Origin: Phycicoccus sp. Soil802
GTDB lineage: Bacteria > Actinomycetota > Actinomycetes > Actinomycetales > Dermatophilaceae
Assembly (NCBI RefSeq): GCF_001429605.1
Contig: NZ_LMSS01000005.1
Span: 292,618 to 356,617, forward strand
Length of the DNA: 64,000 bases
Direction of reading: 5' to 3'
Shown here piece after piece: positions 1-64,000 of this stretch. Every line of letters starts with the position of its first letter. Within the stretch, counting starts at the first letter, position 1. Under the pieces are notes generated by a model that was not told where the DNA came from, did not search any database, and saw only the letters and a list, made by a program, of their open reading frames with translations. The position numbers and the translations under genes are program-made.

Positions 1-1
1 C

Positions 2-868
2 GAGGTCTGCCAGCTCGGCGCCCTGGCCGGCCGGCTCGGGGCACTCAAGGGCTCCCGGGTCGAGGCCGAGGTCGCGATCCTGTGGGACTACCAGGCCCAG
101 TGGGCCGCGCACGGTCCCGCCATGCCGTCCAGCGAGCTGCGCTACCCCACGACGGCGCACGCGATCCACCGCGTGCTGCGAGACCAGGGCATCACGGCCG
201 ACGTGGTGCACCCGAGTGCCGACCTCACGGCATACCGGGTCGTCGTGGTCCCCACCCTGTACCTGGTGACCGACGAGCACGCGGCGGCGATCGCGGCGGC
301 CGCCGCGGCCGGCGCCCAGGTGCTCGTCACCTTCTTCTCCGGCATCGCCACCGAGGACGACCACGTGCGGCTCGGCGGCTACCCCGGCGCCTTCCGTGAC
401 CTGCTCGGCGTGCGCGTCGAGGAGTTCTTCCCCCTCATGCCCGGTGAGACCGTCGCGCTCGCCGAGGGAGGCGCGGGTCGGCTCTGGAGCGAGGACGTCA
501 CCGCCGTCGACAGCGAGGTGCTCGACCGGTATGCCGCCGGCCCCCTGGCCGGGCGACCGAGCCTGACCCGCCGCGCCACCGGAGCGGGCGCCGCGTGGTA
601 CCTCAGCACGCTCCCGGACGACGTCTCGTTGGCGGCGGTCCTCGACCGGGTGACCGGGGCGGGCGGGGTCTCCCCGGTCGCCGACGTCCCGCCGGGCGTC
701 GAGGCCACCCGCCGCCGGGGCCCCGAGGGTTCGTGGCTGTTCCTGCTCAACGACACGGACCAGCCCCAAGAGGTGCCGGCGACCGGCCATGATGTGGTGG
801 GTGATGGCCCCGTGGGCCCGACCGTCACCCTCCTGCCGGGTGGCGTCGCCGTCGTCAGGGAGGACTGA
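2..868 (+). CDS. GH42 beta-galactosidase, C-terminal part (5' truncated by window)
   Basis: The frame is open from base 2 and ends at TGA 866-868, giving about 288 residues of a longer protein. The start lies outside the window. Residues around EVAILWDYQAQWA, followed by a Rossmann-like alternation (YRVVVVPTLYLVTDEHAAAI, then GAQVLVTFFSGI), match the trimerisation (middle) domain of family 42 glycoside hydrolases. The last 60 residues look like the small C-terminal beta domain. The catalytic TIM barrel is not in view. The family hydrolyses terminal beta-D-galactosides in the cytoplasm. The gene lies 5 bp before a DeoR regulator and then galT and galK, so released galactose would feed straight into the Leloir pathway. 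The family call is good; the true substrate (lactose, plant or host galactosides) cannot be told. Confidence 0.85.
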   Translation, partial: EVCQLGALAGRLGALKGSRVEAEVAILWDYQAQWAAHGPAMPSSELRYPTTAHAIHRVLRDQGITADVVHPSADLTAYRVVVVPTLYLVTDEHAAAIAAAAAAGAQVLVTFFSGIATEDDHVRLGGYPGAFRDLLGVRVEEFFPLMPGETVALAEGGAGRLWSEDVTAVDSEVLDRYAAGPLAGRPSLTRRATGAGAAWYLSTLPDDVSLAAVLDRVTGAGGVSPVADVPPGVEATRRRGPEGSWLFLLNDTDQPQEVPATGHDVVGDGPVGPTVTLLPGGVAVVRED

Positions 869-873
869 TCGAG

Positions 874-1686
874 ATGCTCGCGAGCCAGCGCCGCACCACC
901 ATCCTCGGGCTCGTCGAGGAGAGTGGCGCGGTTCGCGTGTCCGAGCTGGTCGAACAGCTCGGCGTCTCCGACATGACCGTGCGTCGCGACATCGAGCAGC
1001 TCGCGGGCGAGGGCCTCGTGCAGCGCGTGCACGGCGGGGCCCTGGCCGTCGGCGCCCGGAGCAGCGAGGAGCCGGGCTTCACGGCCAAGTCCGGGCTCAT
1101 GCAGGCGCAGAAGATCGCCATCGCCGAGGCGGCCGCCCAGCTCGTCGAGCCGGGTGCGGCCATCGGGATCTCCGCGGGGACGACCACCTTCGAGTTCGCC
1201 CGCGCCGTCTGCGCGGTCCCCGACCTCACCGTCGTCACCAACTCGGTGCCGGTCGCCCAGCTGCTGCACGAGTCCGGGGCGCCCGGCCAGACCGTCGTGC
1301 TGACCGGTGGCGTCCGGACCCCCTCGGACGCCCTGGTCGGACCGGTGGCCGTGACCGCCCTGCGGATGCTCCACGTCGACCGGCTCTTCCTCGGCGTGCA
1401 CGGCATGGATGCCCGGGCCGGTCTCACCACCCCGAACCTCGTCGAGGCGGAGACCAACCGCGCCATGGTCGAGACCTCCCGGCAGGTCTGCGTCCTGGCC
1501 GACCACACCAAGTGGGGCACCGTCGGCCTCAGCACGATCATCCCCCTCTCGTCGGTCGACCTCGTGGTCTCCGACGAGGGACTCGGGTCGCGCGCCCGCA
1601 CCGCCCTCACCGAGGCCGGCGCCGAGGTCACGATCGCCACGCAGCCCCGCACCCGGTTCGACCGACGCCGACGAGGAACCCCATGA
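874..1686 (+). CDS. DeoR-family sugar-responsive transcriptional regulator
   Basis: 270 residues, the usual DeoR length. The N-terminal winged helix-turn-helix is at residues 6-57 (VSELVEQLGVSDMTVRRDIE), followed by the typical HGGA turn. The rest is a DeoRC phosphosugar-sensing domain with the ISAGTTTFEFA and VVTNS motifs. The ATG is preceded by GGGAGGA (858-864) at 9 nt. It stands between the galactosidase and galT, and its stop overlaps the galT start (ATGA), so it is cotranscribed with the operon it probably controls. By family knowledge it would be a repressor relieved by a galactose-derived phosphosugar; the ligand is inference. Confidence 0.88.
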   Translation: MLASQRRTTILGLVEESGAVRVSELVEQLGVSDMTVRRDIEQLAGEGLVQRVHGGALAVGARSSEEPGFTAKSGLMQAQKIAIAEAAAQLVEPGAAIGISAGTTTFEFARAVCAVPDLTVVTNSVPVAQLLHESGAPGQTVVLTGGVRTPSDALVGPVAVTALRMLHVDRLFLGVHGMDARAGLTTPNLVEAETNRAMVETSRQVCVLADHTKWGTVGLSTIIPLSSVDLVVSDEGLGSRARTALTEAGAEVTIATQPRTRFDRRRRGTP

Positions 1687-2798
1687 GCCTGACCCGCACC
1701 AGCCGTCGGCTCGCGGACGGTCGGGAGATCATCTACTTCGACGACACCTCCGACGCCCCCGTGCGCACCGCCGAGGACCAGCGTCCCCTCGGTGAGCGTG
1801 CCCGGTCGGGCGAGATCCGGCACGACGCCCTCGTGGGCGACTGGGTCGCCGTCGCCGGGCACCGGTTGAACCGGACCTTCCTGCCCCCCAAGGACGAGTG
1901 CCCGCTGTGCCCCACGGGCACCGGGAGCGTCCCCTCGGAGGTGCCCGAGGCGTCCTACGACGTCGTCGTGTTCGAGAACCGGTTCCCCTCCTACGCGCCG
2001 GTCTCCGACCACCAGCCGGACGACGAGCCGACCGACGACCTGGACCGGACCGGCCCCGCGCTGGGCCGATGCGAGGTGGTCTGCTTCACCAGCGACCACG
2101 ACTCGACCTTCGCCGACCTCTCCCCCAGTCGGGCCCGCACCGTGATCGACGCCTGGGCTGACCGCACGGCCGAGCTGGGTGCGCTCCCCGAGGTGGAGCA
2201 GGTGTTCTGCTTCGAGAACCGTGGCCAGCAGGTCGGCGTCACCCTGCACCACCCCCACGGTCAGATCTACGCGTATCCCTATGTGCCGCAACGCTCCGCG
2301 GCCATCCTGGCGCAGGCGACCGAGCACCACGCCCGCACGGGTCGACTCCTCGGCGCCGACATCCTCGCCGCCGAGCTCGAGGCCAAGGTCCGCATCGTCG
2401 CCGAGAGCGAGCACTGGGTGGCCTACGTGCCCTTCGCGGCGCGCTGGCCGGTCGAGGTGCACCTGGCGCCGCGGCGCGACGTGCCCGACCTGCCCTCCCT
2501 CACGTCGTCCGAGCGCGACGACCTGGCCACCGTCTACCTCGACCTCCTGCAGCGGCTCGACCGCTACTACGTCGCCAAGGACGGCAGCCCGATCCGGTTG
2601 CCCTACATCGCGGGCTGGCACCAGGCCCCCAGCAGCCGGGGCCGCGAGGTGTCGCGACTGCACCTGCAGGTGATGTCGGTGCTCCGTTCTCCGAAGAAGC
2701 TGAAGTACCTCGCCGGCTCGGAGTCCGGCGTGGGCGGCTGGGTCAACGACGTGCCACCGGAGCAGATCGCGGAGCGCCTGCGGGACGTGGCCCTGTGA
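1683..2798 (+). CDS. galT: Galactose-1-phosphate uridylyltransferase
   Basis: 371 residues. It transfers UMP from UDP-glucose to galactose-1-phosphate in the Leloir pathway. The active-site motif HHPHGQ is at about residues 188-193; the second histidine of HPH is the uridylylated nucleophile. A CPLC zinc-ligand pair is at about residue 72. The same frame is open from 789, but ATG 1683 fits: it overlaps the deoR stop (ATGA), begins MSLTRTSRRLADGREI, and gives the family length. It overlaps galK by 4 bp at its 3' end, so translation of deoR, galT and galK is coupled. No galE is present in the window. Confidence 0.96.
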   Translation: MSLTRTSRRLADGREIIYFDDTSDAPVRTAEDQRPLGERARSGEIRHDALVGDWVAVAGHRLNRTFLPPKDECPLCPTGTGSVPSEVPEASYDVVVFENRFPSYAPVSDHQPDDEPTDDLDRTGPALGRCEVVCFTSDHDSTFADLSPSRARTVIDAWADRTAELGALPEVEQVFCFENRGQQVGVTLHHPHGQIYAYPYVPQRSAAILAQATEHHARTGRLLGADILAAELEAKVRIVAESEHWVAYVPFAARWPVEVHLAPRRDVPDLPSLTSSERDDLATVYLDLLQRLDRYYVAKDGSPIRLPYIAGWHQAPSSRGREVSRLHLQVMSVLRSPKKLKYLAGSESGVGGWVNDVPPEQIAERLRDVAL

Positions 2799-3958
2799 GC
2801 GCTGCCAGCGCCGCAGAGCTCTTCCGCGGGACCTTCGGTGCCGAGCCGTCCGGGGTCTGGTCGGCGCCGGGCCGGGTCAACCTGATCGGGGAGCACACCG
2901 ACTACAACAGTGGGCTCTGCCTGCCGATCGCGCTGCCGCAGCGCACCTTCGCCGCCCTGCGGCGTCGCGACGACGACCTCCTGCGCATCGTCTCCGCGCA
3001 GGGCGACGGCGTGGTCGAGGTCGAGCTCGGCGACGTCGGCGCCGGGCACCCGACCGGCTGGGCCGCCTATGTCGCCGGGGTGCCGTGGTCGCTGCGCACC
3101 GCCGGGTATGCCGTGGACGGGCTCGACGTGGCCGTGGACGGCGGGGTGCCGCTCGGCGCCGGTCTGTCCAGCTCCGCCGCCCTGGAATGTGCAGTGGCGG
3201 CCGGCGTCTCCGACCTCCACGACCTCGCTTTGCTGGCCACCTCGTCGGGCCGCTCGGCCCTCGCTGCGGTGTGCGTGGAGGCCGAGAACACCGTCGCCCA
3301 GGCCCCCACGGGTGGCATGGACCAGTCCGCTGCCCTGCTCGCCGAGGCCGGCCGGGCCCTGCTGCTCGACTGCCGCGACCACAGCACCGAGCAGGTGCCG
3401 TTCGACCTCGCCGCCCACGGGCTGGCCCTGCTCGTGATGGACACCCGCGCCGAGCACGCGCTCGTCGACGGCCAGTACGCCGAACGCCGTGAGTCGTGCG
3501 AGCAGGCCGCCCGCGAGCTGGACGTCACCAGCCTGCGCGAGGTCTCCGTCGACGACCTGTCGGAGCGCCTCGCCCAGCTCTCCTCCGACCTGCTCCGGCG
3601 ACGGGCGCGACACATCGTCACCGAGATCGAGCGGGTGCGCGAGACGGTCGAGGCGTTGCGCCACAACGACTTCCCGACGGTGGGCAGCCTCTTCGTCGCC
3701 TCGCACGCCTCCATGCGCGACGACTTCGAGATCTCGGTCGCTGAGCTCGACACCGCCGTCGAGGCGGCTGTGGCCACCGGGGCCCTGGGCGCCCGGATGA
3801 CCGGCGGCGGTTTCGGCGGGTCGGCCATCGCGCTCGTCCGGGCCGACGCCGCGGAGGCGACCATCGCAGCCGTGGAGTCAGCCTTCGCCGACCGGGGCTT
3901 CCGCGCGCCCGACTGCTTCGTCGTCACCGCCTCCGGCTCCGCCACCCGCGACGCCTGA
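2795..3958 (+). CDS. galK: Galactokinase
   Basis: 387 residues, a GHMP-family kinase that phosphorylates galactose at C1 with ATP. All three family signatures are present: GRVNLIGEHTDYN near residue 26 (galactokinase signature with the substrate-binding Glu-His-Asp), PLGAGLSSSAALE near residue 120 (phosphate loop), and MTGGGFGGSAIAL near residue 336. It starts with GTG overlapping the galT stop (GTGA). It is the last gene of the galactose operon. The 150 bp that follow hold a GC-rich inverted repeat that may end the transcript. Confidence 0.96.
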   Translation: MSAASAAELFRGTFGAEPSGVWSAPGRVNLIGEHTDYNSGLCLPIALPQRTFAALRRRDDDLLRIVSAQGDGVVEVELGDVGAGHPTGWAAYVAGVPWSLRTAGYAVDGLDVAVDGGVPLGAGLSSSAALECAVAAGVSDLHDLALLATSSGRSALAAVCVEAENTVAQAPTGGMDQSAALLAEAGRALLLDCRDHSTEQVPFDLAAHGLALLVMDTRAEHALVDGQYAERRESCEQAARELDVTSLREVSVDDLSERLAQLSSDLLRRRARHIVTEIERVRETVEALRHNDFPTVGSLFVASHASMRDDFEISVAELDTAVEAAVATGALGARMTGGGFGGSAIALVRADAAEATIAAVESAFADRGFRAPDCFVVTASGSATRDA

Positions 3959-4041
3959 GCTCAGCGGGTCGCCCTGTCGATGCGGCCGTCCGCGTAGCTC
4001 CTCGGGAGGCGCCGCGTCATGCAACCCGACCAAGAGGCCTC

Positions 4042-4075
4042 GCAGACGCGCACGTACGCCGTGGCCGTCGTCTGC
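4042..4075. terminator. Possible terminator hairpin after galK
   Basis: GCAGACG at 4042-4048 pairs with CGTCTGC at 4069-4075 across a 20-nt loop. The flanks (AGAGG, CCTCT) add pairs with a small bulge. There is no T-run. It lies between galK and the carboxypeptidase gene. Confidence 0.25.
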
Positions 4076-4109
4076 CTCTGCAGCTGAGTGCCGCACTAGG
4101 GTGCCGACC

Positions 4110-5696
4110 ATGGCCGACGAGACCCCGCAGACCTCCCCTGCGCCCACGACCCCAGCCGAGTCCTCCCCGTTGACCGCGGGCGCCCCGGTCGGAAGCAAGC
4201 CGAACGCCGAGCCCCCGCCCGTGCCGCCGAAGGACGACCTGGTGACCACGCGGCATACCCTCAAGGTCGGTCGGCGCACCCTGCGCTACACCGCCACGGC
4301 GGGGCGCATCGTGCTGCGCGCGGAGGTGTTCGAGGACGGCGTCTTCAAGGGGCACAAGGCCAAGGCCGAGCTCAGCGTCACGTCCTACGTCCTCGACGCA
4401 CCTGCGGGCGCCCGCCGCCCCGTGACCTTCGCGTTCAACGGCGGGCCGGGCTCCAGCTCGGTCTGGCTCCACCTGGGGCTGCTGGGCCCACGGCGGGTCG
4501 ACTCCGGCGACGTCGGCCGGCTCACGCCACCGCCCTACGACCTGGTCGACAACACCGAGTCCCTGCTGGCCGTCTCGGACCTCGTCTTCATCGACCCCGT
4601 CTCGACCGGCTACTCACGCGCGGTCGAGGGCGGCAAGCCCAAGGACTACCACGGGTTCAAGGCCGACATCGAGAGCGTGGGCGAGCTCATCCGCCTCTGG
4701 ACCACGCGCCACAACCGTTGGCTGTCACCGAAGTTCATCGCCGGCGAGTCCTACGGCACGATCCGCGCCGCGGCCCTGGCCGAGCACCTGCAGACCCGGC
4801 ACGGGCTCTACGTCAACGGCATCATGCTGATCAGCTCGGTGCTCGACCTGGCCACCGTCGACTTCGAGTTCCGCAACGACCGCGCCCACGTCGACTACCT
4901 CCCGACCTACGCCGCCACGGCGCACTTCCACGGCAAGCACGGGCGCAAGTCACTCAAGACCGTGCTCGCCGAGGCGGAGGAGTATGCCGCGCGCGACTAC
5001 CCGTGGGCGCTGTCGCGGGGGTCCCGGCTCAGTGCCGCAGAGCGGGCCGAGCACGTGACCCGCCTCGCCGCCCTGACCGGGCTGTCGGAGGAGTACGTGG
5101 ACCGCGCCAACCTGCGGATCGAGCACGTGCGCTTCTTCACCGAGCTGCTGCGTGACCAGGGCCTGGCCGTCGGTCGTCTCGACTCGCGGTTCACCGGACC
5201 CCTGGTCCGTGGCAACGCCGAGACGTGGGACGCCGACCCGTCGATGGACGCGATCAGCGGCCCCTATGCGGCGGCGTGGAACCACTACGTGCGGGACGAG
5301 CTCGGCTACCAGAACGACCTGCCCTACGCGCAGATCTCGGAGCTGGCCTCGACCGAGTGGTCGTTCAAGGAGTTCGAGGGCAAGCCGGTCGACGTCAGTG
5401 CGCAGCTGGCCCGGGCCATGCGGGGCAACCCCCACCTCAAGGTGCACATCGCCTACGGCTACCACGACGGGGCGACGCCCTACTACGGCGCGCAGGACGT
5501 CGTGGCGCACCTGGAGGTCCCGGAGTCGTTGCGCAGCAACATCGAGCACGCCTACTACGAGGCCGGCCACATGATGTACGTCCACGAGCCAAGCCGGCTC
5601 CAGCAGTCCAAGGACCTGGCGTCGTTTGTTCAAAAGTCCAGCGTTCAAAGGTCCAGTGGTCAACGGTCCGGCGTCGAGAGGTCCAGTGGCCGCTGA
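4110..5696 (+). CDS. Serine carboxypeptidase family (peptidase S10) protein
   Basis: 528 residues. The S10 signature parts are visible: NGGPGSSS near residue 110 (oxyanion region), catalytic Ser in AGESYGT near 211, catalytic Asp in YGYHDGATPYYG near 453 and His in AGHMMYVHEPS near 485. There is no signal peptide; the N terminus is Pro/Thr-rich, so the enzyme may be cytoplasmic. A GTG at 4101 is in frame, but ATG 4110 is preferred because TAGGGT (4097-4102) lies 7 nt upstream, a leaderless-type -10. The last 25 codons are built from 15-bp tandem repeats (5621-5695) coding for pentapeptides of the type VQRSS, unlike the rest of the protein. The biological substrate is unknown. Confidence 0.88.
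   Translation: MADETPQTSPAPTTPAESSPLTAGAPVGSKPNAEPPPVPPKDDLVTTRHTLKVGRRTLRYTATAGRIVLRAEVFEDGVFKGHKAKAELSVTSYVLDAPAGARRPVTFAFNGGPGSSSVWLHLGLLGPRRVDSGDVGRLTPPPYDLVDNTESLLAVSDLVFIDPVSTGYSRAVEGGKPKDYHGFKADIESVGELIRLWTTRHNRWLSPKFIAGESYGTIRAAALAEHLQTRHGLYVNGIMLISSVLDLATVDFEFRNDRAHVDYLPTYAATAHFHGKHGRKSLKTVLAEAEEYAARDYPWALSRGSRLSAAERAEHVTRLAALTGLSEEYVDRANLRIEHVRFFTELLRDQGLAVGRLDSRFTGPLVRGNAETWDADPSMDAISGPYAAAWNHYVRDELGYQNDLPYAQISELASTEWSFKEFEGKPVDVSAQLARAMRGNPHLKVHIAYGYHDGATPYYGAQDVVAHLEVPESLRSNIEHAYYEAGHMMYVHEPSRLQQSKDLASFVQKSSVQRSSGQRSGVERSSGR
5621..5695 (+). repeat. Five 15-bp tandem repeats at the end of the S10 peptidase gene
   Basis: Units start at 5621, 5636, 5651, 5666 and 5681. The last four begin GTCCRG, for example GTCCAGCGTTCAAAG and GTCCAGTGGTCAACG. 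In the peptidase frame they code for VQKSS, VQRSS, GQRSG and VERSS. The array also covers every possible start of the next gene, so a change in copy number would lengthen the peptidase tail and move the upstream TTG and GTG starts of the P-loop gene. Confidence 0.85.
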
Positions 5697-6468
5697 CGCG
5701 GGGTCCGCGGCCCGGGACATCGTCGTCGACGCGTTCGGGGTACCCGTCGGGGTCAGGGTGTCCGGCGACCGGGCCCACCAGGTGCTGGACCGCCTCGCGG
5801 ACCTCTGGGAGTGCTGCCGGACCGCGGTCGGGACGCCGGCCGAGGTGCGCGTCGACGTGCTGTCCGACAGCAGCCTCGAGCTGGATGACCTGCTGCAGGT
5901 CGTGACGCAACGGATCACCGAGACGGCGGTCGACGCCCGCGCCGGTCAGTGCCTCATGCTCCACGCCGCCTGCCTCGCCGACCCGACCAGTGGCGCCGCC
6001 GTGGCCTTCGTCGCCCCGGGCGGGACCGGCAAGACCACCCTGGTCCGCACGCTGGGCCCGGGCCGGTGGTACGTCACCGACGAGACGACGGTCGTCCTCG
6101 ACGACGGCACCGTGCTGCCGTATCCCAAGCCCCTGTCCCTCCGGCGCCAGCCCGGCAGCCTGTTCAAGGACGAGACCGCCCCGGGCAGCATCGGCCTGGT
6201 GCCCGCCGCCGGACGGCTGCACCTCGCCGGCCTCTGCCTGCTGGCGCGCGACGACGCCCACGACGGCCCGCCGGTGGTCGAGACCTTGCCCACCCTGGAC
6301 GGCCTCGTGTCCCTGGTCCCCCAGACCTCACACCTGCCGGACCAGCCCCGGCCGCTGCGCCGCCTCGCGGAGCTGAGCGAGTCACTGGGAGGCGTGCGCC
6401 GCATCCACTACCGGGAGTCCGCCGACCTCGAGGGCATCCTTGACGACCTGCTGGCGGCCGCGCCGTGA
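5686..6468 (+). CDS. HPr-kinase-like P-loop ATPase
   Basis: 260 residues from GTG 5686; TTG 5626 and GTG 5656 are in frame further upstream, inside the tandem repeats. GTG 5686 is chosen because GAGAGG lies just before it and it overlaps the peptidase stop by only 11 bp. A Walker A motif APGGTGKTTL is near residue 110, followed by YVTDETTVV and PYPKPLSLR, the pattern of HPr serine kinase C-terminal-like proteins found beside PqqD-type genes in actinobacteria. The P-loop is intact. The next gene overlaps it by 4 bp (GTGA), so the two proteins are probably made in equal amounts. The substrate phosphorylated, if any, is unknown; no HPr gene is nearby. Confidence 0.7.
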   Translation: MAADAGSAARDIVVDAFGVPVGVRVSGDRAHQVLDRLADLWECCRTAVGTPAEVRVDVLSDSSLELDDLLQVVTQRITETAVDARAGQCLMLHAACLADPTSGAAVAFVAPGGTGKTTLVRTLGPGRWYVTDETTVVLDDGTVLPYPKPLSLRRQPGSLFKDETAPGSIGLVPAAGRLHLAGLCLLARDDAHDGPPVVETLPTLDGLVSLVPQTSHLPDQPRPLRRLAELSESLGGVRRIHYRESADLEGILDDLLAAAP

Positions 6469-6725
6469 GGGTGCGACGCCTGCCCCTGACCGACCGCGTC
6501 GACCGTGACGGCGAGTCGGTGGTGCTGGTCGGGCACACCGTCGTGCGGCTCTCGCCGGTGGCAACCGTCCTGCTCGACCGCTGCGAGGCCTGGACCGACC
6601 TCGACGTCCTGACCGACCAGGTCGTCGCAGCGCTCGGCCCGGCACCTCGGGGCGTGGACCCACGGCGGGCGGTCGAGTCCGCTGCCGAGGCCCTGGTCGC
6701 CCAGGGGCTCCTCGAGCGAGGCTGA
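6465..6725 (+). CDS. PqqD-family small protein (RRE-like)
   Basis: 86 residues with the winged-helix PqqD fold pattern: GHTVVRLSPVATVLLDRCEAW, then a helix-rich half ending EALVAQGLLERG. PqqD-like domains bind precursor peptides for radical-SAM and other peptide-modifying enzymes. No radical SAM enzyme or obvious precursor peptide is near, so the function may be different. It is translationally coupled to the HPr-kinase-like gene. The pair recurs in actinobacteria by family knowledge but has no assigned role known to me. Confidence 0.7.
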   Translation: MRVRRLPLTDRVDRDGESVVLVGHTVVRLSPVATVLLDRCEAWTDLDVLTDQVVAALGPAPRGVDPRRAVESAAEALVAQGLLERG

Positions 6726-7143
6726 GGGCTCAGCGCCGGCCGGACGACCGTGACCGGCGACCGCCGCCGACTTCGGCATCCCTGCTGCCGAAGTAGACCG
6801 CGACGTCGTGTTCTCCGTGGGGCGGTGCGGGTGCGGAGGGTCGGAAGGCTTCCGGACCACGGCGGCCGCCCCCTGCAACGGCCAGCCGTGACCCTTGACC
6901 TGAAGGTAGGTGACCGCCGCCGCGCGCCTCGGCAGATCGCGAGAACCCGGTGTCCGTTTCGCGGCTTGCGCCCGGTCTGGGGCCACCCTTCGGACGGATC
7001 CGACGAGGTCGGCCTCATCCCTTCGGCGGAGGGACGGCGCGGCGGGACGATCTGGGTGTCGCACGTGTGCAAACCGCGAGAGTGCGGGAGAGTGGGCACG
7101 GCATGGGCCGGGTGGGCCCCTTTCTGCACAAGGAGAGCTGCGC
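6726..7143. other. 418-nt intergenic region before the aquaporin gene
   Basis: No ORF with convincing coding character was found. It contains a perfect 9-bp inverted repeat ACTTCGGCA / TGCCGAAGT with a 7-nt loop (6770-6794), and a near-palindrome GGTCGGAAG-G-CTTCCGGACC near 6838-6859. The aquaporin ribosome site AAGGAGAG lies at its right end. The long untranslated stretch could hold the aquaporin promoter and a structured leader; I could not match it to a known riboswitch. Confidence 0.4.
6770..6794. repeat. 9-bp perfect inverted repeat (hairpin)
   Basis: ACTTCGGCA (6770-6778) and TGCCGAAGT (6786-6794) flank the 7-nt loop TCCCTGC. It sits about 45 bp after the PqqD-like gene, and no T-run follows. 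It may end that transcript or be a protein-binding site. Confidence 0.5.
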
Positions 7144-7935
7144 ATGCGCACACCTGCACTGACCTCACGCCTGGGCGCCGAGGCGCTCGGCACCTTCTGG
7201 CTCGTCTTCGGGGGGTGCGGAAGCGCCATCTTCTCGGCCAAGTACCTGGCCCCCAACGTCGTGACCGGACAAGCGGTCCAGCTCGGCATCGGCTTCCTCG
7301 GCGTGGCCCTCGCCTTCGGCCTCACCGTGCTGACGATGGCGTATGCCGTGGGGCACGTCTCAGGGGCGCACTTCAACCCCGCGGTTACCATCGGCATCGC
7401 CGTGGCCAAGCGCTTCCCGTGGAGGGACGTGCCCGCCTACCTGGTCGCCCAGGTCGTGGGTGGCCTGGTGGCCGGGCTCGCGCTGTGGGGCATCGCCCGC
7501 GGCGTCTCGGGCTTCGACGCCACCGGTAACCTCGCCGCCAACGGCTACGGCGACCACTCCCCCGGCGGCTACACGCTCGTCGCGGTGCTGTGCGCCGAGG
7601 CGATCCTCACCGCGTTCTTCCTCTACGTCATCCTCGGCGCGACCGACGACCGGGCCCCGACCGGGTTCGCCCCGATCGCGATCGGCCTCGCGCTGACCCT
7701 CATCCACCTGATCTCGATCCCGATCAGCAACACGTCGGTGAACCCGGCCCGCTCGACGGCGGTCGCGTTCTTCAACGGCAACGGCGCGCCGGCTCAGCTG
7801 TGGGCCTTCTGGGTCGCCCCGATCATCGGTGCGGCGATCGCAGGGGCGACCTACCACCTGGTGACCGGCGTCGACCGTCGCGACGAGGACATCACCGGCG
7901 TGGTCGACCCCGAGGACCTCAAGCCCACCACCTGA
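7144..7935 (+). CDS. aqpZ: MIP-family water channel (aquaporin Z type)
   Basis: 263 residues with six hydrophobic segments and both half-helix NPA boxes: HFNPAVT near residue 78 and SVNPARS near 200. The wide-pore glycerol facilitators usually carry an Asp after the second NPAR (NPARD). Here it is NPARS, which favours a water channel. ATG 7144 is preferred over upstream in-frame codons because it has AAGGAGAG just upstream. The acidic tail ([16 protein letters not shown]) is cytoplasmic. It stands alone, with a strong hairpin 35 bp after the stop. Confidence 0.9.
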
Positions 7936-7969
7936 GCCCACCACCTGGCGAAGCCCGCCACAGACGACC

Positions 7970-8002
7970 GGCCCCCACACCGCACACCGGGTGCTGGGGG
8001 CC
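7970..8002. terminator. Hairpin after aqpZ
   Basis: GGCCCCCA (7970-7977) pairs perfectly with TGGGGGCC (7995-8002) around a loop that itself contains CACC/GGTG. No T-run follows. It is placed to end the aquaporin transcript. Confidence 0.5.
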
Positions 8003-8048
8003 GCTCCGTCGTGGGGCCCGTCGGCGGGCGGCTTCGCCGGTGGCCGGC

Positions 8049-8077
8049 TTGGACAGGTATCTTGATATCAAGATACT
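8049..8077 (+). promoter_or_regulatory. icd promoter with a 20-bp perfect palindromic operator
   Basis: A -35-like TTGGAC (8049-8054) and a -10-like GATACT (8072-8077) are spaced exactly 17 bp. The spacer and most of the -10 are occupied by the perfect palindrome GTATCTTGATATCAAGATAC (8057-8076). This is AT-rich against its surroundings, and I saw no second copy in the window. A dimeric repressor bound here would cover the polymerase site. MarR-type proteins often bind palindromes of this length, and the MarR-type TamR regulates citrate-cycle genes in Streptomyces, but I cannot confirm that the site matches. Confidence 0.65.
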
Positions 8078-8122
8078 GTGGTGACAGCGCAGGGACGGCG
8101 GCACCACGGGCCGATAGCCTGA

Positions 8123-10390
<2,268 letters not shown>

Positions 10391-10465
10391 CCCGGCGACT
10401 CCCTGCCCTGACCCAGCCCCGCCGCCGCCCGGAATGACCCGCGCGCCGGCGGGGTTGGCTCATAC

Positions 10466-10876
10466 ATGAGCGACTGGAACGAATCGGTCATTGCGGAGTT
10501 CCGCGCCAACGAGGGTCGCGTCGGCGGCTACTTCGAGGGCGCGCCCATGATCCTGCTGCACCACATCGGCGCCAGGACCGGGACGGTCCGGGTGAACCCG
10601 CTGGTCTACTTCCCCCAGGACGACGGCTCGATGCTTGTGGTGGCGTCCAAGGGCGGCGCACCGACCAACCCGGACTGGTACCACAACCTGCTGGCCAACC
10701 CCAGGTTCGAGGTCGAGGTCGGCACCCGCACCTTCACCGTCGAGGCGAGCGAGCTGGACGGCCCCGAGCGCGCCGCGAAGTGGCCCGAGATCGTCGCGGC
10801 CCGACCGGGTTTCGGCGACTACGAGACGAGGACCAGCCGGACCATCCCCGTCCTGCGCCTGCGCGAGGTCGCCTGA
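10466..10876 (+). CDS. Ddn-like deazaflavin (F420)-dependent nitroreductase family protein
   Basis: 136 residues. It has the Ddn family core GARTGTVRVNPLVYFPQDDG followed by VVASKGGAPTNPDWYHNLLANP, the split beta-barrel segment that binds F420 in mycobacterial Ddn. These proteins reduce quinones or nitro compounds using F420H2. It supports an F420-making actinobacterial host; a second gene of an F420/NADP-type family is at 38.7 kb. Single gene with no operon partner, 75 bp after icd. The physiological substrate is unknown. Confidence 0.85.
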   Translation: MSDWNESVIAEFRANEGRVGGYFEGAPMILLHHIGARTGTVRVNPLVYFPQDDGSMLVVASKGGAPTNPDWYHNLLANPRFEVEVGTRTFTVEASELDGPERAAKWPEIVAARPGFGDYETRTSRTIPVLRLREVA

Positions 10877-10931
10877 CCGTCGCGTGATGGTCGCCGTCGT
10901 CGGCGGCCCGTGACCCCGCAGCGGTGCCGGG

Positions 10932-11336
10932 TCAGGTGGCGCGCATCCGGTTGTTGCGCGCGTTGTGCTCGACTTCTGCGAGCCCCAGCTCCTCGAGCAG
11001 TGGCGGCAGGTACATCCCCACCCGGCCCCGGTAGCCCTTGCGCAGGCCGTACCACCCACCGAGCGGGTTCGACTCGGAGCGACCCCAGGCCTCGACCGTC
11101 CCCTCCTTGGCGGGCTTCTGCTCGTCGGCGCTGCCGAGCGGCACCCAGTCGCCCTGCTCGCGCAGCCAGGCGGCGAGGTCCTCGATGACACGGGCGTCAT
11201 AGAGGAGCCTGGTCGAGCCGACCTGGCAGACGATCTGCGGCGGGTCCGCGGTGTCGTCGCGCCACATCGTGTAGTCACCACTACCCGGCGGGGTCTTCAG
11301 GGCCCAGGGGTCGTCCTTCGTGCCGCTGCCACTCAT
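10932..11336 (-). CDS. Conserved actinobacterial protein of unknown function
   Basis: 134 residues with no membrane segment. It reads like a widespread uncharacterised actinobacterial family: an N terminus GTKDDPWALKTPPGSG, a middle QVGSTRLLYDARVIEDLAAW, then EAWGRSESNPLGGWYGLRKG and MYLPPLLEELGLAEV. Several invariant-looking Trp, Gly and Pro residues suggest a compact enzyme or binding fold, but I know no function. It starts with ATG inside the last codons of the NUDIX-GNAT gene (ATGA overlap), so it is the second gene of a two-gene operon. Confidence 0.7.
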   Translation of the reverse strand: MSGSGTKDDPWALKTPPGSGDYTMWRDDTADPPQIVCQVGSTRLLYDARVIEDLAAWLREQGDWVPLGSADEQKPAKEGTVEAWGRSESNPLGGWYGLRKGYRGRVGMYLPPLLEELGLAEVEHNARNNRMRAT

Positions 11337-12361
11337 CGGTGCTCCTCGCCTCGTCGGTCGGTCCCCACGTCCAAGGACATCTTGAACCCCTCGTGCGAGG
11401 CCGTGAACCCCAGCCGTTCGTAGAGCCGGTGGGCGTCGGCCCGGCTCTTGTCGGTGGTCAGCTGGACGAGCCCGCAGCCCCTGCGGGCCGACTCGTCCAC
11501 GGCCCAGCGGACGAGCTGCTCACCGAGGCGCCGGCCGCGGTGGGTCGCCGCGACCCGCACCGCCTCCACCTGCCCACGCATGGCGCCCCGGCGCGACAGC
11601 CCGGGGAGGAAGCTCAGCTGCAGCGTGCCCACGACCGTGCCGCCGTCGTCGAGGACGACGAGGAGCTGCGACGGGTCCGCGTCGATCGCCGCAAAGGCCC
11701 GCAGGTATGCCGTGAGGTCACCGGGGTCCTCGCGGGTCGCCCCGAGCTGGTCGTCGGCGATCAGGCCGACGATCGCGCGCACGTCGTCCGCGCCGGCCCT
11801 CCGGAGCACCACGTCTCCCGGATCCAGCACCGCCAGCGGCGGCCGAGCCGCAGTGCCGGGCCCGGCGGCATACCCGCCTCCGACGCCATCGCCCTCGAAC
11901 CTCGTCCTGCCGTCGAAGGCGAGGGCGGTCGCGAGCTTGTGCCGGGAGTTCGGGGCCAGCCCCTCGGGCAGGGCGTCGACCGGGAACCAGCCGACCTCGG
12001 TCGACTCGTCGTCGTTGACCCGCGCCTCCCCTGAGACGTGCCGGGCGAGGAAGCAGAGGTCGAGGTACTGCGCGCGGTCGCCGTTGGGGTAGGTCACCTC
12101 GGGCTGCGTCCAGACCCCCGCGAGCGCCTCGATCCGCGCGACGACGCCGGTCTCCTCCTCGATCTCGCGCAGGAGCCCGTCGGCCGGCTGCTCACCGGGC
12201 TCGAGGATGCCGCTGACCAGCCCCCACAGACCGTTGTCAGTCCGTCGGCCGAGCAGCACGTGACCGCGCTCGTCGCGCACCACCGCCGTGACCCCGGCCA
12301 TCCACAGCAGGTCGTGTCCCAGCCGTTCGCGCAGGGCCAGGACGAAGTCGGGCGTCGGCAT
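11333..12361 (-). CDS. NUDIX hydrolase fused to a GNAT acetyltransferase
   Basis: 342 residues in two domains. Residues 1-150 are a NUDIX hydrolase with a full Nudix box (G-ILEPG-E-QPADGLL-REIEEETG, near residue 51) for Mg-dependent cleavage of nucleoside diphosphate derivatives. Residues 185-330 are a GNAT acetyltransferase with the acetyl-CoA loop VAATHRGRRLGEQLV and the usual DAHRLYERLGF helix. A Gly/Ala/Pro-rich linker joins them. TAGGGT lies 6 nt before the ATG (leaderless type). Both active regions look intact, so this appears to be a real fusion and not two misread genes. It is coupled to the unknown protein downstream. Confidence 0.85.
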   Translation of the reverse strand: MPTPDFVLALRERLGHDLLWMAGVTAVVRDERGHVLLGRRTDNGLWGLVSGILEPGEQPADGLLREIEEETGVVARIEALAGVWTQPEVTYPNGDRAQYLDLCFLARHVSGEARVNDDESTEVGWFPVDALPEGLAPNSRHKLATALAFDGRTRFEGDGVGGGYAAGPGTAARPPLAVLDPGDVVLRRAGADDVRAIVGLIADDQLGATREDPGDLTAYLRAFAAIDADPSQLLVVLDDGGTVVGTLQLSFLPGLSRRGAMRGQVEAVRVAATHRGRRLGEQLVRWAVDESARRGCGLVQLTTDKSRADAHRLYERLGFTASHEGFKMSLDVGTDRRGEEHR

Positions 12362-12407
12362 GCCCCGACCCTAACCACCGGGCCGGGTGCTGCGTGGCGC
12401 CTGCTAG

Positions 12408-13445
<1,038 letters not shown>

Positions 13446-13467
13446 CCCAGCCCTACGGCATACCTCG

Positions 13468-13501
13468 AAGCGGCCGTCCCCCACTGGGGGACGGCCGCTT
13501 T
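13468..13501. terminator. Strong hairpin between mdh and DUF3017
   Basis: AAGCGGCCGTCCCCC (13468-13482), loop ACT, then GGGGGACGGCCGCTT plus T. It is a perfect 15-bp stem starting with A and ending in TTT, so it can work in both directions between the convergent mdh and folD operons. Confidence 0.85.
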
Positions 13502-13531
13502 CGGGTGTCCCTCAGGGACGAGGTGTCGGGG

Positions 13532-13801
13532 TCAGCCCCGCGGCCTCAGGTCGAGCACGGAGGTGATGAACGCCAGGGCCACCCCGAGGATCGCCATGGT
13601 GGCCACGTCGACGCCCCGCGAGCGCACCGCGAGCCCGCCGCTGCGGGCCGTCGGCAGGACCAGGCGCAACAGCGCGGCCAGGCCCAAGCCGGCCGCGATG
13701 GTGTAGCCCGCGAGCAGCACCTCGTCGAAGAGGAAGAACACCACGCCGGCCAGGAGGACCGGGGCGGCGACCCACCACCAGCCCAGGCGCGGCGCGGTCA
13801 C
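13532..13801 (-). CDS. DUF3017 small membrane protein
   Basis: 89 residues with three hydrophobic helices (WWWVAAPVLLAGVVFFLF, a second with AAGLGLAALLRLVL, a third with VATMAILGVALAFITSVL). It is the usual partner of folD in actinobacteria. It starts with GTG 13801, 4 bp after the folD stop, so it is the second gene of a folD operon. It is an inner-membrane protein of unknown function. Confidence 0.8.
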   Translation of the reverse strand: MTAPRLGWWWVAAPVLLAGVVFFLFDEVLLAGYTIAAGLGLAALLRLVLPTARSGGLAVRSRGVDVATMAILGVALAFITSVLDLRPRG

Positions 13802-13805
13802 CGGG

Positions 13806-14678
13806 TCAGGCCGAGGTCTCGACGAGCTGGCGCTCGGCGGCTGCCACGATGTTGGACAGCAGCATCGCGCGGGTCATCGGGCCGACGCCACCGGGGTTCG
13901 GGCTGACCCAGCCGGCCACCTCGGCGACGTCGTCGGACACGTCACCGGCCACCTTGGACCTGCCGTCCTCGGCGACGATCCGGCTCACGCCGACGTCGAG
14001 CACGGCCGCACCGGGCTTGACCATGTCGGCGGTGATGAGCCCGGGCTGTCCCGCTGCGGCGATGACGATGTCGGCCTGCCGCACCTCGGCGGCGAGGTCG
14101 CGGGTGCCGGTGTGGCAGAGCACCACCGTGGCGTTCTCGCTGCGACGGGTGAGCATGAGCCCGAGCGGGCGGCCGACGGTGATGCCGCGACCCACCAGCG
14201 CCACGCGGGCACCGGCGATCGGCACGTCGAACCGGCGGAGCAGCTCGATGCACCCGGCCGGCGTGCACGGGAGGGGTGCGGCCTTGCCGAGCACCAGCCA
14301 GCCGAGGTTCGTGGGGTGCAGGCCGTCGACGTCCTTGGTCGGGTCGACCCGCGAGAGCAGCGCGAACTCGTCGAGCCCGGTCGGCTGCTGCACGAGGAAC
14401 CCGGTGCACTCGGGGTCGGCGTTGAGCTCGTCGATGACGGCCTCGACCTCCGCCTGGGTCGCGGTCGACGGGAGGTCGCGGCGGATGCTCGTGATGCCGA
14501 TCTCGGCGCAGTCCTTGTGCTTGGCGTTGACGTACCACTGGCTTCCGGGGTCCTCCCCCACCAGCACCGTGCCGAGCCCGGGGACGATGCCGTGCTCGCG
14601 CAGCACGTCCACCCGCCCGCGGAGCTCGTCCTTGATGGTCGCCAGGACCGCTTTGCCGTCGAGGATGCGTGCCGTCAC
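13806..14678 (-). CDS. folD: Bifunctional methylenetetrahydrofolate dehydrogenase/cyclohydrolase
   Basis: 290 residues from GTG 14678. It interconverts methylene-, methenyl- and formyl-tetrahydrofolate, supplying the formyl groups used by purN and purH at the other side of the accessory block. Motifs: [14 protein letters not shown] with the catalytic Lys, [23 protein letters not shown], and [18 protein letters not shown] for NADP. The frame is open to 14954, but GTG 14678 gives the family start [15 protein letters not shown] and has CAGGAT 8 nt upstream. The next gene upstream on this strand is the DUF1116 gene, about 50 bp away. Confidence 0.95.
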
Positions 14679-14727
14679 GGTCGCCCATCCTGCCACGCCG
14701 CGTCGACCCGTCCGCACGGGCGTGCGG

Positions 14728-16140
14728 TCACCCGTCGCCGGGCACCGCCGCCGCGAGCGCCGCGATCGCCTGGGTGAAGCAGGCTGCGGGCGGAGTGACG
14801 AGCCCGGCGCCGACCTGACCGGTGCCGGCGACCCGTCCGGCCATGCCGGTGTTGATCTGGGGCAGGATCCCGGTCCGCGCCACCGCGGAGACGTCGATGC
14901 CGGTCGGCGTCCCGCGGAACTCGAGGATGGGCACTTGGTATGCCGTGTGCTCACCGACCGTGATCTCGTACATCGTGCGGGTGGCCCGGAGCGCGAGCGG
15001 CACGTCGCCGCCCACGAACTTCACGATGGCAGGGGCCGCGGCCATGGCGAAGCCACCGATGCCGGCCGTCTCGGTGATGGCCGAGTCGCCGATGTCGGGG
15101 TTGGCGTCGTCCGGTCCGTAGGAGCCGAGGAACAACCCTTCGGGGGTGTTGGCCGGTCCGGTGAACCACTGGTCACCGGTGCCTGCGGTGCGGATGCCGA
15201 AGTCCGTGCCGTTGCGGGCCATGGTGGTCACCACCGTCGACCCCGGGATGCCCTCGGCCGCCAGTGTCGAGAGCTTGCAGGCCGGCATCCCGAGGTTGAG
15301 GAAGAAGTGCTCGTTCGCCCCGGAGAAGCGCACCGCCTCGGCGATGTCGCTGGACGACCCGTCGGCGGTGATGAGGGTGGGCAGCAGCTCGCGCAGGAGC
15401 ATCAGCGACCCGGCCCGGTTGCGGTTGTGACCCTCGTCGCCCATCTGGAGCATCTGGCTGATGATCGACTTGACGTCGATCGGGCCCGCCGCGCGAATCG
15501 CCTGCTGCAGCAACGGTCCCAGCACCGAGTTCATCCAGTGCAGCCGGTCGATGACCTCGGGGCCGTAGGCGCCGTAGCGCAGCACCTTGCCGAGTCCTTC
15601 GTTGAGGGAGCACCACGACGTGTGGTCGTGCACCTCGTCGCGGAGCTCGTAGACCCACATCGACGGGGAGACGACGCCGGCCATCGGGCCGACTGCGTCG
15701 CGGTGGTGACAGGGCTCGAGCTCGACGTCGCCACCGGCCAGCGCAGCCTCGGCCGCCTCGGCCGTGTCGGCCATGCCCTCGAAGAGCATCGCGCCGATGA
15801 GGGCTCCCCGCAGCGGACCCGAGGCGCGTTCCCACTCGATCGGGGGGCCTGCGTGCAGGAACGTCCCGCGCTCCAGCCCGAGCGCCTCGCTGGCCGGGCG
15901 CACGTCGACGAAGTCCGCGCCGGCAGCGGTCATCCGCTGCCAGGCGAGCTCGTTCGCCTCGCGCCGGCGGGGATCTCCCGCGACGCGGGCGAGGTGGGGC
16001 GCACTGCCGTCGAGCGGCGGCTGCCAGTCGGTCTCGGTCACCTCGACGGCCTGGTCGCGCAGCGCGTCGGCGAACATCGAGGCGCCTGCCGTGGCGACCA
16101 CCGGGTCGGCCTGCAGGAGCCCGCGCAAGGGGGTGCTCAT
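14728..16140 (-). CDS. DUF1116 protein, AllG/YlbE-like oxamate transcarbamylase subunit
   Basis: 470 residues of the DUF1116 family (E. coli YlbE, now AllG). In E. coli this family works with FdrA (AllF) and YlbF (AllH) as the oxamate transcarbamylase that phosphorolyses oxalurate to oxamate and carbamoyl phosphate. Characteristic stretches are [28 protein letters not shown] and [19 protein letters not shown]. It overlaps the FdrA stop by ATGA and is the last gene of a tightly coupled three-gene operon. The substrate here may be different, since a barbiturase and carbamate kinase lie at 51-54 kb. Family call strong; substrate inferred. Confidence 0.82.
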
Positions 16141-17708
16141 CGGGTCGCTCCGTCCCGGTCGACGCCGAGGAGGGCGAGGGCATGCCTCGTCGCCTCGGCG
16201 TTGGAGAGGTGCACGGCTGCACCGGCTGCGGACAGCTGGGCGCCGCTCGTGTCGAGTCCCTGGGGGTCGCCGCGCGTGCCCGTGAGTGACACGACGACGG
16301 GCAGGTCACGTCCGGCGGCGGTCGCCACGGCCCGGGCGCCGCGGATCGCCTCGGCCAGCTCGGGAGCCGGGTCGGGGTGTGCGCCGTGGCCGAGGACCAG
16401 GTCGAGCAGGAGCACGCCGCAGCCCGGGTCGGCTCCTTCGGCCGCGATCCGCTCCAGCCGCAGGGTCGGGTCGATCATCGGGTGCGCCCGCCCGCGGGTC
16501 AGCTCGTCGTCACCGAAGTCGATGACCAGGTGGGCCTGGGCGCGCAGGTCGGCGTCGAGGGCCAGGTCGGGCGAGAGCGGGATGTTGGACCTGAGCCCGA
16601 CGCCCAGCTCCTGGGCGGCGACCAGCATCGCCTCGTCGGCCAACGTGCCGCCGCAGAACAGCCCCCGCAGGAAGCGAGGCTCCCGCCGCGAGCCGTCCGA
16701 CTCTGAAGCATCGTGGGGGTCCTGGTCCGGGGGATCCTTCAGAGTCGCGGAGATGGGTAGTGCGTCCCAGTGTGGCCACGGCGGGACCTCGCGACCGAGG
16801 GCGCCCAGGAACGACTCGACGGCGGCCGTGAGGTCGGGCCGCCCAGCCCCGAGCGTCGCCCAGTGGACCGGCTTGCCGAGCCCCGCGGCATACCCCTCCA
16901 GGTCGGCGAGCACCTCGGCAGCCGGCGGCTTCGAGACCACGAGGATCGACTCGGTCGCCTCGTCGGCCGCGAGCGCGGCGAGCGCCTGACGGGTCGACCG
17001 TCCGCCGACGGCTGACGACAGGTCGCGCCCCCCGACGCCGAGGCAGTGGCTGACCCCCAGCCCTGCGGCGTCGAGCAACGCCATCACCTGCTGGGCACCC
17101 GTGCCGGAGGCCGCGACGATCCCGACCGGGCCCCGCTCGACGACGTTGGCGAAGCCGAGCGCGACGCCGCCCACCACGGCCGTGCCGCAGTCGGGGCCCA
17201 TCACGAGGACGTCCTGCGCTGCAGCGGCGTCCTTGAGCCGGACCTCGTCCTCGACGGGGACGTTGTCGGAGAACACCATCACCGAGACCCCTTGGGCGAT
17301 GGCGTCGAAAGCCTCCACGGTGGCGTGCTGGCCGGGCACCGAGACCAGCGCGAGGGTGGCGTCGCCGGCGCGGACCGCCCGGCCGAGAGTCCGTGGTGGT
17401 GGGGCCGCACCGAAGCCACCCGCGCCCGACCCGGCCGACCGCAGACCGGCCAGGGCGGCGTCGAGGGCGGCCAGCCCGGCGGCGACCCCGTCGGCGTCGT
17501 CGGCCCGGATGGCGACCACGAGCTCGTTGGGCTGGACGCCCTGCGGCACGGTGAACCCCATGGCGCCGATCACCTCGAGGTTGAGCTCGGTGGCCATCGC
17601 GACCTGGGCCGCTGACACACCGTTCCCGCCGGCCACCTGGCGGGAGACCTGCATGAGGCTCACGGAGTCGTAGTATGCGCCGCTGCGCAGCTCGAGGTGG
17701 TCGGTCAC
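16137..17708 (-). CDS. fdrA: FdrA-like (AllF) acyl-CoA-synthetase-fold carbamoyltransferase subunit
   Basis: 523 residues with the succinyl-CoA synthetase-like fold of FdrA. The N-terminal nucleotide-binding-like half has VFSDNVPVEDEVRLK and MGPDCGTAVVGGVALGF followed by VGIVAASGTGAQQVM; the C-terminal half has RGLFCGGTLADEAM and VLLLDLVLGHGAHPDP. It starts with GTG overlapping the DUF2877 stop (GTGA). Between the halves, about residues 320-345, lies an extra segment (KDPPDQDPHDASES) coded by a palindromic DNA element with an 11-bp stem (16698-16747). A very similar element sits in hyuA. The insert is in frame in a linker, so the protein is probably functional. Confidence 0.85.
   Translation of the reverse strand: MTDHLELRSGAYYDSVSLMQVSRQVAGGNGVSAAQVAMATELNLEVIGAMGFTVPQGVQPNELVVAIRADDADGVAAGLAALDAALAGLRSAGSGAGGFGAAPPPRTLGRAVRAGDATLALVSVPGQHATVEAFDAIAQGVSVMVFSDNVPVEDEVRLKDAAAAQDVLVMGPDCGTAVVGGVALGFANVVERGPVGIVAASGTGAQQVMALLDAAGLGVSHCLGVGGRDLSSAVGGRSTRQALAALAADEATESILVVSKPPAAEVLADLEGYAAGLGKPVHWATLGAGRPDLTAAVESFLGALGREVPPWPHWDALPISATLKDPPDQDPHDASESDGSRREPRFLRGLFCGGTLADEAMLVAAQELGVGLRSNIPLSPDLALDADLRAQAHLVIDFGDDELTRGRAHPMIDPTLRLERIAAEGADPGCGVLLLDLVLGHGAHPDPAPELAEAIRGARAVATAAGRDLPVVVSLTGTRGDPQGLDTSGAQLSAAGAAVHLSNAEATRHALALLGVDRDGATR
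16698..16747. repeat. In-frame palindromic element inside fdrA
   Basis: CGACTCTGAAG (16698-16708) pairs with CTTCAGAGTCG (16737-16747). Allowing one mismatch, the stem continues by three pairs and leaves a 20-nt loop. Read on the coding strand, the core GAAGGATC-20 nt-GATGCTTC lines up with GAAGATC-20 nt-GATCTTCC in hyuA at 35280-35316, in the same reading frame (DPPxQxxxxD). Confidence 0.75.
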
Positions 17709-18619
17709 GGCAGGCTCCTCGGGGTGGCGGACAGGGAGGTCGCGGTCAGTGGGTTCACCGTGGTCGAGGCAGACGGTGTGGTCTGGCCGCTCTGTGCGGT
17801 CAGGGCCTCGAGGCAGCCGGCCAGGCCGCCCAGGAGGTCGGCTCCCGAGGTGTGGCCGATCGCGAGCACCTCGTGGACCGCCTCGGTGACTGTGGCCCCC
17901 TCACCGACACCGGAGGAGCTGTCGGAGCCGGCCGACGCGAGGCGCTGGAGCAGCCGCGTGACCGGCTCGGCGGCATACCCGTCGGCGGCCTCGCGCAGCA
18001 GCGACGCCGACAGGCTCGTCGTCACGGTGAGGCGGGGTTGGACGGCCCGCCAGAGCTCGTCGACGGACGCGCTCGTGCCGCGCGGGTGCAGACGGAGCCC
18101 GAGCAGAGCGCCGCACAGCACGTCGTCGCCGCTGGGGGTGAGTCCCGGCCCCGCCCCGACGAGCGCGCCCACGCGGTCCGCGAGCGCGGAGGGCGCCGGC
18201 GCGCCGCTGAGGAGCAGCTCGGCGACGCCACGGGCAGGGACCCGCCACGGCAGCGGCAGGGTCGCGAGGTGCCCGCCGACGGTGGTCGCGGCCGCGCGGG
18301 GGGCCGGGTGGGGGCGCCAGGTGCGCACGGCCCGGACCGTGACGCCGGGTAGCCGCACGGCACCCCCGCCGACCACGACCTCGTCGCCCGGCTGGGCCCC
18401 CCAGCCCACGGTCGGGAGGGTGGTCGCGACGGCGAGCGCCGTGGGGAGCCGCAGTCCGTCGCGGGTCACGACGGGCAGGACGTCGGCGTGCCCACCCACC
18501 TGGAGGTAGAGGGCGGTCGGGAAGGCCGCCAGGACCGTGCCGCGGCGCGGTGCTCCGTGGACGAGCTCGGCCGATCGCTCGGAGACCGCGGCTGGCCAGG
18601 TCGTCGCTGACGGTGTCAT
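17705..18619 (-). CDS. DUF2877 protein, AllH/YlbF-like oxamate transcarbamylase subunit
   Basis: 304 residues of the DUF2877 family (E. coli YlbF, AllH). The signature GAGPGLTPSGDDVLCGAL is near residue 155, and IGHTSGADLLGGLAG is near 262. It is the first gene of the operon DUF2877-fdrA-DUF1116. ATG 18619 has a very strong GGGAGGAGG ribosome site. It is divergent from a PucR regulator 83 bp away, the arrangement expected for a purine/pyrimidine catabolic operon under PucR control. The C-terminal 30 residues are Ser/Thr-rich and look dispensable. Confidence 0.8.
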   Translation of the reverse strand: MTPSATTWPAAVSERSAELVHGAPRRGTVLAAFPTALYLQVGGHADVLPVVTRDGLRLPTALAVATTLPTVGWGAQPGDEVVVGGGAVRLPGVTVRAVRTWRPHPAPRAAATTVGGHLATLPLPWRVPARGVAELLLSGAPAPSALADRVGALVGAGPGLTPSGDDVLCGALLGLRLHPRGTSASVDELWRAVQPRLTVTTSLSASLLREAADGYAAEPVTRLLQRLASAGSDSSSGVGEGATVTEAVHEVLAIGHTSGADLLGGLAGCLEALTAQSGQTTPSASTTVNPLTATSLSATPRSLP

Positions 18620-18702
18620 CGCCGACCTCCTCCCGCGTGCTGTCCCGTCGTGATTCGCCGGACTGACGCAGCGACGCTATCGAGTGCGATTACAGTCACC
18701 TC
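18620..18702. promoter_or_regulatory. Divergent promoter region, transcarbamylase operon / pucR
   Basis: 83 bp. On the + strand TACAGT (18691-18696) lies 6 nt before the pucR ATG, so pucR is probably leaderless. On the - strand the DUF2877 gene has a full ribosome site (GGGAGGAGG). The short shared region would let the PucR protein act on both genes. ATCG-AGTG-CGAT near 18679 is the only small inverted repeat seen. Confidence 0.5.
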
Positions 18703-20406
18703 ATGGTGAATGTTGCCAAGGATGGCGGCCTGGTTGACGCGGAGTTGCCATCGGTCGGCGCCCCCGCCCCCAGTCGCGACCTCGTGGGGGGCGTGCGCCT
18801 CGAAGGGCTCCTGACGTTGCCCTCGCTGGCGGGCACCGAGCTCGTCCACGGGCCCGACCAGCTGCTCCGCGGCGTCCTGCGGGCCTCTCTGCTGGGCGCC
18901 ACCCCCACCCCTCGGCACCACCTCGTCTGCACCGACGCCGAGACCGTCGAGGCCTGGGAGGCAGCCGGCCAGGACCCCCTCGAGCAGAGTGCCCTCGACG
19001 GTGCCGCGGCCCTGGCCATCGCGGGCGGCTCCGCGGAGCAGGTCCGCCGGTGGCGGGAGCGCGCGACCGCGGTCGGGCTCCCGCTCGTGCTGGCTCCGCA
19101 CGGAGTCCGGGCCGAACGCATCGTCACCGAGGTGCTCGGAGCGGTCCTCGACCAGCAGTCGGGGATCCTCGAGCGCGTCGAGGAGGCCCACCAGATCCTG
19201 GTCGGTGTCGTGCTCGCCGGCGGTGGCCTCGAGGACCTGTGCCAGCGCTTGGCGGGCTTCCTCGGCGGCGCGGCCATGGTGACCAGCAGCGACGGACGGG
19301 TGATCGCGCAGGCCGGGAGCGACGCGGACCTCGGCGCGGCGCTGGCGCTCGACTGCTTCGACCGCACCGGCCGGCTGATCACCGAGCACGAGCCGGTGGG
19401 CATCCGGCCGAGTCAGGGCGCCCAGGCCCGGCGGGCCATGGTGCGGATCGTGGCCGGCAACCTCAACCACGGCCTGCTGGCGGCGTTCGTGGGCGACCGT
19501 GCGCTGACCGCCGACGACGTCCACCTGCTCGAGCGCGCCGCCACCGTCGCGGCCCTGGCCATCACCAAGGAGCAGGCCGTCTCGGCGGTGGAGAGCAAGT
19601 ACCGCGCGGAGTTCCTGCGCGACGCCCTCGCCGGCCGGGCCGGTGCTCCGGCCGAGGCGGTGGCGCACGCGGCCGCGCTCGGGTGGGACATCGACCGCCG
19701 CCTCGTGGTGGTGGTGGCCGAGACCGACGAGGACGACGCGCACTCCTCCCGCCCGCCCGAGGAGGTGGGGGTCCTGCAGGAACGCTTCGCCCGCGCGTGG
19801 AACCAGGCGATGGCGGTCCGCGACCCGCGCGCCCCCGTGATGGGCTTCAGCCAGGAGGTGGTCGCCCTCTGCGGCGTCCCCGAAGGGGCCGACACGGAGT
19901 CGATCATGCGCACCGTCACCGAGATCGTGCGGGTCATCAGCGGCATCGGCGGCGGCGGCCGGCGGACCTTCTCGACCGGCGTCTCGCGCCCCGTCGAGTC
20001 CGTCGCCGACCTGCCCCAGGCCTACGAGGAGGCCCTCTCGGCGGTCAGCGTCGGACGCCAGCTGCACGGCGACTCCGCGGTCACGCACTTCGACGGCCTC
20101 GGGGTGTTCCGGCTGCTCGCGCTGATCCCCGACAGCGCCGACCTGCGCCGGTTCGTCGACGAGGCGCTCGGGCCGCTGTCCACTGACGACACCGCCGAGC
20201 ACGCCGACCTGCGCCGGACCCTGTCGATCCTCATCGACACCAACATGAACGTCGCCGAGACCGCGCGCCAGCTGTTCTTCCACTACAACACGCTGCGCTA
20301 CCGCATCGTGAAGCTGGAGAAGATGCTGGGCCCCTTCACGACCGACCCGCAGCTGCGGCTCAAGCTCGCCCTCGCGCTCAAGGTGCACCAGATGCGTGGC
20401 ATCTGA
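18703..20406 (+). CDS. PucR-family transcriptional regulator
   Basis: 567 residues. The N terminus (LEGLLTLPSLAGTELVHGPD) is the PucR sensory domain, a GAF-like middle follows (residues 165-290), and the C-terminal 60 residues carry the PucR helix-turn-helix NMNVAETARQLFFHYNTLRY. This family regulates purine and related nitrogen-heterocycle catabolism. It lies between the divergent transcarbamylase operon and the UraA-type permease, so it is the likely regulator of both. TACAGT 6 nt before the ATG suggests a leaderless message. The ligand is unknown; uracil, barbiturate or an ureido acid are plausible. Confidence 0.87.
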   Translation: MVNVAKDGGLVDAELPSVGAPAPSRDLVGGVRLEGLLTLPSLAGTELVHGPDQLLRGVLRASLLGATPTPRHHLVCTDAETVEAWEAAGQDPLEQSALDGAAALAIAGGSAEQVRRWRERATAVGLPLVLAPHGVRAERIVTEVLGAVLDQQSGILERVEEAHQILVGVVLAGGGLEDLCQRLAGFLGGAAMVTSSDGRVIAQAGSDADLGAALALDCFDRTGRLITEHEPVGIRPSQGAQARRAMVRIVAGNLNHGLLAAFVGDRALTADDVHLLERAATVAALAITKEQAVSAVESKYRAEFLRDALAGRAGAPAEAVAHAAALGWDIDRRLVVVVAETDEDDAHSSRPPEEVGVLQERFARAWNQAMAVRDPRAPVMGFSQEVVALCGVPEGADTESIMRTVTEIVRVISGIGGGGRRTFSTGVSRPVESVADLPQAYEEALSAVSVGRQLHGDSAVTHFDGLGVFRLLALIPDSADLRRFVDEALGPLSTDDTAEHADLRRTLSILIDTNMNVAETARQLFFHYNTLRYRIVKLEKMLGPFTTDPQLRLKLALALKVHQMRGI

Positions 20407-20661
20407 CCGAGCAACATCGGTATGCCGCGGGGGCACGATGGCGCCGCGCCCTCTGGCGGGAGGGACGCGGCACAGCCCATTGCACTCCTGCGCGACGCGG
20501 AATGCGAGCGCGCCACTCCGCATACTCTGCCGAAAGGCGCGCGGGACTCGATAGCAACAATTGCCCAATGCAGCGGGCGGTGGGGCCGCTAGTTTTCGCC
20601 TATCCCGGAAGGGACTGTGGGCCGCCGGCTGGGTGGCCACACCCGTGGAGAAGGAGTCCGC
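20407..20661 (+). promoter_or_regulatory. Upstream region of the permease gene
   Basis: 255 bp without a gene. It is locally AT-richer (ATAGCAACAATTGCCCAATGC near 20550). Two related 9-mers, CCCATTGCA (near 20477) and CCCAATGCA (near 20564), could be regulator half-sites, but this is only suggestive. The strong ribosome site AAGGAG is at 20651-20656. Confidence 0.35.
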
Positions 20662-22137
20662 ATGTCACTGGGCCTGGGTTGGAAACTGCACGGAGACGGC
20701 AACCTCTCCGGACCGGACGACGTCGTCGCCCCGGACGAGCGCCTCGGTTGGGGCAAGACCGTCGGGCTGGGCGCGCAGCACGTCGTCGCGATGTTCGGGG
20801 CGACCTTCGTCTTCCCGTTGATCATGGGGCTCAACCCCCAGCTGGCCATCATGATGAGCGGCATCGCGACCATCGCGTTCCTGTTGATCGTGCAGGGCAA
20901 GGTCCCGAGCTACCTGGGCACCTCCGCCTCGTTCGTCGGTGGGGTCGCCGCGATCCGCGCGCAGGGTGGCGAATCCAAGGAGGTCACCGGCGCGATCCTC
21001 GTCGCGGGCCTGGTGCTCGCCCTCGTCGGCCTGCTGATCCACTTCCTCGGATCGGGCGTCCTGCACAAGGTGCTGCCGCCGGTCGTCACGGGCGCCGTCG
21101 TCATGCTCATCGGGTTCAACCTCGCGCCGGTCGTCGCCAACATCTACTGGCCGCAGGACCAGTGGGTGGCGTTCTTCGTGATGGTCTTCACCATCGTCTG
21201 CGCCGTGGCCTTCCGGGGCTTCATCTCGCGCATCGCGATCTTCCTGGCGCTGATCTTCGGCACGGTCCTGTCGTGGGTCCTCGACAAGACCGTCGGTGAG
21301 ATCACCTCCGTGCTCGGTGGTGCCACCGAGGCGACCAGCCACTTCCGCACGAACTTCTCCGGCGTCAAGGACGCCGCCCTCTTCGGCTTCCCGTCGCAGA
21401 CGACCGTCGCCGCGGACGGCAAGGAGGTCGTGGGCTGGCACACGCCGAGCTTCTCGATGGCGGCGATCCTGCTCGTCCTGCCCGCCGTGATCGCTCTGAT
21501 CGCGGAGAACACCGGTCACGTCAAGGCGGTGGCCGAGATGACCGGCCACGACCTCGACCCGGTGATGGGTCGCGCCATCGCGGCCGACGGTGTCGGCACC
21601 GTGCTCGCCTCGGCGGTCGGCGGCTCCCCCACCACCACGTACGCCGAGAACATCGGCGTCATGGCGGCGACCCGGGTCTACTCGACCGCCGCCTACTACG
21701 TGGCAGCGGTGGTGGCGATCATCTTCGGCCTCTCGCCCAAGTTCGGGGCGCTCGTCGCCTCGGTCCCCGGTGGTGTGCTCGGCGGGATCACCGTGGTGCT
21801 CTACGGCATGATCGGCCTGCTCGGCGCCAAGATCTGGAAGGAGAACGGCGTCGACTTCGGCAACCCGATCAACCTCGTGCCGATCGCGGCCGGGATCATC
21901 ATGGGCGTCGGTGACGTGAAGCTGAAGTTCACCGACAACTTCTCCCTCACCGGGATCGCGCTCGGCACCATCGTCGCCGTCGGCGGCTACCACCTCGCCA
22001 AGGCCCTCGCCCCACGCGAGCTGCGCGACCGCGCCGCCGCCGGACCAGGTGGGACGGTGCTCACCGTCGGTGGCACGGACACCTACGGCGACAGCGACGG
22101 GGTCGACGACCTCTACCAGGGCGACGACCGCCGCTGA
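20662..22137 (+). CDS. NCS2 nucleobase permease, uracil (UraA) type
   Basis: 491 residues with about 14 hydrophobic segments. ATG 20662 with AAGGAG upstream is chosen over the in-frame codon at 20617. The central motif ALIAENTGHVKAVAEMTGHD and the loop GGSPTTTYAENIGVMA match UraA-type uracil permeases, where the two Glu contact the uracil ring. Purine transporters of the family usually have an FSQN-type sequence instead. It imports uracil or a similar pyrimidine by proton symport. It follows pucR and precedes the Mo-hydroxylase genes, supporting pyrimidine catabolism. A strong hairpin follows. Confidence 0.88.
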   Translation: MSLGLGWKLHGDGNLSGPDDVVAPDERLGWGKTVGLGAQHVVAMFGATFVFPLIMGLNPQLAIMMSGIATIAFLLIVQGKVPSYLGTSASFVGGVAAIRAQGGESKEVTGAILVAGLVLALVGLLIHFLGSGVLHKVLPPVVTGAVVMLIGFNLAPVVANIYWPQDQWVAFFVMVFTIVCAVAFRGFISRIAIFLALIFGTVLSWVLDKTVGEITSVLGGATEATSHFRTNFSGVKDAALFGFPSQTTVAADGKEVVGWHTPSFSMAAILLVLPAVIALIAENTGHVKAVAEMTGHDLDPVMGRAIAADGVGTVLASAVGGSPTTTYAENIGVMAATRVYSTAAYYVAAVVAIIFGLSPKFGALVASVPGGVLGGITVVLYGMIGLLGAKIWKENGVDFGNPINLVPIAAGIIMGVGDVKLKFTDNFSLTGIALGTIVAVGGYHLAKALAPRELRDRAAAGPGGTVLTVGGTDTYGDSDGVDDLYQGDDRR

Positions 22138-22155
22138 CCCAGCCTGACGAACCAC

Positions 22156-22190
22156 GGTGTGGGCCCCTGATCCAGTCGGGGGCCCACACC
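22156..22190 (+). terminator. Terminator hairpin after the uracil permease
   Basis: GGTGTGGGCCCC (22156-22167) pairs perfectly with GGGGCCCACACC (22179-22190) over an 11-nt loop. No T-run follows. It separates the permease from the Mo-hydroxylase operon. Confidence 0.75.
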
Positions 22191-22241
22191 CGTTCCAGCC
22201 CGGCCCTAGCCCCCATTGACTCCAGACGGCAGGATCAGTCC

Positions 22242-23144
22242 GTGAAGCCAGCCCCCTTCGTGCACCACGCACCCCGCTCCGTCGCCGAGGCGGTCGGGGT
22301 GCTGGCGCAGGTCGGCCCCGAGGGCAAGGTGCTCGCGGGCGGGCAGAGCCTGATCCCGATCCTCAACATGCGACTGGCCTCCCCGGCCCACCTCGTCGAC
22401 ATCAACCAGGTCGCCGGGCTCGCCGACGTGGTCGTCACCGGCACCGAGGTGCGCATCGGTGCGCTGGTCCGCCACGCGCAGCTCGAGCACCACGACGAGG
22501 CGTATGCCGCGTTGCCGCTGCTGCGCCAGGCGCTCGTCAACGTCGCCCACCCCGTCATCCGCAACCGCGGCACCACCGTCGGCTCGATCGCGCACGCCGA
22601 CGCCGCTGGTGAGATGCCGGCCGTGCTGGCCCTGACCGAAGGCGTCGTCGAGGCGGTGTCCGCGGGCGGCACGCGGGAGATCGCGGTCGCCGACTTCTTC
22701 GAGGGCGCCCTCGAGACCTCCCTCGGCGCCGACGAGCTGGTGGTGGGTGTGCGGTTCCGTCGCTTCGCGGAGGGCACGGGCACGGCGTTCATGGAGCGCG
22801 CGCGGCGACACGGTGACTACGCCATGGCCGGGGTCGCGGCGGCCGTGCGCGTCGAGGACGGGGTCGTCGCCGACGCCCGGCTCTCGTTCGTGTCCGTCAC
22901 GGACGTGCCGCGCACCCTCGACGTCACCTCCGCCTTCGCCGGCCAGGAGCCTGACGCCGTCGACTGGTCCGCGGCTGCCGACCTCGTCGCCGGCGCCATC
23001 GAGCCCGACGGCGACATCCACGCCACCGCGGCCTACCGCGCGATGCTCGCGGCCGAGCTGTCGAGGCTCACCCTGGCCGCTGCCGCTGCGCGATCCGTTG
23101 CCCTGCAACAGCATCTGTCCGACAGCGAAGGACCTGCCGCATGA
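22242..23144 (+). CDS. Molybdenum hydroxylase FAD subunit (CoxM/XdhB-like)
   Basis: 300 residues of the medium, FAD-binding subunit. The FAD motifs AGGQSLIPILNMRL (near residue 31) and TVGSIAHADAAGEMP (near 112) are present. It starts with GTG preceded at 6 nt by CAGGAT (leaderless type). It opens an operon M-S-L-coxG-amidase in which every gene overlaps the next by 1-4 bp. By family knowledge it passes electrons from the Fe-S subunit to NAD or another acceptor. Context suggests uracil or thymine oxidation, not CO oxidation. Confidence 0.88.
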   Translation: MKPAPFVHHAPRSVAEAVGVLAQVGPEGKVLAGGQSLIPILNMRLASPAHLVDINQVAGLADVVVTGTEVRIGALVRHAQLEHHDEAYAALPLLRQALVNVAHPVIRNRGTTVGSIAHADAAGEMPAVLALTEGVVEAVSAGGTREIAVADFFEGALETSLGADELVVGVRFRRFAEGTGTAFMERARRHGDYAMAGVAAAVRVEDGVVADARLSFVSVTDVPRTLDVTSAFAGQEPDAVDWSAAADLVAGAIEPDGDIHATAAYRAMLAAELSRLTLAAAAARSVALQQHLSDSEGPAA

Positions 23145-23662
23145 CCGAGCCCATCGCCGACTCCGCGACCGAAGAGCTGCTCGACCTCACGGTCGTGGTC
23201 AACGGTGTGCCGCGGCACGCCAAGGCGCCCGCGCGTCGGCTGCTGTCCGACTTCCTGCGCCACGACCTGCGCCTGACCGGCACCCACGTGGGCTGCGAGC
23301 ACGGGGTGTGCGGTGCGTGCACGGTGCTCGTCGACGGCCAGCCGATGCGGTCGTGCCTCATGTTCGCCGTGACCGCCCAGGCGCACGAGGTCACCACGGT
23401 CGAGGGCCTCGGGGCGATCGACTCGATGGGTCCGGTCCAGCAGGCGTTCATCGAGTGCCACGGCCTCCAGTGCGGGTTCTGCACGCCCGGCTTCCTCACC
23501 ACGATCACGGCCTACCTCGAGGACCACCCGCACCCCACCGCCGACGAGGCCCGCGAGGCCATCTCGGGCAACCTGTGCCGCTGCACCGGCTACCAGAACA
23601 TCGTGAAGTCGGTGCTGCGGGCCGCCGAGCTGCGCGCCGAACGCGCAGGTACGACGACATGA
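23141..23662 (+). CDS. Molybdenum hydroxylase 2Fe-2S subunit (CoxS-like)
   Basis: 173 residues. It has two 2Fe-2S clusters: a plant-type ferredoxin motif GCEHGVCGACTVLVDG (near residue 50) and the all-helical cluster with QCGFCTPG (near 109) and LCRCTGYQNIV (near 145). All eight cysteines are present. ATGA overlap with the FAD subunit before it, and its stop overlaps the large subunit start. Confidence 0.93.
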   Translation: MTEPIADSATEELLDLTVVVNGVPRHAKAPARRLLSDFLRHDLRLTGTHVGCEHGVCGACTVLVDGQPMRSCLMFAVTAQAHEVTTVEGLGAIDSMGPVQQAFIECHGLQCGFCTPGFLTTITAYLEDHPHPTADEAREAISGNLCRCTGYQNIVKSVLRAAELRAERAGTTT

Positions 23663-26136
23663 CCAGCCAGATGTTCGGCGCCCCGGTCAAGCGGCGCGAG
23701 GACCCGCGGCTGGTGACCGGCGGCGGGCGCTACCTCGACGACCTGGGCCACAGCGCCCTCGCCGCGGCGTTCGTGCGCAGCCCGCACGCCCACGCCCGCA
23801 TCGTCGACATCGAGGTCAGCGACGCGCTCGACGTCGACGGCCTGGTCGGCATCTGGACCCACGAGGACCTCCCCGGTCGCGTCGGCGAGCCGCTGCCGCT
23901 GCTCATCCCGCACCCGACGCTCACCCACGGACGCACCCAGTTCGCGCTCGCCCGCGACGAGGTCAACTACGTCGGCGAGGCCGTCGTCATGGTCGTCGCG
24001 CGCGACCGCTACGTCGCCGAGGACGTCTGCCAGCGGATCAGGGTCGACTACGAGCTGCTGACCCCGGTCGTCGGCATCGCGAACGCCAGGGACGGCTCGG
24101 CCCTGGTCCACGACGACGTGCCGGGCAACGTCGCGTGCCGGATGCTCCAGGAGGTCGGCGACGTGGACGCCGCGATCGCGGCCGCACCCCACACCCTCGA
24201 GCTCGACCTCGACATCGAGCGCAGTGCCTGCATGCCGATGGAGGGCAAGGGCGTGCTGGCCCGCTGGGACTCCGACAAGGGTGAGCTGCGCATCTTCTCC
24301 TCGACGCAGACCTCGACCGGGGTGCGCGCGGCCGTCGCGGCCAAGCTCGACCTGCCCCTGGCGAAGGTCGAGTGCATCGCCCCCGACGTGGGTGGTGGCT
24401 TCGGCGTCAAGATCAACCACCCCTGGCCGGAGGAGGTGCTGATCCCTTGGGCTGCAAGGCTTCTCGACCAAGAGGTGAAGTGGACCGAGGACCGGCGCGA
24501 GCACTTCATCTCGAGCGCCCACGAGCGCGGCCAGCTCCAGCAGATCCGGGTCGGGTTCGACGACGACGGGCGGGTGCTCGGGCTGGACGTGAAGTTCTGG
24601 CACGACAACGGCGCCTACACGCCCTACGGCATCATCGTCCCGATCATCACGTCGACCCAGCTGCTCGGCCCCTACAAGCCGGGCGCCTACCGGTGTGAGT
24701 TCTGGTCGCTCTACACCAACACCGTGCTCGTGACGCCCTACCGGGGCGCCGGACGGCCGCAGGGCTGCTTCGCCATGGAACGCACCATGGACGCCATCGC
24801 CGACCGGCTCGGCCTCGACCGCGCCGAGGTCCGGTCCCGCAACTTCATCCTCCCCAGCGAGATGCCCTACGACCACGGGCTGCTCTTCCAGGACGGCCGC
24901 CCGCTGAAGTACGACTCGGGCGACTTCCCGGCCAGCCTGGCCAAGCTCAAGGCCCTGGTCGGCTGGGACGACTTCGCGGCCTACCGCGAGCAGGCCGAGG
25001 CGGAGGGCCGCAGGGTCGGCCTCGGCATCGGTTGCTACGTCGAGGGCACCGGCGTCGGGCCCTATGAGGGCGGGCACATCCAGATCGAGACCAGCGGCCG
25101 GGTCAACGTCTCGACCGGCCTCACCTCGCAGGGGCAGGGCCACGAGACGTCGTTCGCGCAGATCGTGGCACAGGAGCTCGGGGTGTCGATCGAGGACGTC
25201 TTCGTCACGACCGGCGACACCCGCCGGATGCCGTACGCCGTGGGCACCTTCGCCTCGCGCGCGGCGGTCATGAGCGGCAACGCCATCGCCCTCGCTGCGC
25301 GCAACGTGCGGGCCAAGGCGCTGCGGATCGCGGCCGATGCGCTCGAGGTGTCGGCCGAGGACCTCGAGATCGTCGACGGTGACATCCGGGTGAAGGGCGC
25401 CCCTGGGACCCACATGACGCTCGGCACGGTCTCGGTGATGTCCAACCCGCTGCGCTACGCGTTCGACGAGGCGGCCAAGGCGGCCACGCAGTTCGCCGGC
25501 ACCGCCGACTACTCCAAGCCGCCGGTGGCCGACGACGACGAGCCCGGGCTGGAGGGCAAGGACTTCTACTCCCCCACCCAGGCGACCTTCGCCAACGGCA
25601 TGCACGCGGCGATCGTCGAGACCGACCCGGTCACCGCCGAGGTGAAGATCCTGCGCTACTGCGTGATCCACGACTGCGGCACGATGATCAACCCGATGAT
25701 CGTCGAGGGCCAGGTGCACGGCGGCGTGGCCCAGGGCGTCGGCGGCGCGCTCTACGAGCGGATGGTCTACGACGACTCCGGCCAGCTGCTCAACGCCAGC
25801 TTCATGGACTTCCTGATGCCCTACGCCTCGGAGGTCCCCCACATCGAGACCGACCACCTCGAGACGCCGTCGCCACTGAACCCGTTGGGCATCAAGGGCG
25901 CCGGCGAGGCCGGGTGCATCCCGGTCACCGCGGTCATCGCGTCGGCGATCTCCGACGCCGAGGGTTTCGCGATCACCTCCATGCCGATCTCGCCGGTCGA
26001 GCTGTGGGAGCTGCGCCAGCGGCACGCCCGCGGCGAGATCCCCTCGCTCCGCGGCACGCGGCATACCCCGTCCGCGCCTGTCACGTCCGCGCCCGTCACG
26101 TCCGCACCGTCCACGCCCTCCCGGGAGGCACCATGA
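23659..26136 (+). CDS. Molybdenum hydroxylase large subunit (form II CoxL-like), candidate uracil dehydrogenase
   Basis: 825 residues from ATG 23659, which overlaps the coxS stop. It is the Mo-cofactor subunit of a xanthine dehydrogenase-family enzyme. At the active-site loop it reads PYRGAGRP (near residue 360), the form-II pattern, and not the AYxCSFR of true CO dehydrogenases; so CO oxidation is unlikely. The catalytic Glu is in GIKGAGEAGCI near residue 748. The last 25 residues are a Pro/Ser/Thr tail with the repeat PVTSA. With a UraA permease before it and a barbiturase elsewhere in the window, oxidation of uracil to barbiturate is the best guess; xanthine, nicotinate or other N-heterocycles remain possible. 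Confidence 0.85.
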   Translation: MTSQMFGAPVKRREDPRLVTGGGRYLDDLGHSALAAAFVRSPHAHARIVDIEVSDALDVDGLVGIWTHEDLPGRVGEPLPLLIPHPTLTHGRTQFALARDEVNYVGEAVVMVVARDRYVAEDVCQRIRVDYELLTPVVGIANARDGSALVHDDVPGNVACRMLQEVGDVDAAIAAAPHTLELDLDIERSACMPMEGKGVLARWDSDKGELRIFSSTQTSTGVRAAVAAKLDLPLAKVECIAPDVGGGFGVKINHPWPEEVLIPWAARLLDQEVKWTEDRREHFISSAHERGQLQQIRVGFDDDGRVLGLDVKFWHDNGAYTPYGIIVPIITSTQLLGPYKPGAYRCEFWSLYTNTVLVTPYRGAGRPQGCFAMERTMDAIADRLGLDRAEVRSRNFILPSEMPYDHGLLFQDGRPLKYDSGDFPASLAKLKALVGWDDFAAYREQAEAEGRRVGLGIGCYVEGTGVGPYEGGHIQIETSGRVNVSTGLTSQGQGHETSFAQIVAQELGVSIEDVFVTTGDTRRMPYAVGTFASRAAVMSGNAIALAARNVRAKALRIAADALEVSAEDLEIVDGDIRVKGAPGTHMTLGTVSVMSNPLRYAFDEAAKAATQFAGTADYSKPPVADDDEPGLEGKDFYSPTQATFANGMHAAIVETDPVTAEVKILRYCVIHDCGTMINPMIVEGQVHGGVAQGVGGALYERMVYDDSGQLLNASFMDFLMPYASEVPHIETDHLETPSPLNPLGIKGAGEAGCIPVTAVIASAISDAEGFAITSMPISPVELWELRQRHARGEIPSLRGTRHTPSAPVTSAPVTSAPSTPSREAP

Positions 26137-26750
26137 AGATCTCCGGCACCGCCGCCCTCAAGGCGACACCGCAGCAGGTGTGGGACGCCTTCCACGACCC
26201 CGAGGTGCTGGCTCGGTGCCTCCCCGGCTGCGAGTCGCTCACCGAGGTGGGGCCGGACGAGTACGCCATGACGGTGACCGCCGGGGTCGCCGCGATCAAG
26301 GGCACCTACGACGGCAAGGTCGCCCTGCTCGACCCGCGGCACCCCGAACGGTTCACGATGAAGGCGCAGGGAGCGGGCGGACCCGGCACCGTCGACGCCG
26401 ACGTCGTCGTCCACCTGGCCCCGTCGGCGGCCGGCGGGACCGACCTGTCCTACGACGCCGACGCGGCGGTCGGCGGCATGATCGGCGGCGTCGGCCAGCG
26501 GATGCTCTCGGGGGTGACCAGGAAGATGGCCGGCCAGTTCTTCGAGGCCGTCGACGACGACATCGCCGGGGTGCGCAAGGAGAAGAAGACCAAGCCGGTC
26601 GAGGTGCCCTCCGGTCCGCGGCCCATCGAGGCGGTCGGCACGTCGACGGCCGGTCGCGGCGGACCGCGCGACTTCGGCTGGGGTGTCCTGACCGGTGGGG
26701 CCGTCGCGATCGCGGGGGTTATCGTGGGATGGCTGATCGGAGGACGATGA
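26133..26750 (+). CDS. CoxG-like SRPBCC protein with C-terminal membrane anchor
   Basis: 205 residues. Residues 1-150 are the CoxG/SRPBCC lipid- or cofactor-binding fold (KISGTAALKATPQQVWDAFH, then CLPGCESLTEVG and KGTYDGKVALLD). A flexible linker and one C-terminal hydrophobic helix (VLTGGAVAIAGVIVGWLIGG) follow. CoxG is needed to recruit CO dehydrogenase to the membrane and, in recent work on mycobacterial CODH, to carry quinone; the same electron-delivery role is likely here. ATGA overlap with the large subunit. The frame is open further upstream, but ATG 26133 has GGGAGG before it. Confidence 0.87.
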   Translation: MKISGTAALKATPQQVWDAFHDPEVLARCLPGCESLTEVGPDEYAMTVTAGVAAIKGTYDGKVALLDPRHPERFTMKAQGAGGPGTVDADVVVHLAPSAAGGTDLSYDADAAVGGMIGGVGQRMLSGVTRKMAGQFFEAVDDDIAGVRKEKKTKPVEVPSGPRPIEAVGTSTAGRGGPRDFGWGVLTGGAVAIAGVIVGWLIGGR

Positions 26751-27646
26751 TGCGCGCATTCACCGCGGCTGCCATCCAGCTCGCACCGGTGCCGGGACCC
26801 CTGTCGCCGGAGTCGGTGCGCAAGAACCTCGACAAGTGCGTCGACTTCACCCGTCGCTGCGTCGACGCGACCGGAGCCGAGCTGGTCGTGCTGCCCGAGT
26901 CGGCCACCACCGGGTTCACGCCGGACTGCTCCGTCGAGGAGCTGTGGGACCTCATGTCCGAGATCCCCGGCCCCGTCACCGAGCCGGTGCAGCAGGTCGC
27001 GCGCGACCTCGGGGTGTATGCCGTGCTGGGCACCTACGAGCGGGGCCCCGAGCGGGGCGTCATCTACAACTCGTCGGTGCTGGTCGGGCGCGACGGCGAG
27101 GTGCTCGGCGTCTACCGCAAGACCCACCCGTTCTGCACCGAGCACGTCGACGGCGGCGGCTGGGTCACCCCGGGCAACAGCGTGACGGTGGTCGACACGG
27201 ACCTCGGCAAGATCGGCATGATCATCTGCTTCGACGGCGACTACCCCGAGCTCACCCGCATCCAGGCGGTCCAGGGGGCCGAGGTCATCTGCCGCCCGAG
27301 TGCGCTGCTGCGGTCGGCCGACATCTGGGAGCTGACCTCGCGGGCGCGGGCCTACGACAACCACGTGTTCGTCGTGGGAGCCAACGCCACGGGGATCGAC
27401 CCGGCCGGGGTGCTCTACTTCGGCAACTCCCACATCGTCACGCCCACCGCGCACATCGCGGCCAAGGCGGCCTCGCACGAGGGCTGGGTCTCGGCCGTGC
27501 TCGACCCCGCCACGGCCCTGTCGTCGCTCACCCCGGGCTCCAACATCGGGCAGGGGTTCGACCACCTCCGCGACCGCAACCTCGACCTGATCCGCGCCCA
27601 CCGCGACGAGCTCGAGCGGCCGGCGGAGACGTCCTTCCCCCACTGA
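26750..27646 (+). CDS. Nitrilase-superfamily carbon-nitrogen hydrolase (amidase)
   Basis: 298 residues. The catalytic Glu-Lys-Cys triad is visible: LPESATTGF (near 49), YRKTHPF (near 121) and IICFDGDYPE (near 159). ATG 26747 is also in frame, but GGAGGA (26739-26744) is spaced correctly only for 26750. It is the last gene of the Mo-hydroxylase operon, overlapping coxG by one base. The family includes N-carbamoyl-amino acid amidohydrolases and omega-amidases, so hydrolysis of an ureido acid or of malonamate is plausible. It is followed by a hairpin. Superfamily certain; substrate inferred. Confidence 0.85.
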   Translation: MRAFTAAAIQLAPVPGPLSPESVRKNLDKCVDFTRRCVDATGAELVVLPESATTGFTPDCSVEELWDLMSEIPGPVTEPVQQVARDLGVYAVLGTYERGPERGVIYNSSVLVGRDGEVLGVYRKTHPFCTEHVDGGGWVTPGNSVTVVDTDLGKIGMIICFDGDYPELTRIQAVQGAEVICRPSALLRSADIWELTSRARAYDNHVFVVGANATGIDPAGVLYFGNSHIVTPTAHIAAKAASHEGWVSAVLDPATALSSLTPGSNIGQGFDHLRDRNLDLIRAHRDELERPAETSFPH

Positions 27647-27651
27647 CACCG

Positions 27652-27685
27652 CGTCGATCCGTGGCGCCCGGGTCACGGATCGACG
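27652..27685 (+). terminator. Hairpin ending the Mo-hydroxylase operon
   Basis: CGTCGATCCGTG (27652-27663) pairs perfectly with CACGGATCGACG (27674-27685) around a 10-nt loop, 6 bp after the amidase stop. There is no T-run. Confidence 0.6.
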
Positions 27686-27756
27686 TCGCCGGCCGTCCGA
27701 GGCGCCCATCCGTGGCCCTGCTGGCACGAATGCGCTCCGCCGACAAGACTGGCCCG

Positions 27757-29235
27757 ATGCCGCTCCCGACCAGCACGCCCTCGGCCCAGGGTGTCGATGC
27801 CCTCGGCATCCTCGCCCTCGTCGACGCCCTCGAGTCCGGCGGTCACGACCCGCACAGCCTGCTGGTCGCCCGGCACGGCCATGTCATCGCCCGCGGGTGG
27901 TGGGCCCCCTACGCGCCCGAGCGGGTCCAGCTCGTCTACTCGCTGAGCAAGTCCTTCACCGCGACGGCGGTCGGGCTGCTCGTCGACGAGGGTCGGCTGT
28001 CCCTCGACCAGCCCGTCCTCGATCTCCTGCCCCCCGGCGACCTGGCGGAGGGGGTCGAGGTCCCGGACCGCTACCGCCGGCTCACCCTCGGCCACTGCCT
28101 GACGATGGCGACCGGCCACGACGCGGAGGGCTGGGGTCCCGACGTCCTCCGCGCGGCCCACGAGCCCACCGGCGACGACGACCACGTCGACCCGGTGCTG
28201 GCCGCGATCCTGGCCACACCGCAGGAGCACGAGCCCGGCAGCGCATGGGCCTACAACCAGGTCGCGACCTACCTCGCCGCCGGCGCGGTCCGCGGGGTGA
28301 CCGGCTCGTCCGTGCTCTCCCTCCTGCGCGAGCGGGTCCTGCCCCTGCTCGACCCGTCCGGTGGGGCGGACGTGGCGTGGCACCGCACCGCCACGGGCCG
28401 CGAGCTCGGCTTCTCCGGCATCCACGTCGGCACCGACGCGATCCTCGGCCTGGCCCAGCTCTACCTCGACCACGGCCAGTGGGACGGGTCCCCGCTCCTG
28501 TCGCCCGAGTGGGTCGACACCGCCACCACGTCGACGGGGCTGCCCAACCGGGAGGCCGACCCCAACCCCGACTGGCGCGAGGGCTACGGCGGCTCGTTCT
28601 GGATGGCCCGGCACGGCTACCGCGGCGACGGCGCCTACGGGCAGTACGCCATCGTGTTGCCGGAGCAGGACATCGCCCTCGCGATCACCAGCGAGACCCT
28701 CGACATGCAGGCCGTCCTCGACCTCGTCTGGGACCACCTGCTGCCAGCGGTCGGCCAGGCGGACGAGGTCGGTGACGAGCTCGCCGATGCCGCCCTCGAG
28801 GAGCGGCTCGACATGCTGACCGTGCCGACCCCGTCGTCGTCCGGGCCCGGACCAGAGGCGGCGCGCTGGGTGCGTGCCGAGGACAGCACCCTCCCCGAGG
28901 CGTATGCCGCGATGAGCCTCGCGCCCGGCGGCGCGGCATACGAGGTGGTCCTGGACTGCCACGACACCCAGGTGCGCCTGGACGTGGGCGACGGCGAATG
29001 GGTGTTCTCGACCTTCGCCGTGGGCGGCGTCGAGCTGCCGGTGATGTCCGCGGGCGGCTGGGACGCCGAGGGTTGCTTCAGCGCGGACCTGCGCCTGGTT
29101 GAGACGCCACACACCCTGCAGCTGCGGACCCGGACCGACGGGACCGTCCACCTCGGCTGGCGCGAGGTGCCGCTCTACGGCGCGGAGCCGCTGGACCTCG
29201 CCGTGCACGGTTCGGCCCTGCCCCGCCAGGACTGA
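27757..29235 (+). CDS. Beta-lactamase-fold serine hydrolase (class C / esterase type)
   Basis: 492 residues from ATG 27757, which has AAGACT 6 nt upstream. The catalytic SxxK motif is SLSK (near residue 62) and the YxN motif is YNQ (near 165). The C-terminal 120 residues are an extra beta-rich domain. No signal peptide or lipobox, so it is probably cytoplasmic, unlike true beta-lactamases and penicillin-binding proteins. The family includes esterases and D-aminopeptidases. Standalone gene; no functional link to the neighbours is evident. Confidence 0.8.
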   Translation: MPLPTSTPSAQGVDALGILALVDALESGGHDPHSLLVARHGHVIARGWWAPYAPERVQLVYSLSKSFTATAVGLLVDEGRLSLDQPVLDLLPPGDLAEGVEVPDRYRRLTLGHCLTMATGHDAEGWGPDVLRAAHEPTGDDDHVDPVLAAILATPQEHEPGSAWAYNQVATYLAAGAVRGVTGSSVLSLLRERVLPLLDPSGGADVAWHRTATGRELGFSGIHVGTDAILGLAQLYLDHGQWDGSPLLSPEWVDTATTSTGLPNREADPNPDWREGYGGSFWMARHGYRGDGAYGQYAIVLPEQDIALAITSETLDMQAVLDLVWDHLLPAVGQADEVGDELADAALEERLDMLTVPTPSSSGPGPEAARWVRAEDSTLPEAYAAMSLAPGGAAYEVVLDCHDTQVRLDVGDGEWVFSTFAVGGVELPVMSAGGWDAEGCFSADLRLVETPHTLQLRTRTDGTVHLGWREVPLYGAEPLDLAVHGSALPRQD

Positions 29236-29293
29236 CGTTCGGAGGCAAACCGGGCCGAGTGGACCCACTCATCGTCAAACTCGCGCAGTTTCC

Positions 29294-29320
29294 TTGACTT
29301 GCCGTTCACGCCCCTATAGA
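29294..29320 (+). promoter_or_regulatory. Sigma-A-type promoter of the small exported protein gene
   Basis: TTGACT (29294-29299) and TATAGA (29315-29320) are close to consensus, with a short 15-bp spacer. They lie in a visibly AT-richer stretch. Just downstream the 9-mer ATGGGGAAA occurs twice (29334 and 29348). Confidence 0.5.
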
Positions 29321-29375
29321 ACTGCCCATGAACATGGGGAAACAGACATGGGGAAATGAACACCTAGGGGGAGAT

Positions 29376-29774
29376 GTGCATACAACCATTCGTAGGGCCG
29401 CGATCGCCACGGTGGCGTCGATCGGGCTGGCCGTCGCGACCATGGTCAGCGCGGGCGCCAACACCAAGACCTCGACCTCGTCGACCGGGTCGATCATCGA
29501 GTGGAAGCTGGGTGGGACCTACTACTACCAGCAGCACGACCACGACGACTTCGGGCTGGACGTCATCTCCGGCATCGCGATCGACGCGCGCTGGGCCAGC
29601 TGCAGCATCAGCGGCGGTACGGGCGCCACCAAGTACAACATCACGGTTGCGGAGGGCCGACGGGTCCTGGGCACCGACTTCCTGGCGGGCAGCTGTGTGC
29701 GCGTCCAGTACCGCGGCTACTCGACGACCGGGACCTTCTCGTCCACGCAGTACTGGAACTACAACTTTGCGTGA
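29376..29774 (+). CDS. Small exported protein of unknown function
   Basis: 132 residues from GTG 29376 (AGGGGGAG just upstream); ATG 29328 is an in-frame alternative that would add 16 residues. It starts with a clear Sec signal peptide (basic TIRRA, then AIATVASIGLAVATMVSAGA) with likely cleavage after SAGA. The mature part is rich in Tyr, Gly, Ser and Thr (GGTYYYQQHDHDDFG), contains two Cys that may form a disulfide, and ends TQYWNYNFA. The shape resembles small secreted bacteriocin-like or cell-wall proteins but matches no family I recognise. A lipoprotein and an ABC export-type system follow on the same strand. Confidence 0.6.
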   Translation: MHTTIRRAAIATVASIGLAVATMVSAGANTKTSTSSTGSIIEWKLGGTYYYQQHDHDDFGLDVISGIAIDARWASCSISGGTGATKYNITVAEGRRVLGTDFLAGSCVRVQYRGYSTTGTFSSTQYWNYNFA

Positions 29775-30306
29775 GCACGGCCGGCCCGGGCGCGGAACGG
29801 GCGTGGCCCTGGGTGCGGCGACAGCACTGTTCGCGCTGGTGACCCTGAGCGCGTGCAGCAGCACGGACGAGCCCAGCGCGACGACCGAGCAGAAGCAGAG
29901 CGCCGACGCCAACGCTCCGCAGTCTGCCTCCGCCGACAGGCGCGAGCAGTTTCTTCCGTTGCTGCGCAAGTACCACGACCAGCTGACGTGGCCGCCAGGG
30001 CGGGACGTCACGCCGGACGAGATGTGGCAAGGCATCGCCCCCAACTCTGGGCAGGTCGTCCTCGACGACACCGCGGCACAAGGTGAGGTGGGCTTCCGCA
30101 ACCTCTGCGCCTGGGCGCTGACGGCCATCGACACGGTCAAGGCCGCGAAGGACACGGCCGATGTCCGCAAGGGCCTCCTGCAGTCGCAGAAGCTCATGCC
30201 CGGCGGCGAAGCGTTCTCCCAGGCGATGGCCGACGAGCTGGTCCTGGACAACATCGAGAAGACCCAGCAGTTCGTCGCGGCCAACAAGTGCGACGACTCC
30301 AGCTAG
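29767..30306 (+). CDS. Lipoprotein of unknown function
   Basis: About 179 residues from TTG 29767, which overlaps the previous stop; GTG 29803 is an alternative but would leave no positive charges before the hydrophobic core. The signal is ALGAATALFALVTLSAC with lipobox LSAC, followed by a Ser/Thr/Gln linker. The mature domain (from REQFLPLLRKYHDQLTW) is alpha-helical, with two Cys near residues 112 and 175. It lies in an apparent operon with the small exported protein before it and the adaptor gene 20 bp after it. No known domain recognised. Confidence 0.6.
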   Translation: MREHGRPGRGTGVALGAATALFALVTLSACSSTDEPSATTEQKQSADANAPQSASADRREQFLPLLRKYHDQLTWPPGRDVTPDEMWQGIAPNSGQVVLDDTAAQGEVGFRNLCAWALTAIDTVKAAKDTADVRKGLLQSQKLMPGGEAFSQAMADELVLDNIEKTQQFVAANKCDDSS

Positions 30307-30326
30307 CGTCGGGACCACGCGGACCG

Positions 30327-31295
30327 GTGTCGCCGTCCCGACGCCGGGTGGCGGTGGCACGCCTCACCCTGTGCCTGGCGGTCACTGCGTCGGCTGGGTG
30401 CTCGGCGTCGAACGGCTCGCCTGCGGGGGAGACCGCTGTGGTGCGCGCCACGACGAGCGCACCCGAGACGGTCGGGGTCGAGCAGGCCGACCTCTACCGG
30501 GCCCGCGAGGTCGCCGGCGTGGTCGAGCGGCGTCCGGAACGCACGGTCCGGTCGCGCTGGACCGGCACGTTCACGCCGGCCCGCGGACTACGCAAGGGCA
30601 ACGGGGTGGGCAAGGGGGCGCGAGTCGGCGCCATCCGCACCTGCGCGACCACGTCGGGCACCGACCCGGCGGCCACGGGCACCGACCCGGCGGCCACGGG
30701 CAGCGACTCCGCGGCGACGGGCAGCGACTCCGCGGCCACCACCCCCGCGTGTCGCGTCGAGTGGCACGTCGTGCGGGCGCCGGTGGCCGGCGCGATCACG
30801 GCCCTGACGGGGGCGGAGGTCGCCGAGGGCGGCACGCTCGTCAGGATCCGGCCGCCCGGCTACGTCATCCGGGCCACCGTCACCGACCCGGCCGCGCTCT
30901 ACGACCTGATGCGACCACCGCGGACCGCCAAGACCAGGATCGTGGGCGGGCCGGCCGGGTTCACCGTGCGGTTCGAACGCCGGGTCTACAACGCCGCGGA
31001 CGGGTCGGTGGTGCTGGTCCTCGCCGTGCCCGACGACGTCACCGTGGTGGAAGGGCTGCGCACCTCCACCGCCTTCGTCGTGAGCCGACGCACCGACGTC
31101 CCGACCCTGCCGGTGACGGCGGTCCAGGGCACGACGGGCGCGGGGCAGGTGGTCGTGGTGGAGGGAGGGCGCACCGAGGTGACCTCCGTCGAGCTCGGCC
31201 AGCACGACGGGTCCCGGGTCGAGGTGACCGGCCTGCCGGCGGGGGCTCGAGTGCTCCGCTTCTCACTGGCCTCCGACTTCCTGGTCGGGCCATGA
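30327..31295 (+). CDS. Lipoprotein adaptor (MacA/HlyD-like) of an ABC transporter
   Basis: 322 residues. GTG 30327 is chosen because it gives a compact lipoprotein signal (basic SRRR, then LTLCLAVTASAGC); GTG 30288 overlaps the previous gene. The region VRAPVAGAITALTGAEVAEGGTLVRI is a biotinyl-lipoyl-like barrel typical of MacA/HlyD adaptors, and the C-terminal beta domain (VPTLPVTAVQ...GLPAGARVL) fits as well. Residues about 111-138 are four tandem heptapeptides of type GTDPAAT, coded by 21-bp repeats. It overlaps the ATPase gene by ATGA, giving adaptor-ATPase-permease, the order of MacAB-like systems. Confidence 0.72.
   Translation: MSPSRRRVAVARLTLCLAVTASAGCSASNGSPAGETAVVRATTSAPETVGVEQADLYRAREVAGVVERRPERTVRSRWTGTFTPARGLRKGNGVGKGARVGAIRTCATTSGTDPAATGTDPAATGSDSAATGSDSAATTPACRVEWHVVRAPVAGAITALTGAEVAEGGTLVRIRPPGYVIRATVTDPAALYDLMRPPRTAKTRIVGGPAGFTVRFERRVYNAADGSVVLVLAVPDDVTVVEGLRTSTAFVVSRRTDVPTLPVTAVQGTTGAGQVVVVEGGRTEVTSVELGQHDGSRVEVTGLPAGARVLRFSLASDFLVGP
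30657..30740 (+). repeat. Four 21-bp tandem repeats in the adaptor gene
   Basis: Units at 30657, 30678, 30699 and 30720. The first two are identical (GGCACCGACCCGGCGGCCACG, 21 nt read as GTDPAAT) and the last two are near-identical variants read as GSDSAAT. They are in frame in the extracytoplasmic part of the protein, so copy number can vary without frameshift. Confidence 0.88.
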
Positions 31296-32026
31296 GCTCA
31301 GGACCCGAATGGCACGGCGGGTTCGTCATCGACGCCGTCGGCCTGGCCAAGTCGTTCCGGGCCCGCGGTGGCGGCGTGACCGAGCTCTTGTCCGACGCGT
31401 CCTTGCAGGTGGCGCCGTGGACGAGCGTCGCGGTGATGGGCCGGTCGGGGGTGGGCAAGAGCACGCTGCTGCGGGCGCTCGGCCTGTTCCAGCCGCTCGA
31501 CGCGGGCAGCTACCGGCTGCTCGGCTCCGACGTCTCTGGGCTGTCCGAGCGCGCCTGCTCGGCGTTGCGGGCCAAGCACATCGGCTTCGTCTTCCAGGAG
31601 TTCCGGCTGCTCCCCCACCTCACGGCGACGGGCAACGTCGAGACCGCCGCGGCGATCGCCGGGATGCCGGTCAGGACGCGCCGTCGCGAGGCGCATCGCG
31701 CGCTCGAGCTGGTGGGCCTGTCCCACCGGCTCCGGGCCAGCCCGCGCACCCTGTCGGGTGGGGAGCAGCAGCGGGTGGCCCTGGCGAGGGCGCTGGTCAA
31801 GCGTCCGTCGCTGATCCTGGCCGACGAGCCCACCGGCGCCCTCGATGACACGACGGCTGCGGCGGTGCTCGAGATCCTGCGCGACGCCGTCGCCGTCAGC
31901 GCGGCGGCCCTGGTGGTCGTCACCCACGACCCGGTGGTCGCCCAGGCGTGCGACCGACAGCTGCGCCTGCACGACGGGCAGCTGGTGCCGCTGCTCGACC
32001 ACACCGTCGTCGGGTCCACCGCATGA
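31292..32026 (+). CDS. ABC transporter ATP-binding protein (MacB/LolD type)
   Basis: 244 residues with all motifs: Walker A GRSGVGKST, Q-loop FVFQEFRLL, signature LSGGEQQRVALARAL, Walker B LILADEPTGALD and switch His VVVTHDP. The EPTGALD sequence is typical of MacB/LolD/FtsE-type exporters. ATG 31292 overlaps the adaptor stop, and its own stop overlaps the permease start. It powers the FtsX-fold permease encoded next. Confidence 0.93.
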   Translation: MSSGPEWHGGFVIDAVGLAKSFRARGGGVTELLSDASLQVAPWTSVAVMGRSGVGKSTLLRALGLFQPLDAGSYRLLGSDVSGLSERACSALRAKHIGFVFQEFRLLPHLTATGNVETAAAIAGMPVRTRRREAHRALELVGLSHRLRASPRTLSGGEQQRVALARALVKRPSLILADEPTGALDDTTAAAVLEILRDAVAVSAAALVVVTHDPVVAQACDRQLRLHDGQLVPLLDHTVVGSTA

Positions 32027-33324
32027 GGCGTGCCGTCACGCTGGCCGGCCAGGAGGTCAGGGGCAACTGGCGTCGCAACCTGGTCAAGGGGGTGATCCTG
32101 TTCGGCGCCATCGGCACCCAGCTGTTCACCTCGCTCGCGGCGGCGGCGAGCGAGGAGGCGGTGACCACCTACGGCGCCGCGGTCTTCGGCTACGAGCAGA
32201 CCTTCCGGGCCGACCTCGAGACGCCGCCGTCGTTGGCCCAGCTCCAGACGATGGACGCGACCCTCGACAGTGAGACCACCGCGCACCCCGGGGCCGTGGT
32301 GGTGCTCCAGGCCGACGTCAGCGCCGGGCTGACCTCCTCGCAGGCACCGGTCGCCGGCCCCGCGACGGCCACGTCGCTCACCTCCTTCCACGGACCGTGG
32401 GCCGAGATCAGCGCCACCACGGCGGCGTCGACGAGCTTCGCCGAGGTGGACGGACCGACGGCGCTGCCCCGCCTGGTGGTCAGCGGCCCGATGGCGGACC
32501 GGCTGGGGGTGACCCCCACGCGACTGGTCACCGTCAGCGTTGCCGCCACGGCGCCGAGCACGGCCGAGTCAGGTGACGCCGCCGCCGACGCGTCCGAGTC
32601 GGGTGACGTCGCCGACGCGGCCGAGTCAGGTGACGCCGCCGCCGACGCGTCCGACGCCTGGGCCCAGAGCCCGCGCGCCCTGCCCGACATCCCGGCCCAC
32701 CGCGGGCCGGTCGAGCGGAACAAGGCCCTGGTCAACGACGTGCTGGCCAGCCGCAGCCTCCTGCACCTGATCGGCGCGGCACCCGAGAGCGCCTCGATCT
32801 ACTGGCGCTGCAGGGCTCCGGAGTGCACCGATGTGGCCGGCATCGCCGCGACCATCGCGCGCACGGCCGGGCTGAGCCTGGCCGCGGGCAACCGGGTCGA
32901 CTCTCACGACGAGCTGACGCCGGTCCTGCGCCAGCAACGCGAGCAGGGCGCCTTGTTCGCGTGGGTGGCCCTCGGTCTCGGCGCCGTCGCGGTCGCCGTC
33001 GTCGCCACGGCGATGGTGGAGGTGCGCACGCCCGAGCTGGTGACCCTGCGCACGCTGGGAGCCACCCGCTCGACCCTCTTCGCGGCCGCCCTGCTCGAGG
33101 GACTGGTGGTGGCGGTGGTCGTCGGCATCGTCTCGATGGCGGCGAGCCTGGCGCTGGCCCGCCTCGACCCCGACCTGCTCAACCACATCGACGCGGTGGA
33201 GCTGACCCGGTTCCGGCCACCGCTGGCGGTCTACCTGCGCACCGGCGCCCTGACGGTGCTGGTCGGCCTCCTGACCGGACTCCTCCCGGCCCTGCGCGCC
33301 TACCGGCTGGTGCGGGCCAACTGA
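32023..33324 (+). CDS. FtsX-family ABC permease with acidic repeat insert
   Basis: 433 residues. There is an N-terminal helix (LVKGVILFGAIGTQLFTSLAAA), a large external domain, then three C-terminal helices (ALFAWVALGLGAVAVAVVATAM, LLEGLVVAVVVGIVSMAASLAL, ALTVLVGLLTGLLPALRAYRLV), the MacB/FtsX layout. The external domain carries an Asp/Ala/Gly/Ser insert (ESGDAAADAS) made by a perfect 35-bp direct repeat. It partners the ATPase and adaptor. Such systems act on cell-envelope substrates, export peptides or give resistance; the substrate is unknown. Confidence 0.83.
   Translation: MRRAVTLAGQEVRGNWRRNLVKGVILFGAIGTQLFTSLAAAASEEAVTTYGAAVFGYEQTFRADLETPPSLAQLQTMDATLDSETTAHPGAVVVLQADVSAGLTSSQAPVAGPATATSLTSFHGPWAEISATTAASTSFAEVDGPTALPRLVVSGPMADRLGVTPTRLVTVSVAATAPSTAESGDAAADASESGDVADAAESGDAAADASDAWAQSPRALPDIPAHRGPVERNKALVNDVLASRSLLHLIGAAPESASIYWRCRAPECTDVAGIAATIARTAGLSLAAGNRVDSHDELTPVLRQQREQGALFAWVALGLGAVAVAVVATAMVEVRTPELVTLRTLGATRSTLFAAALLEGLVVAVVVGIVSMAASLALARLDPDLLNHIDAVELTRFRPPLAVYLRTGALTVLVGLLTGLLPALRAYRLVRAN
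32563..32654 (+). repeat. 35-bp direct repeat in the permease gene
   Basis: Identical 35-bp copies at 32563-32597 and 32620-32654, offset by 57 bp (19 codons), with a partial degenerate copy between. They code for AESGDAAADAS-type peptide in the external domain. Confidence 0.88.
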
Positions 33325-33414
33325 CACCGGGCCAACTGACGACACAGGCCTGACGAGGGCTGTTGGCAACTTGTGCCAAGGCGACGCAGCCGCGCGACCG
33401 GTTGAATCTCACGC

Positions 33415-35553
33415 ATGGCGCAGCGACGGATCAGGATCGGGATCGACACCGGAGGCACGTTCACCGACGTCGTCGCCTTCGAGGAGGACACCGGCGAGCT
33501 CGTCACGACCAAGACACCGTCGACACCCAGCAACCCGGCGGACGGCTTCATCAACGGCGTGACCAAGGTCCTCGACCTGATGGGGGCCACCGGGCAGGAC
33601 GTCACCGCCGTGGCCCACGGCACCACCGTCGCCACCAACAAGCTCCTCGAGGGCAAGGTCGAGCGGCTCGGGTTCGTCACCAGCGAGGGCTACGAGTTCA
33701 TGCTCGAGATCGCCCGGCAGGCCGTCCCCGACGGCTACGGCAACTCCTACTTCTGGGTGAAGCCCCCGCGCATCGTGCCCGCCGACGCGGTCCGGACCGT
33801 GGGCGGCCGGATGGACTTCCAGGGCAACGAGATCCGGCCCTTCGACGAGGCCTCGGCCGTCGCCGCTGCGCACTGGTTCCGCGACCACGGCATCACCACG
33901 CTCGGCGTCTGCTTCCTGCACTCCTACGCCGACGACTCCCACGAGCTGGCCATGCGCGAGGTGCTGCGGCGCGAGCACCCCGAGGCGATCGTGTCGATCA
34001 GCAGCGAGGTGCTGCGCGAGTACCGCGAGTACGAGCGCTCGATGACCACCCTGGTCGACGCCGCCGTGAAGCCCAACGTCAGCCGCTACGTCACCAACAT
34101 CCAGCAGCGGCTGGCCGAGATCGCCCCGGACGCCGCCTTCTCGATCATGAAGTCGAACGGCGGCGTGCTGTCCGCCGACGAGGTCGTCCACCAGCCGATC
34201 ACCACGGTGCTGTCGGGCCCGGCGGCCGGCGCGCTGGGGGCCGGGCTGATCGCCAAGCGGGCCGGCTTCCCCAAGGTCCTCACCTGTGACGGTGGCGGCA
34301 CCTCGACCGACGTGTCGGTGGTGCTCGACGGCGAGCCGACCCTGACCACCGAGGGCACCGTCGGCGCCTACCCCAGCAAGATCCCGATGATCGACGTCGT
34401 CACGGTCGGCGCGGGCGGCGGCTCGGTCGCCTGGGTCTCGCCCGAGGGCACCCTCAAGGTCGGACCCCACTCGGCCGGCGCCGACCCGGGTCCGCTCTGC
34501 TACGGCAAGGGCGGCACCGAGCCGACCATCACCGACGCCCACGTCGTGCTCGGGCGGATCCCGCCCCACCTGCTCGGCGGCGAGATCCCGCTCGACGTCG
34601 AGGCCGCCCGCACCGGCATCGACGAGCTGGCGGCCAGGCTCGGCATCGACCCCGTCCGCTGTGCGACCGGCATCCTCGAGATCTCGGCCTGGAACCAGGC
34701 CAACGCGCTGCGCCAGGTGTCGGTGAAGCGCGGCCTCGACGTCCGTGACTTCATGCTCACCACCTTCGGCGGGTCCGGCTCGTTGCTCGCCTGCCGGCTC
34801 GTCGACATCCTCGACCTGGCCGGGGTCGTCGTCCCGCAGAACCCCGGCAACGTCAGCGCCTTCGGGCTGCTCACCGTCGACGTGAAGAACGACTACGTCC
34901 AGACCATGGTGTCCAAGCACGCGGCGCTCGACCACGCAGCCGTCCAGAAGACCTTCGACCACCTCACCGACCGGGCCGCGAAAGCCCTTGACGGAGAAGG
35001 CTTCCCACGCGACGCCCACCGCTACACGCGCACCGTCGACCTGCGCTACTTCGGCCAGGCCTTCGAGGTGCGCGTCACCGCCCCCGACGGCCTCGTCGAC
35101 GAGGCGTATGCCGCGCACGTCGCCGAGTCGTTCCACGAGGCGCACCGCACCCTCTACGGCTATGACTTCTCGGCCGACCCCAGCCAACAGGTCGAGTGGG
35201 TGAACCTGCGCGTCACCGGGATCGGCCCGATCACCCGACCGGAGCTGCGCGACCTCCCCACCCGGGGCGCCCGGTCTTCGGAAGATCCGCCGGGTCAGGG
35301 CACCGCCGATCTTCCGAACAACCGCACTCGACGCGAGGTCTGCTTCGACGCGGACCAGGGCTACCGGGACACGCCGGTGCTGTGGCGTCCCGACCTGCGC
35401 GCCGGCGACACGTTCGACGGGCCGGCCATCGTCGAGGAGTTCGGCTCGACGGTGCCGGTGCACCCCGGCTTCACCGTCCGGGTCGACTCGATCGGCAACC
35501 TGGTCATCACCAGAGCCACCACCACGACGACCACGACGGAAGGTGCGCGATGA
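33415..35553 (+). CDS. hyuA: Hydantoinase/oxoprolinase subunit A
   Basis: 712 residues of the HyuA family (ATP-dependent hydantoinase, oxoprolinase, acetone carboxylase relatives). The actin-like ATPase motifs are GIDTGGTFTDVV (near residue 9), AHGTTVATN (near 67), SGPAAGALGA (near 270) and TCDGGGTSTDVS (near 290). It opens rings of hydantoin-type compounds with ATP, together with HyuB, which overlaps it by ATGA. Near residues 620-645 there is an extra segment (EDPPGQGTADLPNN) encoded by a palindromic DNA element like that in fdrA. The Thr-rich C terminus (RATTTTTTTEG) is low complexity. No third acetone-carboxylase subunit is present. Confidence 0.87.
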   Translation: MAQRRIRIGIDTGGTFTDVVAFEEDTGELVTTKTPSTPSNPADGFINGVTKVLDLMGATGQDVTAVAHGTTVATNKLLEGKVERLGFVTSEGYEFMLEIARQAVPDGYGNSYFWVKPPRIVPADAVRTVGGRMDFQGNEIRPFDEASAVAAAHWFRDHGITTLGVCFLHSYADDSHELAMREVLRREHPEAIVSISSEVLREYREYERSMTTLVDAAVKPNVSRYVTNIQQRLAEIAPDAAFSIMKSNGGVLSADEVVHQPITTVLSGPAAGALGAGLIAKRAGFPKVLTCDGGGTSTDVSVVLDGEPTLTTEGTVGAYPSKIPMIDVVTVGAGGGSVAWVSPEGTLKVGPHSAGADPGPLCYGKGGTEPTITDAHVVLGRIPPHLLGGEIPLDVEAARTGIDELAARLGIDPVRCATGILEISAWNQANALRQVSVKRGLDVRDFMLTTFGGSGSLLACRLVDILDLAGVVVPQNPGNVSAFGLLTVDVKNDYVQTMVSKHAALDHAAVQKTFDHLTDRAAKALDGEGFPRDAHRYTRTVDLRYFGQAFEVRVTAPDGLVDEAYAAHVAESFHEAHRTLYGYDFSADPSQQVEWVNLRVTGIGPITRPELRDLPTRGARSSEDPPGQGTADLPNNRTRREVCFDADQGYRDTPVLWRPDLRAGDTFDGPAIVEEFGSTVPVHPGFTVRVDSIGNLVITRATTTTTTTEGAR
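35277..35318. repeat. In-frame palindromic element inside hyuA
   Basis: TTCGGAAGATC (35277-35287) pairs perfectly with GATCTTCCGAA (35308-35318) across a 20-nt loop. Loop length, central CCGG..CAGG core and reading frame agree with the element in fdrA. Confidence 0.78.
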
Positions 35554-37478
35554 ACACCGCTGGCCTGCCCACGGCATACGAGCACGGCAACCGGCTGACC
35601 CCGCTGGGCACGCAGGTCGACCCGATCCTCGTGGAGATCGTCCAGGGCACCCTGGCCAGCGTCGAGATGGAGGTCGAGACGGCGATCGCCCGCACCAGTC
35701 GCTCGCCGATGATCCGCGACGCACACGACTTCCGCGCGGGTATCCACGACCGGCAGCTGCGCAAGCTGACCGGCCGGTCCTACAGCGCGCTCGTGCACCC
35801 GATCGCCCGCGACTTCCCGCTCGACGAGATGTCCGAGGGCGACGTCTTCTTCCACAACGACGTCTACGAGTCCGAGGGTGGGATCGGGCACCTGCCGGAC
35901 CTCTGCGTGACCGTGCCGGTGTTCAGCGGTGGCGAGGTGGTGGCCTTCGTCCAGGCGTTCGGCCACCACGACGACATCGGTGGGGCTGTCCCCGGGTCGA
36001 TGCCGAGCAACGCCTCCAGCGTCTTCGAGGAGGGGCTCGCGGTCCCGCCGATCAAGCTGTGGGACAAGGGAGTTCCCAACAAGGCGGCGCTGCGGATCAT
36101 GACCCGCAACAGCCGGATGCCCGACTCGCTGGCCGCCGACCTCGACGCCGAGTGCTCGGCCTGCCTGATGGGGGCGCGCCGGCTGTCCGAGCTGTTCGAG
36201 CGCTACGGCCGCGACACCATCGAGGCGACCTTCGACACCATCCTCGACCAGACCACCGAGACCTACCGTCGCGAGATCCTGTCGAAGATCCCCGACGGCA
36301 CCTACGTCTGGGAGGACTACGCCGAGCACGACGGCGTCGACGACCCCAAGCTGCACACCCAGCGGATCACCCTCACCAAGGAGCCCACCGGCGGCCCCGG
36401 ACCCGGTGACGGCGGCCCCCGCCTCATCATCGACTTCACCGGCACCGCGCCGCAGGCCAAGGGACCGATCAACCACTGCGGCGACTACGTCGGCGGCAAC
36501 TTCCTGAAGAAGTGGCTGGCCCCGATCCTGCGCAACCTCGCCGACAGCCCCGAGCGGATGGCCGAGCTCGACGTGAACGAGGGCGTCGTGCCCCTGATCG
36601 AGATGCGCTTCCCCGACAAGGGCACCCTGCTCACCCCGATCTTCCCCGCCCCGACGAACGCCCGGACCTTCGTCATCCTGCGCCTGCTCGGGGTGCTGGC
36701 CGGCGTGGTGGCCAAGGCGGTGGACGGCAAGATGCCCGCCGACCAGGAGACCATCCGCTACACCGGCGTCTACGGCAAGGACCGCGACGGCAACGACTAC
36801 CTCATGCGCGAGGTGCTCGGTGGCGGTTCGGGCGGCCGCTACTACGCCGACGGCGAGGACACCATCCACGTGGTGCCCGACTCGCGCAACCTGCCGACCG
36901 AGTTCACCGAGAGCCGGTTCCCGTTCATCGTCGAGCGGCTGGGGCTCGCCGTCGACTCCGGCGGCGCGGGCCGGTACCGCGGCGGGCTGGGCTACGAGAA
37001 GCAGATCCGGATGCTCAAGGACGCGCACTTCATGTCGATCGCCGACCGCTCGATCCTCGCGTGCTGGGGCGTCAAGGGCGGCAAGGCGGGCAGCTCGTTC
37101 AGCGTCATCATCGACGTCGGCGGTCCCGAGGAGCGCGAGGTCGACGCCCTGGCCGACGCCGAGCCGGTCAAGGCCGGCCAGGTGATCCGGATCCGCACCA
37201 CCGGAGGCGGCGGTTGGGGCGACCCGCTCGAGCGCCCCTACGAGGACGTCGAACGCGACCTGCGCTGGGGCAAGGTGTCCTTTGAAGGTGCGCGCACGGC
37301 ATACGGGGTGGTCGCCTCGGGGACCAAGGACGCGCCGGTCGTCGACACGGCAGCGAGCGACACGCTGCGCCAGCAGCTGCGCGACGCGCGGCCCGAGGCG
37401 GCACCGTTCTTCGACCGCGGCCCCGGTTACGCCCGCCTCGCCGACGGCAAGGACGCCGCCGACGTCGACTGGCTCTGA
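35550..37478 (+). CDS. hyuB: Hydantoinase/oxoprolinase subunit B
   Basis: 642 residues of the HyuB family. Typical stretches are IARTSRSPMIRDAHDFRAGI near the N terminus, PVFSGGEVVAFVQAFGHHDDIGG, IDFTGTAPQAKGPINHCGDYV near residue 290, and the C-terminal TTGGGGWGDPLERP. It starts at ATG 35550, overlapping the hyuA stop. With HyuA it forms the ATP-dependent ring-opening amidohydrolase. Next to pyrimidine-type genes, a hydantoin, dihydropyrimidine-derived or lactam substrate is plausible but unproven. Confidence 0.87.
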   Translation: MNTAGLPTAYEHGNRLTPLGTQVDPILVEIVQGTLASVEMEVETAIARTSRSPMIRDAHDFRAGIHDRQLRKLTGRSYSALVHPIARDFPLDEMSEGDVFFHNDVYESEGGIGHLPDLCVTVPVFSGGEVVAFVQAFGHHDDIGGAVPGSMPSNASSVFEEGLAVPPIKLWDKGVPNKAALRIMTRNSRMPDSLAADLDAECSACLMGARRLSELFERYGRDTIEATFDTILDQTTETYRREILSKIPDGTYVWEDYAEHDGVDDPKLHTQRITLTKEPTGGPGPGDGGPRLIIDFTGTAPQAKGPINHCGDYVGGNFLKKWLAPILRNLADSPERMAELDVNEGVVPLIEMRFPDKGTLLTPIFPAPTNARTFVILRLLGVLAGVVAKAVDGKMPADQETIRYTGVYGKDRDGNDYLMREVLGGGSGGRYYADGEDTIHVVPDSRNLPTEFTESRFPFIVERLGLAVDSGGAGRYRGGLGYEKQIRMLKDAHFMSIADRSILACWGVKGGKAGSSFSVIIDVGGPEEREVDALADAEPVKAGQVIRIRTTGGGGWGDPLERPYEDVERDLRWGKVSFEGARTAYGVVASGTKDAPVVDTAASDTLRQQLRDARPEAAPFFDRGPGYARLADGKDAADVDWL

Positions 37479-37516
37479 CCGGTGTCGGATTCCGCGAGGT
37501 GTGGCAGCCTGCTGCC

Positions 37517-38638
37517 GTGACCCTTCCCCGCGCCGACGTCGACCCCGATGGCCTGCTGGAGTACTCCGTCGTCTTCACCGATCGCTCGCTCAACCACATG
37601 TCGAAACGCTTCGTCGGGGCGATGCAGGACATCATCGACGTCCTGCGCACGACGTACTCGGCACACACGGTCGCGGTCGTCCCGGGTGGTGGCACCTACG
37701 CCATGGAAGCCGTCGCCCGACAGCTGGCCACCGGCCGCCGGTGCCTCGTCGTGCGCAACGGCTTGTTCTCCTACCGCTGGTCGCAGATCCTCGACGCCGG
37801 TTCCGTCGCCGAGGACGTGACGGTATGCCGTGCCCGTCCGGTCACGGGCGCGCCGCAGGCGCCGTGGGCCCCGGCCCCGGTCGCCGAGGTGGTCGAGGCC
37901 ATCGAGCGCGACCGTCCCGAGGTCGTCTTCGCGGCCCATGTCGAGACCGCGGCCGGCATCCTGCTGCCGGATGACTACGTCCGGGCGATCGCCGACGCGA
38001 CGCACGCCGTCGGTGGTGTCTTCATCCTCGACTGCATCGCCTCGGGAGCCCTCTGGGTCGACATGGCCGACCTCCATGTCGACGTGCTGCTCAGCGCTCC
38101 CCAGAAGGGCTGGAGCGGGTCGCCGTGCGCCGGCTTCGTCATGCTCTCGGAGACGGGCCGCGACCGCGTCATGGCCACGACGTCGACCAGCTTCGCGGTC
38201 GACCTGCAGAAGTGGCTGACGATCACCGAGGCCTACACCGAGGGCCAGACGCCCTACCACGCGACGCTGCCCACTGACTCGCTCGCGCGCGACGCCGCGC
38301 TCATGGTCGAGACCCGCGCGCTGGGCCTCGACGTGCTGCGCGACGCCCAGACCTCACTCGGCGCCCGGGTGCGCGCGTTGCTGGCGGAGCGTGGCTTCCC
38401 CTCTGTCGCCGCCGAGGGCTTTGCTGCGCCGAGCGTCGTGGTGTCGTTCACCGATGACCCCGAGATCCGCACGGGGGCGAAGTTCAAGCGGGCCGGGATG
38501 CAGGTCGCTGCGGGCGTGCCGCTGATGTGCGGCGAACGTGACGACTTCTCGACGTTCCGCCTGGGCCTCTTCGGCCTCGACAAGCTGACTGACGTCGACG
38601 GCACGGTGGAGCGCTTGGCTGCCCACCTGAAGCACTAG
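37517..38638 (+). CDS. Class-V aminotransferase (alanine-glyoxylate / PucG-like family)
   Basis: 373 residues from GTG 37517, with CAGCCT 6 nt upstream. It is a fold-type I PLP enzyme of the alanine-glyoxylate/serine-pyruvate aminotransferase family: VVPGGGTYAMEAVARQLA (cofactor phosphate loop), VFILDCIASGALWVDMADL (Asp contacting the pyridine N) and SAPQKGWSGSP with the PLP-binding Lys near residue 195. PucG of Bacillus, a ureidoglycine-glyoxylate transaminase of purine breakdown, is in this family, so a role in the surrounding N-heterocycle catabolism is possible. It follows hyuB by 38 bp. Confidence 0.8.
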   Translation: MTLPRADVDPDGLLEYSVVFTDRSLNHMSKRFVGAMQDIIDVLRTTYSAHTVAVVPGGGTYAMEAVARQLATGRRCLVVRNGLFSYRWSQILDAGSVAEDVTVCRARPVTGAPQAPWAPAPVAEVVEAIERDRPEVVFAAHVETAAGILLPDDYVRAIADATHAVGGVFILDCIASGALWVDMADLHVDVLLSAPQKGWSGSPCAGFVMLSETGRDRVMATTSTSFAVDLQKWLTITEAYTEGQTPYHATLPTDSLARDAALMVETRALGLDVLRDAQTSLGARVRALLAERGFPSVAAEGFAAPSVVVSFTDDPEIRTGAKFKRAGMQVAAGVPLMCGERDDFSTFRLGLFGLDKLTDVDGTVERLAAHLKH

Positions 38639-38658
38639 CCCGTACCTGTCGGGCTGAC

Positions 38659-38690
38659 GCCGAGGCGCAGAACCCTCAGTGGACCTCGGC
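38659..38690. terminator. Possible bidirectional terminator between convergent genes
   Basis: GCCGAGG (38659-38665) pairs with CCTCGGC (38684-38690) with an 18-nt loop. The right arm lies in the last codons of the - strand oxidoreductase gene. Confidence 0.35.
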
Positions 38691-39287
38691 GCCCAGGGCG
38701 AGGTCGAAGCCGGCACCATTGCTGGCCAGCCCGACCAGCAGGAGGCCGGCCGACTCGAGGATCGAGGCTGCCTTCAGCCCTCCTGCGTCGAGGGTCCTCA
38801 GCTCCAGGCTCTCCAGGAACGCCGTGACGGTTGACTTCGCCTCAGCGCTGTCGCCGGCGATGAACGCGTCCAACGGTGTGCCCTTCGCAAGGACCTGGCC
38901 GAAGATCGTGTTCAGCGCCTTCACGACGAGGGCGCTCTCGGGAGCGGCAGCCGCGATCTCCTGAGCAGCCGAGCTGGTGGTCACCAGACCGCTGGCGTCG
39001 GCGTTGAACGGGTTGGAGATGTCCACGAGGATCTTGCCGGCCAGTGCATCCCCGTACTTCGCGACTGCATCAACCGCGCCGCTGTACAGGACGGCCAGGA
39101 TGACGATGTCACCTGCCGGCGGTGCGCCGAACGTGCCGACGGTGGCCCCGTGGCCGATCTGGTCGGCGAGCGCCTGAGCCTTGGCGGTGTTTCGGCTCAA
39201 GAGCTCGACCGTGTGGCCGTGTCGTGCTGCCCGGGTGCCGATGGCGGAGGCCATGTTGCCCGAGCCGATGATGCTGATGGTGGTCAT
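38676..39287 (-). CDS. F420/NADP-type oxidoreductase (NADPH-dependent F420 reductase family)
   Basis: 203 residues from ATG 39287; AGGAGGA lies 9 nt upstream, and the longer frame to 39371 lacks a ribosome site. The N terminus TTISIIGSGNMASAIGTRAA is a Rossmann NADP site, followed by HTVELLSRN with the Arg that binds the 2'-phosphate. ILVDISNPFN and VVKALNTIFGQVL are typical of the F420-dependent NADP reductase (Fno-like) family. It may shuttle hydride between NADPH and F420 or be a small reductase with another substrate. It is divergent from a TetR gene, the usual arrangement for a TetR-controlled reductase. Confidence 0.8.
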   Translation of the reverse strand: MTTISIIGSGNMASAIGTRAARHGHTVELLSRNTAKAQALADQIGHGATVGTFGAPPAGDIVILAVLYSGAVDAVAKYGDALAGKILVDISNPFNADASGLVTTSSAAQEIAAAAPESALVVKALNTIFGQVLAKGTPLDAFIAGDSAEAKSTVTAFLESLELRTLDAGGLKAASILESAGLLLVGLASNGAGFDLALGAEVH

Positions 39288-39496
39288 GATGATGGTTCCT
39301 CCTGGATTGGTGGGCGGGTGCCAGGTGAGGCACCGCGGCTTGCATGGTTCACAACCGGAGGCACCCCTCATTCTATTCCGGAGGGATCCCTCAACTTGAC
39401 CGGAGGTGCTTCGGTTTCCGAGAACGGGACGCGTGAACGGCTTCTGAACAGCGCAGAAGCGGAGGCTGCCCTCAGCATCGTCGGTAGACTGGTGGA
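39288..39496. promoter_or_regulatory. Divergent region with palindromic operator, oxidoreductase / tetR
   Basis: 209 bp. It contains the perfect 12-bp palindrome GAGGGATCCCTC (39381-39392), flanked by direct repeats ACCGGAGG near 39354 and 39399. On the - strand, TAGAAT (39370-39375) could be a -10. On the + strand, TAGACT (39485-39490) lies 6 nt before the tetR GTG. The palindrome is the best candidate for the TetR operator. Confidence 0.5.
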
Positions 39497-40159
39497 GTGA
39501 GCCAGAGCGACGTCGAGCAGCTGCGGAGACCGCTGCGCCGGGATGCCCGGGAGAGCCGCGACAAGCTCATCGCCGCGGCGCAGGCCGAGTTCGCCGCCCA
39601 CGGCGTGGATGCCTCCTTGGAGAAGATCGCCCGCGACGCCGCCGTCGCCATCGGCACCCTGTACCGGCACTTCCCCACTCGTCTTGACCTGCTCATGGCC
39701 GCGCTCAGGCCTCGGCTCCAGGAGTTCGTCGACGGGGCAGACCGGGCCGTGGAGATGGATGATCCGTGGGACGGGTTCGTCGCCTACCTGGACAACCTGT
39801 TCGCGGTCCAAGCCGGAGACCGAGGCTTCAACGACTTCCTCTCCCGCCGCTTCCCCGGCAACTCTGAGACCGAGCACATCCACGACGTGATGTGCCAACA
39901 GATCGATGACGTTCTGGCCCGGGCCCAGGAGGCTGGCAAGGCTCGCCCCGACATCACCCGGGCGGACATCATCAACCTGATCTGGTCCAACGGCCGCATC
40001 ATCGATGCCACCAGCGCCAAGGCGCCCGCGGCGTGGCGGCGCCAGCTCTACCTCATGCTCGATGCCTACCGGACCGAGCGGGCACACTCGCTCCCCGAAC
40101 CACCCATGACGGACGACCAGCTCTACGACGCCATGGTCCATCTCAGCAAGGTGAAGTAG
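39497..40159 (+). CDS. TetR-family transcriptional regulator
   Basis: 220 residues. The helix-turn-helix is near residues 20-65 (DKLIAAAQAEFAAHGVDA, then EKIARDAAVAIGTLYRHFP). The ligand-binding C-terminal part (FVAYLDNLFAVQAGDRGFNDF) resembles regulators of small reductases. It starts with GTG, leaderless type. It probably represses the divergent F420/NADP-type oxidoreductase gene. Confidence 0.87.
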   Translation: MSQSDVEQLRRPLRRDARESRDKLIAAAQAEFAAHGVDASLEKIARDAAVAIGTLYRHFPTRLDLLMAALRPRLQEFVDGADRAVEMDDPWDGFVAYLDNLFAVQAGDRGFNDFLSRRFPGNSETEHIHDVMCQQIDDVLARAQEAGKARPDITRADIINLIWSNGRIIDATSAKAPAAWRRQLYLMLDAYRTERAHSLPEPPMTDDQLYDAMVHLSKVK

Positions 40160-40199
40160 CGACGCGCTGGCGTTGTTGACCGGCGAAGCAGGCGTGGTT

Positions 40200-40763
40200 T
40201 CAGGGGGCGACGGCGAGGGCCAGTGCGGTCATCGCTGAGACTGCAGAGGCGTTCGTCAGTCCGTTGTCGAGACAGAGGGACCGCCAGGTCCAGAAAGACA
40301 CCGCGTGCCCCACGGCGCCGACGAGCTGTTTGGATCGTCGTGAGGTGCCGAACGATTCGAGGAGCACGTCGCGGAAGGCGTGGTCTCGCTGGGACAGCTG
40401 GGCCTGGATCGTTGCCGGCAAGTAGTCCCAGTCGCCGTAGATCTGACGGAGCATGGGCTCGCCGGACCGGTAGAAGCGGTACAGGTCGGTCAGCCCGACG
40501 CGCAACCGCTCCTCGGGGTCAGAGGCGTTGGCCCATGCTGACGGCTGGGGAAGACGCTGTTGGGCAGTCCAGTGGGCCGAGCAGGCCGCGAAGAGGGACT
40601 CGTCGTCGGGAAAGTGCCGATACACCGTCAACCGTGTGACGCCCGCGCGCTCGGCGATCCCGGAGATCGTCGTGTGTGCCGGCCCCACGCTCTCGTGGAG
40701 CAACGAGGTGGCCTCGACGATGCGAAGGCGTGTCTCCTCGATGCTGCGGGCGCGCTGTCGCAT
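40200..40763 (-). CDS. TetR-family transcriptional regulator
   Basis: 187 residues from ATG 40763 (frame open to 40862, start uncertain; no clear ribosome site). HTH near residues 13-57: EETRLRIVEATSLLHESVG, then ISGIAERAGVTRLTVYRHFP. The C-terminal domain (MLRQIYGDWDYLPATIQAQL) differs from the other TetR protein. It is convergent with the first tetR and divergent from the cupin gene, with overlapping promoter-like sites between, so it likely controls itself and the cupin. Confidence 0.8.
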   Translation of the reverse strand: MRQRARSIEETRLRIVEATSLLHESVGPAHTTISGIAERAGVTRLTVYRHFPDDESLFAACSAHWTAQQRLPQPSAWANASDPEERLRVGLTDLYRFYRSGEPMLRQIYGDWDYLPATIQAQLSQRDHAFRDVLLESFGTSRRSKQLVGAVGHAVSFWTWRSLCLDNGLTNASAVSAMTALALAVAP

Positions 40764-40793
40764 CCGGTACGCGCGACTTTTGGATGAACGCTC

Positions 40794-40848
40794 GTGTTCA
40801 GTCAAAGTATTGACACCACTTCGGGCTGGGAGGACATTGGCTGAACAC
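40794..40848. promoter_or_regulatory. Divergent tetR/cupin promoters with nested inverted repeats
   Basis: GTCAA-AGTA-TTGAC (40801-40814) is a perfect inverted repeat whose right arm is the -35 (TTGACA, 40810-40815) of the cupin promoter, with GACATT (40833-40838) 17 bp on as the -10. Its left arm, read on the other strand, is TTGACT pointing towards tetR. A wider repeat, GTGTTCAG (40794-40801) / CTGAACAC (40841-40848), encloses the whole site. Confidence 0.55.
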
Positions 40849-40894
40849 CAGTGTATTTCCATATCCGTCGGTCCACGTGAAGAAGAGGTGTTCC

Positions 40895-41410
40895 ATGCCA
40901 GGTGTCGAGGCCCCGCCGCTGACCGTGATCCAGCCCGGCGAGGGACGGGAAGGGTCCCTCGGCTCGATCGGGGTGGTGTTCAAGCTGTTCGGGGAGCAGA
41001 CGAACGGCCAGGTCTCCGTCGTCGAGCACCCGTTCCCGGTAGGCGCTCTCGTGCCGCCGCACCTGCACACGCTGGAGGACGAGTACTCCATTGTCACCGA
41101 GGGCGCGATCGGTTTCCGGTCCGGTGATCGTGAGGTCGTCCTCGAGGCGGGTGGGTACATCACCAAACCGCGTGGCGAGCTGCACACCATGTGGAACGCC
41201 GGTAGTACGCTGGCAAGGATGATCGAGATCATCAGTCCGGCAGGCTTCGAGCACTTCTTCTGGGGACTGGCAGACGAGCTCACGGACGGGCCACCCGACC
41301 CCGACGAGCTCGCTCGTCTCGCCGAGAAGCACGGCCTGCTCTTCCAGGACGCGCCGTGGCTGCCCGACCTGGTCGAGCGCTACGGCCTGACGCCCCTACC
41401 GCCTCGATAA
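40895..41410 (+). CDS. Cupin-domain protein
   Basis: 171 residues from ATG 40895 (AGAGG upstream); GTG 40877 is in frame but poorly placed. Single cupin barrel: motif 1 PPHLHTLEDEYSIVTEGAIGF with two His and a Glu as metal ligands, and motif 2 ITKPRGELHTMWNAGSTLAR with the third His. A helical C-terminal tail (DPDELARLAEKHGLLF) follows. Similar small cupins act as quercetinase-like or sugar-binding enzymes. It is probably controlled by the divergent TetR protein. Function not assigned. Confidence 0.82.
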   Translation: MPGVEAPPLTVIQPGEGREGSLGSIGVVFKLFGEQTNGQVSVVEHPFPVGALVPPHLHTLEDEYSIVTEGAIGFRSGDREVVLEAGGYITKPRGELHTMWNAGSTLARMIEIISPAGFEHFFWGLADELTDGPPDPDELARLAEKHGLLFQDAPWLPDLVERYGLTPLPPR

Positions 41411-41451
41411 CCAGCGCAACGCCGCGGAAAGCGCCCCGTCCAGAAGACCAC

Positions 41452-41482
41452 GCAGCCCCGGCGCCTCTCCGGGCCGGGCTGC
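41452..41482. terminator. Hairpin between convergent cupin and GH4 genes
   Basis: GCAGCCCCGGC (41452-41462) pairs with GCCGGGCTGC (41473-41482) with one bulged C and a 10-nt loop. It lies just before the GH4 stop. Confidence 0.5.
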
Positions 41483-41487
41483 CTCGG

Positions 41488-42828
41488 CTAGTCGTCGAAC
41501 AGGGCACCAATCTCGGGCGACCTGCGACGGTAGCCATCGAGCAGGGCGCGGGCCGTGCTAACCGAGTCGACCAGAGGGTGCAGGGCGAAGGCCTTGAGCG
41601 CCGCGCTTTCGGACCGAGTGGTCACGGCTTCGATGACGAGCCGCTCGACCGCCTTGACCTGCTGCATCAGACCAAGCATGTGTTCCTCAGCCGCTGGCAC
41701 GTGGCGGGCGTGGGGGCCGGCGCGGTCCACGGTGCACGGGATCTCGACCACGGCGTCCTCGGGCAGACCCGGGACCGCTCCAGCATTGCGGACGTTGAGG
41801 ATCAGGTCGGCTACCTCGCCGCTCGCGATGGCCGCCATGACAGCCAGGGCCACGCCCTCGTACCCCCCGCCGGCCATGTCGGCGTCGTCGCGTGACTCGT
41901 CCTCCGCCCGCGCCTCCTTCATGTAGGTCAAGTCCCGCTCGGCGCGCACCCGCTGCCATACCTGCAAGGCAGTCCCGGGGTTGGCAGTCACGGCGGCGTA
42001 GAAGCCACCCTGCTGGTCGTGGAGGAACTCACCCCGGGTCTGGTCGGCCGTCTTGATGGCGGCCACCGCCTCCCGCGTGAAGTAGTAGTAATAGAGGTAC
42101 TCGTTGGGGACCGCCCCAAGCGCGCGCAGCCACTGCGCACCGAACAGCCGACCCTCCTCGGTGTTCGCCAGCAGGTCGGGCGAGGACAGCAGGCGCGGCA
42201 GGTGATCGGTGCCGTCGTGGTGCAGAGCGCGCAGCCACCCGAGGTGGTTGAGGCCGACGTAGTCAATCGTGGTGCTTTCCTGCGGGAGCCCCAGAGCGTC
42301 AATGGCTCTGCGCGCCAAGGCGATCGGGGAGTCACAGATGCCGAGGACATGATCGCCGAGCACGCCCTGCATCGCCTCGGTGACAATGCCGGCGGGATTG
42401 GTGAAGTTGATGAACCACGCGTCGGGCGCCAATTCGGAGGCCCGCTGGGCGATGTGCAGAGCGACTGGCACCGTGCGCAGGGCATATGCCAGTCCACCCG
42501 GACCGGTGGTCTCCTGTCCCAGCACGCCGAGGTCGAGGGCGACGCGCTCGTCGACAATCCGGCCCTGCAAGCCACCAACGCGGATCGCCGAGAACACGAA
42601 GTCGGCCCCCCGCAGGGCTTCGTCGAGGTCAGTGGTCTCGGCCACCGACGGCGAGCCGTCGACTCCCTGGGCCATCTGCCGCACGATCTGTCCGATCGCG
42701 GCCAGACGCGTGACATCGAGGTCGAACAGGACGACCTGGTCGACCCGGTGCAGCGAGGCGTCGCGCAACAGCGCGCCGAAGACCAGCGGCACGCGAAAGC
42801 CTCCGCCGCCCAGAATCGCCAGCTTCAC
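41488..42828 (-). CDS. GH4 family glycosidase (6-phospho-beta-glucosidase type)
   Basis: 446 residues from GTG 42828 with GGAGGTGG upstream. Family 4 uses NAD and a divalent metal. KLAILGGGGFRVPLVFGALL is the NAD site; other family stretches are FSAIRVGGLQGRIVDERVAL, INFTNPAGIVTEA, GICDSP with the metal Cys, and YVGLNHLGW with the metal His. Substrates in the family are phosphorylated disaccharides or glycosides. It is divergent from a PfkB sugar kinase. No PTS or sugar ABC transporter is present, so how the phosphoglycoside arises is unclear. Confidence 0.87.
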   Translation of the reverse strand: MKLAILGGGGFRVPLVFGALLRDASLHRVDQVVLFDLDVTRLAAIGQIVRQMAQGVDGSPSVAETTDLDEALRGADFVFSAIRVGGLQGRIVDERVALDLGVLGQETTGPGGLAYALRTVPVALHIAQRASELAPDAWFINFTNPAGIVTEAMQGVLGDHVLGICDSPIALARRAIDALGLPQESTTIDYVGLNHLGWLRALHHDGTDHLPRLLSSPDLLANTEEGRLFGAQWLRALGAVPNEYLYYYYFTREAVAAIKTADQTRGEFLHDQQGGFYAAVTANPGTALQVWQRVRAERDLTYMKEARAEDESRDDADMAGGGYEGVALAVMAAIASGEVADLILNVRNAGAVPGLPEDAVVEIPCTVDRAGPHARHVPAAEEHMLGLMQQVKAVERLVIEAVTTRSESAALKAFALHPLVDSVSTARALLDGYRRRSPEIGALFDD

Positions 42829-43008
42829 TGCCGCACCACCTCCACTCTTTGCTGGGCAGGCTACCCACCTCCATCGCGAGCCGTACCTCAGGCTCGTCAT
42901 GAGGGTGGTTGCATCGTTGGGTCCGGTCGCGTCACCATGGCCCGGACTCGCCAAATACGGGGCTTCCCCTGTTGCGTGGCCGGGTCCGGGGGTGAGAGGA
43001 GGACAATC

Positions 43009-44121
43009 ATGGGCGCCCACGTCTTCGACCCCCTCGCCGGGCTGCGAGCGCCCGGGGACCCGGAGGTCGACGTCTTCCTGCAGGGCACCGTGTTCCTCGA
43101 CATCATCTTCACCGGACTCGCGAGCATGCCCAAGAACGGCACGGAGGTGTTGGCCGAGGGGATGGGGTCCTCACCGGGCGGCATCGCCAACCTTGCCGTC
43201 GCCGCCTCGCGGCTAGGGATGCAGACCGCCCTGGGCGCGGCGTTCGGTGACGATGACTACGGCGAGTTCTGCTGGCGCACCCTTGAGGAGCAGGAGGGCA
43301 TCGACCTGTCCCGCTCGCGTCGCTACTCCTCGTGGCACTCGCCCGTCACCGTCTCCATCGCGGTCGGTCGGGACCGTCGCATGGTCACCCACGGCCATGC
43401 GGCCCCGGAGAACGCCAGCGCCATGATCGGCACCCCGCCCAGGGCTCGGGCTGTGCTGCTCGACCTCAAGGCCGACCAGCCGCTCGGTGCCGGCCACGCT
43501 GGTCGCGAGTGGGCCGACCAGGCGCGCAAGGACGGCGCGTTGATCTTTGCCGACGTCGGGTGGGATCACACCGGCAAATGGCCGACCCACGTGGTGGACC
43601 AGCTCGAGCACTGCCACGCCTTCATGCCCAACGCCGTCGAAGCGATGTCCTACACCCGCACCGACACCGCGCAGGACGCCCTCTTCGCCCTCGCCGACCG
43701 GGTACCGCTGGCAGTCGTGACCAACGGCAACGACGGCGCGCTCGCGATCGACGGCTCGACGGGCGAGGAGGCCGCCGCGCCAGCTCTGCGCGTCAAGGCG
43801 ATCGACCCGACGGGTGCCGGGGACGTCTTCGACGCCGCGATTACGCTCGGCACGCTCGCCGGCTGGCCGCTGGCCCATCGCCTCAACTTCGCCAGCCTCT
43901 GCTCCGCGCTCGCGGTCCAGGAGTTCGGGGGCTCGCTCGCGGCACCCGGGTGGGGAGACATCGCCGACTGGTGGCACCGCCTCCGCGACAGCGACGACCG
44001 CAGCGCGGCCGCGGCGTCCATGCGTCGTCGCTTCACCTTCCTCGAGGCGCTGGTACCCGTCGGGCCTTCCAACGCGGTCCGTCGCGCCGCCGCCACCATT
44101 GCCAAGCAGTCGGATGTCTGA
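43009..44121 (+). CDS. PfkB-family carbohydrate kinase
   Basis: 370 residues with GAGAGGAGGA before ATG 43009. It carries the PfkB signatures: an N-terminal GGIANLAVAASRLGMQTALG and the C-terminal DPTGAGDVFDAAITLGTL with the catalytic Asp. It is longer at the N terminus than ribokinase. Divergent from the GH4 gene (180-bp gap), so the pair probably forms one sugar-use module: glycoside cleavage and phosphorylation of the sugar. The exact sugar is not predictable. Confidence 0.85.
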   Translation: MGAHVFDPLAGLRAPGDPEVDVFLQGTVFLDIIFTGLASMPKNGTEVLAEGMGSSPGGIANLAVAASRLGMQTALGAAFGDDDYGEFCWRTLEEQEGIDLSRSRRYSSWHSPVTVSIAVGRDRRMVTHGHAAPENASAMIGTPPRARAVLLDLKADQPLGAGHAGREWADQARKDGALIFADVGWDHTGKWPTHVVDQLEHCHAFMPNAVEAMSYTRTDTAQDALFALADRVPLAVVTNGNDGALAIDGSTGEEAAAPALRVKAIDPTGAGDVFDAAITLGTLAGWPLAHRLNFASLCSALAVQEFGGSLAAPGWGDIADWWHRLRDSDDRSAAAASMRRRFTFLEALVPVGPSNAVRRAAATIAKQSDV

Positions 44122-44159
44122 CGCACCAAAGGACGCAGGACACGATCTGCGGCGTCAGA
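44117..44159. terminator. Inverted repeat at the kinase stop
   Basis: TCTGACGC (44117-44124, containing the kinase stop) pairs with GCGTCAGA (44152-44159) over a 27-nt loop. It lies between convergent genes and may act as a terminator. The loop CAGGACACGATC faintly recalls the fdrA element, but the stem is unrelated. Confidence 0.35.
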
Positions 44160-44183
44160 TGGTGGTCGTCGAGACGTCCGATC

Positions 44184-44666
44184 TCAGGCGGCGGGCTGAC
44201 AGATGCTCTCGAAGCTCTCGAACTGCCAGACACCGTTCACGGAGTGCAGCCTCAGCTCCACGAAGCAGGTCTCCCCACTACTCACGCGTGCTTCGCTGAA
44301 GAGCCGGAGACTCACCTGCGAGAAGTCCTGACCGTCCTTGCGGAACTCATGGGTCACTGACCGGAACTGGCTGGTGAAGGAATCCGACTCGGACTCTCCC
44401 GTGAGGGTCACGCTGCCGTGAGAGATCAGCGTCAACACCACGTTGCCGCCCGGGGTCGCCGCCAGGTTGCCGACAAGGACCACGTCGCTGCAGAACGTGC
44501 CCAGACCCTCCTCAACCGCGCAGCCCTGAAGGCGTTGCACGTCAGCCCCTGAGCTGCTGGAGGCCGCGGCGGGGCCAGTTGAGCCCCAGGTGACGGCGCC
44601 GATCAACGCCGCGGTCGCAATGGCTCCGCGCATGGCAACTCGCCTCGCTCCAGAATCGCTCTCCAT
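44184..44666 (-). CDS. Exported protein of unknown function
   Basis: 160 residues from ATG 44666; upstream in-frame codons are less likely. The N terminus has basic residues (GARRVAMRG) and a hydrophobic stretch AIATAALIGAVTWGSTGPAAA, a Sec signal with cleavage after PAAA. The mature part has an all-beta look (GGNVVLTLISHGSVTLTGES) and four cysteines. No domain recognised. The base composition is more AT-rich than in core genes. Confidence 0.55.
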   Translation of the reverse strand: MESDSGARRVAMRGAIATAALIGAVTWGSTGPAAASSSSGADVQRLQGCAVEEGLGTFCSDVVLVGNLAATPGGNVVLTLISHGSVTLTGESESDSFTSQFRSVTHEFRKDGQDFSQVSLRLFSEARVSSGETCFVELRLHSVNGVWQFESFESICQPAA

Positions 44667-44773
44667 GAAGTCAAGCAGCCCCTGGCGCCCGCATACATCG
44701 CCAAACGACGTAGGCGTTCTGCTCGGGCCATCTGATCTCGCTGGCGCCGTCGACACACCCCTAGGCTGCTGCC

Positions 44774-45373
44774 ATGTCGATGGCCCACACCGACGCGGTG
44801 TTCTTTGAGGACGGCAAGGCGTTCGAGTCCTGGCTCGACGAATACGCGTCGACCGCCACGCACGTCTGGATTCGGATGGCCAAGAAGGGCACCGGCGTCA
44901 CGTCGATCAATTGGACGACGGCCGTGGACGTGGCGCTCTGCTTCGGCTGGATCGACGGCATCGCCCGGCGGCTCGACGACGAGTGGTACGTGCAGCGGTT
45001 CACCCCACGGCGCGCGAAGAGCGTCTGGTCGAAGATCAACCGCGAGCGCATCGAGCGGCTCACCGCCGAGGAGCGGATGCGCCCCGCTGGGCTGGCCGTG
45101 GTGGAAATGGCGAAGGCGGACGGCCGATGGGACGCCGCCTACGACAGCCCGGCGACCGCAGTGGTGCCCGACGACCTTGCCGCCGCCCTGGCTGCGCGCG
45201 ACCTCACCGACGTCTACGCCGCGCTGGACGGCCGCAACCGCTTCGCCTTCCTGAATCGCATCCAGACCGCGGTGCGCCCGGAGACCCGCACCCGTCGCAT
45301 CGAGCAGCTCACCGACGCCCTCGCCCAGGGCAAGACCCCGTTCCCGGCGCCGACGAAGAAGTCCGGTACCTAG
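44774..45373 (+). CDS. YdeI/OmpD-associated family protein
   Basis: 199 residues. Family pattern: VFFEDGKAFESWLDEYA at the start, WTTAVDVALCFGWIDGIARRLDD near residue 48, then RFTPRRAKSVWSKIN, and the C-terminal DAL..GKTPFP. TAGGCT lies 6 nt before the ATG (leaderless). YdeI-like proteins have been linked to resistance against antimicrobial peptides in enterobacteria, but their biochemistry is not established and most members are uncharacterised. Confidence 0.85.
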   Translation: MSMAHTDAVFFEDGKAFESWLDEYASTATHVWIRMAKKGTGVTSINWTTAVDVALCFGWIDGIARRLDDEWYVQRFTPRRAKSVWSKINRERIERLTAEERMRPAGLAVVEMAKADGRWDAAYDSPATAVVPDDLAAALAARDLTDVYAALDGRNRFAFLNRIQTAVRPETRTRRIEQLTDALAQGKTPFPAPTKKSGT

Positions 45374-45558
45374 GGCTCGGACACCAAACTGCCGGAACGT
45401 GGTCGATGCACCCCCATTGGGCGCCTGAACGTCGTAGCCCTCTCTGGGCGGCGTGACGCAGGGTGTGGCGGCTGGTGATCAGCGCAGCGCTGGTGTGGCC
45501 GGCATGACCCGCCGCGGGCCTCTCCCGTGTGGGCGCAATGCCCTGACAGGATGAGGCG

Positions 45559-46731
45559 GTGAGCGCACCGCTGGAAGACATCGTCGTCATCGACCTGTCG
45601 CGGGCCCTGGCCGGGCCACACGCGGCAATGATGTTGGGCGACATGGGCGCTCGCGTCATCAAGGTCGAGTCACCCGGCACCGGGGACGACACCCGCGGGT
45701 GGGGGCCGCCGTTCGTCGGACCCGACGACGAACCCATCTCCACCTACTTCCTCGCGGCCAACCGCAACAAGGAGTCGATCACCCTCGACCTCAAGTCCGA
45801 CGACGGCCGCGACGTCCTGACCAAGCTGGTGCAGCGCGGCGACGTGCTCGTGGAGAACTTCCGCCCGGGCGTCCTCGACCGGCTGGGCTTCTCGGCCGAA
45901 CGGCTGCACGAGCTCAACCCACGGCTGGTCCTGCTGAGCATCAGCGGCTTCGGCCACGACGGGCCACAGGGCGGACGGGCCGGCTACGACCAGATCGCGC
46001 AGGGCGAGTCCGGGCTGATGTCGGTGACCGGCCCCGACGCCGACACCCCGCAACGGGTCGGCGTGCCGATCGGTGACCTGCTGGCGGGCATGTACGGCGC
46101 GTACGGCGTGGTGACCGCTCTCCACGAGCGCAACACGACCGGCGTCGGCCGCGTGGTGCGCACCAGCCTGCTGACTGCCCTCGTCGGCGCCCACGCGTTC
46201 CAGGGCACCGCCTACACCGTGGCCGGGCACGTCGGCCGCGCCCAGGGCAACCACCACCCGTCGCTGTCTCCCTACGGCCTCTTCCACTGCCAGGACGGCG
46301 ACATCCAGGTGGCCTGCGGGAGCGAGTCGTTGTGGCGCAAGCTCGCCGAGGCGTTCGACATCGACCCCGCCAGTCCCGGCATGGCCACCAACCGCGAGCG
46401 CACCGTCAACCGCGACCTGGTGACGGCCGCCCTCAACGCCGCCTTCGCGGCATACCCCCTCGCCGAGCTGCTTCCCCGGCTGGCCGAGCTCGGGATCCCT
46501 GCGGGCGAGGTCCGCACCATCGACCGCGTCTACGACTGGGACCAGACGCGGTCGCAGGGCCTGGTCCTCGACGTCGATCACCCCGTCCTCGGCCACATCG
46601 AGCTGCCCGGCCCACCGATCCGCTTCGACGACAACCGGTATGCCGGTGGGCGCAGTGAGCACGACGCGCCGCCGACCCTCGACCAGCACGGCGCCAGCAT
46701 CCGCGCGTGGCTCGACGAGCCGGACGCCTGA
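45559..46731 (+). CDS. CaiB/BaiF family (class III) CoA-transferase
   Basis: 390 residues. It transfers CoA between carboxylic acids via an aspartyl-CoA thioester. The catalytic Asp is in AGYDQIAQGESG near residue 144. Other family stretches are DLSRALAGPHAAMMLGDMGA at the N terminus, NFRPGVLDRLG, and VGVPIGDLLAGMYGAYGVV. The start is GTG with CAGGAT 6 nt upstream. It is next to two gene remnants. Activation of a dicarboxylate such as malonate, a product proposed for the pyrimidine route, is possible but speculative. Confidence 0.88.
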   Translation: MSAPLEDIVVIDLSRALAGPHAAMMLGDMGARVIKVESPGTGDDTRGWGPPFVGPDDEPISTYFLAANRNKESITLDLKSDDGRDVLTKLVQRGDVLVENFRPGVLDRLGFSAERLHELNPRLVLLSISGFGHDGPQGGRAGYDQIAQGESGLMSVTGPDADTPQRVGVPIGDLLAGMYGAYGVVTALHERNTTGVGRVVRTSLLTALVGAHAFQGTAYTVAGHVGRAQGNHHPSLSPYGLFHCQDGDIQVACGSESLWRKLAEAFDIDPASPGMATNRERTVNRDLVTAALNAAFAAYPLAELLPRLAELGIPAGEVRTIDRVYDWDQTRSQGLVLDVDHPVLGHIELPGPPIRFDDNRYAGGRSEHDAPPTLDQHGASIRAWLDEPDA

Positions 46732-46735
46732 CGGC

Positions 46736-46921
46736 TCAGCCCCAGACGAGGCGTTCGAGCCGGCGGATCCCCGGGTGGGCAAGGCACCGGCCGCCCCCCG
46801 ACAGCCGGTAGCTCCCGGGCGCGACTCCGTGGGTCGCGTCGAACCGGTGCGAGAAGTGGGCGACATCGGCATACCCGCACTCACGAGCGACCACGGCCAG
46901 GGTGAGGTCGGGCGTGGCACC
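46736..46921 (-). pseudogene. AraC-family regulator, C-terminal fragment only
   Basis: Read on the - strand, about 60 codons translate as the second helix-turn-helix of an AraC protein (VVARECGYADVAHFSHRF, then THGVAPGSYRLS) and end at a proper stop (46736-46738). The N-terminal sensor domain and first HTH are missing; the sequence passes directly into the PhyH remnant on the other strand at about 46915-46921. No in-frame start is suitable, so it is a remnant. Confidence 0.8.
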
Positions 46922-47418
46922 AGGACGAGGCGCACATCCCGACGCGCGACCGCTCGCTGACCGCGGCCTGGATCGCCCTGGACGATGCCACGGTCGAGAA
47001 CGGCTGCCTCTGGGTCATCCCGGGCTCGCACCGGTCCGGGGTGGTCTTCCCGACCCGACCTCAGGACGACGACCGGTTCGACTGCACCGACGAGGCCTAC
47101 GACTTCGGTTACCGCGAGCAGGACGCGGTGCCCGTCGAGATCCCGGCCGGGTCGGTCCTGCTGTTCGACGGCTACCTGCTCCACCGGTCGCTCCCGAACT
47201 CCGGGCGGCACGGCATGCGGCGTGCGCTGGTCAACCACTACATGAGTGCGGAGTCGCTGCTGCCGTGGTTCCCACCTCAGCCGGGCGAGGCGATGGCCTT
47301 GCTCGACCATCGCGATATCCTCATGGTCGCCGGACGGGACCCCTACGCTGCCGCCGGCACCACAGACGTGATGCGCCCGCACATCAGACCTGATCGTGAG
47401 GGTGGTTGCCTGCGCTGA
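46906..47418 (+). pseudogene. Phytanoyl-CoA dioxygenase (PhyH) family, N-terminally truncated
   Basis: The frame from 46915 reads [14 protein letters not shown], then [20 protein letters not shown] and a distal [11 protein letters not shown], i.e. the PhyH Fe(II)/2-oxoglutarate oxygenase core with the HxD pair and the distal His. The whole N-terminal half is absent, and the frame has a TGA at 46903-46905 just before the conserved part. A GTG at 47041 could start only a 125-residue fragment lacking HxD. It is inactive as it stands. The intact family hydroxylates acyl chains or small metabolites. Confidence 0.8.
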
Positions 47419-47440
47419 AAGGTCAGGACAACGCATCACG

Positions 47441-47470
47441 AAAGGCCACCCCGTGACCGGGGTGGCCTTT
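47441..47470. terminator. Bidirectional terminator before the desaturase operon end
   Basis: AAAGGCCACCCC (47441-47452), loop GTGACC, GGGGTGGCCTTT (47459-47470). It is a perfect 12-bp stem with A-run and T-run ends, so it works both ways. It terminates the - strand desaturase operon and isolates the PhyH remnant. Confidence 0.85.
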
Positions 47471-47498
47471 CGTCGTGCACCGGGTTCCGGGGTGGACC

Positions 47499-48803
47499 TC
47501 AGACCGCGCGCAGCGGCTTGCGGTTGCGCAGCTTGCGGCGCACCTGCTTGCCGATCTCCTCTGCCGCGATGCCCAGGCGGTTGCGGCCCGGCTCGGGGTT
47601 CGGCAGCGCGAGCGAGATGACCTGGCTCCACGCGGACGCGACCTGCTTGGGCAGCGGCCCGGTCGTGTAGGTCAGGCCGTAGCGCTCACAGATCTCCTGC
47701 ACCTTCGGCGCGATCTCGCCGTAGCGGTTGCTCGGCAGGTCGGGGAAGAGGTGGTGCTCGATCTGGTGGCTCAGGTTGCCCGACATGATGTGCAGGGCCT
47801 TGCTGCCCGAGATGTTGGCCGAACCGAGCATCTGGCGCAGGTACCACTCGCCACGGGTCTCGCCCTCGATGGACCCCCGGGCGAAGGTCTCGACCCCGCT
47901 CGGGAAGTGGCCGCACATGATGATCGAGTGCGTCCAGACGTTGCGCACGAAGTTGGCCGTCGCGTTGGCCGCGATGGTGTGGAAGAACGACGGGCCCGAG
48001 AGCAGCGGGTGGATGAGGTAGTCCTTGCGGGCCTGGCGACCGACCTTGCGCAGCACCATCTTGCCGTTGCGCTTGAACTCCTCCTTGTCGCCCCGGCCGG
48101 CCAGCTGCTTGCCGATCTCGAGGTCGTAGGCGGCGATGCCGTACTGGAAGAAGCACATGTTGACGAAGTTGTAGATCGGCTGGCCGAGGTAGGCGGGCGT
48201 CCAGCGCTGGTCCTCGTCGACGCGCATGATGCCGTAGCCGAGGTCGTTGTCCTTGCCGATCACGTTGGTGTACGTGTGGTGCAGCTCGTTGTGGCTGTGC
48301 TTCCACAGCGCGGCCGGGGTGGCGCTGTCCCACTCCCACGTCGTCGAGTGGATCTTGGGGTCGCGCATCCAGTCCCACTGGCCGTGGAGGATGTTGTGGC
48401 CGACCTCCATGTTGTCGAGGATCTTCGCGACGGACAGGCCGGCGGTGCCGACGATCCAGGCCGGCGGGAAGATCGAGAAGAGCAGCACGGCGCGCGAGGC
48501 CAGCTCGATCTTGCGCTGCACGTCGATCACCTTGCGGATGTATGCCGCGTCGCTGGCTCCGCGGGACTCCAGGACTTCCTGGCGCAGCGCGTCGAGCTCC
48601 ATGGCGAGCGCCTCGACGTCCTCGGCGGTCAGGTGCGCCGTGGGGTCTGCCTTGCCGGAGCGCTTGGGCACGTGGCGACGCTCGGCGATGGCGGTCGAGA
48701 GCCGGCTGTTCGTGGAGCGGGGCGACGGGGTGCCAGGAGCCTTGGGGGTCGAGGCGGCCGAACCGTCGATGGTGAGGTCATAGGTCTCTGCAGTGGCAGT
48801 CAT
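47499..48803 (-). CDS. Membrane fatty acid (acyl-CoA) desaturase, DesA3-like
   Basis: 434 residues. The three histidine boxes of di-iron membrane desaturases are present: GHNILHGQWDW near residue 131, HSHNELHHTYTN near 168, and HQIEHHLFPDLP near 346. Two hydrophobic regions (residues 100-125 and around 210) fit membrane insertion. The first 80 residues are a polar, variable extension. It starts 10 bp after the stop of the ferredoxin reductase gene, matching the mycobacterial DesA3/Rv3230c pair, in which the reductase supplies electrons for stearoyl-CoA delta-9 desaturation. Regiochemistry is not readable from sequence. Confidence 0.9.
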   Translation of the reverse strand: MTATAETYDLTIDGSAASTPKAPGTPSPRSTNSRLSTAIAERRHVPKRSGKADPTAHLTAEDVEALAMELDALRQEVLESRGASDAAYIRKVIDVQRKIELASRAVLLFSIFPPAWIVGTAGLSVAKILDNMEVGHNILHGQWDWMRDPKIHSTTWEWDSATPAALWKHSHNELHHTYTNVIGKDNDLGYGIMRVDEDQRWTPAYLGQPIYNFVNMCFFQYGIAAYDLEIGKQLAGRGDKEEFKRNGKMVLRKVGRQARKDYLIHPLLSGPSFFHTIAANATANFVRNVWTHSIIMCGHFPSGVETFARGSIEGETRGEWYLRQMLGSANISGSKALHIMSGNLSHQIEHHLFPDLPSNRYGEIAPKVQEICERYGLTYTTGPLPKQVASAWSQVISLALPNPEPGRNRLGIAAEEIGKQVRRKLRNRKPLRAV

Positions 48804-48812
48804 GAGGTCTCC

Positions 48813-49922
48813 TTAGAGGTCGATCTCGCAGTGGCCGGCAGCAGCCGACACACACGTCTGGATGCGGATGCCGTCGCCCTCGGCGGCAATGGTCAGGTCG
48901 CCGTTGCGCAGGTCGCGCACGGCACCTTCCTTCAGGGGCACGACACAGCCGAAGCAGATGCCCATCCGGCAGCCGGAGGGCATCAGGACACCGGCGGCTT
49001 CGCCGGCGTCGAGGATCGGGGTCGAGCCGTCGGCATCGACGGTGATGCGCTGTCCGCCGAAGGTGACGGTGCCACCCTCGCCCTCGGCGATGATGACCGG
49101 GCGGAAGCGCTCGGTGTGGAGTCGGTCGGTGATCTCGGCGTCGGCCCAGGCCGCCTCGAAGGCGTCGAGCATGCCGGTGGGCCCGCAGGCCCAGGTCTCG
49201 CGGAAGCGCCAGTCGGGCACGAGCTCGTCGAGGGAGTCGGCGCCGACCATGCCCTCGGTGTCGGTGTGCCGCTCGACGAGGCGGATGCGTCCGGCCTCGG
49301 CCCACTCGCGCAGCTCGGCCGCGAAGATGACGTCGGCCTCGGTGGGCGCGGAGTGGATGACGACGACGTCGTGCAGCTCGTCGAGGTGGTTGCGCAGCAT
49401 GCCCATGACGGGCGTGACGCCCGAACCGGCGGTGACGAACAGGGCCCGCGCCGGACGGGGCGTCGGGAGCACGAACTCACCGGTCGCCTGGTCGAGGTGG
49501 ATCAGGGTGCCGGGCTGCAGGGCCCGCACCACGTGGTTGCTGACCTTGCCGTCCGGGATCGCCTTGACGGTGATCGAGATCAGCCCGTCGGGCGAGTTGA
49601 GCGGGGAGGTCAGCGAGTAGGCCCGCCAGTTGCGGACGCCGTCGACGTCCACCCCGATGCGGATGTACTGGCCGGGCACGAACCCGGCCCACGAGCGGCC
49701 CGGCCTGATGTGCACCGTGGCGGCGTCGCGGGTCTCGGGGGTCACCGACACGACCCGGCCGCGCAGGTCCGCGCCGGCCCGCATCGGCGCGATGAGGTCG
49801 AGGTAGTCGTCGGGCAGCACGGGGGTGGCGACTGCTTCGGCGACTCGGCGGAGGACCGTACGCAGGGACGGCAGGGGGCTCGTGGACCCTGACGTCGTGC
49901 GAAGTGGGAGAACTGCGCTCAT
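48813..49922 (-). CDS. Ferredoxin reductase with C-terminal 2Fe-2S domain, desaturase partner
   Basis: 369 residues in the order FAD-NAD-ferredoxin. FAD motif NWRAYSLTSP (near residue 96), NAD motif VTAGSGVTPVMGML (near 164), GPTGMLDAF, and the plant-type cluster GCRMGICFGCVVPL (near 314) with the fourth Cys in QTCVSAAAG. It passes electrons from NAD(P)H to the desaturase encoded immediately downstream. CATAGT lies 6 nt before the ATG (leaderless). Divergent from a FasR-type regulator. Confidence 0.9.
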   Translation of the reverse strand: MSAVLPLRTTSGSTSPLPSLRTVLRRVAEAVATPVLPDDYLDLIAPMRAGADLRGRVVSVTPETRDAATVHIRPGRSWAGFVPGQYIRIGVDVDGVRNWRAYSLTSPLNSPDGLISITVKAIPDGKVSNHVVRALQPGTLIHLDQATGEFVLPTPRPARALFVTAGSGVTPVMGMLRNHLDELHDVVVIHSAPTEADVIFAAELREWAEAGRIRLVERHTDTEGMVGADSLDELVPDWRFRETWACGPTGMLDAFEAAWADAEITDRLHTERFRPVIIAEGEGGTVTFGGQRITVDADGSTPILDAGEAAGVLMPSGCRMGICFGCVVPLKEGAVRDLRNGDLTIAAEGDGIRIQTCVSAAAGHCEIDL

Positions 49923-50006
49923 GGTTCCACTATGAGCGATCAGGTAGGCTAATTTCCTGACCTGCCCGAGTGAGTTCTCTCCAATGCCTTGTTCGCTAGG
50001 AACAAT
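49923..50006. promoter_or_regulatory. Divergent promoter, desaturase operon / FasR-like regulator
   Basis: 84 bp and AT-richer than average. CAGGTAGG (49941-49948) and CCTGACCTG (49956-49964) form an inverted repeat with one extra base, just upstream of the -10-like CATAGT of the reductase gene (49929-49934 read on the - strand). It is a likely operator for the adjacent regulator. Confidence 0.5.
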
Positions 50007-51296
50007 ATGAGTCCCGATTCGCCCCTGAAAGCCCCTTCAGCCGCCGCAGCAGTCACCGACGCCACAACCGCCACCTCCGTCACCTCCGCCACCGAGCGGG
50101 CCGCCGGTCTCACCATGTCGCCCGAGGTGCTGGCCCGCCTCAAGGGCGCCCTACCGGCGGTGGCCAGCCACGCGGTCGAGGCGATCATCGAGGAGGTGCC
50201 CAGCTATGCGAGCGCTCGCGACTACCTCGTGGGCAACATCGAGGCCGCGGTGCAGGTCGCCCTCGGCTCGTTCCTGTCGATCGCCGCCCGCTCCGACGAC
50301 CCGAGCACGCCGCTCGGCCCGGCGCGGGAGGCGTCGTACAACCTGGGTCGGGGCGAGGCCCGCAGCGGTCGCAGCCTGGATGCCCTGCTGTCGGCCTACC
50401 GGATCGGCGCGCGCGTCTCGTGGCGGGGCCTGTCCGAGGAGAGCGTGCGCGCCGGCATGAGTGCCGAGCTGCTCGCTCGGTTCGCCGAGCTCGTCTTCGC
50501 CTACATCGACGAGCTCTCTGCAGCGAGCGTCGCCGGCCACGCGGACGAGCTCGCGACGGCCGAGCGGGTCCAGCAGCGCCAGCTCGAGCGGCTCGCCCTC
50601 GAGATGCTGCGCGGGGCCTCGGACGAGCTGGTCACGCGCCGGGCCGAGCGCGCCGGCTGGGACCTGCCCAGGTCGGTGACCGTGCTCCTGGCGCCCGACT
50701 CCGAGCTGCACCACATTCGGTCCCTGGTGGATGGGCGGTCGCTGGTCCTCACCGAGGACGTGCCCGGCGTCGACGCCCGCGACGACGTCGCTGCGCTCAT
50801 CGTCCCCCGGCTGACCCCGACAGCCCGGCGCCGCCTCGTCCAGGCCCTCGACGGCCACGACGTGGTCCTCGGCCCCACCCGCCCCTGGCACGAGGCCGCC
50901 ACCTCCCACCAGCGCGCCCTGCGGGGGCGGGCGACGCGCACGGGCCGGCGCACGGCATACGACACCGATGCGCACCTGGCCGAGATCGTGCTGAGCGCCG
51001 ACCCCATCGCGCTCGCCGACCTCCGCGCCCAGGCGCTGGCTCCGCTGGACGACTCCACCCCGGCCAGCCGCGAGCGCCTCGAGGAGACGCTGCGGCTCTG
51101 GCTGCTGCACCGCGGGCGCCGCGAGCCGGTCGCTGAGGCGTTGTTCGTCCACCCCCAGACCGTCCGCTACCGCGTCGGCCAGCTGCGCGAGCTCTTCGGC
51201 GACGCCCTCGACGACCCGATGCGGGTGGCCGACCTCGTCATCGCGCTCGGGGTCACCCAGGCACCGGTCGCGGAGGCGAGCGAGGCTCCGGCCTGA
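50007..51296 (+). CDS. PucR-type HTH regulator, FasR-like
   Basis: 429 residues from ATG 50007 (AGGA at 5 nt); an in-frame TTG at 49989 is less likely. The N-terminal 30 residues are Ala/Thr/Ser-rich. A helical domain follows (VASHAVEAIIEEVPSYASAR, then RSGRSLDALLSAYRIGARVSWRG), and the C terminus is a PucR-type HTH (EALFVHPQTVRYRVGQLREL). This architecture is that of FasR, a regulator of fatty acid synthesis in Streptomyces. Its divergent position beside a desaturase operon supports control of membrane lipid unsaturation. The nearby carbamate kinase and barbiturase genes are an alternative target. Confidence 0.82.
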   Translation: MSPDSPLKAPSAAAAVTDATTATSVTSATERAAGLTMSPEVLARLKGALPAVASHAVEAIIEEVPSYASARDYLVGNIEAAVQVALGSFLSIAARSDDPSTPLGPAREASYNLGRGEARSGRSLDALLSAYRIGARVSWRGLSEESVRAGMSAELLARFAELVFAYIDELSAASVAGHADELATAERVQQRQLERLALEMLRGASDELVTRRAERAGWDLPRSVTVLLAPDSELHHIRSLVDGRSLVLTEDVPGVDARDDVAALIVPRLTPTARRRLVQALDGHDVVLGPTRPWHEAATSHQRALRGRATRTGRRTAYDTDAHLAEIVLSADPIALADLRAQALAPLDDSTPASRERLEETLRLWLLHRGRREPVAEALFVHPQTVRYRVGQLRELFGDALDDPMRVADLVIALGVTQAPVAEASEAPA

Positions 51297-51435
51297 GAGA
51301 CTGCTGCCGCAGCACCGCCCACTGTCCGCTCTCGCAGATGTGACAACGCGACCCACGCCATTGGGCAGGTCCTGACAACGTCACGCGGCGCCGGGCATCC
51401 CTAGGCTCGCCGCACGGACGACGAACGGAGGTGGC

Positions 51436-52473
51436 ATGCGGGTCCTGATCGCGCTGGGCGGCAACGCCATGACCGGTCCCGACGGCAGCGCCACCCCGCA
51501 GGCCCAGCGGGAGGCCATCGCGCAGGCGATGGAGCACGTCGCCACCGTCGTCGCGGCCGGGCACGAGGTCGTCCTCACCCACGGCAACGGCCCCCAGGTC
51601 GGCAACCTGCTCGTCAAGAACGAACTCGCGGCCCACGTCGTGCCGCCCGTGCCGCTCGACTGGTGCGGCGCGCAGACGCAGGGAACCATCGGGTTCACGA
51701 TCCTCGACACGCTCGAGCCCGCCCTCGCCGCGCTGGGGGTGGACCGGCGGGTCGCCGCCATCGTCACGCGCACGCTGGTGGCGGCTGACGACCCGGGCTT
51801 CGCCAAGCCCACCAAGCCGATCGGGCGGTTCCTCGCCCACGACTTCGCCCTCCCGCTGATCGCGCACGGCGAGACCTGGGAGGACCGCGGCCACCAGGGC
51901 TGGCGCCGCGTCGTCGCCTCCCCCGAGCCCCTCGAGGTGCTCGAGACGCACACCCTCCGCACCCTGCTCGGCGCGGGTTACGTCGTCGTCGCGGCGGGTG
52001 GCGGCGGCATACCCGTGGTCCGCGAGGCCGACGGCACGGTGCACGGCGTCGAGGCCGTGATCGACAAGGACCTCACCGCAGCCGTGCTCGCAAGCGCCAT
52101 CGGCGCGGACGTGCTCATCATCGCCACCGACGTCGAGAACGCCGTCCTCGACTACGGCACCCTCGGCGCGCAACCCGTCGGCCGGGTGCGCCTCGCCGAC
52201 ATGGAGGCGTATGCCGCGGACGGCCAGTTCGCGTCGGGCTCGATGGGCCCGAAGGTCGAGGCTGCCATGCGGTTCGTCCGCCACGGCGGCCGCCGCAGCG
52301 TGATCACGGCCCTCGACCGCATCGCCGACGCCTTGCACGGCGACGTCGGCACCGTGATCGGAAACGCTGCAGTCCCCACCGACCCTTCCACGCCAACCGA
52401 ATTCGACCCTGACCGCGACGTCGTCACGTCAACCGACGACTCGCCACCAGCCGTCAGCCCAACAGAGAGGTGA
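51436..52473 (+). CDS. arcC: Carbamate kinase
   Basis: 345 residues: about 310 of carbamate kinase plus a 35-residue acidic tail. It makes ATP from carbamoyl phosphate and ADP. Motifs: ALGGNAM at the N terminus, [11 protein letters not shown] near 51, [10 protein letters not shown] near 192, [12 protein letters not shown] near 213 and [14 protein letters not shown] near 273. ATG 51436 has GGAGG at 5 nt; TAGGCT (51402-51407) may be the -10. The 8-mer TGACAACG occurs twice just upstream (near 51339 and 51373). No arginine deiminase pathway genes are near, so the carbamoyl phosphate probably comes from the FdrA-type transcarbamylase. The barbiturase gene follows by 5 bp. Confidence 0.93.
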
Positions 52474-52478
52474 CCGCC

Positions 52479-53621
52479 ATGCCCGAGCCCATCGAGGTCC
52501 GCAAGGTCCCGATCCACAGCGTGTCCGACGCGAGCGAGCTGGCCAAGCTCATCGACGACGGCGTGATGGACGCCAGCCGGGTGATCGCCATCATCGGCAA
52601 GACCGAGGGCAACGGTGGCGTCAACGACTACACCCGGATCATCGCCGACCGCGCCTTCCGCGAGGTGCTGGTCGCCAAGGGGGCTCCGGCCGACCAGGTG
52701 AAGCAGGTGCCGATCGTGTGGTCCGGCGGCACCGACGGGATCATCAGCCCGCACGCCACGATCTTCGCCACCGTGCCCGCCGACCAGGCCGAGCAGTCCG
52801 ACGACCTCAGGCTGACGGTCGGGTTCGCGATGAGTGAGCCGATCCTGCCCGAGGAGATCGGCTACACCGGGATGATCAGCAAGGTGGCCGACGCCGTGAA
52901 GGTCGCCATGGAGCGCGCCGGCATCACCGACCCGGCCGACGTGCACTACGTGCAGACCAAGACCCCGCTCCTGACCATCCACACCATCCGTGACGCCGAG
53001 TCGCGCGGCAAGTCCGTCTGGACCCACCACACCCACGAGTCGATGGACCTCTCCAACGGCACGACCGGCCTCGGGATCGCCGTCGCCCTCGGCGAGATCG
53101 AGATGCCGACCGACGCCGACGTGATGAACAACCGGTCGCTGTTCTCGGCGGTCGCCTCCTGCTCGTCCGGTGTCGAGCTCGACCAGGCGCAGGTCGTGGT
53201 GGTCGGCAACACCAAGGGGATCGGCGGTCGCTACCGCATCGGCCACTCGGTCATGCGCGATGCCCTCGACGCCGACGGCGTGTGGTCGGCCATCAAGGAC
53301 GCCGGGCTCGACCTCCCCCAGCGGCCGCACTCCTCCGACCTGCAGGGCCGGCTGGTCAACGTCTTCCTCAAGTGCGAGGTCAGCCAGACCGGCGAGGTCC
53401 GCGGCCGCCGCAACGCGATGCTGGACGACTCCGACGTGCACTGGCACCGGCAGATCAAGTCGGCCGTCGGCGGCGTGACCGCCTCGGTGACCGGCGACCC
53501 GGCCGTGTTCGTCTCGGTGTCGGCGGCCCACCAGGGTCCCGACGGCGGAGGCCCGGTCGCGGCCATCGTCGACCTCGGGTCCGGCGAGCCGACCGGTTAC
53601 CGCGCCCCCACCCCCGACTGA
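52479..53621 (+). CDS. Ring-opening amidohydrolase, barbiturase / cyanuric acid hydrolase family
   Basis: 380 residues from ATG 52479 with AGAGAGG at 8 nt. The family is unusual: three similar domains, each giving a Ser-Lys pair. Signature stretches are [17 protein letters not shown] near residue 77, [10 protein letters not shown] near 227, and the C-terminal [21 protein letters not shown] near 348. It hydrolyses barbiturate to ureidomalonate or cyanuric acid to carboxybiuret. It is cotranscribed with carbamate kinase. With a UraA permease and Mo-hydroxylase in the same window, barbiturate is the better guess. Biuret and allophanate hydrolases, expected for cyanurate, are absent. Confidence 0.88.
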
Positions 53622-53636
53622 CCGGGCTGCACCCCG

Positions 53637-53707
53637 CACTTCTGGCCACCCATGCGTCACGACGGGCGGCTTGCGCCGTCCCCGTGCGACCTTGGTGGCC
53701 AGAAGTG
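53637..53707. repeat. 71-bp cruciform-like palindrome between convergent barbiturase and purH
   Basis: CACTTCTGGCCACC (53637-53650) pairs perfectly with GGTGGCCAGAAGTG (53694-53707). The 43-nt interior holds a second, imperfect hairpin (GACGGGCG / CGCCGTC). This is larger than a normal terminator and looks like a repetitive extragenic palindrome, though only one copy was seen here. It could still end both convergent transcripts. Confidence 0.75.
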
Positions 53708-53732
53708 GGCGAAGGGTCAGTGGGCGCTGGGC

Positions 53733-55376
53733 CTAGTGGGCGAAGTGGCGGGTGCCGGTGAAGTACATCGTGATGCCGGCGGCGTCGGCCGCGGCCACCA
53801 CCGCTTCGTCGCGCACCGACCCACCCGGCGCGACGACAGCGCGCACCCCGGCGTCGAGCAGCACCTGCAGCCCGTCGGCGAACGGGAAGAACGCGTCGGA
53901 CGCGGCGACCGCACCGCGAGCCCGGTCGGCGTCGTCGGCGTTGGCCCGGGAGACCGCCAAGTGGCAGGAGTCGACCCGGTTGACCTGGCCCATCCCGATG
54001 CCCACCGATCCGCCGTCCTTGGCGAGCAGGATCGCGTTGGACTTCACCGCCCGCACCGCCCGCCAGGCGAACTGGAGGTCGGCGAGGGTCGCCTCGTCCG
54101 CGGCCTGGCCCGCGACCAGCCGCCAGCGGGACGCGTCGTCCCCGCCGGGCGTCTCGCCCTCGACCACGGCGTCGATCCGGTCGGGCACCTGGACCAGCAG
54201 GCCCCCGCTGATCGGCCGCGTCTCGATGGGGTCGCGGTGCGCCGCCAGGTCTGCCGGGAGCTGGAGCAGGCGACGGTTCTTCTTCTCCCGCAACACCTCC
54301 AGCGCGTCCGCGTCGAACGACGGGGCGGCGATGACCTCACTGAAGGTCTCGTTGGCGGCGAGCGCCATGGCCCTGGTCACCGGCACGTTGGTGGCGATGA
54401 TGCCGCCGTAGGCGGACACGGGGTCGCAGGCGTGCGCCGCGGCATACGCCTGCTCCACGGTGGCGCCCACGGCGATGCCGCACGGGTTGGCGTGCTTGAT
54501 GATCGCCACGGTCGGCTGGTCGCCGTGGTCGTACGCGGCGCGCACGGCGGCATCGGTGTCGATGTAGTTGTTGTACGACATCTCCTTGCCGTGCAGCTGC
54601 TCGGCCGACGCGACGCCGGGGCGCCAGTGCGTGTAGAGCGCGGCCGGCTGGTGCGGGTTCTCGCCGTAGCGCAGGACGTTGGCGCGCTGGAAGGTCGCGC
54701 CGGTCCAGGCCGGGAAGCCGGTGCCGTCACTGGTGTCGGTGTAGGCGTTGCCCATCCAGTTCGCGACCGCGTTGTCGTAGTCCGCGGTGTGCACGAAGGC
54801 CTGAGCGGCCAGCCGCTTGCGCTCGGTCAGCGTGAACCCTCCGCCCGCGACCGCCGCGAGCACTGCCGGGTATGCCGCGGTGTCGGTGACGACCGCGACG
54901 CTCGGGTGGTTCTTGGCCGCGGCGCGCACCATGGACGGTCCGCCGATGTCGATCTGCTCGATGACCTCGTCGGGCCCGGCGCCGGAGGCCACCGTCTCGC
55001 GGAACGGGTACAGGTTCACCACGACCAGCTCGAACGGCTCGACCCCGAGGTCGGCCAGCTGCGCGACGTGGTCGGCCTTGCGGGTGTCGGCGAGGATCCC
55101 CGCGTGCACGCGCGGGTGCAGGGTCTTGACGCGACCCTCCAGGCACTCGGGGAAGCCGGTGAGGTCCTCGACCTTGGTGACCGGCAGCCCGAGTCCCTCG
55201 ATCAGGGCGGCCGACCCACCGGTCGACACCAGGGCGACCCCGGCGTCGTGCAGGCCACGGGCCAGCTCCTCGAGCCCCGTCTTGTCGTAGACCGACACCA
55301 GTGCCCTGCGGATCGGCCGACGTCCGGCCTGGTCCACGGCGTCGGGAGTGGGGGCGGAGGCTGACTGCTCGGTCAC
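53733..55376 (-). CDS. purH: Bifunctional AICAR formyltransferase / IMP cyclohydrolase
   Basis: 547 residues. It catalyses the last two steps of IMP synthesis. The N-terminal IMP cyclohydrolase (MGS-like) domain contains [31 protein letters not shown] and [10 protein letters not shown]; the C-terminal transformylase has [25 protein letters not shown], and the end [20 protein letters not shown]. It starts with GTG overlapping the purN stop by 4 bp. The formyl donor comes from folate metabolism, including folD, which in many actinobacteria is next to purH but here is 39 kb away. Confidence 0.96.
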
Positions 55377-55984
55377 GGAATGGTGGCCTTCCCATCGGAA
55401 ACGGTGATTCCTTCGCGGGCCGCGCGGCCCACGATCTCGACGAGCAGCGGGTGCTCGACAGCTTTGATGCGCTCGTGGAGCGTGTCCTCGGTGTCGTCGG
55501 GCTCGACGTCCACGGTGGCCTGGGCCAGGACCGGGCCGGTGTCGATGCCCGCGTCGACGACGTGCACGGTGCAGCCGGTCTGGCGCGCGCCGGCCGCGAG
55601 GGCGTCACGGACGGCATGGGCGCCCGGGAACGCCGGCAGCAAGGCCGGGTGGGTGTTGAGGACCGTCCACCGCCCGAGGACCTCGGGTCCCAGGAGCTTC
55701 ATGAACCCCGCGGACACCACGAAGGCGGGCTGGTGGTCGCCGATCCGCTCGGCCAGCGCGGCGTCCCACTCCGCCCGGGTGTCGTAGTCCTCGACCCGGC
55801 AGACGAACACCGTGATGCCGGCCGCCCCGGCCCGGTGGAGGCCGGCGATGCCCGCCCGGTCGCCCCCGACGGCGAGGATCCGCACGCCGTAGGCAGGATC
55901 CGCGGTGGCGTCGATGAGGGCCTGGAGGTTGGTGCCCGATCCGGAGACGAGCACGACGATCCCGGTCGGCTCAGGGGCAGTCAC
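55373..55984 (-). CDS. purN: Phosphoribosylglycinamide formyltransferase
   Basis: 203 residues from GTG 55984, with TATCGT 7 nt upstream (leaderless). It formylates GAR in purine synthesis. Motifs: [17 protein letters not shown] at the N terminus, [16 protein letters not shown], the catalytic [15 protein letters not shown], and [20 protein letters not shown]. The same frame continues far upstream to 57061, but only GTG 55984 gives the correct start and length. Operon purN-purH. Confidence 0.95.
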
Positions 55985-56031
55985 CCGGGAGACGATACCG
56001 AGGTGCCCAGCGACCACAGCACCCGCGTCCG

Positions 56032-57267
56032 TCAGCGACGCAGCTTCCAGCGATCCCAGGCCAGCACGAGCGCCGCGCCGAGCCCGAGCTCGACCAGCAG
56101 GGCCAGGGTCATCGCGCCGGCAGGGGCGCCGATGTCCCTGAGCCGGGCCATCCCGAGCGAACCCCCGCCGAGCACGTCGAGGAGGCCGACGGCCCCTGCG
56201 GCGACCACCACGGCGGTGCCGGCGACGGTCAGCTTGGTGCGCCCGGTCGAGAGCCGGGCCACGGCTCGCAGCGACCGCCAGCCCACGAGGGCCCCGACCG
56301 CCACGGGCAGCAGCACGATGAGGGGCAGCAGACCCGGGAACGCCCCGGGCTGCGGCAGGGCGCCGAACGCCGGCACCATCGGCATCAGCGAGGTGCGGCT
56401 GCCGGTCCAGGTGGCCGAGGCCCCCTCCACCGCCGAGAAGCCGGTGCCTGCGACGAACGACACCGCCCACAGCGCGAGGTTGGGCAGCACGGCGACCTGC
56501 GCGAGGGTCAGCGCCACTCCCCCGACGATGCCGGGTGCCAGCTCGCTCTGCAGGTGGCGCACCTCGCCGAACCGGACCACGAGCAGCACGAGGCAGATCA
56601 GGGTGCCCGCACCGACCAGGACGGCGGCACCCTCGAGGCCGGGTCGCACCGCCCGTCGGACCGGCTCCGGCAGCCAGGTCGGACGGCGCAGGGCGGGGCC
56701 GGCGAGCTCGGGCCGGCCCTTGAGCAGCCGGGCCAGGGCCAGCCCGGCCGAGACGACGGGCACCACGAGCACGGGGAGCACGAGGGTCCACACCACCGGG
56801 TGGGGACCGGCGAGGAAGGCGACGGCGACCCACAGCAGCGCGCACGCGGCATACCCGAGGGTCCACGCGAGGAGGTCGGCGGCGAGGGGACGGTGCAGCG
56901 TGTCGCGGGCGAGGCGAATGGTGCGCGCGTCGGCGGCCTCGCGCGCGGCGCGGGTCGCGGACCACACCCCGATGACCACGCTCAGCGCGAGCGCCAGCAG
57001 CGGGACGACCGTGAGGTGGGTCGCGCCGACCGTGAGGTGGGCGCCGCCGGCGAGCAGCCACAGACTGGCGCCGATGCCCAGCGAGCTGGTCCAGGAGACG
57101 GTGCTCTCGGAGGCGGCGACCCAGACGAGCAGGGCCGGCAGCACGAACACCATGGCCGACCCGGCCGCGGCCAGGGCCCCGGCCAGCAGTGCTCGCCGGT
57201 GCACGGCAGAGCCCGGCCCGTCACCGGTCGACGAGGTCCCCGCCCTCAGCATGTCCATCACAGTCAT
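56032..57267 (-). CDS. DUF6350 multi-pass membrane protein
   Basis: 411 residues from ATG 57267 (ATG 57258 possible), with about 10 hydrophobic helices, mostly Ala/Val/Leu. It is the conserved actinobacterial membrane protein that lies just before purN (DUF6350; PerM, a cell-division-related protein, in mycobacteria). Two short hydrophilic loops, one with the FSAVEGASATWTG segment, are typical. The frame is open to 58122, but that overlaps the sigma factor. 47 bp separate it from purN. Confidence 0.8.
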   Translation of the reverse strand: MTVMDMLRAGTSSTGDGPGSAVHRRALLAGALAAAGSAMVFVLPALLVWVAASESTVSWTSSLGIGASLWLLAGGAHLTVGATHLTVVPLLALALSVVIGVWSATRAAREAADARTIRLARDTLHRPLAADLLAWTLGYAACALLWVAVAFLAGPHPVVWTLVLPVLVVPVVSAGLALARLLKGRPELAGPALRRPTWLPEPVRRAVRPGLEGAAVLVGAGTLICLVLLVVRFGEVRHLQSELAPGIVGGVALTLAQVAVLPNLALWAVSFVAGTGFSAVEGASATWTGSRTSLMPMVPAFGALPQPGAFPGLLPLIVLLPVAVGALVGWRSLRAVARLSTGRTKLTVAGTAVVVAAGAVGLLDVLGGGSLGMARLRDIGAPAGAMTLALLVELGLGAALVLAWDRWKLRR

Positions 57268-57348
57268 CGCTGCCCCATCGTCGCCGACGCCCCAGCCCGA
57301 GCCGGCGTGCAACGCCGAGGACCGGCGAGAAATGTCCGAACGCGCCGC

Positions 57349-57372
57349 AACCCAACCTCGCCTGAGCGCGTC
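57349..57372 (+). promoter_or_regulatory. Candidate ECF-type promoter of the sigma factor gene
   Basis: AACC (57349-57352) and CGTC (57369-57372) are separated by 16 bp, the -35/-10 pattern of many ECF sigma factors, and lie 64 bp before the start codon. It is compatible with autoregulation. Short motifs of this kind occur by chance, so confidence is limited. Confidence 0.4.
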
Positions 57373-57435
57373 TGCTGCGGTGTGATGGCCTTGGTGGATC
57401 CGACGGGCGCGAGGGCGCCGATGCAGGGGGTGACG

Positions 57436-57936
57436 ATGGACGCGCAGTCCGCTGAGGCGGAGTTCGACGCGTTCTACCGCGACACCTCCCGGCGCGTCGT
57501 CCACCTGGTCTACGCGTTCACCGGCGACCTCACCGTCGCGCAGGACTCCACCCAGGAGGCCTACGCGAGGGCCTGGCAGCAGTGGCCCAGCGTGCGCACC
57601 CACGACGACCCGCTCGCGTGGGTCCGCACGGTGGCCCGACGGGTCGCGATCTCGGGCTGGCGCAGGAAGACCAGCCAGGACCGCGCCCACGAACGGCACG
57701 GGGCCCGCGACACGACGGGTCCACCGACGGAGGACCGGGTGGCGGTGGTCGCAGCCTTGCGCACCCTGCCCGAACCGGTCCGCGAGGCCGTGACCATGCA
57801 CTACATCGGCGACCTGAGCATCGACCAGATCGCCCACGAGACCAACACCCCGGCAGGCACCGTCAAGGCGCGCCTGCACCGGGGCCGGGCGCAGCTCGCC
57901 CAGGCCCTGCAGCACCAGGAGAACCCCCATGGCTGA
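57436..57936 (+). CDS. ECF RNA polymerase sigma factor, SigE type
   Basis: 166 residues from ATG 57436 (GGGGG at 5 nt); ATG 57385 and 57421 are in frame. Region 2 is EFDAFYRDTSRRVVHLVYAF, then DSTQEAYARAWQQW; region 4 is LPEPVREAVTMHYIGDLSID followed by THTP-like NTPAGTVKARLHRGR. It directs polymerase to a stress regulon. The following gene overlaps by 8 bp and encodes a one-helix membrane protein, the expected anti-sigma partner. Confidence 0.88.
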   Translation: MDAQSAEAEFDAFYRDTSRRVVHLVYAFTGDLTVAQDSTQEAYARAWQQWPSVRTHDDPLAWVRTVARRVAISGWRRKTSQDRAHERHGARDTTGPPTEDRVAVVAALRTLPEPVREAVTMHYIGDLSIDQIAHETNTPAGTVKARLHRGRAQLAQALQHQENPHG

Positions 57937-59335
57937 GCACGACGACTGGACCGCGGCGGAGGACGCCCGCCTTCGGGCTGCCCTGTCGTCGCTGCGCGCC
58001 GACGTCGAGGCCACTCCCCTGCCCGACGTCCGCTTCGTCAAGGCAAGGGGTATGGCGCGTCGTCGCCGTCGGTTTCTCGCGGTAGGGGCGGCCGCGGCTG
58101 CGGCCGTCGTCGTGGCCGGCACCGTCGGCTATGCGCAGCTCGCGGGTGACCCCGTGCTCAAGCCCGTGCCGGCCGACCGCAGCGGCACCACGACCGTCGC
58201 GCCTTCGCCGACCACGACGTCGTCGCTCGACCAGGCCGGTGCGCTGCCCCTGCTCCAGGAGTGGAAGAAGGCCCTCGACCTCAAGGGCGACGCGCGGATG
58301 ACGACCCAGGACCCGAAGTCGAGCGACTACCGGTCGTTCGAGTGCCTCGCCACCGTGCCGTCCGGCCAGCAGCTCCGCCAGGAGATCACCCTCGACGCCG
58401 GGGGGTTCCAGGGCGGCCAGACCCAGTTCGCCGTCTCGTCCGGTCAGGATCCCCAGACGGTGGCCGAGGGACTGACCAACGACATCTCGCAGTGCCAACA
58501 GGGACCCGACTTCCACGTGAACCGGCTCGACGAGACCGACGCCGGGTCGCTGTACTCCTACACCGCGGGCGATGCGGGATCAGGGTGGTTCGCCGTGGTC
58601 ACCGGTGCGTCCGACGTCACGCTCATCCAGGTCACCGACCCCACCCCTGGGAAGTCGCAGTACAGCCTCGCCCAGGTGACTGCCCTCGCTGAGATCGCGA
58701 AGGAGCGGCTGGCCCGCTACGGCACCACCGTCACCCCGGCACCCAGCACGTCGGGCCCCCAAGCCATCGACGAGAAGATGGTGGTCTCCGGGCCCGATCC
58801 GGTGCCGTCGTCGAACCTCTTCGTCGCCGCGTCGCAGTGGGCCTCGGACGCCCTGACGGGTGGGGCGAAGACGACTGCCGGTCCGGGCGCCCTCGAGGGG
58901 TCGACGGCGATCGCCAGCTGCGAGACCGACGACCAGCAGTCCGGCATCGGTGGTCAGGTCGGCGTCGTCTCGATCCGCACGGGCACCGGTACGGCGAGCT
59001 ACCTCGGCCGGCAGCGCGTGCAGCTCGACGACGCCACGGACGCCACGCTCCAGAAGGCCTACGTCAGCGCCCGGATTGCCGAGGCCAAGGCGCTGTACGC
59101 CAAGGGCTGCGACGGCGCCAACTACACGGTGCAGTCGACGCCCGGCCCGACGGACGGGACGTTCCGCCTCGACACCGTCTTCACCGACGGGTCGGCCACC
59201 CTCTCCGAGTGGGTGGGGGTCACCAGCCAGCGGACCCCCGGCGCAGTCAGCACGGTGGTCATCACGGCGGCGGCGAACCCCGACCAGGGCTTCGCCGAGC
59301 TCGATCGCCTGCTCGCCCTGGCCCGCCAGAAGTAG
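57929..59335 (+). CDS. Membrane-anchored putative anti-sigma factor with duplicated sensor domain
   Basis: 468 residues. An N-terminal cytoplasmic part of about 50 residues (AALSSLRADVEATPLPDVRF) is followed by RRRRR and one membrane helix (FLAVGAAAAAAVVVAGTVGYA). The outside part is a Pro/Ser/Thr linker and two similar domains (about residues 105-245 and 265-465). Each has two cysteines and a segment of type ..FAV..VTL.Q.TDPT / GVTSQRTPGAVSTVV, reminiscent of PknH-like sensor domains. It overlaps the sigma gene by 8 bp and is translated from an internal GGAG. No zinc-binding HxxxCxxC motif is visible, so if it is an anti-sigma factor it is of an unusual kind. Confidence 0.65.
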   Translation: MAEHDDWTAAEDARLRAALSSLRADVEATPLPDVRFVKARGMARRRRRFLAVGAAAAAAVVVAGTVGYAQLAGDPVLKPVPADRSGTTTVAPSPTTTSSLDQAGALPLLQEWKKALDLKGDARMTTQDPKSSDYRSFECLATVPSGQQLRQEITLDAGGFQGGQTQFAVSSGQDPQTVAEGLTNDISQCQQGPDFHVNRLDETDAGSLYSYTAGDAGSGWFAVVTGASDVTLIQVTDPTPGKSQYSLAQVTALAEIAKERLARYGTTVTPAPSTSGPQAIDEKMVVSGPDPVPSSNLFVAASQWASDALTGGAKTTAGPGALEGSTAIASCETDDQQSGIGGQVGVVSIRTGTGTASYLGRQRVQLDDATDATLQKAYVSARIAEAKALYAKGCDGANYTVQSTPGPTDGTFRLDTVFTDGSATLSEWVGVTSQRTPGAVSTVVITAAANPDQGFAELDRLLALARQK

Positions 59336-59396
59336 CCGACGGAAGCAGACCTCCGCGGGACCGCACTCAGCACCCCACGGCATCCCGCAGACAGCG

Positions 59397-59430
59397 CGAC
59401 GGCCGCCACCCACCAGGGTGACGGCCGTCG
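59397..59430. terminator. Bidirectional hairpin between anti-sigma gene and sucD
   Basis: CGACGGCCG (59397-59405) pairs with CGGCCGTCG (59422-59430), and CACCC/GGGTG inside extends it to about 14 pairs. It lies between convergent genes. Confidence 0.7.
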
Positions 59431-59467
59431 TGAACTGCGTTGGGGCAGAAGCTACCTCTGCAGGCGC

Positions 59468-60358
59468 TCAGCTCTGAAGACTCCGCATGACCTCGCGCAT
59501 CAGGTCGGCGGTCGCGGAGGGCGTCTTGCCGACCTTCACGCCGGCGGCCTCGAGGGCCTCCTGCTTGGCAGCAGCCGTGCCCGCGGAGCCGGAGACGATG
59601 GCGCCGGCGTGGCCCATGGTCTTGCCCTCGGGAGCGGTGAAGCCGGCGACGTAGCCGACGACCGGCTTGGTCACGTGGTCCTTGATGTAGGCCGCGGCAC
59701 GCTCCTCGGCGTCGCCACCGATCTCACCGATCATGACGATCGCGTCGGTGTCAGGGTCCTTCTCGAACGCCTCGAGGCAGTCGATGTGGGTGGTGCCGAT
59801 GATCGGGTCGCCACCGATGCCGACGGCGGAGGAGAAGCCGAAGTCCCGCAGCTCGTACATCATCTGGTAGGTCAGCGTGCCCGACTTGGAGACCAGGCCG
59901 ATCCGACCGGCGCCCGCGATGTTCGCGGGGATGATGCCGGCGTTGGACTTCCCGGGGCTGATCAGGCCGGGACAGTTCGGTCCGACGATGCGGGTCGCCT
60001 TGCCCTTGCTGTAGTTGAAGAACTCAGCGGAGTCCTTGACCGCGATGCCCTCGGTGATGACGACCGCGAGCGCGATCTGCGTGTCGATCGCCTCGACCAC
60101 GGCGGACTTCGCGAAGGCCGGCGGCACGAAGATGACCGACACGTTGGCGCCGGTCGCCTCGATGGCCTCGGCCACCGTGCCGTAGACCGGCACGGAGACG
60201 CCGCCGTCGAAGTCGACCGTCGTGCCCGCCTTGCGCGGGTTGACGCCACCGACGATGGCGGTGCCGGACGCGAGCATGCGCTGGGTGTGCTTCATGCCCT
60301 CGGAGCCGGTCATGCCCTGGACGATGACCTTGGAGTTCTCGTCGAGAAAAATAGCCAT
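59468..60358 (-). CDS. sucD: Succinyl-CoA synthetase alpha subunit
   Basis: 296 residues. TCA-cycle enzyme making ATP or GTP from succinyl-CoA. CoA-binding domain: [19 protein letters not shown] and [29 protein letters not shown]; and the phosphorylated active-site His in [14 protein letters not shown] near residue 250. It follows sucC by 19 bp. The intergenic gap contains one GTATGCC motif (60361). Confidence 0.96.
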
Positions 60359-60377
60359 TGGTATGCCGTTCCTTCGG

Positions 60378-61565
60378 TCAGTTCGTCGCGGCCGAAGCCA
60401 GCTCGGCGGCCTTGCGGGCCGCGCCGTCCATGGTCTCTTCGATGGTCACCAGTGGGTGGTTGGCCTCGGCGAGGATGCGCCGGCCCTCCTCCACGTTGTT
60501 GCCGTCCAGCCGGACGACGAGCGGCTTGGTGGCCTCGTCGCCGAGGTTCTTGAGCGCGCCGACGATGCCGTTGGCGACCGCGTCGCAGGCAGTGATGCCA
60601 CCGAACACGTTCACGAACACCGACTTCACCTGCTCGTCACCGAGGATGATGTGCAGGCCGTTGCTCATGACCTCGGCCGAGGCGCCGCCACCGATGTCGA
60701 GGAAGTTGGCCGGCTTCGGCTGGCCCGGGAACTCCTCACCGGCGTAGGCGACGACGTCGAGCGTGGACATGACCAGCCCGGCGCCGTTGCCGATGATGCC
60801 GACGGAGCCGTCGAGCTTGACGTAGTTGAGGTCCTTCTCCTTGGCGGCGGCCTCGAGCGGGTCGGCCGCGGCCTTGTCCTCGAGGGCCTCGTGGTCGGGG
60901 TGGCGGAAGCCGGCGTTCTCGTCGAGCGTCACCTTGCCGTCCAGTGCGACGATGTCGCCCGCCTCGGTCTTGACCAGCGGGTTGACCTCGACCAGCGTGG
61001 CGTCCTCGTCGCGGTAGACGGTCCAGAGGGACTGCAGGACGGGGACGATCTTGGCGCCGGTCTCGTCGTCGAAGCCCGCCGCGGACACGATCTCCTGCGC
61101 CTTGGCCTCGTCGATGCCGGTGTTGGGGTCGACCTCGATGCGGGCGAGGGCCTCGGGGCGCTCGACGGCGAGCTGCTCTATCTCCATCCCGCCCTCCTTG
61201 CTGCACATCGCGAGGTAGGTGCGGTTCGCCCGGTCGAGCAGGACCGAGAAGTAGTACTCCTCGGCGATCTGGGCGCCCTGGGCGATCATCACGGTGCCGA
61301 CGGTGTGGCCCTTGATGTCCATGCCGAGGATCGCCTCGGCGTGCTGCTGGGCCTCGTCAGCGGTCTTGGCGACCTTGACGCCGCCGGCCTTGCCTCGGCC
61401 ACCGGTCTTGACCTGGGCCTTCACGACGGTCACGCCGCCGCTCTTGGGGCCGATCTCCTCGGCGGCCGCGCGGGCCTGCTCCGGGGTGGTCGCGATGGCG
61501 CCGGCGAGCACCGGCACGCCGTGCTTCTCGAACATGTCTCGGGCCTGGTATTCGAACAGATCCAC
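60378..61565 (-). CDS. sucC: Succinyl-CoA synthetase beta subunit
   Basis: 395 residues, ATP-grasp fold. [22 protein letters not shown] is the family start; [18 protein letters not shown] binds nucleotide; [21 protein letters not shown] supplies metal ligands; and [15 protein letters not shown] ends the nucleotide-binding half. It is the first gene of sucCD. No other TCA genes are next to it; icd and mdh lie at the far left of the window. Confidence 0.96.
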
Positions 61566-61699
61566 GTCTGACGTCCTCGTCTACGGATGGGTTTGGTTCG
61601 ACGCCGAGACTAGCCCTGTCAGGGGCGTGTGGCCCCCTCGGGTGCGGGCCCGTGGGCCCAATGGGACCAATCTCACCACCAGGAGGGGGGCGACGTCGC

Positions 61700-62707
61700 T
61701 CAGCGGACGGTGACGCCCTGTCCCGGCGCGACGAGGAGGACCCACACAGGACCCTTGGGGTTGAACGTCAGGGGCTGCGCACCCACGGTGAAGCTGGTCG
61801 GGGCGGTGACACCCTTGCGCGACCACCGGCCGGTCCACTGCTTGCCGTCGCGGAGTACCACCGTCTTGCCGCTGCCGACCACGTCGACGACGGGGGTGGG
61901 CTGGCCGTTCACGTCGCGGTTCCCCGACTTGTGGGTCGCGACGTACTGGACCACCACGGTGCCCGCACCGTACTGCCGACCGCTCGGGCTGACGTCCGGG
62001 CGGCCGTCGGTGGTGACGAGGTACTGCTTGCGCTTGGCGTTCCAGGTCAGCGTGACTCTCGAGGAGGGCCACCGGGCGGCGACCGAGGTGCCTGCCTTGC
62101 CGCCGTCTGCCGCGGGGCCGTAGCGGAACCCGATATCGGCCGGCTTGACGCTGCCACCGGCGCGCGCGAGCAGCTCCTTGGGGTTGCCGATCACGTTGTA
62201 GGGAGCCGGCCGGGAGTGGTCACGGTGGTAGCCGCGACCGTTCTGGTCGAAGCTGAGGTTGACCTGCTTGCCCCGGTCGAGGATCCGCTTCGTGTAGCTC
62301 GACGACCCGGAGAAGGCGAGCGCGACCTTGCCGTAGTTGGCGACCAGGTCGACGTCGGACTCGCGACCGCTGCGGACCGGGCCCACCTCGGGCGGCTGGG
62401 TGCGGCTGAAGATGGCGAGCAGCCGGGTGAGTCCGCCCTCGACCGGCTCGACGTAGACGACGTCGGCGACGTCGAGCCCGATCCGCGGGTGAGCAGCGGG
62501 GGTGTTGTCGATCTTGACTGCGAGCACCGGGCCACCGACGAGGGGCTGCGGTCCGGCTGGGGTCGGCGCTGCCGTGGTGGTCGTGGTCGTCGTCGACGGG
62601 GACGGGGTCGTGGGCGCGGCCGACGGCTTGTCGCCCGAACAGGCGGCGAGCCCCAGGGACATCACGGTCAGGGCAGCAAGGGCAGGCAGGAGCGCGGGGC
62701 GGGGCAC
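61700..62707 (-). CDS. DUF3048 (YerB-like) lipoprotein
   Basis: 335 residues from GTG 62707, with TATCCT 7 nt upstream (leaderless). The signal ALLPALAALTVMSLGLAAC has lipobox LAAC, followed by a Pro/Ser/Thr linker. The mature domain shows the DUF3048 pattern VKIDNTPAAHPRIGLDVADVVYVEPVEGGLTRLLAIF, split here as VKIDNTPAAHPRIGL and VEGGLTRLLAIFSR, then GPVRSGRESDVDL. YerB-type proteins are exported and poorly characterised. Standalone gene. Confidence 0.87.
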   Translation of the reverse strand: MPRPALLPALAALTVMSLGLAACSGDKPSAAPTTPSPSTTTTTTTAAPTPAGPQPLVGGPVLAVKIDNTPAAHPRIGLDVADVVYVEPVEGGLTRLLAIFSRTQPPEVGPVRSGRESDVDLVANYGKVALAFSGSSSYTKRILDRGKQVNLSFDQNGRGYHRDHSRPAPYNVIGNPKELLARAGGSVKPADIGFRYGPAADGGKAGTSVAARWPSSRVTLTWNAKRKQYLVTTDGRPDVSPSGRQYGAGTVVVQYVATHKSGNRDVNGQPTPVVDVVGSGKTVVLRDGKQWTGRWSRKGVTAPTSFTVGAQPLTFNPKGPVWVLLVAPGQGVTVR

Positions 62708-62767
62708 GACCTCGAGGATACGAGCCGCGGACTCGGCAACCGTCGTCCCGACGCCCGACGCGCCGGA

Positions 62768-63739
62768 TCAGGCGCTGGGAGTGCGTCCGGCCAGGACGGT
62801 GGTGAGCAGGTCGGCGTCGCAGTTGCCGCCGGTCATCACCACACCGACGCGCTGGCCGACCTGGCCGTCACGCTCGGCGAGCAGCCCGGCGAGCGCGATG
62901 GCGCCCGCGGGCTCGGGCAGCTGGTGGGTGGTGCGCAGGAGCACCCGCATCGCCTCGGCCGTGTCGTCCTCCGCGACCGTGACCACGCGGGCGGCACCGC
63001 GCACGATCTCGGCCACCGCCTCAGGCACGGGCGCCCGACAGGCCACCCCGTCGACGAACGTGTCGGCGCTGGGCGTCGTGACCACGGTCCCCGCCTCGAA
63101 GGAGAGGGCGGTGGCCGGCGCGCGGTCGGACACCACGCCCACGATCTGCGTCGACAGCCCCAGCAGGTCACGGACGCCGATCAGCCCGCAGATCCCCGAG
63201 CCCATGCCGACCGGCACGTAGACCGTGTCGAGCGGCCCGGCCTCGTCGAACAGCTCGAGCGCATAGGTCCCGACGCCGACGACCAGGTCGGGGTGGAACG
63301 GCGGCACGGCCTCGAGCCCCAGCTCGGCCTCCAGGCCCATCGCGTGCTCGCGCGCCTCCTGGTAGTCGCGACCGTGCACGACCAGCTCCGCACCGAAGCC
63401 GCGCATCGCGGCGTTCTTGTCGGGGCTGTTGCCCTCCGGCACCACGATGACGACGCGCAGCCCGGCCGCCCGACCGGCATACGCCAAGGACTGCCCGTGG
63501 TTGCCGCGGGTGGCGGACACGAAGCCCTGCACGTCCGGTCGCTCACGGCTGGCCCGGTCGGCGTAGACCAGGCCACCTCGCACCTTGAAAGCCCCTGTGG
63601 GAGTGGCGTTCTCGTGCTTGACCCACACCTGTGCGCCGACCTGCTCGCTGAGCAGGGGCCACTCGAGCTGGGGCGTGGCAGGGAAGTGACGACGCACGAC
63701 GGCGGTCGCCGCGTCGAGGTCGGCGAGGGTGAACGACAT
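62768..63739 (-). CDS. Threonine dehydratase-like PLP enzyme (ammonia-lyase family)
   Basis: 323 residues from ATG 63739, with CAGACT 7 nt upstream. Fold-type II PLP enzyme: the PLP Lys is in PTGAFKVRGG near residue 51, SATRGNHGQSLAYAGRAAG is next, the glycine loop is VPVGMGSGICGLIG, and the end is VVMTGGNCDADLL. There is no C-terminal regulatory domain, so it is a catabolic type, acting on threonine, serine or 3-hydroxyaspartate. The specificity is not readable. Divergent from the lipoprotein gene. Confidence 0.88.
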   Translation of the reverse strand: MSFTLADLDAATAVVRRHFPATPQLEWPLLSEQVGAQVWVKHENATPTGAFKVRGGLVYADRASRERPDVQGFVSATRGNHGQSLAYAGRAAGLRVVIVVPEGNSPDKNAAMRGFGAELVVHGRDYQEAREHAMGLEAELGLEAVPPFHPDLVVGVGTYALELFDEAGPLDTVYVPVGMGSGICGLIGVRDLLGLSTQIVGVVSDRAPATALSFEAGTVVTTPSADTFVDGVACRAPVPEAVAEIVRGAARVVTVAEDDTAEAMRVLLRTTHQLPEPAGAIALAGLLAERDGQVGQRVGVVMTGGNCDADLLTTVLAGRTPSA

Positions 63740-63859
63740 GTCCGGCAGTCTGCCCGAGCCGCGACGACACCGCGTGAACCCGCCGGTGGCCGGGATCGCG
63801 GCACCCGTGGCGTCGCGGCAGATCTGCGCTTGGCCAGAAGGCACGGCAGGATGGGCGGT

Positions 63860-64000
63860 ATGTCCAGAACCTCACCGTTGCCACTGCTCGCCGTGCTCGC
63901 TGCGGGAACGCTGTCGGCTTGTGGCGCAACGGATCCCCCGATCCCCCAGGCGTCGTCGACGACCGCGACTAGGCAGGCCAGCTTCCCCCTCACCATCCAG
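63860..64000 (+). CDS. Lipoprotein, start only (possible siderophore-type binding protein)
   Basis: Starts at ATG 63860, with CAGGAT 7 nt upstream, and runs off the window. MSRTSPLPLLAVLAAGTLSAC is a lipoprotein signal with lipobox LSAC, followed by a Ser/Thr linker and SFPLTIQ. Iron-siderophore binding proteins often begin their mature domain with F-P-x-T-I/V, so such a protein is likely, but only 47 codons are visible. Confidence 0.5.
   Translation, partial: MSRTSPLPLLAVLAAGTLSACGATDPPIPQASSTTATRQASFPLTIQ

Follow-up and report, generated by a model that had tools for sequence, protein, structure and literature searches.

A conserved actinobacterial gene cluster around barbiturase with a predicted energy-conserving role in uracil catabolism

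AllFGH is the oxamate carbamoyltransferase of Escherichia coli, which acts on oxalurate and is reported to have no similarity to YgeW (PMC11326118). A hydrolytic route of uracil breakdown is known from Rhodococcus erythropolis, as cited in PMC3758960 and PMC4051656. Among comammox contigs, those bearing triuret genes have allFGHK and no trtB, a finding interpreted there as oxalurate degradation (PMC12625717); this was the only publication in which we found cyanuric acid together with carbamate kinase. For barbiturate, no description of a phosphorolytic route with carbamate kinase was found in the literature searched; the 2012 paper on the ring-opener family (PMC3415516) may mention one.

The window (the whole stretch of DNA analysed, 64,000 nucleotides of Phycicoccus sp. 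Soil802) was subjected to profile searches, which recovered all gene families named in a preliminary description where it had placed them (Table 1). That gene list was correct in its entries and omitted the conserved genes for HyuA/HyuB and a class III CoA-transferase, which occur in 13 of 13 and 9 of 13 clusters read, respectively. The same description regarded the set as split, which applies to the window's copy, where unrelated genes spread it out, and does not apply to relatives, which possess one conserved cluster of the order AllGFH, then divergently PucR-NCS2-Mo-hydroxylase-CoxG-amidase-HyuAB-CaiB-ArcC-Bar, mostly spanning 18–48 kb from AllG to barbiturase. Overlaps of 4 bases between adjoining frames are found in the trio, in the run of Mo-hydroxylase, CoxG and amidase, and in the pairs HyuA-HyuB and ArcC-Bar, which suggests translational coupling.

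Table 1. Features of the window discussed in the text (positions within the window).
Feature	Position	Strand	Evidence
AllG-like (DUF1116) subunit, predicted ureido-acid carbamoyltransferase	14728..16140	-	PF06545 E=7.5e-97, 324 bits
AllF/FdrA-like subunit	16137..17708	-	PF00549; PRK06091 386 bits; structure 3dmy 237 bits
AllH-like (DUF2877) subunit	17705..18619	-	PF11392 E=5e-24
PucR-family regulator, divergent from trio	18703..20406	+	HTH_30, GGDEF_2; position kept in relatives
NCS2 nucleobase permease, RutG/UraA-like	20617..22137	+	RutG 345 bits, UraA 253, PbuX 161, each below cut-off
Mo-hydroxylase FAD subunit	22242..23144	+	PF00941, PF03450
Mo-hydroxylase 2Fe-2S subunit	23141..23662	+	PF01799, PF00111
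Mo-hydroxylase large subunit, predicted uracil 6-hydroxylase	23659..26136	+	MoCoBD_1/2; quinoline 2-oxidoreductase 455 bits
CoxG	26133..26750	+	PF06240
Nitrilase-superfamily amidase, predicted malonamate amidase	26747..27646	+	PF00795 (CN-hydrolase)
HyuA, ATP-dependent hydantoinase/oxoprolinase A family	33415..35553	+	PF01968, PF05378; structure 7hk5 470 bits
HyuB	35550..37478	+	PF02538
Class III CoA-transferase, predicted malonate activation	45559..46731	+	PF02515
Second PucR-type regulator	49989..51296	+	HTH_30
ArcC-like carbamate kinase	51436..52473	+	TIGR00746 338 bits; PRK12352 over cut-off
Barbiturase	52470..53621	+	665 bits to 5hwe; N/H/K/V/S signature

By published definition, barbiturases are group VI of the AtzD/Bar family and carry Asn/His/Lys/Val/Ser-Ala at AtzD positions 195/321/325/345/346. 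The ring-opening enzyme of the window, which matches the solved barbiturase 5hwe, displays N, H, K, V and S there (5/5 published residues), and the signature recurs in 80 of 80 relatives, these being the best-scoring 80 of 527 confirmed loci, a sample that leans to close relatives. Judged by its sequence, the enzyme is a barbiturase. The NCBI cyanuric-acid-hydrolase model also matches it (467 vs 360 bits), an assignment overruled by the barbiturase-type specificity residues. The genomes searched in looking for R. erythropolis gave matches to 5hwe of at most 88%.

Comparison of the Mo-hydroxylase large subunit with solved enzymes ranks quinoline 2-oxidoreductase first, followed by 6-hydroxypseudooxynicotine dehydrogenase (437 bits), the large chain of CO dehydrogenase (408 bits) and xanthine dehydrogenase (161 bits); this ranking rules out both xanthine dehydrogenase and CO dehydrogenase. 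In the alignment, the window's subunit reads PYRGAGR where CO dehydrogenase has AYACSFR, a loop which we take to be diagnostic of the latter.

The genes for AllF, AllG and AllH adjoin each other, as expected for AllFGH. The FdrA-like protein remains under the NCBI FdrA cut-off (386 vs 433 bits), and ArcC scores below the cut-off of TIGR00746 (358 bits) and above that of PRK12352 (311 vs 266 bits), with 258 bits to structure 1e19. AllG of the window shares 45% identity with E. coli AllG over 401 aligned residues. A first AllG tree was computed with five duplicates and alignments of less than 300 residues excluded, and a second from 28 chosen rows; in the latter, the AllGs of barbiturase-type clusters form their own clade apart from that of E. 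coli, with a support of 100/100. Comparison of these AllGs with 11 others, the most distant ones (37–43% identity) being excluded, displays 9 near-fixed residue differences.

The preliminary description had linked barbiturase, the trio and arcC, and this association is borne out in relatives. A class sample (n=345) contains 69 genomes with barbiturase, 67 of which also possess AllG (Fisher p about 4e-56, ignoring shared ancestry) and 65 AllH; in an order sample (n=198), all 15 genomes with a member of the AtzD/Bar family have AllG. ArcC is found at 80/80 barbiturase loci and directly upstream of Bar in 79 (best 80 of 527). AllG is absent from the four genomes of the class sample in which a cyanuric-acid-hydrolase-like protein (37–43% identity) is the sole full-length representative of the family. 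AllG and barbiturase lie on one contig in 43 of the 67 genomes, less than 50 kb apart in 35 and less than 135 kb in 42. Chance proximity is ruled out by this co-occurrence and by the compact clusters in relatives. Counting against the explanation given below are same-contig distances of 65–133 kb in seven class-sample genomes and 1.7 Mb in one, a complete genome (G387) with barbiturase and neither AllG nor AllH, and two genomes (G042, on one contig, and G156) which keep the cluster and in which no barbiturase-family gene was found.

Based on this dataset, we consider it likely that the cluster serves an energy-conserving catabolism of uracil (or barbiturate) with a phosphorolytic AllFGH step. 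The base would be imported by the NCS2 permease and uracil oxidized at C6 to barbiturate by the Mo-hydroxylase, and barbiturase would open the ring to yield ureidomalonate. AllFGH would then transfer the terminal carbamoyl group to phosphate (ureidomalonate + Pi -> malonamate + carbamoyl phosphate), carbamate kinase would convert carbamoyl phosphate to ATP, CO2 and NH3, and the amidase would release the last NH3 from malonamate, leaving malonate, which is probably activated by the CoA-transferase. Gene identities, linkage, co-occurrence, the barbiturase specificity residues and the distinct AllG clade are direct observations; we infer all substrates, as well as the direction in which AllFGH works. 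The phosphorolytic uracil route put forward in the preliminary description thus has strong genomic support, comprising the co-occurrence, the lack of AllD, the Mo-hydroxylase ranking and operons of cyanuric acid hydrolase with AllF/AllG and ArcC (see below). Ureidomalonate is oxalurate plus one CH2.

The amidase is of two kinds: in flanks of up to 10 kb around the best 80 of 527 confirmed loci, where the absence of a gene means little, a nitrilase is present at 10, a signature amidase at 19 and both at none. These are unrelated families, the signature amidase taking the place of the nitrilase in other genomes. No close characterised relative of either was found among solved structures; malonamidase E2 was considered as nearest kin of the signature amidase and is a distant match (95 bits, the top hit reaching 194).

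Alternatively, the trio and ArcC may break down purine-derived oxalurate as in E. coli, with barbiturase belonging to a separate pathway that merely lies nearby. We regard this as improbable: AllD, the known oxalurate-forming dehydrogenase, exceeds the cut-off in 0 of 76 genomes, the window's own included (the E. coli control passes), and no allantoin genes were recognised in the cluster. The tracking of barbiturase by AllG, the position of ArcC directly before barbiturase (79/80, best 80 of 527) and the separate AllG clade with its near-fixed residues argue in the same direction. On the other hand, AllFGH is characterised as oxamate carbamoyltransferase (PMC11326118), and 20 of the 76 genomes, that of the window among them, possess a dehydrogenase of the Ldh_2 type that falls short of the AllD threshold. 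Classical hydrolysis, with the nitrilase or signature amidase acting as ureidomalonase to give malonate and urea, urease following, and the trio and ArcC serving otherwise, appears very improbable to us and would leave the near-constant trio and ArcC without explanation. Both amidase types do belong to hydrolytic families, the route has its precedent in R. erythropolis, and the rule that barbiturase genomes lack urease is false, as 28 of 69 have a urease match. Among the 67 genomes with both barbiturase and AllG, 27, including the window's own, match urease, so that a urea route is possible in those genomes; the 40 that give no urease match count against it.

HyuAB requires separate consideration, since it is constant in the clusters and stands outside the proposed reaction order, which counts against our preferred explanation. 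HyuAB might open the real ring substrate of the cluster at the expense of ATP, barbiturase being accessory and AllFGH acting on a related ureido acid. The 13/13 occurrence, the nearest solved kin of HyuA (N-methylhydantoinase, 7hk5, and 5-oxoprolinase) and the clusters of G042 and G156 are consistent with this idea. However, barbiturase lies within the same cluster in 10 of these 13, an eleventh genome has it at another site, and no HyuAB is annotated in a short plasmid operon of the cyanuric acid type; we hold this reading to be unlikely.

Such operons, found on proteobacterial plasmids, join cyanuric acid hydrolase, a sister ring-opener with R/T/R/G/G at the specificity positions, to AllFG(H) and ArcC; one has allophanate hydrolase upstream, and their AllGs fall outside the barbiturase clade on two branches. 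Here, AllFGH probably phosphorolyses 1-carboxybiuret to carbamoyl phosphate, with subsequent formation of ATP. We hypothesize, with somewhat more confidence than doubt, that AllFGH-type enzymes are general N-acylurea (ureido-acid) phosphorylases which split oxalurate (R = COO-), ureidomalonate (R = CH2COO-) and 1-carboxybiuret (R = NHCOO-), saving one ATP each. The upstream enzyme would set the substrate: oxalurate from allantoin, ureidomalonate from uracil via barbiturase, 1-carboxybiuret from cyanuric acid and perhaps from triuret. Such a family, if real, would explain the comammox triuret contigs that lack trtB and carry allFGHK. If correct, our model would extend oxidative pyrimidine catabolism by a branch that saves energy, provide a second and third substrate for the newly identified AllFGH enzymes, account for barbiturase genes travelling with carbamate kinase, and predict that cyanuric acid, which is both a chlorine stabiliser and a pollutant, can be used phosphorolytically.

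Among known systems, E. coli AllFGH with AllK of the allantoin pathway (PMC11326118) shares with the window the three subunit families plus carbamate kinase, and the same predicted chemistry (R-CO-NH-CO-NH2 + Pi -> R-CO-NH2 + carbamoyl phosphate). It differs in that no allantoin gene was recognised in the window's cluster and nothing in its genome passes the AllD cut-off, while the window's predicted substrate is one CH2 longer and its AllG falls in a separate clade. With the oxidative uracil pathway of R. erythropolis (uracil dehydrogenase, barbiturase, ureidomalonase) the window has in common the barbiturase group and a Mo-hydroxylase and pyrimidine-type permease alongside it, whereas the ureido group is predicted to leave as carbamoyl phosphate, yielding ATP, and not as urea. 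In uric acid breakdown, too, a ureido group may leave by phosphorolysis or by hydrolysis, as with YgeW/YqeA of E. coli and UacY of C. difficile, respectively (PMC12507026); carbamoyltransferase and substrate differ from those of the window. Finally, the atzDGEHF pathway, by which Pseudomonas ADP degrades cyanuric acid (PMC6219798), employs a ring-opener of the same fold family and proceeds hydrolytically via AtzEG, AtzH and AtzF, whereas the plasmid operons described here place AllF/AllG and ArcC beside the ring-opener.

Every gene named in the preliminary description is present in the window where it had been placed, within a genome of 4.29 Mb. Four-base overlaps between adjacent genes occur in the trio of AllG (DUF1116), AllF (FdrA-like) and AllH (DUF2877), in the run of Mo-hydroxylase, CoxG and amidase, in HyuA-HyuB and in the pair of carbamate kinase (ArcC) and barbiturase. 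The gene set had been called split; relatives, however, carry one cluster in the order AllG-AllF-AllH <-> PucR, NCS2 permease, Mo-FAD, Mo-FeS, Mo-large, CoxG, amidase, HyuA, HyuB, (CoA-transferase), ArcC, barbiturase, and the window's version is stretched by unrelated genes (beta-lactamase fold, FtsX, PfkB, cupin, others). Thirteen clusters were read, namely those of the window, Embleya sp. NBC_00888 and the sampled genomes G108, G122, G150, G164, G004, G023, G001, G049, G006, G042 and G156. HyuA/HyuB occur in all 13 and a CoA-transferase in 9 (3′ of barbiturase in G164); in G006 barbiturase lies on a different contig from the cluster. AllH of G004, G023 and G001 gave no tblastn match and was recovered with an HMM.

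Positions and records of individual features (window positions, or genome:contig:positions, locus or plasmid)
Feature	Location	Remark
AllG gene of the window	14728-16140	
Beta-lactamase-fold protein of the window	27661-29235	between amidase and HyuA; similar protein near the G387 barbiturase
HyuA/HyuB of the window	33415-37478	
Second, distant AtzD-family gene	G108:C1:503153-504250	41% to barbiturase; G108 is of the same genus as the window
Barbiturase match in two separate pieces	G390:C1:430497-431646	
Compact operons of cyanuric-acid-hydrolase type, AllF/AllG(/AllH) and carbamate kinase	L209, L210, L211; plasmids NZ_CP062120, NZ_OQ821180, NZ_CP084773	
Partial AllG match	NZ_CP119975 45993-46478	plasmid also with classical atzD
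Partial AllG match	NZ_KP289281 72500-72703	plasmid also with classical atzD

Judged by its sequence, the ring-opening enzyme of the window is a barbiturase: its match to the barbiturase structure 5hwe reaches 665 bits, and none of the other six PDB sequences of the family exceeds 312 bits. According to Peat et al. (PMC3758960), barbiturases carry the signature N/H/K/V/(S or A) and cyanuric acid hydrolases R/T/R/G/G. N/H/K/V/S is found in the window enzyme and in all of the best 80 of 527 confirmed relatives, the closest of these 80 being that of Pedococcus bigeumensis (94% identical; nearer relatives may be outside this list). The NCBI cyanuric-acid-hydrolase model also matches this barbiturase, so an automatic label could mislead.

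The possibility that the Mo-hydroxylase oxidises purines had been raised; its large subunit is far from xanthine dehydrogenase (161 bits) and nearest to quinoline 2-oxidoreductase (455 bits). RutG is the best-scoring model for the NCS2 permease, below its cut-off. These scores support oxidation of an N-heterocycle, and we infer uracil as the substrate.

Joint occurrence of barbiturase, trio and ArcC, proposed as a check, was borne out. In the order sample (198 genomes), the AtzD/Bar family occurs in 15, AllG in 19 and both in 15, on the same contig in 11 of these 15 with a spacing of 19-48 kb. In the class sample (345 genomes), 75 match the 5hwe sequence: 69 barbiturases (at least 72% identity), 4 distant relatives (37-43%), a 27-residue fragment (G219) and a chance-level match (G057). 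AllG is present in 79 genomes of this sample, including 67 of the 69 with barbiturase (Fisher p about 4e-56, which is not a true probability because genomes share ancestry), and AllH in 65 of the 69. One contig carries barbiturase and AllG in 43 of the 67; their distance is at most 50 kb in 35 of these, at most 135 kb in 42, and 1.74 Mb in the remaining genome. AllG was not found in the 4 class-sample genomes whose sole family member is distant and cyanuric-acid-hydrolase-like. ArcC occurs in all of the best 80 of 527 confirmed barbiturase loci, directly upstream of barbiturase in 79 and about 9 kb away in locus L070.

Barbiturase without AllG occurs in G210 (72% complete) and G387 (complete). 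In G387 (locus L171) barbiturase adjoins a P450-like gene and a distant Mo-hydroxylase, and the genome has two urease matches; AllG and AllH were not found in the complete genome, nor ArcC in the stretch read around barbiturase. AllG without full barbiturase occurs in 12 class-sample genomes: G219, G299 (80% complete) and ten with AllG of 37-51% identity, five of which have AllF and ArcC adjoining, as in E. coli. G042 and G156 (L168, L169, L188-L191) carry a cluster with Mo-hydroxylase, AllFGH, ArcC and HyuAB, and no barbiturase-family gene was found in either whole genome, so genomes can retain the cluster even where no barbiturase is recognised.

Less probably, trio and ArcC act on oxalurate as in E. 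coli, AllFGH being an oxamate carbamoyltransferase (PMC11326118). Against this, the barbiturase-cluster AllGs form one clade apart from other AllGs, with support 100/100 in the smaller tree and 100/99 in the larger one (42 rows, one unrelated long branch inside). Nine positions are fixed in at least 95% of 41 cluster-type AllGs, with a residue never present in 11 others; clade differences include Met to Ala, Phe to Leu and His to Gly, several being from large to small residues. The nine differences fit a changed pocket, and a long branch alone could also give them. AllD, the known oxalurate-forming enzyme of E. coli, likewise speaks against oxalurate, passing the cut-off in none of the 76 genomes tested and in the E. 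coli control; weaker relatives below cut-off occur in 20 of the 76, the window's genome included. Against the phosphorolytic route, and pointing to a possible release of urea, urease was matched in 27 of the 67 genomes with barbiturase and AllG, the window's included (marginally in G341). Ureidomalonase was reportedly found in R. erythropolis.

The amidase of the 13 clusters is a nitrilase in 7 and a signature amidase in 3, with neither matched by the queries in 3; in flanks of up to 10 kb around the best 80 of 527 barbiturase loci, nitrilase occurs in 10, the unrelated signature amidase in 19, both in 0 and neither in 51. Within these 80 loci, amidases lie upstream of HyuA in all but L048 and adjoin CoxG wherever it is within the flank. 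The exchange of unrelated amidases at this place points to a need for amide-bond cleavage; a predicted role as malonamate amidase fits, of which sequences alone are no proof. HyuAB falls outside the steps of the proposed route; one can only guess that it serves a thymine branch or opens a ring a second time.

The genomic evidence strongly supports the predicted phosphorolytic route from uracil via barbiturate and ureidomalonate to malonamate and carbamoyl phosphate, as proposed in the preliminary description. It is a new variant built of known parts; no proposal of ureidomalonate or carboxybiuret phosphorolysis was found in the excerpts of open-licence literature searched.

A parallel for cyanuric acid exists on plasmids. 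Those of Aminobacter SR38 and Klebsiella SB610 have consecutive genes for fdrA, DUF1116, a ring-opening amidohydrolase and carbamate kinase, with DUF2877 7 kb beyond this run in the former and allophanate hydrolase atzF upstream in the latter, where the annotation of the region covered lists no DUF2877. The Serratia plasmid order is amidohydrolase, NCS2 symporter, DUF2877, fdrA, DUF1116, arcC. Both ring-opener types have the R/T/R/G/G signature. The Serratia-type enzyme (at least 90% identity) is found in 48 plasmid records, near-identical copies that count as one origin; 46 also list the Serratia-type AllG and the other two are broken matches. Several of these records come from drains, showers or clinical samples, perhaps because chlorine disinfectants supply cyanuric acid there. 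The plasmid AllGs fall outside the barbiturase clade on two separate branches, which suggests that ring-opener and trio became associated on more than one occasion. Further substrates of the AllFGH-type family are possible: L212 (Peptoclostridium) and L213 (E. coli plasmid) are AllH/AllG/ArcC operons with cysteine hydrolase and nucleobase permeases, in which no ring-opening enzyme is annotated.

The ring-opening product of cyanuric acid, 1-carboxybiuret, is ureidomalonate with NH replacing CH2, and its phosphorolysis would yield allophanate, the substrate of AtzF. This parallel makes the phosphorolytic scheme more general than first proposed. 1-Carboxybiuret is reported to be a true though unstable intermediate of one known pathway (PMC6219798). 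Nitrifiers carry allFGHK beside triuret and biuret genes, which the corresponding study interprets as oxalurate degradation; comammox contigs described there are without trtB and have allFGHK beside trtA, biuH and atzF (PMC12625717), an arrangement that carboxybiuret phosphorolysis would explain.
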